NCBI GenBank assembly: GCA_039720395.1 | Contig: CM077832.1 | Span: 18,137,850 to 18,201,849, forward strand | From: Liquidambar formosana | Lineage: Eukaryota > Streptophyta > Magnoliopsida > Saxifragales > Altingiaceae | Length of the DNA stretch: 64,000 nt | Direction: 5' to 3' | Made by a program: the position numbers and the translations under genes | Shown here: piece after piece, positions 1 to 64,000 of the stretch | Numbering within the stretch: the first letter of the stretch is position 1 | How the letters are laid out: each line of letters starts with the position of its first letter | The notes under the pieces: model-generated | Told to the model about the DNA's origin: nothing | The model's input: the letters and a program-made list of their open reading frames with translations, nothing else | Database searches by the model: none

Positions 1-72
1 TTATTTATTTATTTTTTTTTTTTGTGGCTTTAATCTTCAAATGTGGGAGTGATTTTTTCATGAATTTGGCAG

Positions 73-515
73 AAAAAGAGTGGACCCAAGAAAGGAATTG
101 AGTTTAAGATTAATGGGTTTGAAGAAATCTGCTATGGGTTACTTGAATTTCGTGATCTATGCCCAGGTTTTTGTGGGGTTTGAGTTGATTGCGATGGTGC
201 AAATTTCGCTTGCATACACTAATCCTATTGATGGTAAGGCTGAACTTGCGCATATCTCCTTTTATTTTAGTGTTTGGTTGCTGAGAAAATGTGGGAAAAT
301 GAAAACAAATTGAAGTTCTGAATCTTATGAGTTATAGCAGTTATAATGACGCTGAAAATGTCAACAATGGATGCACTGATGAGAAGACAAATGGGTGTTT
401 TGCTATGGCTGACCGTCCTCCATTAGAGTATGATATTGAGGACGTTAAGCAGTTAATTAGCGGATCCTCTCTAAGACTTATTTTTTGCAGAGCACACAAG
501 CGCCCGCTAATGTAA
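73..515 (+). CDS. Possible exons of an unidentified host gene
   Basis: I do not recognise this product. A splice-like AG at 71-72 is followed by an open segment (73-166) with ordinary codon use and a mixed charged composition, ending at CAG/GT. A second open stretch at about 342-470 reads as a hydrophilic peptide containing ADRPPLEYDIEDVKQLI and runs into a TTTTTTGCAG acceptor-like site at about 480-490. Either could be exons of a gene that starts left of the window. No domain is visible, and the junctions were judged by eye only. Spurious open frames in AT-rich DNA remain possible. Confidence 0.2.
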
Positions 516-1920
516 TCATCCTTCTCAGTTACAAAACTGCAATCGTATAATTATTATGTATATATCTAATCCTTTTGCACCTTTGTGGTGCATTTTTTTT
601 GTATTATATAGTACTCTCGACTCTAGGACACAGGCAAAGAAACCTAACCCAAGAACAACATGGCCTCTTTCCTTAGAATCTTCTTACAGCCACAGTTAAA
701 AGTATTTTGGGAAAACAAAAAACAAAAGTACTGCTCCAGCCATTGTATATATCCTAGATATAATAGTACGTTGGCTTTCAAATGCACAGATCACCAAAAG
801 CCACATATAATTCCCCTTTTGTACATGTTTCAACTATCTTTTAAAATACATATTTTATTGTTAGTAGATTTTATATCGCATTATGCTTTTCCATTTTTTC
901 TTCAATTCTAAACGCACTTTATTGTGCTATGTATGTAAAAGTATAACGAATTCTTCAATTGCCTTTCACAAAATCTTTGATATGGATTAGTTCAACAAAC
1001 GACTTATTTGCAACATATTTCCTTATTGTGAAATAGTAGCTTAAGTGTGGGGGTATTGAACATAGCATATCAAATTTACTTTTTCATTTAAGACGGACTC
1101 CTACTTGCGCCACAGCCCATGGACCAAGGTCTTCCCAAAAGTACAAACCCAATACATCAAACCCCTATTCAAATTTAAAAAATAGCTTACTCTTACAAAG
1201 AAAATAATAACCAATATATACCCCTTCCTATACACCGGGCACGTGCCTCGGCCCCTAGTTTAAGAAAATGCCATCATTGCATTGAATCGTCATTTATTAA
1301 GATCCATCTTTCCAAAAATATACTCTCATTTTTTGTATTGAGTTTTGTAGTTGAAAGTAAATATTGAAATAACAAAGGGTAATGTAGGAAACTTTAAAAA
1401 ATTATGATTTGACTTTTCAAAGTGGACAGTTTATTTTGGGACAAAAAAATAGCAAAAATGGCCTATCTTTGTAGGACAGAGGGAGTATATGTAATTGTTT
1501 TTTATAACAAAAAAAAAAAAGAAAAAAAAAAAACAATTAAATTTTGGATATTTGTATAATCTGCTTTCAATATATTCTGAAAACAGTCAAAGCTAAGTGT
1601 ATGAGACTAAATTTAACTTATTAAAATGGTTAAATTTAAGTGATTGTGACTAAATTTAACTTTTTGAAGTGAGCTTTGTGAAATAGTTACGTGGACACTA
1701 ATTCCCAATGTGGATAAGGATTTTCTAAGCTCATAATGATACGCCTGCTAACTTTGATACCAAACAAAACCCAAAATTGTAAAATTATTTTGATACCTCT
1801 AAGCATAGAAGTTTCATATTTCACCAAATCTAAGGAGGCTTAATCTATATTAGCTTAGCCACATACCTATACCCCCCACGAAACATACTCCTCTCCATGT
1901 GGCAACTATAGTGGGGCTAT
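516..1920. other. AT-rich intergenic stretch, no gene seen
   Basis: Only short open frames, A/T runs and an A-rich patch at about 1509-1535 are present. I found no splice-supported coding segment, LTR end or tRNA-like sequence. Confidence 0.5.
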
Positions 1921-1930
1921 GGTTGCATCC

Positions 1931-3290
1931 ATGGTCTTAAAAATCGCGATATATCGACGATATATTGTGATATATCACCATATCGGAGGGTAGCGATACG
2001 ATATTCTCATGCGAAATTGGAAAATTTGAAAAAAAAAACAAAATATTGAGAGAGATCGACGATATATCGCGATATATCGTCGATATCTCAATAACTTGTA
2101 AGATCGTCAGCATTATATCAGATATCGTGGAGAAATCGATGATACATCGACGATATATTGTTGATATGTCGTCAATATCGACACTCTGCTTTATATCGTT
2201 CCACTGAATTGGTGTTTGGGTGTTTTTCGACCATATGATCTTGTCCCTTGTTGGTACCAGAGAGAAGAAGAAGAAGAAGAAGGAGAAGGAGAAGAAGAAT
2301 ATTAAAGAAATTAGGGTTAACATAAAACCATGGGAAAATACCTAAAATACCCTTACAAAAAAGTACGAAAAAGTTGTATGGCGGGCCGTGCCATGTTGAT
2401 CAATATCATCAGACTCCACATACCACAACAACTATCATAGTTGGTGTCAGAATACGTATCAGAGGAGAAGAAGAAGAAGAAGAAGAAGAAGAGTGGGAAA
2501 AAAAAGAAGAAGTCAAACTCACCTAATTTTTGCCGGAGATGCTACCATTGGTGCTGGAGTAGGTGCCAAAGGAAGATACTATCGCTGATAGGCTGTAGGT
2601 GTTGACTGACTATAGGTTTCCATCGTGAGAAGTGAGAACACCTTATTATCTTCTTTACTTTACAATTATACCCTCTATTTTATTCTATTTTTATATAAAC
2701 AAAGACCAATTTCACATTTTAAGCCCTCAAAGTATTATTATTACAATTCTTCCATAGTTTCAAAACTTATCTTCAAATTTACCACACCTATGGTTAAATT
2801 TTTTTCAAATTTATCCCACATATTTTTTTTTTGGCACCACTCACATATTTACTTTATAACATATACATACACATAGAAGTGCTCTTTACATGCCTCATCA
2901 TTATAATTTTTTTTTCAAATTTACCCTTGGGATGCGCATAAGTGTATAACAAAAGCATAAATCTCTTCCTTTTAATGTTATGTGATATTTAAATGTTGAA
3001 TTTACATAAATCTCTATTATTTATTTTCTAAGCGCGACTTACATTTTATACCCTATACAACACATATTTGTCCTATACACAATTAAATTGCAATATTTTG
3101 ATGCTAGATTGTGTATTATAGCCTAAATCATTGTTTTCCAGAGTTTCAATAAAAATATCCGTATTTAACTCATAATATCCACCATATCTTTAAAACGATA
3201 TCGATATTGTCGATATATCCAACGATATATCCGATATATCTGTATTTTTGGACCCTCGATATATTCATTGATATCGATATTAAAGTCCTT
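1931..3290. mobile_element. Non-autonomous DNA transposon with ATATCG-rich ends (MULE- or hAT-like)
   Basis: The ends are imperfect inverted repeats: ATGGTCTTAAAAATCG on the left, and AAGGACTTTAATATCG on the complement of the right end. They are flanked by a 10-bp direct repeat with one mismatch (GGTTGCATCC at 1921-1930, GGTTGCATTC at 3291-3300). A duplication of 8 to 10 bp suits Mutator-like or hAT elements. Both ends carry many CGATATATCG-type palindromes (1945-2190 and 3195-3285). The interior is AT-rich with GAA tracts and no transposase, so the element must be mobilised in trans. Confidence 0.7.
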
Positions 3291-3370
3291 GGTTGCATTC
3301 GTAGGGCCCACATAACCTTTGCAAAGTTCTAAATTTTGTCCTCATTAGTGTAAATGTTAAGGCCGACCTT

Positions 3371-3568
3371 CAGTAGCATTGTTCTTATATTATTTTGTTT
3401 ATGTTACAAGGGCACTTTTGTAACTTCTTATCTATTAATGTAATGAGGGCTGATTGGGTTAGAGGTTAATGTGATTTCGTTCTCTAACCTATGTCTCCCT
3501 CTTTGTTTCTTCTCCTTTTCTTCTTTCCTTCTTCTTCTTCTTCATTGAAACCTTAAATCTATCACACA
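3371..3568 (+). repeat. 5' LTR of the old copia element
   Basis: From TAGCATTGTTCTTATATTAT to ATCACACA this matches 13427-13623 with scattered differences. The terminal TGT of the LTR is altered at this end, and the left boundary is uncertain by a few bases. Confidence 0.85.
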
Positions 3569-3569
3569 A

Positions 3570-3583
3570 CTTGGTATCAAAGT
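3570..3583 (+). other. Primer-binding site of the old copia element
   Basis: TTGGTATCAAAG immediately follows the LTR. It resembles the usual plant copia site TGGTATCAGAGC, complementary to initiator methionine tRNA, with one G to A change. Confidence 0.8.
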
Positions 3584-4255
3584 AGAATCAAAACACACTT
3601 GGGATTGGTTTCATTGCATTATGTCACTAGACGACTTCGCCAGATGACTACAGTGTGCTGATGTCAGCCGTCGGTTGATGATGTTAGCATCGGGGCGACC
3701 TTTGGCGACCGATGACTTCCTCTCTTGGTTCGTCCTATTTTTCTAAGAATTATGGAACACTTTGTTTGACTGTTTGAGACCATCTAGTACGACTTTTCTA
3801 TTTTCCTTTGATTTTTGCTAGATTCGACCCTATTTTTTGGATCTGTTTTTGTGGGGGTCTTGAGGACCTCTTGTTGGCTGGAATGGGTCCTATGGGTGCC
3901 AACTAGACCCTAGGAGGTGTTATTTGCCTTTAGTTGTCTTCCGTTGCTTGTGTATTGAAATTTATATATAGTTGAATGGTTTTTGGGGTTGAAGACATGG
4001 CTGACTTCCTTCCTTGTCTTGGATTGTTTCCTCTATTTTTCTGGTAATTTGTGAGATTCTTTGGTTGCTGGTTTGTGGTTTTCTCAGGGTCCACAGTGGT
4101 TGGGTTGGTTTTCTAGGCCTTTTGAATAGACAGTGGCTGATTTGTGGTTTATGATTGCTGGTTTGTGAGATTTATGGCTGATTTGTGTTGTCTTTTGAGT
4201 TGTTTTTTGTAAGTTGGCTTGTTAATTGGTAATTTGGTATAGTATCTTGTTAGGG

Positions 4256-4902
4256 ATGGCTGAAGAGAAGTCTACAACTAAGGCTGTAAAAAACTCCCAC
4301 TACTTAAGGATGATGATTCACCCAAGTGTATCACTTCAAGGAAATTAGATGGTGTGAACTATATGTCTTGGGCACATGCAGGTCAAGTTTAATTGCGCAG
4401 TAAGCGTCGATTGAACTACATAACAGATAATCCACCTAATTTGACTGATCCTACCTATGTAGATTAGATATGTGAAAATTTAGATGTTATGGGATGGTTA
4501 TGGCACAGTATGGAAACCCCATATTGCTGCCACCATTTAGTTTCAGTGATTCCTCTAAGAAGATTTGGGATTTTATTTCTGAGTCTTTTTCCCAAAAGAG
4601 TAATGTCTCCCGTGTTTATCAGATTTATGAATAGATTTTTACTACTAAGCAATCTGGGTAGTCATTAGTAGCGTACTATAGTGCTCTTAAGAGCTTGTGG
4701 GATCAATTGTTGCAGTATAGCCTCTTATAGTATTTGGAGCAACAGAAATGTTATTAGGAGGAGATTATGATAGCTTCTCTATTGTATCGTCTAGACTTTG
4801 ATCTTCGTGGATTTAAAGTTCAAATTCTTGCTAGTGAGACCTTACCTACAGCTACCAATGCTTATTCTCGCTTGTTGCAGTCCTCACTTGAGAATAATTA
4901 TT
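4256..4902 (+). pseudogene. copia gag remnant, N-terminal part
   Basis: An ATG at 4256 begins a MAEEKS-like gag start, followed by a conserved-looking LDGVNYMSWA segment typical of copia gag (capsid) proteins. The frame is soon broken by stops and frameshifts. The recognisable frame stops at 4902, where the foldback element is inserted, and resumes at 7371 with the Gly/Arg-rich tail and zinc knuckle. It would have packaged element RNA in virus-like particles. It is non-functional now. Confidence 0.7.
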
Positions 4903-7370
4903 GATAATAGCTTAAAATTGCTTTAATGTCGTACTTTTAGTAGGCATTACTACATCTATTTTGCATTTAATGCCACATTTTACACATGATACATGAGTTT
5001 TCTTGATATATGTTTTTTTGCTTAAAGTGGTGTATTAATGTGTATTCTATTTTTGTAGGAAGCCAATCTCCTATGATTGGTGACAAATTTGGAAGCCAAG
5101 CTTATTTTGGAATGGTCAAGCCTTCTTTATTTGATTGGAATTATATGGAAGCTTTGTAAGGGTGAAGAGCATTAATTTTAGAATATTTGAGTGAAGGAAT
5201 TGGCAACCTCAAAGTTGGAAAGAAAACTAAAAAGGAAGTTTGGAGCGGTCACTGTATTTTGGACATAGCTTTTGACTCCAAAGTTCGTTTGATGCGAAAT
5301 TGGTGTCCCTCAAAAGATGATTTGAAACCCGACGATATTATATTTCACGAAAATTTCGTGATTTCGACATTTAGTAGGTCAAAAATGGGTTACAACTGCT
5401 GGAAAACAGAATTTCCAAATTGTTTCCTTATATTTCTTCTCTTTCCCTTGGAAACCTAAAAGCACATAAAAAGGAAAGGGGAGCTGCACCTATACTACTT
5501 CTTCTCTTGTTCTTCTTTTACCTCTCTTTAGTTTTTAGTTTTCAATTATTATGAGTAGCTAAATATTTTGCTAAAGCTAAGACTAAAGTCACAACAATTG
5601 TTTGATATTTGTTTAACGATTCTTCATGCATTTATAAGGTTTTATGTTTTTGATTGATTTTAATTATTTTATAAAGTATTTATTATGTATAATTCTTTGA
5701 TTTATCGTTAACTCCGGGTACGGTGAATGCTTAGAATTTTCTGCAAATTGAATTACTAGGTTTCTCGTGTAATAAATTAATCAATTTTACGACTCCATGT
5801 TTTTAGAATTATTTTGAATAAAATAAATTGTTAAATCATCCGATTGTGATCATCCTTCATATTTGTTTCAATTGAGTTATAAAAATTGAGTCGTTAACAA
5901 ATATCATATACTTGTTGTGAGTGGACTTCTAAACTTTAGTGCTTTCAAACTATTGTTTTCATTCAAATTAATTCTCTACAAGCAAGCAACCAAAGTTCTG
6001 AAATCCTTCCTCAATCAATTTTCTTTTTCCATCCATCTTTGTTAATTATTCCTATTCCCTGTGTTTCCACCTTGGACTCACCGAAAATATATTACTTCGC
6101 GACATCCTACACTTGAGAATATATTACTTCGTATGTGGCGACCTCTATTATGCACCCAAGTGCAGGATATCACAAAGTAATATATTCTCGATGAGTCCGA
6201 GATCGAACCACAAGGAAGGGCAATAATTAATAGAGATGGATGGAGAAAAGAAAATTGATTGAGGAAGGATTTTAGAAATTCAGTTGCTTAATTTTAGAGA
6301 ATTAATTTGAATGAAAATAATAGTTTGAAAACACTAAGGTTCAGAGGTCCACTCATAACAAGTATATGATATTTGCTAATGATTCAATTTTTATAACTCA
6401 ATTGAGACTCATATGAAGGATGATCTCAATTGGATGATTTAACAATTTATTTTATTCAAAATAATTCTAAAAACATGGATTCATAAAATTGATGGATGTA
6501 TTACACGAGAAACCTAGTAATTTAATTCACAGGGAATTCTAAGCAATCATCGTACTCGAAGTTAACGATAAATCAAAGAATTATATAGAATAAATACTTT
6601 GTAAAATAATTAAAATCAATAAAAAAATATGAAACCTTACATTAAATCTATAAAGAATCGTTAAACACATATCAAACAATTGAAAACTAAAACCTAGCCT
6701 TAGCAAAATATTTAGCTACTCATAATAATTGAAAACTAAAAACTAAAGAGAAGTAAAAGACGAAGTAGGATAGGAGCTTCTCCTTTTTTTCCTTTTTATG
6801 TGCTCTTAGGGTTTCTAAGGGAAAGAGAAGAAAAATAAGTAAACAATTTGGAAATCCCGTTTTTCTAGCAGGCCAACTTGTAACCCGTTTTTTACCTACT
6901 AAATGTCTAAAATCATGAAATTTTCGTGAAATACAATATTGTCAGGTTTCAAATCATCTTTCTAGGGATACCAATTTCTCATTAAACGGACTTCAGAGTC
7001 AAAAGATATGTCCAAAATATAGTGAGTGCTTCAAACTTCCTTTTTAGTTTTCTCTACAACGTTGGGGTTACCAATTCCTTTTCTCAAATCTTCTAAAATT
7101 AATGTTCTTCACCCTTACAAAGCTTCCATATAATTCCAATTAAATAAAGAAGGTTTGACCATTCCAAAATAAGCTTGGCTTCCAAATTTGTCACCAATCG
7201 TAGGAAATTGGTTTCCTACAAAAATAAAATACGTATTAATACACCACTTTAAGCATAAAAACATATATTAAGAAAATTCATGTATCTATGTAAAATGCTG
7301 AATTAAGTGCAAAATAGATATAATAGTGCTTACTAAAAGTATGACAGTAACGCAATTTTAAGCTATTATC
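4903..7370. mobile_element. Foldback element with about 1.21 kb inverted arms
   Basis: Almost the whole insert is a palindrome: arm 4903-6115 pairs with arm 6157-7370, leaving a loop of about 41 bp. The termini are GATAATAGC and GCTATTATC. AATTATT occurs on both sides (4896-4902, 7371-7377), consistent with a target duplication inside the copia gag codons. No transposase is visible. An open frame at 5187-5459 lies in the left arm, but its mirror in the other arm is decayed, so I do not call it a gene. It could be a long-TIR Mutator-like or other foldback element; the family is not clear. Confidence 0.85.
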
Positions 7371-7605
7371 AATTATTCTACCTTACCTGGCCCTACTCTT
7401 TCATCTTTGGATCCTACGGCCTTGATTTCTAATAGTAGTGGCCGTAGTGGTTTTCGTGGTGGTGGTGGTTTTCTTGGACGCCATAGTCTTCGTGGTGGAC
7501 TACGTGGAGGTGGGCGTTCTAGTGGATGTGGTGACCAGAAATGTGATTATTATAGGGGTACTAATTATACTGAACCGTATTGTTACTAGAAATATGATAA
7601 GCCAA
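7371..7605 (+). pseudogene. copia gag remnant, glycine-rich tail and zinc knuckle
   Basis: After the foldback insertion, gag resumes with a Gly/Arg-rich stretch (about 7440-7540) and a CCHC-like knuckle (Cys-x2-Tyr-...-Tyr-x4-Cys near 7545-7587) in which two metal ligands appear replaced. Such knuckles bind element RNA. A stop follows the knuckle. Confidence 0.7.
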
Positions 7606-7839
7606 GTTATGTGAATCAGGTTAGTGATGATCCTGTGTCATCTCCCTTACAAATAATTCCTGGTCATGGATTCCCATCCAGTACGGTCTCTACCTTTGGT
7701 TCTCGTAATGCACTCAGAACTCAGCTTGGCAAGTATCTTGTCCACCATTTGTGCACTGCTTTTTCTTCTGCACAACCATCTTCTTCTACTATCTACCTTA
7801 GATCATTCAGGTAATCTTGCATGTGTAGCCTCTTCTCCT

Positions 7840-10837
7840 ATTCCTTGGGTCATTGATTCTGGTGCTAACAACAATATCTTTAGTTTGTCCTCTTGTTTTT
7901 ATGACTTGACTCTTGTTGATCATATATTGTGTTAGCTGATAGTTCTTCTCGGCCTGTTCACGGTACAAGTGTTCTTCATCTCACCCCGTCTTTATCCTTA
8001 CCTTCAAGTCTTTATGTTCCTACTTTTCCCTTTAATTTGCTTTCTGTTAGTTAGTTGACAAAAGCCTTGCAATGTGAAATTATTTTTACTCCCAGCTCTT
8101 GTATTTTTCTAGATCCAAAGATCAAGAAGAAGATTGGTTCGGGCCCTGAGAAGAAACGGCTTATATTTTTTGGATTCCAGTGGCTCCTTGGCCCCTAGTT
8201 CATCTATTTTGACCTGTTGTAGTTTCGCTTCTCCAGTGGCATTTTTGCTTGGGTCATCCATAATTGGCTCGACAGAAGCAAACTAATCCTTCTTTGAGTT
8301 CTATGTCTCGTTTAGATTATAAAGCTTGTCAATTAGGCAAGCATCATCGTAGCACTCTTTCTAGTAGTACTCATAGTTGTGAATGTGAGTCTTTTAATTT
8401 GGTTCATACGGATATTTGGGGACTTGATCGCACTTCTACTTTGAATGGATTTCATTATTTTGTTTTTTTTGTTGATGATTATTCTCGGAATGACTTGGTT
8501 ATTTTTTATAAGAGAACGGTCTGGATTGCCTACTATTATTCTTCAATTTTATAATGTGTTTTTTGTTCAATTTAATAAGCGTGTTAAGATTTTTCGTGAT
8601 AATGAGGTTTACTCCTTTTAGTTTTCTTCGAAGGAATTCGTGGATATTCCTTTATCTTTGTTAAAGTCTGACTGGAGGGCTGTTTGTTCTTAAGTACTGA
8701 TTTTGTTTTGGTTTTTTTGTTGGTAGTTCAGTCTTTGGTGGACTTCTTGTTCTCCTTCTTGTACTCCTTTCAGTTTTCTTTATTAATAAAATTTTTCTAT
8801 TGTTGTTGATCAAAAAATGAGGTTTACTCCTTGTGTGTTTGGTTTTGTAGCATTTATTCATGTTCTTAACTCCGGTCAGGATAAATTGTCCAATCGGGCT
8901 CGTAAGGGTGTCTTTCTTGGATACTCCTGTACTAAAAAAGGAATCGTTGTTATTGTTTTGAGACTCGTCGCTACTTTGTAATTACTGATGTTACATTTTT
9001 TGAGTCTACCTTATTCTTTTCTTCTTTAGGTCAGTTTATCTTCTAACCTTATCTCTTATCGTGAGGGGAGCATTTTTCCACCTTTCCTACTCTCCTTGAT
9101 GCCACTATTTTCCTCTATGTTTTTGCCTCCTATTCTCTCTAGTCCTCTTCCTTATCCTCCAACACAGGTATATTGGTGATCTCACGATAGGCATGTTGTT
9201 TCTTATGGCCCTATTCCTACATCTTCTAGGTCAGTGGATCCAGCCTTACCTTCTCCCTCGACAAATCTAGATGATTTTCCTATTGCTCTTCGTCGAGGTA
9301 AAAGAACATGTACTCAACATCTTATTGCTAATTTCTTGTCTTATGATCGTCTTTCCCCTTGCATGCAATCTTTTTCTTATTCTTTGTCTTCTATTTCTGT
9401 TCCTTCCTCCTATAAGCAGGCGTTATCTTCTTCTGGTTGGAAACAAGCTATGGATGAGGAAATGAGTGCTCTTCACAAGAATCAACCTGGGAACTTAACT
9501 TCACTTTCTCCGGGAAACAAATTATGGGCTGTCGTTGGGTGTACACTATTAAATACCTTCTCGATGGTTCTGTTGAGCACTTTAAGGGGTGTTTTGTGGC
9601 TAAAGGATATACTTAGACCTATAATGTTGACTATTTGGAGACCTTTTCTCTTGTTAGTCGTCTTAACTCTATTCGCAACATACTCTCAGTGGCTGTTAGT
9701 CGTTCTTTGCCTTTATACAGCTCGACATCAAGAATGCTTTTCTTTATAGTGATTCTCCACGAAGAAGTATATATGGATCAACCACCTAGATATGCTATTT
9801 TTGGTAATGAGAATCTTGTGTGTCGATTGAAGAAAGCCTTATATAGTCTAAAACAGTCCCCTTGCACATAGTTTGATCGTTTTAGTACTATTGTGCTTGC
9901 ATATGGTTTTTGACGGTCTACCTATGACCATTTTCGTTATTCTTCTGTTGGTACTATTGTTCTTATTGTTTATGTTGATGAAATTATCATCTCTGGGGAT
10001 GATGGGCATTGCTGAATTGAAATGTTATTTGGGTAATCACTTTCAGACTAAAGATCTTGGTTCTCTTCGTTATTTCCTTGGACTTGAAGTTGCTTGTTCT
10101 TCTCAAGGCATTTCTTTGTCTCAACGAAAGTATGTTATTGATCTTTTGTCTGAAACAAGCGTTTTGGGTACTTGTCCAGTTGACACACATATGGATTCCT
10201 CTATTAAGCTCAATAGTGACAAGGGGGCAGAGTTTAGGGACGTTGGTCGCTATCGTCAATTGGTTGGGAAGTTGATCTATTTTACTGTTACTCGACCTGA
10301 CATTACTTATGCAGTTGGGGTTGTTAGTCAGCTCATGCATACTCCTTGTCATCCTCATTTTGAAGCAGTTTGTCATATTCTGCGTTATTTAAAGGGTACT
10401 CTTGGTTGAGGTTTGCTATGCAAACCATTCAATACCTTGTCTGTAACTGGTTTTAGTGATGCTGATTGGGTAAGTTCTTATTTTGATAAGCGATCTACTT
10501 CTGGTTGCTGTACCTTTGTTAGGAGTAATTTAGTTACTTGGCGTAGTAACAAGCAGATTGTTGTGCATCTAGTGCTGAAGTAGAATATCGAGCTATGGCT
10601 CATACCACTTCTGAGATACTTTGGGTTTGATCTTTTCTTACTGATTTTGTTATTAGAATTCTTATTCCTATGGATATGTATTGTGACGATCAAGCTGCTA
10701 TCTTCATTGCCAACAATCCTGTTTTTTATGAGTGGACAAAACATATTGAGGTTGACTATCACTTCATTCGAGATTTATTATTGTGGCACGAGCTTGCTAC
10801 TCCTTATATTTGCTCTGATGATCAGTTTGGTAATATT
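7840..10837 (+). pseudogene. copia pol remnant (protease, integrase, RT, RNase H)
   Basis: Recognisable pieces in order are: protease active-site context WVIDSGAN (about 7845); integrase zinc-region remnant (CQLGKHH near 8325) followed by HTDIWG and FVDDYSR; integrase C-terminal FLGYS (about 8920); RT fragments from about 9440, including KDLGSLRYFLGLE and TRPDITYAVGVVSQL near 10290-10320; and RNase H pieces with SADVEYRAMA-like sequence near 10570. Frames change repeatedly and stops are frequent, so it is not translatable. The gypsy solo LTR cuts it at 10838. Confidence 0.85.
8618..8815 (+). repeat. Possible short LINE 3' tail inside pol
   Basis: A T-rich segment ends in TTGATCAAAAAA and lies between two copies of a 17-bp repeat, AATGAGGTTTACTCCTT (8601-8617 and 8816-8832). 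This resembles a 5'-truncated LINE tail with a target duplication. However, the copia sequence after the right repeat is not the direct continuation of the left side, so a deletion must also have occurred. Confidence 0.35.
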
Positions 10838-12174
10838 TGTTGACACCCTATTTTGTACTGCCCAACATTCTGGACCACCCATAAGCTCAATGATGAAGGG
10901 CAATGTCAAATAAAACTGTTACAAACGAATCCCGAATGACTAATGTGATCATAGCTCAATTCAGCATAAACACATAACCCACGATCACACGTGTATGGCC
11001 CAAGATTTGAATAGTCCTCCATTTCTAGCATCTTCTCCCTTACCTTACAGGACCAAGCTTGGTTGGTAGCCATCTTGTGGCGGCTGGAAACATAGTAGCC
11101 CCAAAAGAAACCCTAAAGCTCCCCTATAAATACCCTACTTTCAACATAGGAAGGGATTCAACACCTTTCTTCAGCCTCCACCCCCAAAATTCTCGAGAAT
11201 TAGCAGCTGTGATTGCAAGAATCTAGAGGGAGGAATTCTTGAAGTAAATGCTACCGCTCAAACCTGAGGGTAACTATCTTTGTCCTAATTTTCATCCCTT
11301 CGTGGTTTTAATACACTTTATTGATTGATTCTTTACGAAATAGATCGAGTTTCTTTATGCATCCTTTCATTTCATGCATAACATTTAATGATTTAAGACG
11401 TGATTAGCGTGCATTTTAAGTATGTAGGCTAGGTAGAATTATATATACTCATGTGTTTATTGTTTTCTCATAAATAAATACATTTATAAATATGCCACCA
11501 TACCATGATTGTATTGCATAACTTGTTGATTCATTGATTCCAATGTTTCCTTTATATAGACGACCCATCAACTCTCAATGTTTAGATCTAGGACGTTCTT
11601 AGTGTTCTCAAAGCATGCTTAGGAAGTTTTGTGCATATTTTAATCATTCATAAGCCTGCACAAGCATGATAATAGCATAATAGGCTCACATTCACACTTA
11701 TGTATACACTGTGTTTAGGGAATGCACGTACGTACTTGTCGTGCATGACATGTTCTGGGCAGATTAACCCCTATTTTGTAGGCTAAGTATGGTTCGCTCA
11801 TTTTAATTGCTTCTGTCCTTTGTATATAATCATTCATCCTGCCTTGTTTTAATTTCCTATTTATTTCTCTATTTTGTGTCTCCATTTGAACTGAATCCCA
11901 TAAATTGCTTGAATACGGTTAAGCCCTTTTAAATTAAAGCCAATAAGTACATGTGGGGGCGGGCTTTGGTCGGGCATTGTTGGGTGTCTAACACCTTCCC
12001 AACAATGTACCCTAGCTTTGAACCTGAAAATTCTCTAGTTATGATGAGTTAGACCCTTACTAGGGGTCAATCGGTTCCTGAAGCCAAAATTGGGTGGTGA
12101 ATCCTATCCGCGCTAGTCATTCGTAGCTAGTTAGCGTACTCCCAAGCTGCGTGGTGCCGAATGTGGTGCTCACA
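10838..12174 (+). repeat. Solo LTR related to the Tat-type gypsy element at 46 kb
   Basis: It starts TGTTGACACC, ends GTGCTCACA and is flanked by a perfect 5-bp duplication ATATT (10833-10837, 12175-12179). Several blocks align with the LTR at 46355-47736: the first 25 bases, the AATGATGAAGGGCA block, the CTATAAATACC TATA region (about 11124-11136), TTAAAGCCAATAAGT and the terminal GCTCACAAT. One clear copy of the ATGCACGTACGT motif remains at about 11722. It arose by recombination between the two LTRs of a full element. Confidence 0.93.
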
Positions 12175-12179
12175 ATATT

Positions 12180-12248
12180 CTTACGAAGCTTTTAGCTCGT
12201 GCTCCTTTTCAACGCCTATCTTCCAAGCTTGGCATATTTGATATCTAT
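12180..12248 (+). pseudogene. C-terminal end of copia RNase H/pol
   Basis: The peptide context LTKLLARAPFQRLSSKLGIFDIY is the usual end of a copia polyprotein. It sits directly right of the solo LTR and left of the hAT insertion, confirming that both inserted into this element. Confidence 0.8.
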
Positions 12249-12256
12249 ACTGAGAG

Positions 12257-13414
12257 CATAGTTGTTAAAAGCGCGCCTCAGGCGTGCCTAGGCGCGAGGT
12301 GCAGGCGAGCGCAAGGGGTGGGCTTCACTTTGGGCTAGGCGAGGCGACGTCCACTAGGCGCAAGAAAAGCGCGCTTTTTTGGGGTTTTTTAAGAGGCGCG
12401 AGGCCCATTTGAGGCGCGCCTTAGTTATCCAGCCCTCTTTTTCTTAAAAAATAAAATAAAATTAATACAACCATTTTTAATTCTTTATATCCGTTAAAAT
12501 CGACAAAAGCAAAAAAGGAAAAAGAAGAAGAAGAAGGAAAAGGTGGTGTAGGCCTCCAGCTCCAGCGGTGCAACCAGCAGCCCTAGCTCTCTGCGCTAGT
12601 GCGATCGTCGGTGCAGCCCTCGTCAAACAGGTATGTACCTCCTGCTCCTTCTCCTGCTCTTCTTCTTCTTCTTCTTCTTCTTCTTCTTCGTCGTCGTCGT
12701 CATCGAGAAGCAACTGTACTTCTCTGGTTTTTTTTTTTTTTTTGGGTAAATCTGTACTTCTCTCTTCCTTCTTCTCTGTTCCTTCTTTTCTCTTCTTCTT
12801 CTCTGTTCCTTCTTCTTCTTCTTCTTCTTCTATTTTTCAATTTGTGCTATTTTCTGAGTTTCAAAAATAGTTCTGTTCTTTGTTCTTCTTCCTTCCTGTT
12901 TTCTTTTTTTTCTTTTTTTTTCTTCTTCTCTATTCCTTCTTCTTCCTTCTTCTTCTTCTTCTTCTATTTTTCAATTTTTGCTTCTTTTCTATTCCTTCTT
13001 CTTCCTCTTCTTTGTTTGTTTTATTCTTCTTCTCTATTCCTCCTTCTCTGTTTTTTTATTCTTCTTCTCTGTTTGCCTGTTTGGTATTATAATTTGTTGG
13101 GCTACAAATTAACAAACTATAAAGTATAAACATCTAATTGTGGTTGTAAATTGTGATTTGTGACTTTGTGTGCTTTGTGGGTCTAACCAATTGAGCTTAT
13201 AGGCCAAAAGACATGAGTGTTTAATCTTATATGTTTAATTTTATATGTTTAAATTGATTATTTTTGTTAGCTGCATTTGATAAAATAGTTTTTATTTATT
13301 TTCTTTAAATTGTGAGCCTCACTTCCCTGAAGCCCGCACTTTTTCTTGCGCCTTACGCCTAGGCCCTAGGAGACTTTTGCGCCTTAGGTGCGCCTTGCGC
13401 CTTTAATAACAATG
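12257..13414. mobile_element. Non-autonomous hAT element with GCG-rich ends
   Basis: The terminal inverted repeats are CATAGTTGTTAAAAGCGC on the left and CATTGTTATTAAAGGCGC on the complement of the right end (15 of 18 identical). The 8-bp flanks are ACTGAGAG (12249-12256) and ACTGAGGG (13415-13422). The ends are packed with AGGCGCG/GCGCCT repeats. The interior has CT/TTC tracts (12640-13080) and no transposase. The 8-bp duplication and CAxxG termini fit hAT. Confidence 0.88.
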
Positions 13415-13426
13415 ACTGAGGGGGAG

Positions 13427-13623
13427 TGTTAGCATTGTTCTTATATTATTTTGTGAATGTTTCAAGGGCACTTTTGTAACTTCTTATCTATTGATATAAT
13501 AAGGGCTGATAGGTTTAGAGGTTAACGTGATTTTGTTCTCTAACCCATATCTCCCTCTTGTTTCTTCTCCTTCTCTTCTTTCCCTCTTCTTCTTCTTCAC
13601 TTAAACCCTAAATCTATCACACA
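13427..13623 (+). repeat. 3' LTR of the old copia element, with polypurine tract
   Basis: It runs TGTTAGCATTG to CACACA and matches the 5' LTR. The purine-rich primer for plus-strand synthesis, ACTGAGGGGGAG (13415-13426), precedes it. Its first 8 bases are also the hAT target duplication. Confidence 0.88.
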
Positions 13624-14067
13624 ACTAGAATTATATCGTACCATTGTGAAGAATTACAGTGACATGCTATAGTTGTACGTGTAATGTTTGTGGAATCAAA
13701 GATATTTTGAATCAAAATATTATTCTTCGTTGAGCATTTCTTGATCGACAAGAAAAATTGACATTGGTGAAGAATAGTAGATACTTTATCAGATTAGTGG
13801 ACATGTATTAGATTTGAAGGGATAACAAAACATTTTGTTTAGCAGTGGAACCATTGACTATGGCAACCTTAGATGGGTTTCCAAACATTAATCAATGTGA
13901 GAAGAAAAAGGTTATTGGAACTTCCTATTTGATTGCATTTTAAGCTTTAAGTCGGTTTTGCACTGTAAAATTCGTCTAGTGCTCACTTGATTTTTATTTT
14001 TTATTTTTAGCAGTTTGTTCATCTCCAGTCACTGTATTCAGTTTGTTTAATGTTTATGGTTTTGCAG
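13624..14067. other. Unassigned AT-rich DNA right of the copia element
   Basis: No coding segment or repeat end is recognised. A pyrimidine tract and TTTTGCAG at its right edge could be an intron end. Confidence 0.4.
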
Positions 14068-14139
14068 AATGAAGAGGATGGTAATGTTTCAGATGATGGT
14101 AGAAATGAGACATTCCAGGGCAGTAGTTTGCATGGCTAG
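14068..14139 (+). CDS. Possible terminal exon of an unidentified gene
   Basis: A good acceptor (GGTTTTGCAG) precedes 24 codons, including the stop TAG, of acidic, Asn/Gly/Asp-rich peptide (EEDGNVSDDGRNE), typical of a disordered C-terminus. It could be the last exon of the gene hinted at around position 73-515, which would give an intron of about 13.5 kb filled with transposons. This is weak: no domain is visible and the upstream exons are not connected. Confidence 0.2.
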   Translation, partial: NEEDGNVSDDGRNETFQGSSLHG

Positions 14140-15935
14140 CAGAGAACGAAAGCGTGGATTTCAAGTTTGTTGAATTCTTTCATTTATTAAATTTTGAATT
14201 TAATGTATTTGGACTTCGTAGTAGAATCCTTTTCTTTTTTTGGTACTGCTGTTCACAGTTCTAGGTTAACAACAGCGTTATGATTACAATTTCTTAAGCT
14301 ATCTCAAAATCTAGAATTCAGCCTCTAATCAAATCTCCCACTGATGTTAATTCAATCAAGGTAATTAACTTGCATGAAGTGGATAGGATAAAAGTGTTGG
14401 TACTTGGTAATATTGCCCTTGTAAGTAAGCACAATAAATCAAAGTGAAATAGTTTATGAGACGCAAAGATTCTGGACGCAATTTATACCATGCCTGGATG
14501 ATGGTATACAGTTAACCTGTTTTTTTTAGGCCTTCAAGTAATGATGGTCTTTTCACTTTCTTCGTTCAAAATTAGGTGATTTACCAGCTCCTGATCCACT
14601 CCCTTGCTTCCTTTTTGTTTTTTTTTTCTTTCAAATTTATGTTAAACCTTTCTCATCTATAAATTCAACCCCTGCCACGTACAACTCAATGTTATAACTG
14701 GTTGTGTCTAATGGCATCTTTGCGGTGCCATTTAATGGAAGTTTGGGGAGTCCAACATTGGGCTCTTTTAGCTTAACTAGAGTATCATATGTTTAGAGCT
14801 GACCAATGGTTACCATCCTTATGGAGAGAAACTGAAGAATGAAGAAAGGCATGAATCATAGCCAATGATTCGGGATGCAAGCTGAGATGGCAGATGCTGT
14901 GATTAGCCCGTTGTAAGTACAGAGCTTCCCACATCCAGCTTTCTCCTACTCGACTCAAAGCAACACAACGCATATTTACGTTCTTTCTTTTTTTTTTTTT
15001 TTTTTTTTTTCCAGTGCAGATTTATCTTCTCATCTCCTTATCCTCTTATGTATTATCAATCTCCTGATGCTCTTGTTTGAGACTGCATTGGCCACAGAGG
15101 CGATACCTCTCTCCTCCCCTTTTATCTCTGTAAATTACACCATCGTTGACAAAACAGAACAATGCATTTCTTTTCTTATATGGTGAGTGTTATTTAGCAA
15201 GTGGATACTGTAAGTTCAGTGATCTTCATTTAACTTTTTTTAGAGCATTTCCAGTGGTTTATACTATTTTGTGTGTTATTTCTATTAGCACATGTTACAG
15301 TGCCAAAAGTTATAATTTGACACAATGTGCTCTGATGGTGTAAATTGACACAATTTGTAATCTTTAGGTACAACCACCATCCACTTCCTTTTCTCAATCA
15401 CCTTTGCCCTATTTTAGCATAAGGATGTGCCAACAAGGTGTGCTATTACTATATTTTAGTAATAGCACACCATTAGGGATGCTCTATTTTTAAATTAAAT
15501 CTCAGTGGTTTCGAGTCGAAGTCTTCTTAATTGAAACAATCATAGCCTCGAGGTCTTCTTAATCAAGACAATCATAGCCCATACAGGAGAGTTATATATC
15601 CATACTTTTTGTCTATAGAATCGAAAGTGCCAACAACCGTTTGATGTAGACTAGCCAAGCGTGCGAATCCTGGTTGTTGTCTACTTCAACCCTCCTGTTC
15701 GTTGTAGCCACTGTGGCTTTAAATGAATGGAATGTGAACGTAGATTTAACAATGTGCTCATTTAAATTCTCGATACTTGAATGTTTAACAACGTATCTCA
15801 AAGGTTTGTCTCTTCTTTTTTGAAATTTCTCCATAAAATTACTTCTTTCTTATATATGTCAGCAAAGATGTTCAACCTTTGAATTTCAAATTTTATAATG
15901 GCAAGTCCATGCGAAACTTGTACTTGGTCTTTGAA

Positions 15936-15984
<49 letters not shown>

Positions 15985-16992
15985 AGCTATTGAGTTGGAT
16001 TTGAAAGACTAATATATGGTGGAGGGAATTGCCATACATAAACTTATACCTAATTACACCGATTTTAGTGATGAGACCAAATAGTTTCCTCGACTCGATG
16101 CATGATTAAATATATTGGACTCCATAGTGGGCAATTTAAACCTCCTCCTGCTTGTAGTGTTCTCTTATCTTAGCCTCATACTTTGTTTTTGTGAAGAGAT
16201 CTGACTCAAGTGTAAAAAAAATTCTTTGCATCTTGTGGCTTCCATGTTTTAGTACATGAAGCGGCAATCATTCTATTACTGCATGAAAGTATGAAGTAAC
16301 TTACTAATCTGTTTTGTCTCCACATATTCTTGATCTTTTTGTTATACCAATTATTTTCTCTCGAATATAATTTGAGTGATAACTATAAAGATCATCTTGG
16401 GAGCTAACCATCATCGCAAGTTTGTGTTTTCCGTTTACATCATTCTTATCTAAAAAAATATATATGATTATTACTTAATTCTTGTCATATTAAAATTCGG
16501 GTTTCACATCTATTATTGCATTTCGTTTGGATATATCATCCATTTCCTAGAGAGTTAGGATAAGGGGTAGAAGTCTAAATTTTCATGCTAGTATGGAATA
16601 CAAGATGCACCAGCGCAGGTGCAATGGAACAAGATGCATCGGTCAGTTCAATTTCCTTCTACCAAATATTTTTGTTTTGAAGGAAAATTAATCTATTTTT
16701 TATGAAGAAAAGTTAAATAAATTTGCTATTATTGAAAGAGTCACCAGGATTATACCAAAAAAACAAAAAAAATTAAAAAATTGTCACGGGGTGTAAACCA
16801 TTATTTTATTTATGTAAAGGTAACAGGAGCTATACTGGTAGCCCATGTTGACAATATAACAATTATTTATTATTTATTATTATATATCCATGCCGGTAGA
16901 GGACTTTACAGCCGTGGAGGATCCCACGCATCTATGGTCCCACCTAGGAAGAAGGACATTAGCAGCATCGAAAGTGAATCATAAATATAAAC
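14140..16992. other. Intergenic DNA, no gene seen
   Basis: Open frames here are short and unsupported. T tracts occur at about 14991-15011 and, much longer, at 15940-15983. I recognise no element ends or RNA genes. Confidence 0.45.
15940..15983. repeat. Poly(T) tract, about 44 bp
   Basis: An uninterrupted T run, either a microsatellite or the poly(A) tail of a minus-strand retroposed sequence I cannot identify. Confidence 0.8.
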
Positions 16993-19765
16993 CTATTCAT
17001 CTACGACGGCGATAGCATGAAGGGGGGTAGCTTTCTTCAAGGTGACTCCAAATTGCTCTGTCATGTCAATGTCATGAGGATTGGTCCCTACTGGCAGCTT
17101 CCAATTGAATGAGTGGACGAGGGAAGCTAACATTAAATGAACCATTCTAACAGCAAGAGGCAAGCCAGTGCAAATCCGTCGACCAGCGCCGAATGGAATA
17201 TATTCGAAATCCTGGCCTCTATAATCTAGTTTGGAGCCCAAAAATCTTTCAGGCAAGAATGAAAATGGATCCTCCCAATATCTTTCGTCTCTACCAATTA
17301 GCCCATCCATTCACAAACACTTTACTGCCCTTTGGTACTGGTGAATCCGCACACTTCTACATCATTTTGTGCTTTATAAGGTAAGAGAAGGGGAGCGGCA
17401 GGGTGCAGTCGCAGGGTCTCTTTCACGACTGCTTGAAGATATGGAAGTCGACCAACGTCTGATTCCTTCACTGATTGTTCGGTACCAATTATTTCGACAA
17501 GTTCATTTCTTGCCTTATGCATCACTTGGGGGTTGCGAAGAAGTTCCGTCATTGCCCATTCTGTTGTGATTGCGGATGTATCACTTCCAGCAATAAATAA
17601 GTCCTGTCATCATATATATACATACATATTTCAACAATTAAGCACACATAAAAAGTGACACATTGAACTTCATCACCTTAATAATGAGTAAAAATTCAAT
17701 TGAATAATATAAACGTATACCCAAAAACCAACATTTGGCCTATCCAAAATGTTCACATAAGTAAGTCATGGAGCCACAAAGGAGAATAATCATGTTCAAA
17801 CACATGCACACAGCACTCTCAAAGATTATGACTAACACGATGGTCTGTCATTACTTTTGAGTGAACAATCAAATACATGTCTTAACATATAGGTTCCATA
17901 TTTTTTTAGAAACACGTACTTGTCCATGTTTTCACGGTGGATCGTGAAAATGTTTTCCTCTTTCTAGCATTGCCAGATAGGCCAGTTATCACATTGTGGG
18001 CTTTTTGTAAAGATGTGTCTTATATACGTGCACATGGAAATGGGGAAAACTAAGAATCGTGGCATATACATGCCCGGTTTTGAGCCTAGGGTCCCATATT
18101 TTGGGCCAAAAATAAGGACCCATAACCAACCTTTGTAATAGGCCTAATTTTTTATGTTTTTTTTCAAAATACCCTGATCATTGATGGCTCCAATTCCTCA
18201 AACAAAATTCACCCACAGCCTAATTCAATCAAGCCCAAAACAAAAGCAAAAAAACAAAAACAAAAAAAAAATTTGTGGCTATTGCAACTCCTTAATTTTA
18301 TTTGTAAACTCCACTTCTTATTTTTCAAGCTTTTATGAAAAATATAAAAAGTTTTTAAGAAAATTGACCACGTGCATGTCCACTAGAAAGCATTATTGGC
18401 TATTTACGATCTCTATTTCATTTTTACAGAAATGAAAAATTATAAATGGTTAAAAGGTCTAACGTAGATTTTAGAAAATTTTACTTTTTAAAGTTATTCA
18501 AAATAACGTTTTCTAGTAAATAGCACGATCAATTTTCATAAAAACTTTTTATATTTTTCATAAAACCTTGATAAGCTTAAAATAAATTGGGTATACAAAT
18601 AAAGTTGAGGGTTACAATAGTTGCCCTCAAAATTTTTCTTTATAATACTTAAAACTTTTTTTTTTTTCGGAATATGTATAAAGGGGCAAAGGCCATTTTA
18701 GGAGTTTGCCTAGGACCAATTAAATAATTCAGAACCGGCCATGAGCATACGTGACCACAATTTTCCCTGATTGCACTCCTCCTTATACCTCAAACAGGCA
18801 TGAATTTCCCTTCAGTTTATGCACACAATAAAATCATGGTCATGGAGGCTATATGGCTTATTTATGTTCATCAATTCCCTTACCAGAATCAAAGGCTTGA
18901 TATTTTTAAGGTTGAAGTCCGATCCCTCTCCCTCGCACTGATCAAGGAGAACATCCAAGAAATCACCAGTCCTGCTCATCTTGTCTGACGCTCTAGCTTT
19001 CAACCTTTTACCTATGACATCATCAAATATCTCGTGCATCCTTCTGTATGCAGGCACGATATGACGCCTCACTCCTTGCAGATCAAACCGCCGAAGTATC
19101 GGAAAATAATCCGATAAATTCGGCTTCGCAGCATCCTCCATGATTCTCCAAACAAGGTCCTTGAACTCCTGAGCCGAATTGAAATTCTGGTCGACCATAT
19201 CTATAGAGAATATAGTATTCGATACCAAGTTCAACGTAGTGGCGAAAGCGAGTTGCCCGATATCAACCGGCCTACCCCACTCACAGTGCTTTCGAATGTG
19301 AGCAATGAGTTGTCCAACTTTTTCGTGTCGAAGGTGTTGAAGTGAGTCGAGGCTCTGGTTGTTGAACATCTGGGTGGTGCATATTCTACGGCGGTTGCGC
19401 CACCGCTGGTCGCCGGGGGTCCACGCGAGTGTTCCTTCAGGGTTGGGCTGCACAGTGACGACGTCAGGGACGGTGCGACCGGAGAAGGTTTGGTCGTGTT
19501 TTTGGAGGATTTCTTTGGCGGTTTCGGGCGAGGAAGCGACTATGGTGGTGACAGAGCCGAGGCGTAGAGTCATGAGTGGGCCGTGGATTTTGGCGAGCTT
19601 ATAGAGGGACTCATGGGGCCCTGATCCGAGCTCTAGGAGGGAGCCAATAATAGGGAGGCCGGTCGGACCAGGTGGTAGTTTTGTGGTTGGATATGGGTGG
19701 AGAAACCGTCGAAGACAAAGGAAGAAGAGGGGCACGCAAAACAAGAAGAGGAAGAGTTGTTCCAT
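16993..19765 (-). pseudogene. CYP76-type cytochrome P450 gene with two frameshifts
   Basis: Two exons on the minus strand: exon 1 is 19765-18884 (294 codons) and exon 2 is 17603-16993, joined by a phase-0 intron (GTAAGG...GATGACAG). Together they have normal length for this family, about 497 residues. Visible features are an N-terminal membrane anchor (residues 4-18), the proline-rich hinge KLPPGP (29-34), the I-helix AGSDTS, KETLRLHP containing ExxR, and the heme loop FGAGRRIC with its cysteine (followed by T where P is common). CYP76 enzymes are ER-bound monooxygenases, often acting on monoterpenoids; the substrate here is unknown. Exon 2 holds two extra single bases, one in the CCC at about 17328-17330 and one in the ATTA at about 17297-17300. 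These break the frame just after TSTKG. It is a recent pseudogene, or two assembly errors. Similarity to CYP76 is by recognition. Confidence 0.88.
18267..18637. repeat. Hairpin MITE in the P450 intron
   Basis: Left (about 18267-18400) and right (about 18510-18637) segments are imperfect reverse complements. Both contain a TTTTATGAAAAATATAAAAAG block and the AAATTT...GCAACT-type ends. There is no coding capacity. Exact termini and target duplication are not resolved. The insertion accounts for part of the long 1.28 kb intron. Confidence 0.6.
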
Positions 19766-19872
19766 CAGTGCTTGTGTGTGGGTGGTGTGGCTAGAGCTTC
19801 TTTTCTTTGTTTGTTTTTTTTTTTTTTTTGTAAGGATGAATCCCTCAGCCTATGTTTTAGAATTTCAGAATC

Positions 19873-19885
19873 GATATTATATAGG
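19873..19885 (-). promoter_or_regulatory. TATA box of the P450 gene
   Basis: On the minus strand the sequence reads CCTATATAATAT, about 110 bp upstream of the start codon at 19765, a normal distance for a plant gene with a short leader. Confidence 0.6.
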
Positions 19886-20421
19886 CTGCAAACCTTAATT
19901 CTAATAGGATAATAAATTTAAAAAATAGATAACGAAATAAAGGAAAATATTAAAAATCCTAAAAATAGGAAAATTCCAATCAAAGACATAAATCAAAAGT
20001 TCTAAATTTAAACAGTAAGCTGATAAAATAAAGATCACAAACGGACTTATAGGAATCCAAGTTAAATAAGGAAAATTCGTAATAGTAAATTTGCTGACAA
20101 TTGTAAGTACGATTAAAGGCAGAATGCTATTATGCAAAAACTACTCCCAACCGTAGGTATTGATTATCCGTCAATAAAGATATGTCTTATTAATCTTATC
20201 GCACTTATTAAGCCCAAAGGATTGACCACAAGATCTGAATCCAAGATTTGACTGTTGGTATTCTAACCATGAGGTCATCTGAACCACACCTCATAGTTGT
20301 GTGGTGACTAGAGCCACACCTCGTACTTCGTAGCTGTGTGGTGGCTAGAGCTTGAAAGAAGGACTGACCTCCCTTGTCAAAACAGCAAAGTTAACGGAAT
20401 TAACGGAAATGTGAAATGACG
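19886..20421. other. Region upstream of the P450, no gene seen
   Basis: AT-rich DNA, with a short direct repeat built on GTGGTGGCTAGAGC/GTGGTGACTAGAGC (about 20300-20350). No other feature is recognised. Confidence 0.4.
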
Positions 20422-20773
20422 AAGATTGTAATACCCTGAATTTTTCTTAGGTTTAATTAATTAAGTATAAAAATTGATTGCCTTTAGTTAGATTTAAATG
20501 TATGAATTAATTTAGGATTAACCTCAAACACGTTCAACTTTGTAGCCAAACAAGGTGATTGTTTTCTAATCAATGAGAGATAGTGTTCGTATCCTAATCA
20601 AACACTCACTTTGAAGGTAATCCTAATTAGGTTAGGATTAACTTGCACCCTATATAAGAAACGTTTATGGAGGATTAATATTCTTTTTACTGAAAACAAT
20701 ATAAAGAGAGAAAAAGAAAAGAAAGCAAGAGAGAAGGAAAAAGAAAGGAGCTGATGCTGTTTTGTACGAATCG

Positions 20774-20828
20774 ACTGCCAACTTCGTGTCTGTTTACAGG
20801 TAACTTACCATTTGTTGACTGGTAACTT
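20774..20828 (+). promoter_or_regulatory. 22-bp phased motif array 1 in the solo LTR
   Basis: Three copies of AC(T/A)G(C/G)(C/T)AACTT start at 20774, 20796 and 20818, exactly 22 bp apart, about 120 bp downstream of the TATA box. The third copy sits in TTGACTGGTAACTT, related to the palindrome GTTGACAGTCAAC seen in array 2. Confidence 0.7.
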
Positions 20829-21193
20829 TACCGTGTTACTAAGATTTTCTTCTCTAACCCAATCCTCCATCTGTATCACTTCTACAATCACTAAACCATC
20901 ATCACCACCACTCAAAAACCCCTCCATAGCTGCTGCACAAGATCATCCAACCACCAAAAATCTCTTTCTATGGGTTTGGGTGACAAAGAAAGCCAAAAAT
21001 GGTGGTTTCCACCACTTCCCATGTCTAACACTACAAATTTTCTCAAAACCCTACCATACACCCTTCCACAAACATCTCTCTTACAGATTTAGGGACTTAT
21101 TTTAAGGGAAAATCAGTGGGTGAACTTCTGCTTTTGCCTTGGGTAGCATTGGAAGTTAGTACAAAAATTCTGCTGCTGTTTTACTACATTCTG

Positions 21194-21248
21194 ACTGTCA
21201 ACTTTACATCTGTTGACAGTCAACTTCCCTCGGATTGACTGGTAACTT
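21194..21248 (+). promoter_or_regulatory. 22-bp phased motif array 2 in the solo LTR
   Basis: Three copies start at 21194 (ACTGTCAACTT), 21216 (ACAGTCAACTT, inside the palindrome GTTGACAGTCAAC) and 21238 (ACTGGTAACTT), again exactly 22 bp apart. Confidence 0.7.
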
Positions 21249-21786
21249 TGCTGTGTTAAAAAGTAATTCAACTCTATTAATTTATAATTTAACATGAGTC
21301 TATTTTAATGGCACGTTAGTGTATATATTAATTATATTAAATATAGTAAGCATTATAAGGCCATGAGAATTAGACGTTAAACCCTTAAAACACCATTTAG
21401 CTAGAGAGACTTTTTAGTTTAAGTATGATTTATTGATAAAGAATATTATGGATTTTAGGTTCTAAGTTGCGTTGGGATTTTTAGGAGTTTGATCGCGTGA
21501 ATCGTTAAAGGTTTTGGCTTGAGGTAAGGGAACTTGCACAATGTATCACCCTCTTTGATTAAATAAAAATAAATATGATTTTTATTCCTCTTTATTGAGC
21601 CAATGATTTATGGATAATTGTTTTCAAAATCGTTTCATTGTCAAAGTGTTATTTCTTATGTACTGTGGATCAAGCAAAAATAGTCATTTATTGAAATTGT
21701 TTTATATATGTGTTTGAATCTATTTTACTTATGAAAGATATTTGTCAAATGTTTTTTTTTGTATAAGTGTGAACTCTGGTTAGATT

Positions 21787-21863
21787 ATTGGTCCGTCCCA
21801 GCAGGGGATTTTAATACTGTTGGAAAATTGGTCCGTGCTAGCAGGGGATTTTAGTACTGTTGG
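21787..21863. repeat. Tandem duplication in the solo LTR
   Basis: Two 37-bp copies sharing GCAGGGGATTTTA(A/G)TACTG, offset by 40 bp (21787-21823, 21827-21863). Confidence 0.85.
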
Positions 21864-22619
21864 TCATCAGTACTGATGTAGTGTAAAGTCCCACGATGAT
21901 GGGCGCCTATTGAATGTGAGTCTAGCCAGAGGAAATACTTGTATGAACTGATGTTTTATTGATTTGTATCATCGATCAGTGATTTTAAAGTGATTTATTG
22001 AATGAATTGTTATCGAAAGTGTTTCAGTGTTATTGTTTATTGAATTGAAAGCAAGAAAATTACTTCTAAAAGTTTATATGTCTATCGAATTGAAAGAAAT
22101 GATTTATTGTAAAACTCTATCGTTTTGTTACTCATGATTTTTTTTAAAATTAATCGTGCGAATATGCTTGACCTCTTCCTGTATATATTGTGTAATGTTT
22201 TCTTGCTGAGCGTTATGCTCACCCCTTATATTTTTCCCCACAGATGATTAGCTTGATGTGAGTGGCTTCTGCGTACGAAGAGCTAGGGTGTCGACAGCTT
22301 GATCTGCTAGTTTAGTTGAAACTTTATTTTAGTAGTTAGAAGAATTTAATTTGCTGTCTCAGTGGATATTGTAGTAGGTTATTGGAGGTTATAATTTATT
22401 TTGATAGGATGTGGATTTATCCAGTTATTTCATTTAATTATTGAGACGTCCTTTAGATATGCTACAATTCAAATTTTATTGTGAATGGATTACTGGAGAC
22501 AAGTTTATTAGAGGTTGATTTTGTTAAGTGGTCTACCCTATGTAGGACGTAGTCTTATGTGGGTTATGCCTAATCATGTCGCCAAATCCAATCTTTTGGG
22601 TTTGGGGTGTGACAAAGAT

Positions 22620-22934
22620 GCCCTTCTATTAAAACATAGTAAAAAATAAAATAAAATAAAAAAACAAGAAGAAGAAGAAGAGAAGAAGCAGCAGCGGCGA
22701 GAGAAGGGGCCGGAGAAGCTTTCGCCATTATCTCCATCTCCCTTGGAGATGCACAGTCACCGTAGATCTGCATCGGAGTTTGAACAAAGCAAAAAAAAAA
22801 AAAGAAAAGAAAAAAAGCACGAAGAAGAAGAGAAGAAGCAGCAGTAGCAAACAAGAAGGAAAAAAAAGAAAAAAAGAAGCAAGCATGCGGAAAAAGAAGA
22901 GAAGAAGCAACAGCAGCAAGAGGAGGGGTCGGAG
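22620..22934. repeat. Purine-rich GAA/GAAGA low-complexity DNA
   Basis: Repeated GAAGAAGAAGAGAAGAAGCAGCAG blocks broken into shorter runs. Open frames are homopolymeric Lys/Ser or Leu/Phe on either strand and are not genes. Confidence 0.7.
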
Positions 22935-23340
22935 CTCCTCCCTCTCGTCATCCTTCCTTCTCCCCTTTGTTTTCATCTTCTTTTTTTATTTTTTCCCTTT
23001 TTTCTCTCAAACCTTCGTGCCTCCCCCCACTGCCGGAAGCCCGTCGCCGCAGCTCCTCCCTCTTGTCATCCTTCCTTCTCCCCTCTGTTTTCATCTTCTT
23101 TTTTTTTTTCCTCAAACCCTCGTGCCTCCCCCACTACTGGAAGCCCATCGTCGCCGCAACTCCTTCCTCTCGTCATCCTTCCTTCTCCCCTCTGTTTTCA
23201 TCTTCTTTTTTTTTTTTTTCTTTTTCCTCTCAAACCCTCGTGCCTCCCCCACACTGCGCGAAGCCCACTGTCAGAAGCCCGCTGCCGCAACTCTTCCCTC
23301 TCGTCATCCTTCGTTCTCCCCTTTCTCTCCTCATCCTCGT
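22935..23340. repeat. Minisatellite, about 3.4 copies of a 107-131 bp unit
   Basis: Units begin at 22935, 23053, 23160 and 23291 (partial), each with CTC(C/T)TCCCTCT(C/T)GTCATCC near the start, a T tract, and CCTCGTGCCTCCCCCAC-like sequence. Length varies mainly in the T tract. Open frames across it are artefacts of the repeat. Confidence 0.8.
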
Positions 23341-23911
23341 CGGCGACACCATCAAATTTGCCATGTGAGGTAAACCCACCTCTAGATTTGACAATGCTGA
23401 CCATCAAATCCGTCGAAGGAGGACGCCAATCAAATATGGCGACGATAGAGGTGAATCTTAAGCAGATTTGAATTTTACGCTCTTTGTCAAGGGTTTGATC
23501 AAGAACAATCACTTCACCGAATCTGCCTCACCTAAAACCAACGCCAGCGACACGCACGGAATTTTTTTTTTTTTTTCCCTATTGCTGCATCTTCTTCCTC
23601 ATCCTCCCTTTCTCTATTTTTTTCCCCCCTTGATTTGCTTCTTTTCATTCCTTAAAAAACCCAAACTCGCCGGAAACCCAATTTTGGGGTTTTGGGCGAA
23701 ACCCAGATTTGGGTGAAGCAGCAACAGCTATTCTCCATGCCCAAACGCTGCATTTTGGCTTCAATAAGGGTAAAATGGGTATTTTAAGCCTACTTTTACA
23801 TGACGTCAGCCACAATTGTTAACACCTCCCAACGGTTGACTGACAGATGGGGGAAAGTGTAGATTATTTTCCAAAGTAAAGGAAGACAGTGTATTTTCAG
23901 AAAGAATAGGG
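23341..23911. other. Unassigned DNA between minisatellite and hAT element
   Basis: Short open frames, a T tract at about 23563-23577 and C/T-rich DNA. Nothing else is recognised. Confidence 0.4.
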
Positions 23912-23919
23912 AGTGTCAG

Positions 23920-24578
23920 TAGGGATGGCAATTTCGCCCCAATCCATAGGGTCCCGACTCGATTCATACCCGAATAGGGCGGGTATTTTTTATTTTTTTT
24001 CGGGTATCGGGTCGGGTATGGGTATAAATTTTTTAAAAATTTCGGGTACGGGTCGGGTATGGATCCCAACAAGAAAAAACCCGAAGACCAGACCCGACCC
24101 GCTATATTTACAAAATATATATATATTTTACAATAAAATATAAATACCTACTTAAACCTATCTTGATATAGGTTTATAGAGTCCATTCGAAGGCTTATTA
24201 TGTATTTTTATTGTTTTTTAATCTTTATGTTTGTGTATAATATTTGTGTGATCATATTAGGTATGATTTTATTTGAACAAGATCATACTAATCAGGTGCT
24301 AAAAACATTTATAAGCTTGGTATATGATTATATGAATAACATGTAATAGATGTAAGTAACAAAAAAAATGGAATTTGGGGGAAAAAAATCCTCACAACAG
24401 GGCGGTCGGGTATGGGCGGGTCGGGCATGGGTAGTCCAATAAAACAGTGGATCAGGGATGGGGGTTAATTGTTCATACCCATCGGGTATCGGGTCGGGCA
24501 TGGGTATAAGAAATTAAAGGTCGGGTCGGGTATGGAGTAGTGCCAACCCGCATCCGACCCGACCCATTGCCATCCCTA
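23920..24578. mobile_element. Ac-like non-autonomous hAT element, 659 bp
   Basis: Perfect 12-bp terminal inverted repeats TAGGGATGGCAA/TTGCCATCCCTA are flanked by a perfect 8-bp duplication AGTGTCAG (23912-23919, 24579-24586). Subterminal GGGTCGGGTA-type repeats (both strands) are typical binding sites for a hAT transposase. There is no transposase gene. The TIR resembles the maize Ac end (from memory). Confidence 0.93.
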
Positions 24579-24586
24579 AGTGTCAG

Positions 24587-25361
24587 TGTAATAGCTAGTA
24601 AACAAAGGAGATGTAGAAGTATTTTACCCCTTTTTTTTTTCTTTTTTTTTTTCTTCTCCTTCTTCTTCTTTCTTTTAATAAAATACTCTGTATATTAAAT
24701 GATAGTAAAAAACAAAACCCCCAATCAAAAATCCAGCCACCAAACATCGACAATTACGCCATATCTGAAGAAAGTGAGGTTACTTGGTGTTAAGATGGAG
24801 GTTGAACAAGATGAAGGCAAGGGGATGGGTTGCCGACTTAGAGCCTCGTCGGAGAAAACAATTGAATCCTCTTCTACTTCTCTCTCGTGTATCAGTCCAT
24901 CTGTCTCACCTTTGTTTTTTTTTTTCCTCCCCTATAACCCTTGGATATTTTCTCTTCCCTTCTTTCTCTTTCTTCCATAGATCTAGATCTAATAGTGTAG
25001 ATTGTAGACAATGGAGATTTTGTGTTTTAATGAGTTACACAGGTTGAAGATGAAGACTTTTTATTTATTTCTTGACAGGAATTTTATTATTTTTATTATC
25101 ATATAAATAATTGTATGGGACGGTGCGTTTATCATTGTCTGTCTATTTCATAGATCTAATTGTAAATTGCAGATGATGGAGATTTTGAGTTTTGAAAAGT
25201 TACACAGGTTGAAGATGAAGGTTTTTTTTCTCCCTACGAGTTTTATTATTAAATCACTGGTACTTGACGGTGTGTTTGCCTCGTTAAACGATAGGATTAA
25301 CTTGGACACGTAGCGTGAGTTCAACGGGGTGGACAGAGAGAGGGGATAGGAAAAGGGGAGA
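24587..25361. other. Non-coding DNA with a partial direct duplication
   Basis: A segment around 24976-25057 (CATAGATCTA...GTTACACAGGTTGAAGATGAAG) recurs at 25149-25221, about 170 bp away, suggesting an old tandem duplication. No supported coding sequence is present. Confidence 0.5.
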
Positions 25362-25380
25362 GGAGATCTAAACTCGTCAG

Positions 25381-25533
25381 CCAAGTGGTTGTACCAAGTG
25401 GTAAGCGGCTTGTGAGCCTAGGCGAACTAAGTTCGAATCGTCTTCAAGACATCACATTGGGAGGAAGCGCGACCTGACCCAAAATTGTGCAAACAATTTG
25501 ACACAATTTTTTGAATTAAAAAAAAATAAAAAT
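25381..25533 (+). mobile_element. tRNA-derived SINE, 153 bp
   Basis: A 19-bp duplication GGAGATCTAAACTCGTCAG (25362-25380) recurs at 25534-25552 with one mismatch. The insert has a degenerate polymerase III box A region (GGTAAGCGGCTTG) and box B (AGTTCGAATCG), and ends in an A-rich tail. A tRNA gene is excluded, since no cloverleaf is completed. Confidence 0.8.
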
Positions 25534-25552
25534 GGAGATCTAGACTCGTCAG

Positions 25553-25954
25553 ATTGTCAGATTCAGAGAAATAATGGTTCAGATCGATTTTTTCTTGTTT
25601 GTTTATGTCAGATTTGCCTCCGGTCTACGGCACACAGCACGCCACCTCATCTTAAACGGATTGAACGGCTTGCACTTAACCACGTTATTTAATGGTAAAC
25701 AGCTGTTGTGACAAATCGAGTAAGATCTCGACCGGAGCCCTCATACGTTATCCATCCAACTCCATTGATGGGGTAGAGGAACATCTACGCATGCCCATAA
25801 TTTTTTTTACGTTTTTATTTTTTTTCTCATAGCAGTTTATTATCATATTTTAACTTAATATTTTAAAAATCTTTTAAGAGAGATGGATTCAACCAGAGGC
25901 GTAAGTAAAATTTTTTGTTGGCAGTTATCACCATTCAGCAACGCACTAACATAC

Positions 25955-25994
<40 letters not shown>

Positions 25995-27249
25995 TGAAGT
26001 TATCACCATTCAGCAACGCACTAACATACCATACATATATATTACACACACACAATATATGTTTATGTATTATGTGTGTGAGTGAAAAAAAAAAAAAAAT
26101 TGAAGCTGTTACTTTATCAAATTTGAAGGTTTCACTTTATTAAATTAAGAGTAAATTATATTTACACCCTTTCTATTTTATGACAATTACAGATGCACTC
26201 CTCTCATTTTTGAAATTACATTATCATTCCCTCTAAGAATAGTTGACTAATGGTGTTAATAAAACTCATAAAATAATGCAAATGCCAAAACGTATCATTT
26301 AACCTTCTTAAATAACTTGAGTTTTCTGTAACTTATATCCTTCATTACATGCACCAAGGGCAAAGCCAATAGCGCCTAAGGTTAGCTTGCTCACCTTTTT
26401 TTTTCCTTTTTTTTTTTTGTTTTTTGCATAGTCTCAAAATCTTTTTGGCCCTCTAAATTTGTTACCTCCTTTATATATATATATATATAGATAGATAGAT
26501 AGCATTGATCAAGCCAAATATCCTGTACGATCACAGCCATTCGTGATCGAACGGAATAGTTTGAGATATCCCACATTTGAACAACCTTCACATCTATACA
26601 TATGTACCCTTTTCATGTAAGCATTCTATCCCAAAATCAAGTTGATATGAGATTGCTTGTTATTCGATCTAAAACGTGTATTTTTTAATCAATAACAGTC
26701 GCTCATTTATGGACATTTTAAATGAAACAACTCTTAATCTTAGTTCAGCTTTATTTTTGGCATATATGACCAACATATGAATCATATTTAATCTAACGGC
26801 TGGTTTGGCCAAAAGAGTTTTGGAGTGCACTTGATGCAATTTTGCATCAGGTGCACCTGATAATAGAAGAATTGATATATATATATATTTCACCTTTTTC
26901 TTTTTTACATACAAATTTCCTCATTTTGTCCTTGGTTAAATTTTATTTTCACCCCATATTTTTTTATTTTCATAAGTTTCTTTTGCTTTTTCCCCATTGT
27001 AATTATTCTTTTCATTTATTTCTATACATGAGCAATGCTATATAGCCCAGTTTTTTTTTTTTTATACCCAAATCTGCTTACTCAAATGAGGTGATAATCT
27101 GAAAAATCAATTTAAATTTTTTTTTTTTGGCAAATCAATTAAAAATTTAGTTGAAAAAATAATTGTCTCTAATGAGAAAATCTGAAAACTACCACATCAG
27201 TTGGACAAAAAATTTAAGCCTTTGGCTTATATATATATTATTTGTTTAT

Positions 27250-27282
<33 letters not shown>

Positions 27283-28018
27283 AAGAGAAAAAAACGAAAA
27301 AAAAAAATTCTAATGTGTTAGATGAATGTGTTGGACTAATGAGAGTTATATGCATTTAACATTGGAATTGTCACCCAAGATGGGTAGTTAGGGCATTTTG
27401 AAAACATTGAGCTATGACATCACTTTTTTTTTACCGACCAATTGATGGCTATTAGGGGGAGGTACTCTTTATAGTTTATTTTGTAAAGGAGGGGGTGTTA
27501 GTGTTATTTCAAAAACGTGAGGGGATCTATCTGTAATTGTTAGATACTAGAGGGGGTCTTAATGTAATTTACCCTTAAATTAAACACATTCTAAATATTT
27601 TAAAAACATTTAAGGTTGCCATGGCCCCCAATAATATGTGTCATTAGTTCCCCCTTGGATTTAAACATTCGGTAGTGACTCCCTTTGGATTCAACTTTGA
27701 TTTGAACTTTGAAGCAAAGGGCAAAGTTTCTACCATGACTTCCCCATCACTTAATCATAGGTTGAATGACATGGGCGCTCGTTTGCATTGGATTTGATTG
27801 GCGTTTCTATCTTAGGATACAATGATCCTCTGGATAGCCTTATGCGTAGCTAAGACTTCTCACGAATCTCGAATCACCCGTACACTCCAAATACACAAAG
27901 TATATTCATAAAATATATGAAAAGAACTCAAAGTATATAAAACAAATATGGAGATATAGGTGTTACAAATTTCAGCATATACAAGCCATTCTACATCTTC
28001 TTTATATCCACACATAAA

Positions 28019-28057
<39 letters not shown>

Positions 28058-28990
28058 TATAGATATATATAAAGAGTAGTGACACATAGGAACATAATTA
28101 AGGGATGAAAACGTGGGATGACTAACTTGTTTGTTTTCCATCAGTTGATACTAAAAAATAACCCTAAGAGAATCTTGGGCATCCATACCAAAAAGACCAA
28201 AAACCCAATTTCCTATTAGTGTCAAATACCCAACCAAAAACCACACTCAAAATCAAAAGGCAAGAATCACCATCAACATAAAAAAGAACCAACGATTTTC
28301 ATTTTGAAAATTCAAATAACAACCAAAAAAGGGAAAAAAAAAAAAATCAAAGCAAAATCAAGATAAAATCATCAAATTAAAAATCCAGATAAACTCGTTA
28401 AGCATACCTTGATACAATCAATAGCGGAAAAATCAAGATAAAAAAGTTATATGCAGTCAGTGGCAAAACAATCGAGATAAAAAAATTTGATCTAACTAGT
28501 AGGGTGAAATTCTTGAAAAAATTACCTAGAAATTACCTAGATAATTAGGATAATTATTAAGAATTAACTATAAATTAAAGATAATTATCTTGAAAAATCA
28601 ATATACTTTCGAGATAATTATCCTTTAAAATCCAAATGATACAAACAATAGCAAAAAAAAAAAAAAAAAAAAAAAGAGGAAAAATGAAGAAGAACCAGGC
28701 AAATCCACTGTCGGATCCCTGAAGAACGAGGTGAAGCCATTGTAGAAATCGCACCTATCGAGCTCCTCAAACAACGTCAAGTCGTGGCAGAATTATCTAG
28801 ATAATTCTGGAAAAGAGAGAGAGAGAGTTGATGACTCCTTTATTGCCATGCACAACTGGCTCCTTTGATGCCATGGCCCTATAGATCTAGTTATAGGTCT
28901 GGTAATGGGCCGGCTTCGTTATGGCCTTATGGGCTCTCTCCATGGATGGGTTTGCTGTATTTGACGGAAATAGAGAGAGAAAGAGCTAAG

Positions 28991-29030
<40 letters not shown>

Positions 29031-30031
29031 ATGTGTACATATGAAAGAGAAAGAGAGAGGATTCTAAAAGGGGTGATTTGATTCGGTATATGAGAAAGAG
29101 AGAGAGAGAGATAGAGAGAGAGAGAGTTTTTCGGAGAAGGGGATTGGATTAAATAAAAATCTTATGGAGAGAGAGATTCAGTACAAGGAGATAAGGGAGA
29201 GAGAGAGAGATAGATTTCTTTTGCAAGTAGATGGGATTATCCGTCTCTAATGCTAGGGTAATTTTGTATTTTCTCAATTTCAGTCTATGAAGTGATCTCA
29301 TAGGTTGGTCTTAGTAATCATTTCCCATATATAAATAATAAAAAGCATAATCTCTAATAATAATTGTATGGTAAAGTAGTGGCGTGGGAGTTACCTCCAC
29401 CCACTTACTCACCACCATAAATAAATATAAAAGAGATAAATAAAATGTCATATGTAACCTACATTAACCAAATAGAATTAATTGAAATAAAGACTATAAA
29501 TAACAATAAATTAATCAAATTAATTTTAAATCAAATATATTTACAACAATTATATCAACATGTCCTCATAGAACCAGATTCATCAAGGACGGAGCCACAT
29601 AGAGTTTAGGTGGGGTAGCTGCCTCACTTGACAAATTTTTTATTTAACCTTTTTACCTTTAACTTTTATGAAATTCTAAATTCACCTCCCTTATTTTTTT
29701 AAAACCCCTTTACTTTTCTATGCTTGTTAACCCCTTTAATCATCTAAACTAAGCCAAATTAATCGAATTATGATCAAATTGGTATCATTTAATATCGATA
29801 ATCCAGCTTTTTAATTTTTTTATATAAAGTTTCTTCGATTTTTTGAAGTAGGATGAAATACTAACTATTAACCAAAGTTTGCCTTCCCTCAACTAAGTTA
29901 TTGGCTTCCTATATATGAGTATCGATCATACTAACTATTGACCAAAGTTTGCCTTCCCTCAAACATTAAACCCCTTTACTTTTCTATCCTTATTAACCCT
30001 TTATATATGAGTATCGATCAAGTCAACACAT
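25553..30031. other. Long non-coding region with microsatellites
   Basis: No supported gene across about 4.5 kb. Contents: a 36-bp direct repeat (TTATCACCATTCAGCAACGC at about 25926 and 25999) separated by (TA)n at 25958-25989; an A tract at 27251-27280; (AC)n/(AT)n at 28018-28050; GA-rich DNA at 28810-29215; and a duplicated segment near 29861-30020 sharing CAAAGTTTGCCTTCCCTCAA. Several A tracts may be tails of retroposed fragments I cannot identify. Confidence 0.5.
28996..29026. repeat. (GA)n microsatellite
   Basis: About 15 GA units, part of a wider GA-rich patch (28810-29215). Confidence 0.85.
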
Positions 30032-30562
30032 GTTTATGTTGTCCCAAGTAAACAACCCTAGAGGGGGGGTGAATAGGGTTATTGGCCAATTAAAAAAAAA
30101 ATGATAGCAAACTAAAATCAGGTTATAGCAAATAGAGGTATCTCAATAATAAACAGTAATGAGAATAAGAGAGAGAGAATGCAAACACAAGTTTTAACGA
30201 GGTTCAGCCTTCCCGCCTACGTCCTCGCCTCAAGAGCTCGCTTGAGGATTCACCAATCCACTATCACTCTCCTTCAAGGTGGAGCAGCAAACCTTTACAA
30301 ATCAAGTGCTTTCAATCCAACACTTGTTCAGCCACACTTCTTCAAGTGCAAAGAATGGGGTTATCACCAACCCTTGATTACAAGTTTGTAGAGATAAGAT
30401 GTGTCTACAAAGAAACTCTCTTTAAGAGTGAATAACACAGAAATTACAGCTCAGCTCTCTTCTAATTGATTGCTCAATGAATGCTCTTAATGAATTTAGG
30501 GCTAGAAGAATGAAAACAATGAATTCTCTTGTATTGATTCTCATAAATGCATTTGAATCATT

Positions 30563-30573
30563 GTTTATATAGG
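30563..30573 (-). promoter_or_regulatory. TATA box of the copia LTR
   Basis: The minus strand reads CCTATATAAAC. The motif array begins about 117 bp upstream. The same box is in the other LTR at 39004-39014. Confidence 0.75.
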
Positions 30574-30689
30574 CATTAGGCATAATATGACCGTTTGGTG
30601 CAATAAATGCCGGGAAAGAGCCGTTTGGTGGCATTTAATGCCTCAACAACCTTTCAAAAACTAGCCGTTGGAGTTCTGAGATCGCACAA

Positions 30690-30843
30690 TCAGTCGACTG
30701 AATACTCAATTCAGTCCACTGATTTGCTAAATCAGTCGACTGATTTGGGAATTCAGTGGACTGATTTGAGCAGAATCAAAAGACAAGAGCAGAGGACATC
30801 TTCTGCTTAAATGAGTCGACTGATTCAAGAATGAGTCGACTGA
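30690..30843 (-). promoter_or_regulatory. 21-bp phased palindrome array in the copia LTR
   Basis: Six copies of the 12-bp palindrome TCAGTCGACTGA or one-base variants start at 30690, 30711, 30732, 30753, 30812 and 30832. The first four are exactly 21 bp apart. The other LTR has the same array at 39131-39284. The array is upstream of the LTR TATA box in the U3 part. Confidence 0.9.
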
Positions 30844-31319
30844 TTTGGGCAGAAATGAACTTATAATGATTATATCACAAGTTTAAATCGATTAAGTTCA
30901 TTTGTATCAACTTATGCCTTGTTCAAGTGATGAATTAAGTTTACCCAAGGATCCTAAGGTCCATCTAGGTCAAGGGAGCGATCATTTTGAGCAATCAAGT
31001 ACATCAAAAACCTAATAACCTCACTTATAGCTATTTAAGTATCTTCATTGACGATGCTAGCTTGGTCTTGAGTGATCGTAGGTCTTTTGCATGCTTTCTA
31101 TGCTCGTATGCTTTTGTGCTTGATTATCCTTGATATCATAAGCATGTGTGCTTTGAGTTCCATGATATGCATATATCTTTATGCTTCTTTTGGATCCATA
31201 TGCTCGAGTACCTAGCTTTGATTATAATCTTGACAAATAAACCATTAGTACTTACATCGATCCTTTGTTATCATCAAAATCTCGGATATGCCCTTGGTTA
31301 TATAACCTTGGGGCCAACA

Positions 31320-31336
31320 ATCTCCCCCTTTTTGAT
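31320..31336 (-). other. Polypurine tract of the young copia element
   Basis: The minus strand reads AAAAAGGGGGAGATT immediately before the 3' LTR, the primer for plus-strand DNA synthesis. Confidence 0.85.
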
Positions 31337-31641
31337 GATGACAAACTATTGATGTATATGGCAGGTAGGGAAATAAAGCATATGATATATATAGAGCAAG
31401 CTCCCCCTCATAATATGCATAGTTGAAATGCAAGTAATAAGCAATGAGCACAAAGCATTGTAAAGCAAATAAACTGATTATAATCAACTGTGGAAATAGT
31501 TCAAAACATAACCAAAAAGTCATAAGTTAACAGTTATAGATAACTAGGAATGTGTCAAGTCATTGTGTGTTCAAAATAAGTTAGATGTTCAAGATACATC
31601 AATTCAAAAACTATCTCCCCCTTTTGTCATCAGACAAAAAG

Positions 31642-33066
31642 CTAGGGGTCCAAGTCAATATGCTCGGGAAGACCAGGTGCGTCCGCATCTTCAGGGGCAG
31701 GAGGTGGTGGTGGAGGCGGTGGTGCATTGCGACGGGCATATCGCTCAATGGCTGTCAATGAGTTACGCACAGTGCGTATATCAGTCTCTGTCCTGGCAAG
31801 ACGCTGGTCCACCTGAGTCGTAAAGATATCACCATAACGCTTCAAGGTGTCCATATCATTCTCGATTTGTGTCTGACGGTTCTCAAGAGCCAAGAGACGA
31901 GTGCCAATACCATCCATGGAGACCTGCAGACCCTGTATAGCTGTCAAAATGGTCTGAACACCAGCAGGAGGGATAGGTGGCTGCTGTGGAGGCTCAAAGG
32001 GAGGAGGCTCGAACGCAGGAGGGGGCTGTGGAGGCTCAACATCCATGCCATGCTCACCAGGCTCCTCATGTGGCTGCTGCTCTTCTTCACCAGGAGGAAC
32101 AGGGTCATCAGCCTCCTGTTCTTCATCGGTCACCTCATCCGGATCATCTTTCGGTACCCAACCCCTGGAAGTAAACTTGTAGTGCATTTGTTTAAGAGTC
32201 ATGTCGGAGTAGGTGTTGGTGTGAGAGATGGCGACTACGGCTTCCTCATCAAGAGGTATTTGGAAATGTTCAAAAACATAAGTCAGAGCGAAGCCGTAGG
32301 GGAGACTAGCCACTTTCTTCTTTTGGCAATCGACAATATGATTGGAAATGATAAAAGGTAAATCAATGGGAATGGTATTCATGATGCACCAGATAAGAAA
32401 AATGTCGAAATATGAGACATGGTCACGTCCGCCACCCCGTGGAAGGATGTTGTATGTAATCATGTGATGAATCAATCGAGCATTGAGAGTTAGTTCTTTG
32501 GCTTTGGGTTTAAAACGGTTTACAATATCATTCCGCCCACAGATCTGATTAAGGGCTTGGATAGGATCATACCCTTGAAAGTGAGTCCATTCGTTGGTCA
32601 CAAGGATTTGATGTTGACCACGAGGGATATGAAAGATTTGGGCAAGAAGGTTTTGATCCATAGATATAATTCTACCACCAACTTGAGACCAAAGGATGTG
32701 ATTATTAATATAGTCAAGATTGGTGTAAAAGATGCGCACAAGATAAGTATACATGGGTTTTTTCAGAAAAATGAATGAATCCCAACCCAAAAGACGGAAA
32801 TAATTTGCAATGAGAACGAAATGCTCTTCAAAGAAATCCAAAGGGGCATATTTACCGAAGATGACGGTGCGACGACTGAAGTCCTCATCAAACTTGCGCT
32901 GTGCATCGAGAGAGACAAACTCTCCGCCTTCCTCTTCGTCGGGTTGTTGTTCAACGGGTGGTTGCACCGGCAGTGGAGGAGGATTTGGAACCCTGGGTCG
33001 TAAGTTTCGCGATGAACCTTCACCGGTGTGAGGGCGTTTGGCTGGATTCTTCATCTTGGGAGCCAT
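31642..33066 (-). CDS. Accessory ORF of the copia element: putative plant transposon protein
   Basis: An intact 474-residue ORF follows pol in the same orientation, a position where Sireviruses can carry an env-like gene. Residues 1-55 are basic, then proline- and acid-rich. Residues about 60-300 form a globular region (FGKYAPLDFFEEHFVLIANYF, YLVRIFYTNLDYI, VGGRIISMDQ, IHHMITYNILPRGGGRDHVS) that I recognise as the 'putative plant transposon protein' (Transposase_32) type. Residues about 310-370 are acidic then proline-rich, 380-450 look like a coiled coil (heptads with LLALENRQTQIENDM), and the end has a run of prolines. I see no signal peptide or membrane segment, so it does not look like a true envelope. 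It has its own TATA box and an upstream operator-like array. Its function is unknown; DNA or chromatin binding is my inference. Confidence 0.85.
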   Translation of the reverse strand: MAPKMKNPAKRPHTGEGSSRNLRPRVPNPPPLPVQPPVEQQPDEEEGGEFVSLDAQRKFDEDFSRRTVIFGKYAPLDFFEEHFVLIANYFRLLGWDSFIFLKKPMYTYLVRIFYTNLDYINNHILWSQVGGRIISMDQNLLAQIFHIPRGQHQILVTNEWTHFQGYDPIQALNQICGRNDIVNRFKPKAKELTLNARLIHHMITYNILPRGGGRDHVSYFDIFLIWCIMNTIPIDLPFIISNHIVDCQKKKVASLPYGFALTYVFEHFQIPLDEEAVVAISHTNTYSDMTLKQMHYKFTSRGWVPKDDPDEVTDEEQEADDPVPPGEEEQQPHEEPGEHGMDVEPPQPPPAFEPPPFEPPQQPPIPPAGVQTILTAIQGLQVSMDGIGTRLLALENRQTQIENDMDTLKRYGDIFTTQVDQRLARTETDIRTVRNSLTAIERYARRNAPPPPPPPPAPEDADAPGLPEHIDLDP

Positions 33067-33149
33067 TGTTGAGAGAGTTTTGGAGGTTAGAGAGAGAGAG
33101 AAGTGAAAACGTCGCGGGAATGGGTGTGATTTGAAATGAAAAGCCGCGT

Positions 33150-33160
33150 GTTATATTTAT
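33150..33160 (-). promoter_or_regulatory. TATA box of the accessory ORF promoter
   Basis: The minus strand reads TATAAATATAAC, 84-95 nt upstream of the ATG at 33066 and 13 bp from the first palindrome of the array. This position suggests independent transcription of the ORF. Confidence 0.65.
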
Positions 33161-33172
33161 AGAATCGCAGAT

Positions 33173-33428
33173 TCAGTCGACTGAATCACCATTTCAGTCG
33201 ACTGAATTGTCCTGGAAATTGCATCATAGGCTACTGCCTGAATCAGTGGACTGAAAGTCCATTTCAGTCGACTGATTTGCCATTTCAGTCGACTGATTTG
33301 GCACATCAGTCGACTGATTTGCCCAGTGAGTGCAATCAAGAGCAGGGCCTGATTCAGTGGACTGAATAGTCAATTCAGTCGACTTAAATGCCCATTAAGT
33401 CGACTGATTTGACTTTTCAGTCAACTGA
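33173..33428 (-). promoter_or_regulatory. Ten-site, 21-bp phased palindrome array upstream of the accessory ORF
   Basis: Copies of TCAGTCGACTGA or close variants start at 33173, 33194, 33243, 33264, 33285, 33306, 33354, 33375, 33396 and 33417. Within each group of two or four, spacing is exactly 21 bp; the two gaps are 49 and 48 bp. The motif is identical to that in this element's LTRs, but the flanking sequence differs, so this is not a piece of LTR. Confidence 0.92.
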
Positions 33429-33535
33429 AACACTAGGTAAATCAATTTCAACCAAAATCTTTTGAGTGTGTGAGTGAAATGCAAAGCACAACATAGACAT
33501 ACATCAAGATAAGAGTAGAAGAACCAAGATATGCA

Positions 33536-36500
33536 TCAATTCACTACATCATGCATTAAACACATGCCAAGTTCTCTTTTAATGAAGTTAAAATGGTCTT
33601 CTTGAAGAGGTTTAGTAAGGATATCGGCCAATTGATGGTCGGTACCTATGAAATCAATCTCAATATCACCTCTTTGGACATGATCACGAATAAAATGATG
33701 TCTTATCTCAATGTGCTTAGTCCGTGAGTGTTGAATGGGGTTCTTGGTTAAGTTGATAGCACTAGTATTATCACATTTAATGGGAATGTGGTCAAAGTGA
33801 AGTCCATAGTCCTCAAGTTGTTGTTTCATGTACAACACTTGTGCACAACAACTACCGACTGCAATGTATTCGGCCTCGGTGGTTGAGAGTGCAACCGATG
33901 TTTGTTTCTTACTAAACCAAGAAACTAGTGAATGTCCTAGGAAATGGCAAGTCCCACTAGTGCTCTTGCGGTCATCTTTGCCACCGGCAAAATCTGCATC
34001 GGAATAACTAAGCATATCAAAAGAGGTATACTTAGAAAACCATAATCCAAGGTTAATTGAGCCACTTAAGTATTTAAAGATACGCTTAACGGCAAGCAAG
34101 TGAGATTCTTTAGGACATGATTGAAATCTAGCACATAAGCAAACACTAAACATGATATCGGGTCTTCTTGCGGTTAAATAAAGTAAACTTCCAATCATAC
34201 CTCTATATTTCTTTTGATCAATATTTTTACCCTTTTCATCCTTGTCAATCTTGATGGAAGTGCTCATTGGAGTAGAAAACTCTCTACCATCTTCCAATCC
34301 GTACTTTTTGAGTAGATCTTTGACATATTTGGATTGATTGATGAAAGTTCCTTCCTTTGTTTGTTTGATTTGAAGTCCAAGAAAGAATGTCAATTCTCCC
34401 ATCATGCTCATCTCAAATTCTTCCTGCATAATCTTAGAAAATTCTTTGCAAAGATTCTCATTAGTGGATCCAAAAATGATATCATCAACGTAGATTTGCA
34501 CTAAAAGCATATCATTATCAATGGTTTTAATGAAAAGTGTGGTGTCAAGTTTTCCTCTCTTAAAACCATTTTTGAGTAAAAATCCACTAAGTCTTTCATA
34601 CCAAGCTCTAGGAGCTTGTTTCAAACCATATAAAGCTTTTCTTAGTTTAAAAACATGATTTGGAAATTCATGACTTTCAAAACCGGGAGGTTGTTCAACA
34701 TAAACTTCCTCTTCTATGAAACCATTTAAAAATGCACTCTTGACATCCATTTGAAACAATTTGAAATTTTTATGACATGCATAGGCAAGTAACATCCTTA
34801 TGGCTTCTAGTCTAGCTACCGGAGCATAGGTTTCATCATAATCTATGCCTTCTTGTTGATTATAACCTTGGGCTACAAGTCGAGCCTTGTTTCTAGTAAC
34901 AACTCCGGATTCATCCTTTTTGTTTCTAAATACCCATTTAGTTCCAATTACTCCATGGTCATGTGGTCTAGGTACCAAGGTCCAAACCTTGTTCCTTTCA
35001 AATTGATTGAGTTCTTCTTGCATAGCAAGGACCCATGATTCATCATTTTCAGCTTCATTAATGTTCTTAGGTTCAATTTGAGATAGGAAAGCAAGATGAT
35101 CACATAAATTTCTCATGGAAGAACGAGTTCTTACCCCACGTGAGGGTTCACCTAAGATTTGATCTTTAGGATGATTCCTCACAAATTTCCAAGTCTTGGT
35201 GACATCCGGATGGAGTGGAGCATTTTCAGCTTCAACTTCTTCTTCCGGATTCTTGTCTTTAATAACTTCATCTTCTTCCTTTTCTTTGCCTTTGTCTAGT
35301 GGATCTTCTTTATCATTTAGACTCAAGGTTTCAACTTGTTCTTGCAAGCTTGTACCTACATCATCATCATCATCCACATATTTCTTGGGTGCAAGAGGGT
35401 TAGTTTCATTAAATACAACATGCATTGATTCTTGAACAGTTAAAGTTCTCTTGTTAAACACCCTATATGCTTTACTCTTCATGGAATAGCCAAGAAACAC
35501 ACCTTCATCGGATTTAGAATCAAATTTGGAAAGTTTATCTCTATCATTCAATATAAAGCATTTACAACCAAACACTTTAAAGTAACCTATGTTAGGTTTC
35601 TTATCATTCCATAGTTCATAAGGGGTTTTACTGAGTTTAGATCTTAATAAAACTCTATTCATTACATAGCATGCGGTATTAACGGCCTCGGCCCAAAAAT
35701 ATTGAGGTAAAGAGTGTTCATTTAGCATGGTTCTAGACATTTCCTCAAGTGATCTATTCTTTCTTTCAACCACACCATTTTGTTGAGGAGTTCTAGGAGC
35801 GGAGAAATTGTGACCAAAGCCATTCTCATTACAAAATTGTACAATATCCTTATTGACAAATTCGCTTCCTCTATCACTCCTAACATGTGTAATGGTATAG
35901 CCTTTCTCATTTTGGACTCTTCTACAATATGTCACAAATGTAGCATGAGTCTCATCTTTATGTGCAAGGAAGAACACCCATGTATATCTAGAGTAGTCAT
36001 CAACAATTACAAATGCATAATGCTTCCCTCCAAGACTTGCAATTGCAATAGGTCCAAATAGATCCATATGAATGAGTTGTAAAGGTCTAGTAGTTGAAAT
36101 ATGAGGCTTTGATTTAAAAGAGGACTTGGTTTGTTTTCCAAGTTGGCATGCACTACAAACTCCATCTTTTGAAAACTTTGCTTTTGGTAAACCTCTTACA
36201 AGTTCATGCCTAGAAAGTTTTGAAATTAAATCCATGCTAGCATGTCCAAGTCTTCTATGCCATAACCAATGATTTTCGTTTAAAGCGGAGAAGCAATGTA
36301 CATTTTGTAATGCGATTTCTTCAAACTCTATAGCATAGATGTTACCAATCCTATATGCAACAAATAGGGTCTTATCTTCATCTCCAATTATGCATTTATT
36401 GGATTTAAAGGTAACTCTATATCCTTTATCACATAATTGACTAATGCTAAGGAGATTATGCTTTAAACCATCAACTAATAAAACATTTTCAACACAAAGT

Positions 36501-36673
36501 GAGGAATTCTTACCAACCTTACCAATGCCAATTATCTTACCCTTGGCATTGTCTCCAAATGTCACGTAGCCGCCGTCCTTGGGCTTCAAAGAGACGAACT
36601 TTGATCTATCACCCGTCATATGCCTTGAGCACCCACTATCAAGAAACCATTTTTCATTGCTTGATGACTTCAA
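33536..36673 (-). CDS. pol: Intact copia pol polyprotein (PR-INT-RT-RH)
   Basis: A single 1045-residue frame. Domains in order: aspartic protease ([13 protein letters not shown], residues 10-22); gag-pre-integrase and zinc region ([13 protein letters not shown] ... CSACQLGKQ, about 135-180); integrase core with [17 protein letters not shown] and NGVVERKN carrying the D,D,E residues (about 200-310); RT ([10 protein letters not shown] ... [29 protein letters not shown]); and RNase H ([28 protein letters not shown]). It ends with DILTKPL-type sequence. All catalytic motifs look intact. The frame is offset by one base from gag, with stops between them, so expression needs a recoding or splicing step, or the junction is mutated. 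It would make and integrate the element's cDNA. Confidence 0.96.
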
Positions 36674-36689
36674 GCATACCTACACAAGT

Positions 36690-38420
36690 TCAAGTAACTC
36701 TCTTTGGTACCCATACTTTCTTGGGTCCATAGGGGTTAGCCATAGGAGGTGAGGTTCCCTTAACTACCCACACCCTCTTGGTGAAACTTTTAGGTCTTTT
36801 TCTCATTTTGCAAGTGTAGATGTTATGTCCCTCCTTCTTACAATAAGTGCATGAGATTTTAGGTGTACTAGAGACTTTAGGCTTAGGAAAGAAGTTAATA
36901 TAAGATTTTTGTTTGACATTTTCTTGATAACCAATTCCGGCCTTATCAAAACACCATCTTTGACTAGTTAATATCTTATCCAAGTTATCCCTTCCATTGG
37001 TAAACTTGGCCAAGGTATTAGTCAAGTCTTCAATCTTTTCTTTCAATGAAGTATTTTCACTTTCAAGACTAGATTGAGAAATGGTAGGGGTTGAGTCTAT
37101 CTTGCTTTTCAATTCTAAATTTTCATGTTTCAAAGCATTTAGTTCCTCTTGAAGAGATGAGATGTTCTTTTTCAAATCATTGTTTTTGTGAGAAAACCTT
37201 TTTAATTCAAGAAAAGTGTCTTCAAGTGCATCTTGTAATTCTTCATAAGTGGGAGGTTCTTCTATAGGATAATCAATAGAATTGAGTTCGATTACCTCAT
37301 CCTCTTTTGCCATGAGACAAAAGTTTGCCACTTCTTGATCACAAGAAATCTCCTCATCTTCTTCATCACTATTTGCTTCATCATCCCATGTGACGGTGAA
37401 AGCCTTCTTCTTGAATTTTCTATTGTCCTTGAAGTTGTTGTTGTTGTGACTCATCTTGTTGTAGTTGTTGTTGAGTTGAGGACAATTTATCTTGATATGT
37501 CCGGGCTTCTTGCATTCAAAACATACTTGTGGTTCTCTACTTGAGTTCTCTCCTCTATTCGGAATTCTTTTGGAGGAGTCACCCTTGTTGAATCTCCTTC
37601 CTTGATTTCTTCTAGAGAAGAACTTTTTGAGTTTGTGAGATATGAAGGCCATGTCTTCATCTTCTTCATTCTCACACTCTTCATTTGGTGGTTCTTCTTC
37701 ATCTTATGAGACTTTGAGAGCCATGCTCTTGGAAGTTTTTCCTTCATCAATTTCACGAGCTTTGAATGCGAGTTCTTGTGTGACTAGGTTGCCGTCAAGA
37801 TCACTCAAGGTCATTGATGATAGCTCCTTTGATTGAAGTAGAGTAGTGGTGAGGACATCCCATTGCTTAGGCAAGCTCCTAAGAATTTTTCTCACCAATT
37901 CGGAGTTAGTGTAGATCTTTCCAAGAGAACTTAAAGGATTAATGATAGCATTGAATCTAGCAAACATGTCTCTAATAGATTCATCCTTTTTCATTTTAAA
38001 CATTTCATATTCACAAACAAGCATATTGATTTTTGCTTCTTTTACTTGAGATGTCCCTTCATAGGTAACTTCTAATGTATCCCATATCTCTTTGGCACTA
38101 GTGCACCTAGAGATTTTGCTAAATTCATCATTAGTTAAAGCACAATATAGTAAGCCAATGGCTTTAGAATTAAGTTCAAGAGACTTGTGATCAGCTGTGG
38201 TGTATTCTTGTGGTACTTTAGGAAGTGTAACTCCATCTACCACTTTTGTAGGGATCAAAGGACCCTTAGAAGTGATATTCCATAGCTCATAGCTAGTGGA
38301 TTGAATAAAAATTTGCATTCTAATTTTCCAGAAATTATATAGAGATGCATCTCCATTGAAAAGTGGTGGTCTATTGGACGATTGTCCTTCGGTGAATCCG
38401 TTACCACTATAGTTGGCCAT
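36690..38420 (-). CDS. gag: copia gag, with one in-frame stop
   Basis: One continuous frame from the ATG at 38420 to a TGA at 36690, interrupted by a TAA at 37704-37706 after residue 238. The N-terminal half is a UBN2-type capsid domain (SLYNFWKIRMQIF, AKEIWDTLEVTYEGT, FKMKKDESIRDMFARFN). After the stop come a basic patch (KLKKFFSRRNQGRRF), a CCHC knuckle CFECKKPGHIKINC, acidic and coiled-coil regions (LQEELNALKHENLELKSKI), and a second knuckle-like CTYCKKEGHNIYTC near the C-terminus. Gag forms virus-like particles and binds RNA. The stop would truncate it before both knuckles, so this copy may depend on Gag supplied in trans. Confidence 0.9.
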
Positions 38421-38460
38421 ATCGTTCCTCGCAAGACAAATATGTCAAATGCTAGAGGTT

Positions 38461-38474
38461 GGGCTCTGATACCA
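38461..38474 (-). other. Primer-binding site of the young copia element
   Basis: The minus strand reads TGGTATCAGAGCCC, complementary to initiator methionine tRNA, two bases inside the LTR end. Confidence 0.93.
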
Positions 38475-38476
38475 AT

Positions 38477-39760
38477 TGTTGTCCCAAGTAAACAACCCTA
38501 GAGGGGGGGGGTGAATAGGGTTATTGGCCAATTAAAAAAAAATGATAGCAAACTAAAATCAGGTTATAGCAAATAGAGGTATCTCAATAATAAACAGTAA
38601 TGAGAATAAGAGAGAGAGAATGCAAACACAAGTTTTAACGAGGTTCAGCCTTCCCGCCTACGTCCTCGCCTCAAGAGCTCGCTTGAGGATTCACCAATCC
38701 ACTATCACTCTCCTTCAAGGTGGAGCAGCAAACCTTTACAAATCAAGTGCTTTCAATCCAACACTTGTTCAGCCACACTTCTTCAAGTGCAAAGAATGGG
38801 GTTATCACCAACCCTTGATTACAAGTTTGTAGAGATAAGATGTGTCTACAAAGAAACTCTCTTTAAGAGTGAATAACACAGAAATTACAGCTCAGCTCTC
38901 TTCTAATTGATAGCTCAATGAATGCTCTTAATGAATTTAGGGCTAGAAGAATGAAAACAATGAATTCTCTTGTATTGATTCTCATAAATGCATTTGAATC
39001 ATTGTTTATATAGGCATTAGGCATAATATGACCGTTTGGTGCAATAAATGCCGGGAAAGAGCCGTTTAGTGGCATTTAATGCCTCAACAACCTTTCAAAA
39101 ACTAGCCGTTGGAGTTCTGAGATCGCACAATCAGTCGACTGAATACTCAATTCAGTCCACTGATTTGCTAAATCAGTCGACTGATTTGGGAATTCAGTGG
39201 ACTGATTTGAGCAGAATCAAAAGACAAGAGCAGAGGACATCTTCTGCTTAAATGAGTCGACTGATTCAAGAATGAGTCGACTGATTTGGGCAGAAATGAA
39301 CTTATAATGATTATATCACAAGTTTAAATCGATCAAGTTCATTTGTATCAACTTATGCCTTGTTCAAGTGATGAATTAAGTTTACCCAAGGATCCTAAGG
39401 TCCATCTAGGTCAAGGGAGCGATCATTTTGAGCAATCAAGTACATCAAAAACCTAATAACCTCACTTATAGCTATTTAAGTATCTTCATTGACGATGCTA
39501 GCTTGGTCTTGAGTGATCGTAGGTCTTTTGCATGCTTTCTATGCTCGTATGCTTTTGTGCTTGATTATCCTTGATATCATAAGCATGTGTGCTTTGAGTT
39601 CCATGATATGCATATATCTTTATGCTTCTTTTGGATCCATATGCTCGAGTACCTAGCTTTGATTATAATCTTGACAAATAAACCATTAGTACTTACATCG
39701 ATCCTTTGTTATCATCAAAATCTCGGATATGCCCTTGGTTATATAACCTTGGGGCCAACA
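38477..39760 (-). repeat. 5' LTR of the young copia element
   Basis: Near-identical to 30037-31319. Differences seen: a G-run of 9 versus 7, an A-run of 9 versus 10, and three single-base changes. It contains the TATA box (39004-39014) and the palindrome array (39131-39284). Confidence 0.96.
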
Positions 39761-39765
39761 GTTTA

Positions 39766-40198
39766 TATAAATTATATCAGCACCATGCATTGGGGGTTGT
39801 ACCCCGTGCATTGGCCTAACGTACCTCGTAACTCCCTAATGCATAAGGTACAACCCTCAATGCAGGTGCTAATATAAGTTACATATATATAGGATGATGA
39901 TCAGCTGAGGAGCACATGCTAATATATATAACTTATATCAACAACCACATTAAAGGTTGTTCTTCATGCATTAATGGGTTATGGGGTACATTGGGGCAAT
40001 GCTGCACGAGGTACAACCCCCAATTAATGTATAGTACAGATATAACTTATATCCACGCGTGCTAACCTAACCAGGATTGTATATATTACGATCATAACCA
40101 ACCATCCTCCTCAAAGAGTTCTCATGTGACCATTTGCCTTTGTGTGTGAGTATATGTGTGTGCGAATTTTTTTTAACACAAATCCAATTACAAATACC
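39766..40198. other. Hairpin-forming, MITE-like sequence
   Basis: CACCATGCATTGGGGGTTGT (about 39780) is the near reverse complement of the GTACAACCCTCAATGCAGGTG region (about 39850-39870), and GAGGTACAACCCCCAATTAA (about 40000) adds a third related piece. No gene. The ends of any element are not clear. Confidence 0.45.
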
Positions 40199-40925
40199 TT
40201 TTTTTAAATTATATTAAAAAAAAATCCGAAAAGATACCTAAAAGGATTAAAGGGTAGCAAAGAATCCCAACTAAATTGGCATTCTAAGCACTCACCATCA
40301 TCTGCCCTCAGCTCCATATTTTATTTATTAAAAAAAAAAATGAAAACCAAAGTAAATAAGGAAACATAGAAAGAGATAAGAAAAAAAAAACTAAATTGTC
40401 TAGTCTTGGTGGCTTGTAATGCCACAAACCAGCTCACATAAAAAGAAATAAAGTAAAAAGACATTCGAACACTCTCCAACTGTAAGAAAACCAGCTTAAA
40501 AAAAGAGCTTAAGAAAGCATAAATATAAAAGGGAAAAAGGAAGATCTAGGAAGCCCCAACATATCTCTAGCAAGCTCAGAAGGAACAACACTAGAATCTG
40601 CATGCCACTAAATAAGATCAGTAAAATTGAGAGCCAAATTAGCTATTTTGTTTGCAACAGAGCTACCTTCTCTATAAATATGAAAAAAAACCACATTCAT
40701 CTTCTTAATGAGAAGAAGACGGTTTCACCATTCATTTAAGAAGGGTAAGGAAGCTTAAATCTATAATTCTGCAATGAGGAAATAACAACCAAGGAATCAC
40801 TTTGAATCCACAAACTATGCCAACCATTTTCTCAAACAAAAGAAACTACAAGAATCACACTCTTGAGTTCAGCAAAAAATACAAACTGAATACCCAAACG
40901 GAGACCAAAAAAACCTTTTGTATCT
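40199..40925 (-). pseudogene. 5'-truncated LINE fragment A
   Basis: A minus-strand fragment with a T tract at its low-coordinate end (the poly(A) tail). Its 3' UTR resembles that of fragment B (shared ATCCCAACTA..TTGGCA), and it holds a decayed RNase H piece (NGWHSLWIQSDSLVV near 40760-40840). Frames are broken. Its upstream end and target duplication are uncertain. Confidence 0.6.
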
Positions 40926-41751
40926 TCCAAGTTTTAAAATCATTACAATCATTTTTCTTTACTTGTGAATAAATAAGCCAATCTCAAATCTAATTTTTTG
41001 TGCTCGTTAATTTATTAAGTCAAGTAAAGTATTATTAGCTCAGCTTGATAGGTAATTTAAATAACTAAACAAACTATTTCAACTTGATCCATTCGAGATT
41101 GGCTCTATAAAGGATTCATTTGAACTCACTTGTATGTTAAATGAGTCAAGTTTAAGCTAAATAAGTCAAGGTCAAGGTTTATTTTTTATCTTATTAAATT
41201 AATAAGTCAAGTTGGAGTAGATGAGTCAAGTTTGAGCAATCTACTATTGGGCTCAACTCATTTACAATACTACACTTGTATTAGCGAAAGTGGGGCAAAT
41301 TGTAAGTGGACCCCAACAACTACCCCATTCTCTACTCATCAATAAGACAATTTTAATGTAGTTAGGTTAGGTATTTGTACGGGAAAAAATTCGGACAATC
41401 GGTGGAGTGTTTTTGAGGTCTTTAAATGCTATGTCGAATCTATCGTTTTCATTCATTCGAGTTAAAACAAAATGTGCCCGAGCGTGTTCATCTGAAGAGT
41501 TTGAGTCCGAGCTAAGTTCCCCCAAAGGGGAGCTTCAGTAGTTATTTTCTAAGTGTTTAGCCTATATCAACAATGTCTTCGTGTGTTTGGGTTTGTATTC
41601 CCATGTGTATTGATTCGTTGACATCATTTTTTAGAAGGATATTATGAATTTGTGTTCGTAGATTTTTCTTTTCGGACATATTCTCGTGAGGTCAAGGACA
41701 CCAAAGTGGTGTTCATCTTTGTGCATATTTTTAGGTACAAGCTATCACGTG
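40926..41751. other. Unassigned repetitive DNA between LINE copies
   Basis: Contains a run of AAGTCAAGT-type repeats (about 41020-41250) and a region rich in TCCGAG/CCGAGCGTG that continues right of LINE B, from 42987. No gene recognised. Confidence 0.4.
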
Positions 41752-41766
41752 AGTGCGCTCTTCTCA

Positions 41767-42971
41767 AAATTTTTTTTTTTCCAAAAAAGGTCCTTAAGCA
41801 TCAGGGAGAGTTAAGGAATCCCAACTAGGTTGGCACCCCTTGGCCCTTGGCATCATCATGTGCTCAAGGCCTTACATATTATTAAATGAAGAAAAATGAA
41901 TACAATAGGAAAAGACAAAGAAAACTGGTGTAGGTGACTTATAAATGTCACTATCCAGTTAGTAGAACAAAGCCAAACTATGCTTTAAACCTATAATAAG
42001 GAAGATTATACATATCTCTACATAGAAATGAGGAAAGCTCTTATGGTGCAGTCCACCACCACTGGAAGCCAGAATAATAAATCCCAAGATTTGCACATTT
42101 GTCCACAACGCAATTGCCTTCTCTAAAGTTATGAGAACATTGAAAGTCCATAGATTTCAAGTAAACTTGACAATTAAGCCATTGGGTTCGTAAACTCCAA
42201 GAAGGAATATAAGATGGATTTTGAAGACAATGAACAACTGTTGCAAAGTCTGATTCCAACCAAAGTTTGTGCCAACCATTACGCCATGCATACTCAATGC
42301 CAATCAAAGCAGCTAGAAGCTCTGCATAAAATGCTGTTTGGACCCCCAAATTAGAAGTAAAACCACCTTTAACAAATCCACGACAAGAACGAAAGATTCC
42401 TGTGGCTACTGCAGGACCTAAATTACCTTGCGCCAACCCATCAGTATTGAGTTTAATCCAAGTTGGGGGAGGAGGGTACCAATGAACCGCAATGATGGTG
42501 GGAGCCTTCCTAGGAATACCCTTGATACCAAGAGAGTGAAGGATGCACAAATCATTTTGTGTATTAGACATAGTGCCTCCACAAATTTTACCAATATCAT
42601 GTAAGGAGGCTTTGATGTGGAGACAAGTCCTTTTAACAGAAAGGGTTTTATCCTCAAATCTTCTTGTATTTCTTACTTGCCAAATTGTTGAGAATGCAAG
42701 CATTATGGCAAAGACCCATAAGTTAAATACTTGTATACTCATGGCCTGGTTCATCATGGTAGACCAAAATTCCATAATTGAAGGAGAAGCCCAATGGTAT
42801 TGAATATGAAACACAGAAAAAATCCACTGCCAAATCAACCTAGCATATTCACATTGCAAAAACAAGTGATCAGGGGTCTCTATATGGCTCGACATTTTGC
42901 ATAAGCTACAACAAGAAGCCATGTGGATTCCTCTTTTTTGGAGTTGATCATCCGTTGGAATTTTATTACAT
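41767..42971 (-). mobile_element. 5'-truncated LINE B with target duplication
   Basis: A 15-bp duplication AGTGCGCTCTTCTCA (41752-41766) recurs at 42972-42986 with one mismatch. The T tract at 41770-41780 is the poly(A) tail of a minus-strand insertion. What remains is the 3' end of ORF2 and the 3' UTR. Confidence 0.88.
42041..42971 (-). pseudogene. LINE ORF2 C-terminus: zf-RVT and RNase H domains
   Basis: The open frame is 5'-truncated. Its first 24 codons (42972-43045) come from flanking DNA, and LINE sequence starts at LCNKIPTDD. The zf-RVT zinc motif (CCSLCKMSSHIETPDHLFLQC) is followed by a linker and an RNase H-like domain (WIKLNTDGL, FYAELLAALIGIEYAW, LWLESD, NFREGNCVVDKCANLG) with the D-E-D-D pattern mostly kept. 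In a full element this lies behind RT and removes RNA after target-primed synthesis. It lacks RT and endonuclease, so it is a dead copy, although the frame is still open. Confidence 0.88.
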
Positions 42972-44178
42972 AGTGCGTTCTTCTCATTTGAAGTGGTGTT
43001 GTTTATCTTTATTTGGTCGCTCATGTCCGAGCACTCTCTGCACATCCAAAGTCATGTCCAAGCGTGTTTTCCAACCAAGAAGGTTTTCAACAATCAGGCT
43101 AAGTTGCCAAGCACGTCCAAACATGCTTGTGTCTGAGTGATCCTATAGATCCGAGTTTGTACCCAAGCATGTTTCTGTGGTGCGTGCATCTTCTTATCTA
43201 AGTATGGAAAATTGTTTTATGTGTTCGAATCCAAACACGTTTCATGAATCCAAGCTCACGTTCAAGCGTTTTAGGTATACCGAGAACATCAAGCCTCGGT
43301 TTACGCTATTTCAGGAGGGTCTATTTTTGCCCAAGAAGGATCTTTTCAATCAGATTAGTAAGTTGAGCTTAAATGGTCCTTTTGTCTCAAATAATATATA
43401 ATCAGAGCATGCTTAGACCGAGCAATGCGTGGTCCGTAATTTGAGTTAAGCTATGATTGAGTTGGAACGTCCACCAACGAGATTATGGGTCGAACAGATA
43501 CTATCCAAGCACAACTGGACCAAGTACGGCCTAGCCTTAGGTAGCGACTTAAGATAAGTATTTAGTGAGCAAATTTATATTGAGCACTTTTGGACCGAGC
43601 TGAGTAATTGAGTTAAGATGATTATTGATGAGCGTAGACCGTATGACAACTCATGTAAGTTTTGGATCGAGTGGATGCTTTTATAGCAAAGTGCTTGGGC
43701 CGAATAAACCTTGGCCGAATAGTCATGTATAGAACAAATTTACACCGAACAAATTCGACCCAAGGATAAGGATTGGTAATGGCTGAGAACCGTGGGATGG
43801 AACGCTTCTTATGTTTAGGTAACCGAGGTAATTTACCCAAGTACTCTTCTTTTAGCTTCCTAGTTTGACGTTTCTCCATTAAAATAAAAAGAAGCTTGGT
43901 TGAGCACCTTTCCACGTGTCTTTCAATCATTGGTGGGTTAGAATTTTCCCACACAACTACCCCCAAGCCATTATTGCATCGTGTATTGGGGTAATGATGG
44001 CTTTGATCTAAGTGTGTTGTTCGTTTAAGTTATATTTTAGTGATCTTGAGCTCCCTTTTGATCGAATACGTTCATGAGTCCAAACTTGTTTCCATGCATA
44101 ACTATGTTTCATCGCCTAAGGAGGGTATTTTGGATTGAATAAAGTCTCATCTCAATGCTAAATCTTTTTGAATTCGAG

Positions 44179-44290
44179 CTCATATCCGAGCATGATCATT
44201 GCTTCTAAGTTCATGTCCAAGAGTGATTATGAATCGAGTTCATGTCTGAGCGTGATTATTGTTTCTAAGCTCATGTCCAAGTGTAATCAA
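44179..44290. repeat. Direct repeat of about 60 bp in two related halves
   Basis: (C/T)TCAT(A/G)TC(C/T)(A/G)AG recurs at 44179, 44210, 44239 and 44270, with alternating 31- and 29-bp spacing. Confidence 0.7.
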
Positions 44291-44294
44291 TGGT

Positions 44295-44520
44295 CTTTTG
44301 TTACCTCGGCAAGGCTAGGGTGATCGATCCTCGTCGCTTTGATGAGACTAAGGAGTGTGTTCATTGTCCTTTGTCACCTCAGCGAAGCTAGGGTGATCGG
44401 CCCTTATCGCTTCGGTGAGACTAAGGAATGTGTTGATTATCCTTTGTCACCTCAACAAGGCTAGGGTGATCTACCCTCATTGCTTCAGTGAGACTAAGGA
44501 ATTCAGATGCGTTGATTCTT
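44295..44520. repeat. Three tandem copies of a 73-bp unit
   Basis: Units start near 44295, 44369 and 44442 and share GCTAGGGTGATC and GAGACTAAGGA. They diverge by several substitutions. Confidence 0.85.
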
Positions 44521-46499
44521 TATTAGCTCCTTGGCTTTGAGTCAATGCGGTGATTATACACAAGGTGGTAGATCTGACGTTTATATTAGAAGTAGTTACT
44601 CTAAAGTGGCTTGTGGTTGCAATGGACCATACATGAGGTCATGGACCCGAAGAGAAGGCTATTTGAGGTGTTGGATTTCTTTAAATCATAATGTCCAAGT
44701 ACATAAATATTAAAGTCGGTCCATGAATGTGTTGGGTCATCTTTTGTTTAGAACATGTCTTTAAACAATACACTGTTGGGCAAATTTGTCCTCAGAGGAT
44801 GGATCTTGGTTTGGCTATGATCAAGCCAAAGTGGTCACTGTTATGGATCGAGGGCCTTTTGGCCTAAGCATGCATAGACCAAAGAAATGGTTCTTTGCAA
44901 TCAAATTATGGTCGAGACATGCCTATGATTCGACTGGAAATTTTCTCCTTGGGTGTATTGTTATGTGAGGCCAATAAACGTACAAGACGTCAATTCATAT
45001 ATGCAAATAAAGTCTAATTCACCTGTTAAACAACACATGTCCATCTTCGGTGAGCCCGTATGTGGTTGGGTGAGCTAGATCGAGATAATCAAATGATGAG
45101 GTCAAACTTATGTACTAAAAAGGTGTTCAGTACAGGTTGATAATTAAATAATGTTCTTCCCGTCGGATCTTGTTCGGTTTATGCATGTAGATGTGTACAC
45201 CTGATGAGCTCTCACGCATGTGTCGGTGCATACATGTAACAAAATAACATCACTTAACTCTTGTGAAGCCGAGAGTTGAGGTGATGTTGTATTCAGGTGT
45301 ATGTATAAGTTTGCCGATAATATTTATAAAATAAAGAGAATGCATTCGATATGCAAGGGATCTTTGGCAACTCAATTGATCCCGTGGGTATGCTATGTCA
45401 AAGTGTTGTCCAGCAAACCCACACTAGAGAATATTTATTCACTTAGGTGGACCCATGTCTTTAGGAGCTCTTATATATCTAATTTAATGTAACTAGAATG
45501 TCATGGGTTTGGCAATCTACCAAGCTATCATATATCCTGAGTTGGTGCACATATTGGGATAAATATGTTGGGCTACATGAGGAAATTGCAGCTTTCGATC
45601 AATGTAAGCTCAATAGTCGGCAACACTTGTGGTTCGGCTGATAATGTGCTATTCAAGTATATCGGTTCATGAGGTCAATAAATGAGAGATCAACTCATTT
45701 ATGAGAATAGAGTCTAGTTTACATGTGAATTTTTTTTTTTTTTGGTCCACCAAAATGTTCAATTTTTTGGTCCACTGAAATGCTCTTTAGGCATTGTCTT
45801 GATTTTTATGTTTCGTTAATTGGGTGTCCGCAACACTGAAATCATTTTCTGAGGGTGTGTCACCCACTTTGCATATGGATTGGAGCAACAAGTGAGGCTC
45901 TTGAGCAATATGATAAGGAGGTAAACACACACGAAACCAATAAGTCTAGTGAGATATTTTTCCATGCACGTGGATATATGTACGTGATTAAATCCTCTTG
46001 TTAAACCAAGCATCTTCGGGGATCAAGCGTTCTCTTCTCGGTTCAAGCAGTTCTCGATCCAACTCTAAGTAATATGGTAAATGCCATTCTTTAAAAGTCA
46101 TGGTAGTAGACTCACACATTGATATCGGTCCAAATGCATGTTGGCCAATGTAAATTCATAAATTAAAGCTATTCATGTGATATACAAATGATGGATTACA
46201 TATTAATGATATGGTCGGTTCAAATTTTGTTCAATTCGTGCATATTGATAATTCGTTTCATAAGCTTGCCTTGGTTTATGCACATGGACCCATGCTCAAT
46301 GTCAGTCCATATATGGATCGTGGTATATTAAACTCTCAATTTTGGTTACGTCTCTGTTAACACCCCGTTTTGTACCCTTGACACCACGTACCACCTTTTT
46401 AAGCCCAATGATGAAGGGCAGCAGCGACAAGACCATCACGAACAAGCCCAACGGGCTCACGCAGGTTCAACAAGACTTCCTAGTGTTTTGAGAAGCCCC

Positions 46500-46557
46500 A
46501 TGTACGTACGTGTGTAAGTAATGCACGTACGTGCATAAACTAGGCACGTATGTGCAT
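46500..46557 (+). promoter_or_regulatory. 21-bp phased palindrome array upstream of the LTR TATA box
   Basis: Copies of the 16-bp palindrome ATGCACGTACGTGCAT start at 46500 (variant), 46521 (perfect) and 46542 (variant), exactly 21 bp apart and about 130 bp upstream of the TATA box. Confidence 0.88.
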
Positions 46558-47246
46558 CACCCTCCATTTTGAATACCCACGAATTCCCTCCGAATCATTT
46601 CTTACCTTATGAAGATCCGACACTGACAGCTATTGGATGGCGGCTCAGAAACCCTAAAAACCCTCGAACTAAACCCTAATCTTTGCCTATAAATACCTAG
46701 CTTTCATCTGAAAGAGGGGACGGAAATTCTTCTATTCAGCCTCCACCCCAAAAAACCCAAAATTACCGAACTGCGCCTGCGTGAAGCTCGGAAGTCGAAG
46801 TTCGCGGAGGAATTGCTACTGTCCATACCTGAGGGCAACAATCCTTAGCTTTCGACTTCGTTATATTTCGATCACCATTTAAGATATTGCATGAAATGAA
46901 TGTAATATTAATTTCGTAATGCTCTTCATTTATGGTTTGCATTTAAGGTGCATCTAGGGTTAATCTGCATTAGTTCATTTCCGCATTTTAAGAAGTGATG
47001 ATAGGTTCTCATTCGTTCTATAGCATATTCATTCATCCCAGTATACGCGCTACTCCTTTATTCCGATACATCCATTCATATACACAACTATGCCGGTTTA
47101 TTTTAAATCTCATCTTATACCCATGGTAGTTAGATCTATAGCATTTTCACTGTTTTTAGAGCATATTTGGATCATTCGTAGGTTCTCGAGCATATCACAG
47201 AGGCATGATAATCGTAATTGAGGCATAAAGCATAGTGGCCAGGGGA

Positions 47247-47304
47247 ATGCACGTACGCACATATGAAAAGCACGTACGTGCATCACATATGTACGTGCGT
47301 GCAT
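47247..47304 (+). promoter_or_regulatory. Second 21-bp phased array in the gypsy 1 LTR
   Basis: ATGCACGTACGCACAT, AAGCACGTACGTGCAT and ATGTACGTGCGTGCAT start at 47247, 47268 and 47289, again exactly 21 bp apart, in the transcribed part of the LTR. Confidence 0.88.
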
Positions 47305-47737
47305 GTCCTGTTTTTTACGAATTAATCTCTTTTTCTCTTTTGTAGGCAGTGTAAGTGTTCCTCTTATACTTTAGATCTTCTTTCTTGTACATATATCCTC
47401 GTATTGATTCTTCTTTACTCTTTGTAATTGCGTGCCATCGTGATTTTGTATAAATGCTTGGTTAGCGGTTAAGTTTGATTAAACCCTTTTTAATTAAAGC
47501 CAATAAGTGTGTGTGGGGGCCGAATTTCAGCCGGACGCAAGTGGGTGCCTAACACCTTCCCATTTGCGTACCCTAGCTTCGAACCTTGTTCCTCTTGGTG
47601 ATGACGAGTTGGGCCTTTGCTAGGGATCAATTAGTTCCCGAGGCCAAAATCGGGTGGCGACTCCCTCTCCGCCCTAACCATCCATGGTTGGTGGCGTACT
47701 CCCGAGCCGACGTGGTGAAAGGACACGGCGCTCACAA

Positions 47738-47755
47738 TGGTGACTCCACCGGGGA
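47738..47755 (+). other. Primer-binding site of gypsy element 1
   Basis: TGGTGACTCCACCGGGGA begins two bases after the LTR end. It resembles the sites I remember from Tat-type elements. The tRNA used is not certain. Confidence 0.8.
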
Positions 47756-48806
47756 TAGAGAGTTAGACTTCGAAACATTTATTGGCTTTAATTAATTAGG
47801 AGACTTAATTGAACAAGACCGAAATTGCACACACGCGCACAACATTTGGCACTTGTTATCCCTCGATGGCAGTCTGATTAGAGACCCGGGTTCCATCTAG
47901 TTCTTATGGGCAACTCAATTCAGCACCATCAACCCACGGCCTGTGCCACTAGCCTGTAATAAGCTAGTGAGTACGTTAACAGGTTGCTCTTTGAGCGCCT
48001 TAGCCTGGGTGACCCTTGAAGGAGAAGTACCCCCAATTGACCAACCACACTAGTGCCCCCGAGACCTTTGCATACCTTGCTTGAATGTATGCCATGTCGC
48101 ATGTCGTGATCGCATCCATATTCATTTGTGTAGTGCGAGTATGGGATGAGGCCCACATTGTACGTAAGCTTTCTAGTTTGAGCCCAATTGAGGGAAGATT
48201 GAGTGATGTTGTAATTGGATCTGGGCCCATAAAAAAAAAAAAGGGAGGAAAAACAAAAAATAAAATGGGCCTAGAATCCAAATGAGGTGAGAGGTGTGTG
48301 CATGATGGGCTCAAGCAAAGAAAGTTGATGGACCATGTGGACCTGCTGAGAGTTAGGGATAGACCACCGCGATGAATGGACATGACCCATCTAAAATTGA
48401 ACATCAAAGTCCAATATCATTCTATTTGAGGCCCGATGAGTAAGAGATAAAATGAAGTGCGATATTGTAATTGGGCTAAGCTTATCCAAATGAGAATAAT
48501 GAAATGGGCTTAGATTCAAAGTGAGCATGTGAGATATGTATGGACTTGTAACGGGCCAAAGGTAGAATGATGTTCGACTTTATATCTACCCGTCATAGAC
48601 CCTTGGAAGATTTAGTGAACATGACAAGGCTCTAGCAACGGGTCTAGATACGGATTTAAGGGCTAAAGGAAAAGTTTAAAGGACATGTATTTACTACGCT
48701 CAACCCTTGTTTCAGCAAGATTGATTCGCCAAGGAGAGGAGCACCGAGTTGCGTTTGGACCCGATCCCCGACCACTAACAGATTAAGGAGGACTTCGGCA
48801 GATAGA
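47756..48806 (+). other. Long leader of gypsy element 1
   Basis: About 1 kb between primer site and gag, as is common for Tat-type elements. No conserved coding segment is visible. Confidence 0.6.
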
Positions 48807-50939
48807 ATGGCAGAACAGGTAACTTTGGCTGATATCCTTGAACAGATGAGGAGTGACAGGGCCGAGATAAAAGGTTTCATGAATGAAATGCGGGACTGGG
48901 TTACCAAGCTCAAGAAAGGGAAAGGGAGAACAGAAGAACCACCCGAAGCTGAGGAAAAGGGAGAACCCAAGAGTAATGAAGAAGAGCACCCGAAGTGGGA
49001 AGATGATGACTATGAAGACTACTTGAAAAGAAAAGAAGTTAAAGAAAAAGATACAAAAGTAGAAAAGCTGGCAGCGGAGAATGCTGAGATGAAAGCTCGA
49101 ATGGACAGGATGCAAACAGCATGGCAGAAGTCACAAGGTATGGATGGTTACATGTATTCTATGGCAGGAATTACGTCCGACTCTGAGGTACAACTCCCTC
49201 TAAAATTCAAGATAGCCGACTATGAAAAATTCAACGGCACTGGTGACCCCAAACAGCATTTGCGCCAGTACTTGAGCATCGCCCGGATGAGGGGATTGAC
49301 TGCCGATCAAGTGTTGTACGCCTTCCCTTTATCTCTCTCGGCAGACGCTTCGAAATGGTACTATGCACTCGACCCGAAAGTCACGAACTCTTGGGAACTA
49401 TTGGCTTCAGAATTCACAGATAAGTACGTGTACAACACTATGTTGGATGTCACCCTACGGGACTTGGAGATGACAAGGCAAAAGGCGGACGAGACATTCT
49501 CGGAATTTCTGACTCGCTGGAGGGCTAAAGCTGTCAAGATGGTGAACAGGCCGACCAAAATTGATTAGATAAACATCATTTTGAGGAATCTAACGCCCGT
49601 GTACTTTGATCGGATGTTGACTTCCTCCGTCATGAATTTTGAGCAGCTATACCAGTGTGGGACCCATATCGAAGATGCCATTCACCGCGGTCAGATGGAT
49701 AGGCAAAAGAAGGTATACGGTTCTGGTAGTGGTGGTGGAAACGGAAATGCTAGGGTTAGCGGGAGAACCCAGCCACAAGCTACGGTGGGAGCCATCTAGC
49801 AGACACAAGCAGCACCAAAAGCGCCAAGGGTATACCATGATTTGGGAGTCCCGTTGTCCAAAGCCTTGACTAACTTGAGCAAAAGGGATTATCTGAAGTC
49901 TTTGGAACCAAGAGCATTGCCTAACCCAATCCCTTCGTATTGGAGGCAGAATGAATTTTGCGACTTCCACCAGCGGATCGGTCACAAGACGGATAATTGC
50001 ATGCACCTAAAGAATGAAATCCAAGATCTGATTGATTCAAGTAAATTACCCCCTCCAGGCGGCGACAAGCCTAATATTCAGAACAACCCTCTTCCCAATT
50101 ATCGGAATGCACCACCCCCTACCTACATGAATATGATTAGTAGCATGGGAGAAATCGAGGATCCGTCACAGTTCATCCTAATGATTAGCATGAAAAAGGC
50201 TCCATGGGAAGATTATGATAGTGGGGAGGAAGACATATGGGCAGAGATGAAGAAGGATTCCATGCATTTAACCCATTCAGGGAGGCATTACAAACCTAAT
50301 TATCTGGAAGGGGATCATCCCAGAAGAGAGTTGAACCAAGAAGTAAGAGAGAGGATTGAGCAGCAAAACGAGGAGGAGGAGGACAAAATATTGAAGCAGT
50401 TAAAGAAGACACAAGCAAGTATAAGCATTTGGGGCTTGCTGATCGCCTCAAAGAAACATCGTCAGGCATTACTGGATGCATTGGCAAAGAAAGAAGTGCC
50501 GATGGAGACCACACCAGAGCAGGTTCTATCGCTTATGGGGGTAAGCTCGGTGAGCAAGGCTGTGATGACTTTTTCTCATGAAGATCTGCCACTTGAAGGA
50601 GCTGGGCATGCCAAGCTACTCTACGTCACGGTGGAATGTAGAGATTTGAAAATACCCGTAGTTCTGGTCGACAATGGGTCCGCACTGAATGTTTGCCCGA
50701 TGCGCACCGCGACTAAGCTAGGGATTGCCAAGGAGGATTTGACTCCATCTGTTGTGACAGTAAGGGGTTATGACAACAGTTGTCGGAGTGTGATGGGGAC
50801 CTTCAAGGCGGCCTGCAAAATAGGGCCTGTGGAGTCAATAGTGGAATTTTGCGTCATGGACATTCCCGCCAACTACAACCTACTATTGGGAAGAACTTGG
50901 TTGCACCCTTTGCAAGCTGTTCCCTCAACTGTGCATTAG
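48807..50939 (+). pseudogene. gypsy 1 gag-protease, interrupted by TAG stops
   Basis: One continuous frame from the ATG at 48807, with in-frame TAGs at about 49566, 49797 and 50937. An N-terminal coiled coil with an acidic linker (residues about 1-110) is followed by the retrotransposon gag domain (FKIADYEKFNGTGDP, ADASKWYYAL, WRAKAVKM), a zinc-knuckle-like CDFHQRIGHKTDNC near 49960, and an aspartic-protease-like segment VVLVDNGSALNVCP near 50657. The stops lie where CAG, CAA or TGG would be expected, so they look like single transitions. It would have formed particles and processed the polyprotein. It is inactive now. Confidence 0.88.
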
Positions 50940-52015
50940 GAAATAAAATTGCCTTGGGATGAAGGAATTTTAGTGATTCATGGGGACGGAGAAATAACTG
51001 GGCAAATATCAGGAGCAAAGGAAGGAAGCGGAGAGCTGGAATGGAGAGGTTTTGAGCTGGTACAGGTGATTGAAAGGAAATAAATTGGAAGAGAAAAGGT
51101 ATCTCCTGACTTTGGGGAAGGGGTTAGCCATATTGTGACTCATATCATGAGGAGGCTGGGGTATATGCCTGGGATGGGGCTGGGTAAAAGAGGGGAAGGG
51201 ATAGCTGAATTCCCGGATTTCCGCATGCAAACCGACCGGCGAGGGCTAGGATATACTGAAGAAGACGACAAATGCATCCCCAAGAATGCGAGAACTCTCA
51301 ATGGTAATTTTGTGAAAAAAGGAGAGGATTTTCCCTATTGTGGATTTCTTGAGCCATGGGTAGACCAGGAGAATGGAGAAAGGAAGCTTGGGTTGGAAGT
51401 GTTCTTCAGTGAAAAGCTGAATCTGGAAGATACAGACAAAGGGACTCCATAAGAAGAAAGTGAAGAGCGAGACTGGGCAGAAAATGTGGATCAGACAAGC
51501 TGGAAGGTCTTATTATCATCCAAGTACAGCGAAGAAGTGTTCTCCTTGACTGATGAGACTATCCCTACCAAGCTTATTGTCGTGGCCGATGGGGATACTA
51601 GCACCTGGATCTGGGAACGTGCAGCTAGAATCACGTATGGTGTCAAGACAATTGATAAGCCTACTCGGGAGGAGCCCAGGGTCGAGTCTGAGTCTGAGTC
51701 CGGGTCGGCGTATGGGTATAAGTTGTCCACTGATGTAATTTCCAATAATTCAAAGAAATATGATTCTGCTTACTCTGCTGTGTCCCCTAACAATCAAATT
51801 ACACAAGTGCACGATCTTTTAGACCCAGATGAGTTAATTAATAAAGAGCAAGATGTGAAAATTGAACCCATTAAAGAAGAAACTATCATTATTAATATAA
51901 GCACTACTGAGAAAATTAAGGAAATCCAAATTGGCTCTACTCTGTCCATACGTGAACGTATGGATCTTACAACCTTACTGCAGGAATTTTCTGATGTGTT
52001 TGCTTGATCTTATGA
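50940..52015 (+). pseudogene. gypsy 1 linker with G-patch domain
   Basis: The same frame continues past the protease. At about 51135-51260, MRRLGYMPGMGLGKRGEGIAEF followed by DRRGLGY has the glycine pattern of a G-patch (hhxxxGaxxGxGlGxxxxG). G-patches bind nucleic acid or activate helicases, and also occur C-terminal to the protease in betaretroviruses. Downstream is an acidic segment leading to the RT N-terminus (SDVFA). In-frame stops at about 51081 and 51450 break it. The G-patch call is by pattern only. Confidence 0.7.
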
Positions 52016-53503
52016 GGACATGCTTGGGATCGACCCCACTATAGCATAGCATCACATCCCTATTAGGGAAGGAGCGAGTCCTATCAAACAAAAACTAAGA
52101 ACAATGGCACCAGAATGGTCGTTAAAGGTCAAGGAAGAAGTAACTAAGTTATTAAAAGTGGGGTTCATCAAGACGGTAGATCAAGCAGATTGGATAGCCA
52201 ACATCGTTCCGGTACCAAAGAAGGATGGAAAGGTGCGGGTGTGCATCGATTACAGGGATCTTAACAAGGCTGCCCTAAAGAGGACTTCTCCCTACCTCAC
52301 ATCGACGTATTAGTGGACAATACAACGGGGAGTGCTTTAATGTCGTTCATGGATGGATTTTTAGGATATAACCAAATACAGATGCCACCGGCAGATATGA
52401 CTAAGACCACCTTTACAATTGGGTAGGAGACGTATTGTTACACGGTAATGCCATTTGGACTAAAAAACGCCGGAGCCACGTATCAGAGGATGGCTACCAC
52501 GCTACTTCATGATATGATGCACCAGGAGGTGGAAGTGTATGTCGATGATATGATTGTCAAGGCAGAAACTCGAGAAGGGCATCTAGAGAACTTGAGGAAG
52601 TTCTTTGGACGAATCTGGGAGTACAGTTTGAGATTGAATCCGCAGAAGTGCACGTTTGGGGTCACGTTAGGAAAGTTGTTGGGGTACATTGTGAGCAGTA
52701 GGGGCATCGAAGGACATCCAACAAAGGTCAAGGCAATTTTGGAAATGCCACCTCCAAAAACAGAGAAAGAGATCAGGGGATTTCTAGGGCGATTACAGTA
52801 CATTAGCCGCTTCATAGCCAAATTAACCCCCACCTGCGAACCCATTTTCAAGCTGCTTAGGAAAGGGGAACCTAAGGAATGGAACGAGCAATGTCAACAA
52901 GTTTTCAAAGCCATCAAAAGATACCTCCTGAATCCCCTGGTATTAGTTCCTCCACGCCCTGGTAGACCTTTGTTACTCTATCTGTCCATCTTCGAGGAAG
53001 CTTTAGGAAGCATGTTGGCACAAGAAGATGATCGTGGTATTGAACATGCGATCTATTACCTGAGCAAGAAACTACAAGGCTACGAGGCAAAGTATAATGC
53101 GATAGAGAAATCCTGTTTCGCTTTGGTATGGGCTGTACAGAAACTGAGGCACATTCTGCTAAATTTCGAGGTATGGATAGTGGCGAGAATGGATCCGCTT
53201 AAATACTTGTTTGAGAAACCAGCTTTGAATGGTCGCCTATCTCGGTGGTTAATTTTGTTGGCAGAATTTGAACTTGTATATGTAACACAAAAGTCTATTA
53301 AAGGGGTAGCCGTTACCGAGTATTGCGCCGAACACCCAATCTTGGGATATGGACTAAACGATGAATTTCCCGATGAGAACCTCCTAGTTGTCAAATGTGA
53401 CGAGGCGTGGAAGATATATTTCGATGGGGCTTCGAACCAGTACGAAGATGGGGTAGGGGTTTTGATAATAGCTCCCGATGGTTTCACATGCCGCGATCAA
53501 TAA
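52016..53503 (+). pseudogene. gypsy 1 reverse transcriptase and RNase H
   Basis: RT motifs: IVPVPKKDGKVRVCIDYRDLN (about 52205-52270), then a one-base loss near 52275-52280 that shifts frame, GFLGYNQIQMPP, MPFGLKNAGATYQRM (52448) and VYVDDMIVKA with the catalytic YVDD (about 52537). RNase H of the gypsy type follows (EALGSMLAQEDD, IYYLSKKL, YNAIEKSCFALVWA). A second RNase H-like domain starts at WKIYFDGASN (about 53410). Stops replace expected Trp or Gln codons, for example at about 52425. It is not translatable. Confidence 0.9.
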
Positions 53504-55143
53504 AATTGAATTTTCTGAATTCTAACAACACGGCAGAATATGAGGCGTGCGTCGCTGGACTAGAAGCCCTGTTGGCATTGGGAGTCAAGGAAGTGGAGGT
53601 ATACAGGGATTCAGCCTTAGTAATATCTCAAGTGCAGAGAATATGGAGGACCTGAGAAGAACACCTAAAGCCCTACCAAAGCTACCTAGAGAACCTGACC
53701 TAGAAATTCCGGACAATAACTTTCACTCCTTTACCTCGAGCTCACAACCAATTCGCCGACGCCTTGGCTACTTTGGCTTCCATGATTCAAATACCCCCTG
53801 AAACCCAGGTAAAACCTTTGACCGTCCAACAAAAGTTTAGACCCGCACATGAAGAAGGGATCTTGGTAATTGACGGAGAGCCAGATGATGGGCACCTTTG
53901 GTATTTTGACGTTTGGAATCTCTTGGAAAAAGGGGAGTACCCAGAAAATGCCAATAAGAAGGATTGTAGGGCATTAAGGCTGTTCGCCACACAATTTATC
54001 ATCTGCGGAGGGAAATTATTCAAGAGGTCTTATGATGGGATACACCTCCTCTGCGTAGACCGCGGCATTGGAGAAACACTCATGAGGGAGGTGCATAAAG
54101 GGGAGTGTGGGTCATACATGAATGGAAGAATGTTGGTTAAGAAGCTACTAAGGTTGGGATATTACTGGACAACTATGGAAACTAACTGCGTGCAGTACGT
54201 CAGAAAGTGCCATCAATGCCAAGTGTACGCCAGTGCAAACTACATACCACCGGTGGAATTGCATCAACTGGCGTCTCCCTAGCCATTTTCAGTACGGGGA
54301 ATAGACATCATCGGAGAAATTAAGCCATCTGCAACCGGGGGGTACAAATATATTCTGGTAGCAATCGATTATTTCACTAAATGGGTGGAAGTGGCAGCAT
54401 ATGTGGAGTTGAAATCGAAACATGTGGCCAAGTTCATCGAAACCAACATAATCTGCTGGTACGGAGTACCCCATGAGATTATTTCAGACAACGGAACTCA
54501 CTTTGAAGATGAGGTCAAGAAGTTATTCACAAAGTTCGGTATCCAGCATCACAAATCCTCACCCTACAGGCCCCAGACCAATGGAGCTATGGAGGCTGCC
54601 AACAAGAACGTCAAAACAATCCTCAGCAAAACGGCAGTAACTTACAAGGATTGGGTGGAGAAGCTTCCTTATGCATTGTGGGGATACTGGACGTCTGTGA
54701 GGACTTCCACAGGTGCTACGCCATATTCATTGGTATATGGGATGGAAGCTGTGTTGCCCGTAGAGCTAGAAGTGCAGTCCCTTAGAGTTGTATTGGAAAG
54801 TTAGATTCCGGAGGTGGAATGGGCAAAGGGGCGATATGAACAGCTAGCACTATTAGAGGAAAGAAGGCTCAAGGCATTATACCATGTGCAAGGTTATCAG
54901 CGCCGAATAGCTCGAGCTTTCAATAAAAGGGTTAGGCCACAGAACTTGAGGGAAGGAGATTTGGTGCTTAAGGAATTTAGGGCACCTGTGTTTGACCCTC
55001 GAGGGAAATTTAAGCCCAATTGGGTTGGGCCCTACGTCATTAAGACAATTTACCCAGGAGGTGCAGCCAAGTTAATGGATGGTGATGGGAACGAGTTGGT
55101 GAACCCAATTAATATGGACAGGCTCCGTAAATATTATGTATAA
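53504..55143 (+). pseudogene. gypsy 1 second RNase H tail and integrase
   Basis: After a frameshift near 53500, the second RNase H continues (NNTAEYEACVAGLEALL, RDSALVISQV). Integrase follows: a zinc region (EVHKGECGSYMNGR ... CVQYVRKCHQC, with Tyr where the second His is expected), core motifs RGIDIIGEI, IISDNGTHF and NGAMEAANKN (D, D, E), and a C-terminal segment LVLKEFRAPVFDPRGKFKPNWVGPY ending at 55143. Stops at about 53653, 53701, 54280 and 54802. Two RNase H domains, the second next to integrase, mark the Tat group. Confidence 0.9.
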
Positions 55144-55314
55144 GCAAAGTAGTGACAATTTGGCAAAGTACTAAGTGCTCGAATTAATAATAATAGCTTT
55201 TTATTGATTGGGGAAAATCATTACATCTTTCTGATGTTTATTCATTAACTCATAGGAGATTAAAGGTAAATGCATGGGTACAATAGTTGGTAGGGGTACG
55301 GGGAATAGTCAGGG

Positions 55315-56613
55315 TCACTTTTTCCTCGCCTTTGGCTCATCTTCTGCTTCCCTTTTCCTTTTGTGTTCTTCTTCTTCTTTTTCTTCTCTCTCCATGTCAG
55401 TGAACAGCCAGTTATAGTCGGATCTGGGGGGACTGATCACTTCAGAAAGGGTGACGGCCCAATACACTGCTTTGTTATACCAGTCATTCTCGACACGATC
55501 CACATGGATAGGTTTCCAGGGGCAGGTGTAACCAAGGTGTCCCCATTTGATTGGATCTTGGCGTAATCCTTGCTGACGACGGATGCGTATAGGAGAATAG
55601 AAAGAGACCTCTTTGAGACCAATTAACATGACGCTATGGGGGAGAATCAGATTCCGAACAGCATAAGAAGTCCTCCACCAGGGGCAGAGCCAGCGAATGT
55701 TGTGGCAAGACATGGATTCCAGCAAATTCCAGGTTTGCTCGACATTAGGAAAAGGTTTGATGACCTTCCGGTGGCGATAATGTTGAGGATGGTATGTCCA
55801 GACGCTCATGGCTGGGTCTTCAACCAACTTTAAACGTTCGAACAACCAAATCTGCGTCGCAAAGAAAGAGGGATTAGGATTTTCAGCAGCCCATGCACGT
55901 ACGTACATAAACAGTGCACGTATGTGCATGCACCATACATATACAAAAAAAAAAAAAAAAAAAAAAGAGAAAGAAACCTGTAAGAGGAGGGGGCTTTCGC
56001 CAAAGGAGAAGCTTTCGCTGCGCACCACGTTGTCCAGACCATTAAGGGTATCCGCCAGGATCATCATGCTAGGATTGAACTCCTTGAGCGCAGGAATCAT
56101 GCGCATAACCAAAGTCTCTAGTCGAGATGTCTCATCCAAGAAGAAAAGAGCAGCTAGAGCGCAGTAACAGGCCGCGCGCAAGTAATAAGTTCGGAGTTGA
56201 CCCGTGGGAGGGATAGGGCGAGAAATAAAATATTCAGATAGCCTCGCTATATCAACCATAAAATCTTTTGTCCATCTTTGAACCAGGCGGGTAGAAAGTC
56301 TCAGGAACCGAGCGACTTCTTCGGACGAAACCTTTTCTGTTGAAGGAAGGAGCAATCCCCTGGAGCTAGTTCGCCCGAGGATGCCCCCGAAGTCTTCCAA
56401 TGTCAGGCACAGCTCATTGAAATTGAAACGGAAAACATGGCGCTTGGGTTTCCAATACTCCGCGGCAACCAACAAGAAGGTGTAGTTGACCCTCACTCGG
56501 CAGTAATCAAAGATACAAGGAAGGCCGAAGGCATCATTAAAATCCTCCCGTGCGCGTACGTCAAAGGACAGGAGCCACTGCTTGACGGCCCTAACGAAGG
56601 AAGAATCGTCCAT
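55315..56613 (-). CDS. Antisense plant mobile domain (PMD) gene of gypsy 1
   Basis: Two exons on the minus strand: 56613-55978 (212 codons) and 55851-55315, joined by a 126-bp phase-0 intron (CAG/GTTTCT...GCGACGCAG/ATT). This gives about 390 residues from MDDSS. Removing the intron restores the conserved PLLLQ/IWLFERL junction. The aminotransferase-like PMD fold is recognised by FRFNFNELCLTLEDFGGILG, CALAALFFLD, ADTLNGLD and IWLFERL. The C-terminus is charged (EREEKEEEEHKRKREAEDEPKARKK), possibly nuclear. PMD proteins such as MAIN/MAIL1 act in silencing and genome stability, and the domain is often carried by transposons. The intron is also open, so an unspliced longer frame exists. The motif array and TATA-like box lie just upstream. 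No frame damage, although pol of this element is dead. Confidence 0.82.
   Translation of the reverse strand: MDDSSFVRAVKQWLLSFDVRAREDFNDAFGLPCIFDYCRVRVNYTFLLVAAEYWKPKRHVFRFNFNELCLTLEDFGGILGRTSSRGLLLPSTEKVSSEEVARFLRLSTRLVQRWTKDFMVDIARLSEYFISRPIPPTGQLRTYYLRAACYCALAALFFLDETSRLETLVMRMIPALKEFNPSMMILADTLNGLDNVVRSESFSFGESPLLLQVSFSFFFFFFFVYVWCMHIRALFMYVRAWAAENPNPSFFATQIWLFERLKLVEDPAMSVWTYHPQHYRHRKVIKPFPNVEQTWNLLESMSCHNIRWLCPWWRTSYAVRNLILPHSVMLIGLKEVSFYSPIRIRRQQGLRQDPIKWGHLGYTCPWKPIHVDRVENDWYNKAVYWAVTLSEVISPPRSDYNWLFTDMEREEKEEEEHKRKREAEDEPKARKK
55893..55929. promoter_or_regulatory. Palindrome motifs inside the PMD intron
   Basis: ATGCACGTACGTACAT starts at 55893 and GTGCACGTATGTGCAT at 55914, 21 bp apart and in phase with a degenerate third position near 55935. 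Confidence 0.75.
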
Positions 56614-56650
56614 TGTAGGGTTTGAAAGCATGGAAAGAACGTGGGCGTTT

Positions 56651-56660
56651 TGTTTATATG
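56651..56660 (-). promoter_or_regulatory. TATA-like box of the antisense PMD gene
   Basis: The minus strand reads CATATAAACA, about 38-47 bp upstream of the ATG at 56613 and about 55 bp from the palindrome array. The leader would be very short. Confidence 0.45.
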
Positions 56661-56714
56661 TTGAAAAAGTTGATGAAATCGTGAAAATCGAAAAAGGAAA
56701 CGGAGAGCATCCTA

Positions 56715-56772
56715 ATGCACGTACATGCATAACCCAAGCACGTACATGCCTATGCCATGCATGCATGTGCAC
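56715..56772 (-). promoter_or_regulatory. 21-bp phased palindrome array upstream of the PMD gene
   Basis: ATGCACGTACATGCAT, AAGCACGTACATGCCT and ATGCATGCATGTGCAC start at 56715, 56736 and 56757, exactly 21 bp apart. This is the LTR motif of the same element, about 100-160 bp upstream of the start codon. An upstream-extended open frame through here (HAWHRHVRAWVMHVRA) is only the motif read as codons. Confidence 0.85.
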
Positions 56773-57059
56773 AGGGTATCCTGGTCATGCTTTTATCACG
56801 CCGTGACCTATAACCTTTTCTCACACTGCGGCCGTGTTTAAATGGTCGTGGGTTTCATCTGTTTTTGGTTTGGCAATTCACATTGGCACCTAAAATCAAT
56901 GAGGGAAGATTGCATGCAATAGAGTAAATAGCATAGCATAATAACAAAAGGAAAAAACATCCGTCATGTCCAAAATCTACAGAAAAGGAAGGAGAAATGA
57001 GCTAGTAAATACATGTCCAAAAAACAAATATCCTAAATGTCCAAATCCAGGTAAATAAG
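56773..57059. other. Spacer between the two antisense genes
   Basis: No feature recognised. Confidence 0.4.
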
Positions 57060-57533
57060 TCAGCGCGGGTCATGAAGGGGTGTCTGAACGGGTGACATAG
57101 GAATATCACCATCACCTCCATCATCATCACCGTCACCATCACCATCACCGTCGTCGTCACCCCCAAACCCATCCCAGTCCTCTCTTGAAGGGGCCTGCTC
57201 CGCGATCACCAGCTTGCGTAACAGGCTAGTGACCATCACCTTCAAACTCCCCACCATTCGTATGAGTTTCGATGCCTCCTCGCGAGTAAGCTGTAAGCAA
57301 GGGGCAAGGGAAGATCGTTAGTATTGGCATATTTGTTCATTTTGTATATATACCCTAACAAATGCAGGAAATAAGCTCATCGGGCGAGCGTCCTCCGCCA
57401 TCGGATAGCCATAACACCTATTCAGCTTCGGAATGTCCTCCTCTATCGCCAAATCCGAAGTGACATGCATGGGGACGGTCCATTCAGGGAGGAGCGGGTC
57501 CCGACCTGCCGGAGCATCTGCAGGTGGCGCGGC
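57060..57533 (-). pseudogene. C-terminal exons of a second antisense gene, cut by gypsy 2
   Basis: Two minus-strand exons: 57533-57354 (60 codons, after acceptor TTTTTTGTAG) and 57290-57060 (77 codons with stop), separated by a 63-bp intron (AGG/GTATAT...GCTTACAG). Both are phase 0. The first contains PEWTVPMHVTSDLAIEEDIPKLNRC; the second LTREEASKLIRMVGSLK, then a run of Asp/Gly repeats. I do not recognise the family. It lies upstream of the PMD gene in the same orientation, so it is a separate gene or an alternative upstream product. Its earlier exons are missing because gypsy element 2 begins at 57566, just beyond the acceptor. Confidence 0.6.
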
Positions 57534-59598
57534 CTACAAAAAAGAAAAAAAATGCTTGAAATAAGTGTGAACCCACGAAAAAGACGCGTGGAGCCCACAA
57601 GGTTTTGGCAAAAATATAAGGGGGGGTTTAAAGACAACAAACAAAAAGGGAGTCGCCACCTCATTTTTTAGGGAAAAGAGGAAAACCACAAAAATATTTT
57701 ATTTTCAAAACCACATGACTCCATTAAAGGGAAAGCAACGTCTTTGAAACCAGAAAATTGGATCCGGGGGCTAAGTTATGACGTGGGAAGGTTCTGGGCA
57801 AAAACCCATAGGCACCCACATCGCCCGAGTTGGTCTCTTAATTTGATTGGGCTAACTTAATATCTTTTCCACTCAATATCATCATATATCATCACAAGGC
57901 AGCATGCATATCATATATTTCATCCAATCATCTCATGCACAATCACTCAAATAAAACAAAACAGAAAAAAGAAGAAAAGAAAAGAAAAACCTAGGATACT
58001 TGGATCCTAGAACGGACTTGAGCCTCACGAAGAGCGCCTACGTACCATGCAGCGAAATACATGGATCAAAGTCCACGTAGTTCGAAAAGAATAGGGTTAC
58101 AACCTAATACAAACCTATGGTAAATACCCTAGGTTTCCTTATTTGAAAGTACATTGATTTAATCCAAAACTGAAAACTTCCACAAGAGGAAAACTTTGAT
58201 AAAAACCAGAATTTATTATTGAAGGAAACCTTTGATAATTACCATAAGCTTGTATTAAGAAGTAGCCCTAGGAGGGAGAAGAGAAAAGATAGAAAAAAGA
58301 AAGGTGAATTGGGGCACCTTCAAACCCTACTTACCTGAGCACACAAGCTCCAATCATTAGCCATTTCAGATCATAGCAGCCCTATTTGCAATAGGACAAG
58401 CATTGTACCTGTTTGCACCCTTACAAGTGCACAAAATCATGCAAAGAAAGCAATATGCAAATCTGGACAGAACCTTGACAAGGCCTAAAATCATCCATTA
58501 ATCATGCAAACAACAAGAATAATGAATAACTAAAGACTCTAACTCAATCCTCCATGCAATGACTCAACTAACATGCATAAAAACCTATGAAAGACACACT
58601 AACAAGCATAAGAGACTCCAATAACATCAATAAACATGATAAAAAAGCATACTCTAATGAAAAAGATAATATTTTATGTAAAATATGAAAATAAACCTTC
58701 CTACGGCGAGCTTTCTTAAGCGAAACTATCCTAGGATAATTTCACGTAAGGAAGTCATTATGGGGAGGTGTAATCAGCATATCCTACGTAAAATATATAC
58801 CCTAGAACACAACAGAAAAGATTTCATGCTTAAACACATCACCGAAGACTCTCATGCAAAACCTTACTCAACGAAAAGGATAATTATCTTTAGAAAAGGA
58901 TAATGTCTCCAAAAACCCTATAAAATATACTATATGAATGCAAACCTAGCATGATTCAACTATATGCAGCATATATAGAATGACTATGATGAGCAACAGC
59001 TCAAAAAGCTAAGCTAAGCATGCTGTATAAGACCTATGCGATTTCAGGGTTATCGAAACCCTAATCTCACAAATATGCATAAAAACCTACTAAATGACTC
59101 TAAGACATGCTCAAATTATCATGAATATCATTCATATAGCATATATTGACTAACAAGAACATCCACACATGATAATAATCACAGCAACCTAAACATGTGA
59201 ACTATGCATGATTTAAGAGGATAGAACGAATAAGGCTATCAAACCCTTGGTAAACCAGGGATTATCAAGCATATAAAGCCATAAACTATCCTAAAATCAT
59301 TCATATAACATCATGTAGACATTGAATTCCATCCATAAGAAGAACTATTGCATGCACCATAGCTATCTTAGAAGGAGAAGAAGAAAGAGAAGAAGAAGGA
59401 GCAGAAATTCATGTTCAGCATTGAAGGGGTAGGCTTACCTCTTGTAGACTCTTCTTTGTCTTCAATCCTCTTGTTTCCTTGCTTGCTTGGGGTTGAAGGG
59501 CCTCCTCTTGAAGTCCTTCTATCTCTCCAAACTCGTAGCTCCCTCTCTCTCTAAATGTAAAGTGCAATTAACCTCCCCCTATGTGCTGAATATCATGT

Positions 59599-59610
59599 CC
59601 TTTATATAGA
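59599..59610 (-). promoter_or_regulatory. TATA box of the gypsy 2 LTR
   Basis: The minus strand reads TCTATATAAAGG. The phased array starts 187 bp upstream. Confidence 0.65.
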
Positions 59611-59796
59611 GAACTGACCCCCTAAACCAATGGCTAGGATTAATTCATTAAATAATGATCCTAGGGCTATTAGAGACTCTCTTGGAGCTCAAATAACTCA
59701 AACCTACACACTCCTAAGCTGAGACAAGTTGTTTTGGTGGAGGAAACCGTCAAAAGAGGGAAAGAAGAGTCAGAAGTTGACTTAAAGAAGGACTCC

Positions 59797-59874
59797 TCGG
59801 GTGATCAACTTGCCCCAGACGGTTAGCCGTCTGGGCTTGGATGGCTGACCGTCCAGCCCCGAACGGTTACCCGA
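59797..59874 (-). promoter_or_regulatory. 22-bp phased pseudo-palindrome array in the gypsy 2 LTR
   Basis: Four 12-mers, TCGGGTGATCAA, ACGGTTAGCCGT, ATGGCTGACCGT and ACGGTTACCCGA, start at 59797, 59819, 59841 and 59863, exactly 22 bp apart. Each is close to ACGGTTAACCGT in one or the other direction. Confidence 0.85.
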
Positions 59875-60582
59875 GGGCTTTCCTTGTTTCACTCCGGTTC
59901 TGACTCCTACTCGCTGTAGAAGTCCTAAAATGCTCAAATTAAGTCCGATTTTGACGAAATAAAAGCCAAAACGACCGTGTTTCGAAGGGGAACACATTTT
60001 TAAGTATTTTGGGACAAAAATCCTCAATCATGGGTGCATGGTTGGGTTTTACAAAGGTGGTTAACCATGGTGCCTCACCGTCGCTAAGCTGGGTTTGTAC
60101 ACGAGGTCGAACCGAATGCTTTCCCAATCGAAAATTGATCTTTCTAAACATGTTTAGGACATAAATAAAGCCCAATTGAAGTTAAATGAGAGAAAATTGG
60201 TTGGGTCTTATGAGTCAATTTGAGCAAACCAAGAAAGGGTCTTTTAGCCAACCCGAACCATTACGAGCCGAATTGATCTTAAACCATTAATTCATGAAAT
60301 TGAACCTATATATAGACTCTATATACTCATATGAACTTGATGGGACGACTCGGGATTCATTCCAAGGTCAAATGGAAAATATACGGTTTAAAAGACGATT
60401 ATGCCCTTAAAGTCGCAAAAGTTCTTATTGACCATCGAAATGAACTCTAAATCACTTCAAAATTCATACACATGATATTCTATGCCATAGAAACTCAATG
60501 CAAAAGACTAGACTAAAAAAGGACTCAAAATCCTACATGAAATGATATGTCCTAGCTAAGGTGACAAAAATGGGGTGTGATA

Positions 60583-60597
60583 GAAGCCCCTCATTGG
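60583..60597 (-). other. Polypurine tract of gypsy element 2
   Basis: The minus strand reads CCAATGAGGGGCTTC directly before the LTR, which sets the element's orientation. Confidence 0.7.
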
Positions 60598-60639
60598 TGA
60601 ACAAGTTTCACTTGCGAGCCAATGATAAAAGAACAACCC

Positions 60640-61020
60640 ATTTTTGTTTGATGGATTAATCTCATTAATACCAACAAACTCAAATGGAATCAAAAGGATA
60701 GACTTCGTCATATCCAAGCATGCGACGATTTCATTGAAGCAAAGAATTGAACGCATACCAACATTCATTGGTGCGCTCGTGCAAATGTCTGCACTAATTG
60801 CATTAATGATATAACAACACATTTTGTTTGATGGATTAATCTCATTAATCCCAACAAACTCAAATGGAACCAGAAGGATAGACTTCGTCATATCCAAGCA
60901 TGCGACGATTTCATCGAAGCAAATAATTGAATGCATTTCTATGCATGCCAACTTCGTTGGTGCGCTCATGCAAATGCCTTTACCATGCACTAATTGCATT
61001 AGTGATATCCACATGGTCTT
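60640..61020. repeat. Tandem duplication of a unit of about 180 bp in the 3' UTR
   Basis: TTTGTTTGATGGATTAAT starts at about 60643 and again at about 60823. The two units are highly similar. Open frames across it are repeat artefacts. Confidence 0.85.
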
Positions 61021-61168
61021 CTCATGACGCAAAGCTAGTTGCACTAGTGCATCACACGGTACCCTACCAATTTCATTGGCATTCTCAAAACGAGTTATTT
61101 CATAACTCATAAATCATCATTTTATGTGAATTATTGGTGAATTGAATGTCCATCAATTCAAAACCAAG

Positions 61169-61690
61169 GGCATTTCATGCCAGTCTCACTGGGGATAACA
61201 AATGTGGTGAGTTATTTCATAACTCATGACTCATCAAATTATGATTTCATGCCACTTTCAGTGGAAACAACAAAGATATGGAGTTATTGCATAGCTCATG
61301 TATCATTTCATGTGAAATTGTGCCACTTTCCGTGGAAACAACAAAGACAGGGAGTTATTTCATAACTCTTGAATCGTCATTTCATGCCACTTTCTGTGGA
61401 AGTAACAGAGACAGGGAGTTATCTCATAACTCATGAATCGTCATTTCATGTGAAATTGTGCCACTTTCTGTGGGAACAACAAAGACGGGGAGTTATTGCA
61501 TAACTCATGGATCGTCATTTCATGGGAAATTGTGTCACTTTCTGTGGAAGTAACAAAGACGGGGAGTTATTGCATAACTCATGGATCGTCATTTCATGGG
61601 AAATTGTGCCACTTTCTGTGGAAGTAACAAAGACGGGGAGTTATTGCATAACTCATGGATCGTCATTTCATGGGAAATTGTGTTTATCAC
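61169..61690. repeat. Tandem array of 74-82 bp units in the 3' UTR
   Basis: About seven units share CCACTTTCTGTGGAAGTAAC, GGGAGTTATTGCATAACTC and ATCGTCATTTCATG. The rightmost three are nearly identical, the leftmost most diverged. Confidence 0.88.
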
Positions 61691-62260
61691 ATGATATGAG
61701 ACCCAATTGCAAGTCAATTGATTCAAAATCAAGCTCATTTCTTATCATTTTATGTGAAACTATCCTTATCACATGGAATGACAATGTACTGGGAGTCATT
61801 CAACTCCAAATCAAGTGCATTTCATGTGAAATTGTCTTTATCACATGACATGATAATGTATTGAGAGTCCTTCAACTCAAAATCAAGTTCATTACTTATC
61901 ATTTCATGTGAAATTATCTTTAACACATGAAATGACATTGAATTGAGAGTTAATTGATTGGAAATCAAGCTTATTTCATGTCATTTCATGTGAAATTATC
62001 TTTATCACATGATACAACATTGATTTTGAAAGTCAATTGATTGAAAAACAAAGTGCATTTCATGCCCTCTTCACAAAGATAGCAAGTTACTTCGTAACTA
62101 GCATAGCTTATGAATCGTCATTTCATGTGAAGTTATCTTTATCACATGATTAGCAAGTCATTTCATGTGAAATTATCCTTATCACATGATATGATATCAT
62201 TATCATCTCCCAGAGAATTGACTTCCAAGACTTGAAAGTCAATCAATTCAACACTAAGCT
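61691..62260. repeat. Diverged repeats with TTTCATGTGAAATTATCTTT
   Basis: Many copies of TCATGTGAAATTATC(T/C)TTATCACATGA, itself hairpin-like, alternate with TCAATTGATT(C/G)AAAATCAAG. This is a degenerate continuation of the 3' UTR repeats. Confidence 0.75.
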
Positions 62261-62465
62261 CATTTCATGAGAAAGCCATTTATCATGGCCATTGCAACTC
62301 CTCGTTATGCGGGCGAATACAATCACCAAGATTCAAAAATTTCATTGAAACTTGATAAACTTGAGGGCTATATTCATCCCATAACTCAAGGATTGCACAA
62401 AAAGTCAATTTGGAGAAGTTTAGAGGTCGCAAGCGCGCGAAACGGGGCAAACGGGCAAAGCGGGC

Positions 62466-62543
62466 TAGGGTGACCATCTGCCCTCAGATGGTCAACCGTC
62501 CAGGGCAAGACGGCTGACCGTCCAGGGGTGGACGGTTACCCGA
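62466..62543 (+). promoter_or_regulatory. 22-bp phased array upstream of the gypsy 2 antisense PMD gene
   Basis: TAGGGTGACCAT, ATGGTCAACCGT, ACGGCTGACCGT and ACGGTTACCCGA start at 62466, 62488, 62510 and 62532, exactly 22 bp apart. These correspond one-to-one, in order, to the four sites of the LTR array at 59797-59874, while sequence outside the arrays differs. Confidence 0.88.
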
Positions 62544-62564
62544 GCCCACCATCAAAAAATCTGG

Positions 62565-62575
62565 GTTTTATAAAA
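62565..62575 (+). promoter_or_regulatory. TATA-like box of the gypsy 2 PMD gene
   Basis: TTTTATAAAAC lies 22 bp right of the last array site. The start codon is about 260 bp further, after a CT-rich leader containing one short upstream ORF at 62709-62744. Confidence 0.5.
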
Positions 62576-62830
62576 CCCAACACTTGCATCCTCATTCCAT
62601 CATTCTCCTAGCTCGAAAATTAGAGAGTTTCTCTCTCTAAACTCTCATCCTATCCTCTCCAACTCTCATTCTCTCATTCCTACTTCAAAAACATTCAATC
62701 CAAACATCAAATGCACATCAAACAACAACAAATCAAGCCCATTTAGCAATCAAAACAACCAATTCACATCATCTTGTGAAATCAAACCAAATCAAACCCA
62801 TTTTTCCCAAACCCAACTCCATCATCAAGG

Positions 62831-64000
62831 ATGTCATCAAGCAAGGACTCAAGCACCAAGTATCCATTCTATGGGGTCAAAAGCACATACAAGGCACCAC
62901 TCTATGATGCTCCACAAGTTAGGGTGTTGCTTGAACCCGAGAATCATCTCTCATTCATCCATTCCCAACAAGAAGTAAGTTTACCCAACTTAACACTTTT
63001 CTTTTGAATCTTTCGATTCTTTTGATGAAATTGCATTCCCTTCTACTTCTTTTGAATACCCCTTGGGTTGTTGAGTGATATCCCTTGATTTGGCAAGGAT
63101 TGAACACACAAATTCTTTTCATTTGAAAGCTTGAAAAATGGCACCCGCCAAGTGTTCGATAAAATTCCCAAGTGAAATAAAGATGTTCAATCTTTACCAA
63201 ATCAATGTATATCAACAAGTAAACCTTCAAGTGAATAATATGCTATGATTTAGCAAGGATTGACCATAAAAATTCTTTTGTTTCAAGGCTTGGGAGGTGT
63301 CACCCACCAAGTGGTCGATAAAATGCCTAAGTGATAAAAAAGTGCTCAATCCTTGCCAAATTAAGGCACATGAACAAGTAAACTCATAAACATCCATTAG
63401 CAATTCATTTCATGAATAAAACAACTTTTTGACATCCTTTAGAAAACAATTTAAAACCAATTGCTAGTGTAGGTTTATTGTTTCTATGTTCTTTCAACTA
63501 ACTCTCAAGGTATTTTCAATGGCTATAGCCCAACTTTCAGGACATGCGCACTCGGTCCTCTGTCAAAGGACTCATTGAATGGTGGCGGAACATGGAAAAC
63601 TTCCAACCCATCACCGAAGGCTATATCGAAAAGGCCGGTTTTGGCCCATTCCTAGATTCTCTATGGAATGACCAATGTGATAGGCAAGCTTTGCTAGCCT
63701 TGTCTGAGCTATGGTGGGACACCACCAATACATTCCATTTTGGCTTCGGGGAGATGACACTAACCCCCAAGGACTTCACCATGATCACGGGCTTAAGTAT
63801 TAAGGGCAAAAGCTTGGAGTTCTATGAGGAGGCTCACACGGATGAGGATTATCTCCTAGCTTACCTTGGGATGGAAATCGAGGTAATCAAGAAAGCAGTG
63901 CGACGCACTTGGCTTTTCAACAAGTTTGCTAAGCAAAGGGAGAGCGAGGGTGCAAGCCCCGATTGTATTACAAGGGCATTCCTTCTGTACATGATCTCAT
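62831..64000 (+). CDS. Antisense PMD gene of gypsy 2, truncated by the window edge
   Basis: Exon 1 is 62831-62974 (48 codons, ending GAA/GTAAGT). Exon 2 starts at 63541 after TTTCAG and stays open to the window end (at least 153 codons); both are phase 0. Exon 2 begins with MRTRSSVKGLIEWWRN. It contains ALLALSELWWDTTNTFHFGFGEMTLTPKDFTMITGL, the characteristic start of the aminotransferase-like plant mobile domain, followed by WLFNKFAKQ and a region beginning TRAFLLYMIS. The intron (62975-63540) holds a duplicated segment of about 160 bp. It runs opposite to the retroelement. It is diverged from the PMD gene at 55-57 kb but has the same antisense placement next to a 3' LTR. No frame damage is visible. 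Confidence 0.82.
63070..63396. repeat. Duplicated segment in the PMD intron
   Basis: ATTTGGCAAGGATTGA...AAGTGTTCGATAAAAT...AACAAGTAAAC (about 63088-63226) recurs at about 63250-63382, with clear divergence. Confidence 0.75.

Follow-up and report, generated by a model that had tools for sequence, protein, structure and literature searches.

Palindrome arrays at an exact pitch occur in four families of LTR retrotransposons within a stretch of 64,000 nucleotides of Liquidambar formosana DNA, in the following called the window. The pitch is 21 bp in a copia element and a first gypsy element (gypsy 1) and 22 bp in a second gypsy element (gypsy 2) and a solo LTR. In all three families with an accessory ORF in the window the array is common to the LTR and the accessory promoter, as an earlier note on this DNA had proposed, with TATAAA on the expected strand. 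Motif divergence is lower than spacer divergence, and one motif is present in two superfamilies. Judged from sequence, the arrays would be operators through which a dimeric trans-acting factor, from host or element, co-regulates the genomic-RNA and accessory promoters, a reading to which we assign a probability of roughly 0.7.

Sites were located with the motif only, the pitch not being an input. The copia motif TCAGTCGACTGA (≤2 mismatches) gave 22 sites in the window, every one within the copia element, with intervals of 21, 21, 21, (59), 20 in the LTR and 21, (49), 21, 21, 21, (48), 21, 21, 21 in the accessory promoter. For gypsy 1, 11 of the 15 sites of TGCACGTACGTGCA (≤3 mismatches) form four 21-bp arrays (46501, 47248, 55894, 56716). 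Two triplets at 22-bp pitch were found for gypsy 2 (6 of 13 sites of GACGGTTAACCGTC, ≤4 mismatches) and likewise for the solo LTR (6 of 20 sites of GTTGACAGTCAAC, ≤3 mismatches). None of 100 dinucleotide shuffles yielded, for any family, a pair at pitch or a triple at any pitch from 10 to 60. A blind scan supplied with neither motif nor pitch (pitches 16–60; unit length 12, 13 or 14; spacer filter without effect) recovered all four families. At other pitches it returned 19 matches, 13 of which are shifted readings of known arrays and 6 lie elsewhere, and one extra 22-bp match fell in ATATCG repeats at 2122. With 20 shuffles at each unit length the totals were 13, 8 and 1 matches, and no match had a pitch of 21 or 22. 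The phased arrays claimed for the four families are thus confirmed, with two corrections on the motifs: only one exact ATGCACGTACGTGCAT is present in the window, and the units of gypsy 2 and the solo LTR are imperfect palindromes. Unit likeness within the window amounts to 0.91/0.78/0.71/0.72 in the motif vs 0.44/0.43/0.28/0.47 in the spacer.

The copia element (30037–39760, minus strand; 5′ LTR 38477–39760, 3′ LTR 30037–31319) contains gag and pol domains, and its LTRs are 99.5% identical. TSD TAAAC, PBS and PPT AGGGGGAG-AT/TG were read from the sequence. It is a Sirevirus: the terminal PPT AGGGGGAG at 31322–31329 is followed by AT and TG as in this group, additional minus-strand copies of the PPT occupy 31401 and 31615 in the linker, and palindromic RM boxes are found in the LTR and upstream of the ENV-like gene, as is common among Sireviruses. 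Its core is CAG-CTG, the common Sirevirus core CGG-CCG being absent. The 5′ LTR array (39131–39284) consists of four units at 21 bp, a 59 bp step and two units at 20 bp, with TATAAA(−) at 39005; the motif site search revealed the same layout in the 3′ LTR (30690–30843). The accessory-promoter array (33173–33428) has ten units in groups of 2, 4 and 4 at 21 bp, the groups being separated by steps of 49 and 48 bp, and TATAAA(−) follows at 33156. The accessory ORF (31642–33066, minus strand, 474 aa) was assigned to Transposase_32 (PF20167, E 7.7e-18) and starts at the first ATG past the TATA box (context AACAATGG).

Gypsy 1 shows a second RNase H (RVT_3, E 5.1e-07, 53401–53655) between RT_RNaseH and Integrase_H2C2, the defining feature of the Tat/Ogre lineage of Ty3 elements (PMC6317226), together with the PMD extra ORF that is reported in 57% of Ogre elements and is thus typical, not universal. 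Its 5′ LTR (46357–47737, plus strand, boundaries by eye; PBS from 47739) carries three units at 21 bp at 46501–46556; TATAAA at 46688 follows about 130 bp further on, a distance identical in the genomic stretch L041. Three further units at 21 bp (47248–47303) lie about 555 bp downstream of the TATA box and have their counterpart at 7263–7318 of L041. The antisense PMD gene 1 (55315–56631, minus strand; predicted intron 55852–55977) matches PF10536 at E 3.3e-07 and scores 30.2 bits, short of the 34.9 bits that Pfam sets as its threshold. It is preceded by a promoter array of three units at 21 bp (56716–56771) with TATAAA(−) at 56653, and two units at 21 bp (55894–55928) are placed within its intron, where L041 has three. 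The inventory given in the earlier note therefore grows by two gypsy 1 arrays, the one downstream of the LTR TATA box and the one in the intron. A second antisense gene is represented by two exon-like segments (57060–57540, minus strand), which match sequence downstream of the second PMD gene of both L041 and L042. On sequence grounds they are best read as 3′ exons left from a second PMD gene that the gypsy 2 insertion severed. In both L041 and L042, which are gypsy 1-type, an array stands ahead of both PMD genes, and TATAAA is absent from these four PMD promoters.

Gypsy 2 is represented in the window by an LTR and a PMD gene, its pol lying outside. The 3′ LTR (57566–60584, minus strand, boundaries by eye) is nested in gypsy 1; no PBS was seen at its left end, and a PPT-like tract is present at the right. 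Three units at 22 bp (59818–59875) precede TATAAA(−) 59601 by about 210 bp, and three more (62487–62544) lie 24 bp upstream of TATAAA 62569 in the PMD promoter. The PMD gene (62831–64000, plus strand; PF10536 E 1.3e-14) has predicted splice sites, with a predicted exon 1 at 62831–62974 and exon 2 from 63541, and runs off the window. The units bear the CGG-CCG signature. Calling the four elements unrelated was too strong, since the PMD genes of gypsy 1 and gypsy 2 align with one another at 36% across 53 aa (E 2.3e-4). In both, the best alignments of LTR to PMD promoter run in the same direction despite opposite TATA boxes, as palindromic sites permit. The solo LTR (20429–22614, plus strand; TSD AAGAT on both sides, by eye) holds two arrays of three units at 22 bp (20770–20826 and 21190–21246).

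The proposed TATA layout stands for the three accessory promoters, where the distance from array to TATAAA is 11, 57 and 24 bp; TATAAA on the expected strand also occurs in all three non-solo LTRs (~120, 131 and 211 bp). It does not extend to the solo LTR, whose TATA-like words (20466, 20651, 20700) are all upstream of both arrays. This position, the PMD promoters lacking TATAAA and the uneven block-to-block steps (48, 49, 58, 59, 94 and 111 bp, mostly not whole helical turns) are at odds with an operator function. The same applies to another solo LTR at about 10840–12176, a 61% relative of the gypsy 1 LTR that keeps only a remnant site.

In the host genome (718 Mb), exact pairs at pitch were found for the copia motif (21 bp, at least 289), gypsy 1 (at least about 970) and the solo LTR (at least 33), with none in the reversed controls. 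The strict gypsy 2 pattern is not enriched (2 matches on both strands vs 14 in the control), so that the evidence for this family comes from the window. The expected recurrence in other copies was accordingly borne out for three families and could not be confirmed for gypsy 2. With a free gap (pitch 13–43) the copia motif occurs at 490 places; among the first 50 listed, 28 show a pitch of 21, 21 a pitch of 42 and one a pitch of 20, with none elsewhere.

Twenty genomic stretches were sampled for holding an exact copia-motif pair. Twelve of them contain the accessory ORF, and the array is just upstream of it in 12/12, a count which, the stretches having been selected by their array, does not show an array at every accessory gene. 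In 13 Sirevirus promoters the column difference is 0.061 in the motif and 0.210 in the spacer (0 of 5000 permutations). Because choosing loci by an exact motif pair biases towards low motif divergence, the comparison was recounted where picking has little bearing: LTR arrays of 11 copies gave 0.028 vs 0.086 (1 of 5000), and the outermost promoter block of 13 copies 0.076 vs 0.167 (143 of 5000). The TATA box lies 11 bp from the array in 12/13 of the Sirevirus promoters and 93–96 bp from the ATG in 13/13.

The earlier note had regarded each motif as private to one family, a view that the copia motif does not support. Motif and pitch are also found in L035, a structurally complete Ty3 element without an accessory ORF, which is a chromovirus by its Ty3 pol with chromodomain and its interior filled by gag-pol. 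RVT_1, RT_RNaseH, integrase and Chromo were detected, the latter below cut-off (E 5.6e-04, 20.2 of 25.1 bits), and three ORFs span 2099–6893 of the interior (2044–7060). Six LTR relatives of L035 among the 20 stretches carry the copia motif at the copia pitch; an LTR relative that shares both, L038, has LTRs 99.96% identical and a 1.5-kb interior without a match to the proteins tried. The motif and pitch are further present in L025, a Sirevirus-like locus with an accessory match only 27–29% identical. An outcome named beforehand as refuting the proposal, motifs no rarer in elements that lack an accessory ORF, is partly realized by L035, its six relatives and L025. L035 and L025 do not bear out family-specific arrays with the accessory proteins as their readers.

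In the operator-array reading, the arrays would act as enhancer-type transcriptional operators, each palindrome being putatively bound by a dimeric factor with sequence-specific DNA recognition. At 21–22 bp per step, or two helical turns, successive dimers would sit on one DNA face, allowing cooperative binding. The copies in the LTR and at the accessory gene would join the genomic-RNA and accessory promoter(s) into one regulon, probably by activation, not repression. The factor may be encoded by the host, towards which we lean slightly, or by the element, both options being nested within the operator-array reading.

The arrays could be read by transcription factors of the host, either a single one or a separate one for each motif. 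The elements would then have acquired the same sites by convergence or capture, with the accessory genes merely using the same enhancer; we put this slightly below an even chance. The gypsy 2 units contain what we take to be MYB-core-like sequence and the solo units presumably W-box-like sequence, which would suit host factors. The sharing of copia motif and pitch with L035 and L038 points in the same direction, as does the identity of the copia promoter block to seven L035-type LTRs (0.93–0.96 in the motif, 0.38–0.47 in the spacer). The solo-type element L043 has no coding match to the proteins tried, and four published Sireviruses without ENV keep LTR palindromes (PMC2829016). However, four motifs in one architecture would need several phased-dimer host factors, or one family of them.

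Tentatively, and with somewhat less than even probability, the accessory protein that the element itself encodes (PMD or Transposase_32) may bind the arrays and activate or de-silence its family by analogy with VANC, elements without the gene then parasitising the protein in trans. Arrays stand at the three accessory promoters of the window, at 12 genomic Sirevirus accessory genes (copies picked by array) and at both PMD genes of L041 and L042, and upstream palindromes are reported in 9/9 Sireviruses with ENV and 0/4 without (PMC2829016). A C-terminal heptad-repeat, coiled-coil-like segment of the Transposase_32 protein (1/300 shuffles equally good) fits a dimer, the PMD proteins give a sub-threshold HTH match (E 0.06–0.1), and VANC targets also lie in the intron of its own gene, resembling the PMD1 intron array. 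These points are opposed by the gene-less carriers of the copia motif and by the weak accessory match of L025. A fold prediction at pLDDT 37 is too poor to show a DNA-binding fold, and one hydrophobic stretch (score 1.96) keeps an envelope-like role possible. The fullest version, that PMD and Transposase_32 are dimeric sequence-specific activators or anti-silencers reading LTR and own-promoter arrays in both superfamilies, with gene-less chromoviruses and non-autonomous elements having acquired the array to parasitise the Sirevirus factor, appears unlikely.

It is improbable that the palindromes work through hairpin formation in RNA or DNA, supplying small RNAs or acting as decoys. Small-RNA hot spots are reported at maize Sirevirus palindromes (Bousios 2016, as described in PMC10760457) and the pitches equal small-RNA lengths, but hairpins do not require a fixed 21-bp step, and the arrays of the accessory promoters precede the TATA box, where one exists, and so fall outside that transcript. 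Neutral tandem duplication or slippage is very improbable: some duplication of blocks is apparent (83% likeness across 81 bp between the four-unit blocks of LTR and promoter), but the motif diverges less than the spacer within and between copies, and the pitch is kept across superfamilies.

The copia case is already known. Sirevirus palindromes in the LTR upstream of the TATA box, with more upstream of the ENV/accessory gene, were published in 2010 (Bousios et al., PMC2829016). There, RM boxes occur in 13 of 21 surveyed Sireviruses, common but not universal, and a CGG-CCG core in 12 of 13 RM-bearing elements, the exception being Tnd-1. Only two mirror-image transition positions separate the Vitis motif of that paper, CGGTCGACCG, from the window copia core CAGTCGACTG. 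That study concerns Ty1/copia only, whereas here PMD-bearing Ty3 elements and a chromovirus with the copia motif are included; under spacing terms, the portion of its text covered contains no statement of pitch. VANC/VANDAL (PMC5735166, PMC10398659) is similar, as far as these texts were covered, in its family-diverged short motifs arrayed in noncoding regions, own-gene intron included. It differs in motifs reported in the same orientation, not palindromic, in the DUF1985/DUF287 protein as opposed to Transposase_32 and PMD/DUF7745 (Pfam matches above noise), and in proven binding, the arrays here being known from sequence alone. Neither a motif limited to the encoding family nor a DUF1985/DUF287 protein was found here. 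The covered parts of reports on Grande gene23 and Retand antisense ORFs (PMC7264820, PMC11963269) describe nuclear location or predicted DNA binding, but of gene23 or Transposase_28 proteins and without a palindrome array. The PMD proteins MAIN/MAIL1 are, in the text covered (PMC7156037, PMC5418596), required for promoter-motif gene expression and TE silencing, and an anti-silencing role is speculated there for PMD captured by MULE transposons; these are host genes, and a phased palindrome array is not described in that text. Within the literature searched, new are the same layout in PMD-bearing Ty3 elements, two antisense PMD genes with an array each, and the exact pitch.

For the roles of envelope-like and PMD genes in plant retrotransposons, the arrays give a direct handle via the palindrome-binding factor. 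One motif and pitch in a copia element and a chromovirus of the same genome points to a common host factor or to one family exploiting the regulator of another, two readings that predict opposite binding. The PMD case also bears on MAIN/MAIL1, the host PMD proteins in TE silencing.

A search by motif alone in the window (C13:18137850–18201849; host assembly 717,955,123 bases) revealed 21-bp intervals inside every copia and gypsy 1 array and 22-bp intervals in gypsy 2 and the solo LTR, the single exception being one 20-bp interval in the copia LTR array. The same arrays were recovered by a blind scan with motif and pitch both unspecified, whereas 100 shuffles of the window sequence contained none. 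The phased spacing described in the earlier note is therefore borne out. In a stricter pair scan, which recovered the best-preserved arrays, 21-bp spacing accounted for 15 pairs (one within ATATCG repeats) and 42-bp spacing for 8, compared to at most two at every other pitch from 12 to 60 bp and 0–1 pairs per shuffle in 12 shuffles. One stray 21-bp and one stray 22-bp match in the low-complexity ATATCG repeats at about 1950–2190 were not counted as arrays. In all four families of the window the motif units are more alike than their spacers, which argues that the palindromes and their spacing are conserved and not the entire tandem unit.

The copia element (30037–39760, minus strand) is complete, with LTRs of 99.5% identity; for all other elements of the window LTR boundaries were read by eye. 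Gypsy 1, a decayed Ty3 element starting at 46357, exhibits additional arrays, both in the LTR and within the PMD intron, which is predicted to be 126 nt long. Gypsy 2 (minus strand) is a Ty3 element whose 3′ LTR (57566–60584) is nested in gypsy 1; the insertion (57060–57566 region) lies in an intron of a second antisense gypsy 1 gene, with a splice acceptor just downstream. In gypsy 2, the segment between the 3′ LTR and the PMD promoter contains tandem repeats of 74 and 82 bp (61171–62200) in which TTTCATGTGAAA and ATCACATGAT palindromes occur; they resemble the tandem repeats known from the 3′ part of Tat/Retand elements. The predicted gypsy 2 PMD intron contains a 159-bp repeat in 1.9 copies (63086–63383). 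Besides the solo LTR at 20429–22614, a further one (10840–12176; TSD ATATT, by eye) shows 61% identity to the gypsy 1 LTR and only an array remnant. An imperfect inverted repeat of 2.5 kb lies at 4896–7377; the sequence and its reverse complement share 85.6% identity.

All three accessory promoters of the window and three of its LTRs contain TATAAA in the expected orientation; the background of TATAWA in the window amounts to 0.21 per 100 bp and strand. The leader of the copia accessory gene is short and free of upstream ATG, and the start codon lies in the context AACAATGG.

To place the copia array in the host genome, the exact motif pair at 21 bp was counted, giving at least 289 places, with 0 for the reversed control. 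Allowing any gap of 1–31 bases yielded 490 places; among the first 50 listed, 28 were spaced at 21, 21 at 42 and one at 20 bp, with none elsewhere. All listed C1 places of the exact pair were taken as a sample (20 stretches of 10 kb each). Here 147 of 196 unit intervals measured 21 bp, five 20 bp and one 42 bp, the remainder being block steps of 48, 49, 58 and 59 bp. An accessory ORF occurred in 12 of these stretches, and in agreement with the earlier note every one of the 12, picked as they were by the exact motif pair, carries an array upstream of it; in 11 the LTR array also lies inside the stretch. The array–TATA distance in these 12 promoters and that of the window is 11 bp in 12 of 13 cases and 32 bp in L023. 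The central dinucleotides of the copia units (33173–33428 in the window) in the 13 promoters were CG (80), CC (22), TG (10), CT (9), GG (2) and CA (1), with CC and GG variants mirroring each other.

Across the 12 stretches and the window, column difference was 0.061 in motifs versus 0.210 in spacers (0 of 5000 permutations). Since the 20 stretches had been picked by the exact motif pair, divergence was recounted away from that pair. The difference persisted in the LTR arrays of 11 copies (0.028 versus 0.086; 1/5000) and, more weakly, in the outermost promoter block of 13 copies, two of which hold the exact pair there (0.076 versus 0.167; 143/5000).

The earlier note had regarded each motif as private to one family, which did not hold for copia. 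Seven of the 20 stretches (L018, L021, L027, L032, L034, L035, L036) lack both accessory ORF and copia LTR and share one other LTR at 77–98% identity. Only L035 among them possesses both LTRs (98.3% identical) and a readable interior. It is a structurally complete Ty3 chromovirus: three ORFs occupy the whole interior and encode gag, protease, RT and integrase, and they also yield a weak chromodomain match. Its LTR contains six copia-type units spaced at 21, 21, 21, 49 and 21 bp, the same spacing as in one block of the copia accessory promoter; identity between that block and the seven LTRs is 0.93–0.96 in motifs and 0.38–0.47 in spacers. Three stretches picked by this spacer type (L038–L040) showed the same LTR. 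Of these L038 (1865–8160) is short, with LTRs of 99.96% identity, and its interior matched none of the proteins tried, chromovirus pol not being among them; it is a very recent insertion of an element related to the chromovirus by its LTR and is probably non-autonomous. An eighth stretch, L025, combines copia-like LTR pieces (72–74%) and the copia motif with an accessory match of only 27–29% identity. Together, the chromovirus-type stretches and L025 indicate that the copia motif is tied neither to one element family nor to one accessory protein. Only L025, L023 (67–71%) and L028 (66–85%) had accessory proteins diverged enough for a check of motif co-variation; as all three were picked by the motif, they show its persistence and give no reading of how frequently it changes.

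The gypsy 1 pair occurs in at least about 970 places genome-wide (control 0). In L041, with PMD1 exons of 72% and 91% identity, six arrays were found: in the PMD1 promoter, the PMD1 intron, the second antisense PMD gene (two) and the 3′ LTR (two). In L042 both PMD genes are preceded by arrays, and arrays also occur in the LTR that separates the two genes, so the stretch is not one simple element. The exon-like stretches at 57060–57540 of the window align, in L041 and L042 alike, with the downstream portion of the second PMD gene. The PMD promoters of L041 and L042 lack TATAAA: that of PMD1 has CATAAA, and in that of PMD2 every variant looked for was absent. For the solo motif, pairs at 22 bp were found in at least 33 places (control 0). 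L043, an element of a related family, has an LTR that shares 86–87% identity with a portion of the solo LTR outside the array; its motif sites stand in pairs at 22 bp, and its interior matched none of the proteins tried. The strict gypsy 2 motif, searched on both strands, gave two matches compared to 14 in the control and is unconfirmed beyond the window, although both matches resemble the family.

Among 7991 scored candidates none qualified at E 0.001 as a protein homologue of the copia accessory ORF, which left structure prediction without an alignment; the single-sequence AlphaFold model (332 residues) reached a pLDDT of 37 and was set aside. Searches of viral contigs, solved structures and NCBIfam yielded no match, no meaningful match and nothing above cut-off, respectively. 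Bacterial assemblies gave 13 copia fragments, and in none of them did similar palindromes form a pair at 21- or 22-bp spacing; as most matches are fragments, this is a weak control.

The palindrome architecture is already known for Sireviruses (Bousios et al. 2010, PMC2829016). Neumann et al. 2019 (PMC6317226) reported PMD for 57% of Ogre elements and, for 74% of SIRE elements, an additional 3′ ORF. Antisense genes have been described (Vicient and Casacuberta 2020, PMC7264820; Vicient 2025, PMC11963269), as have VANC proteins (Hosaka 2017, Sasaki 2023; PMC5735166, PMC10398659). An anti-silencing role was speculated for MULE-captured PMD (Ikeda 2017, PMC5418596). Because a maize copia palindrome is reported to be common in Helitrons too (PMC10760457), sharing across superfamilies as such is already known. 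In open-licence literature we found no report of such arrays at Ty3 PMD genes, of spacing at two helical turns, or of one motif common to a Sirevirus and a chromovirus.

The proposal that the accessory protein reads the array is weakened by the motif in a chromovirus without the gene. In contrast to the sunflower Tekay chromovirus group, described as having its own nuclear extra protein (PMC11728184), the interior of L035 leaves no room for one. The accessory-protein model retains some probability, since use in trans is possible. The array architecture is real and under constraint, and an arrangement known from Sireviruses is here extended to PMD-bearing Ty3 elements.
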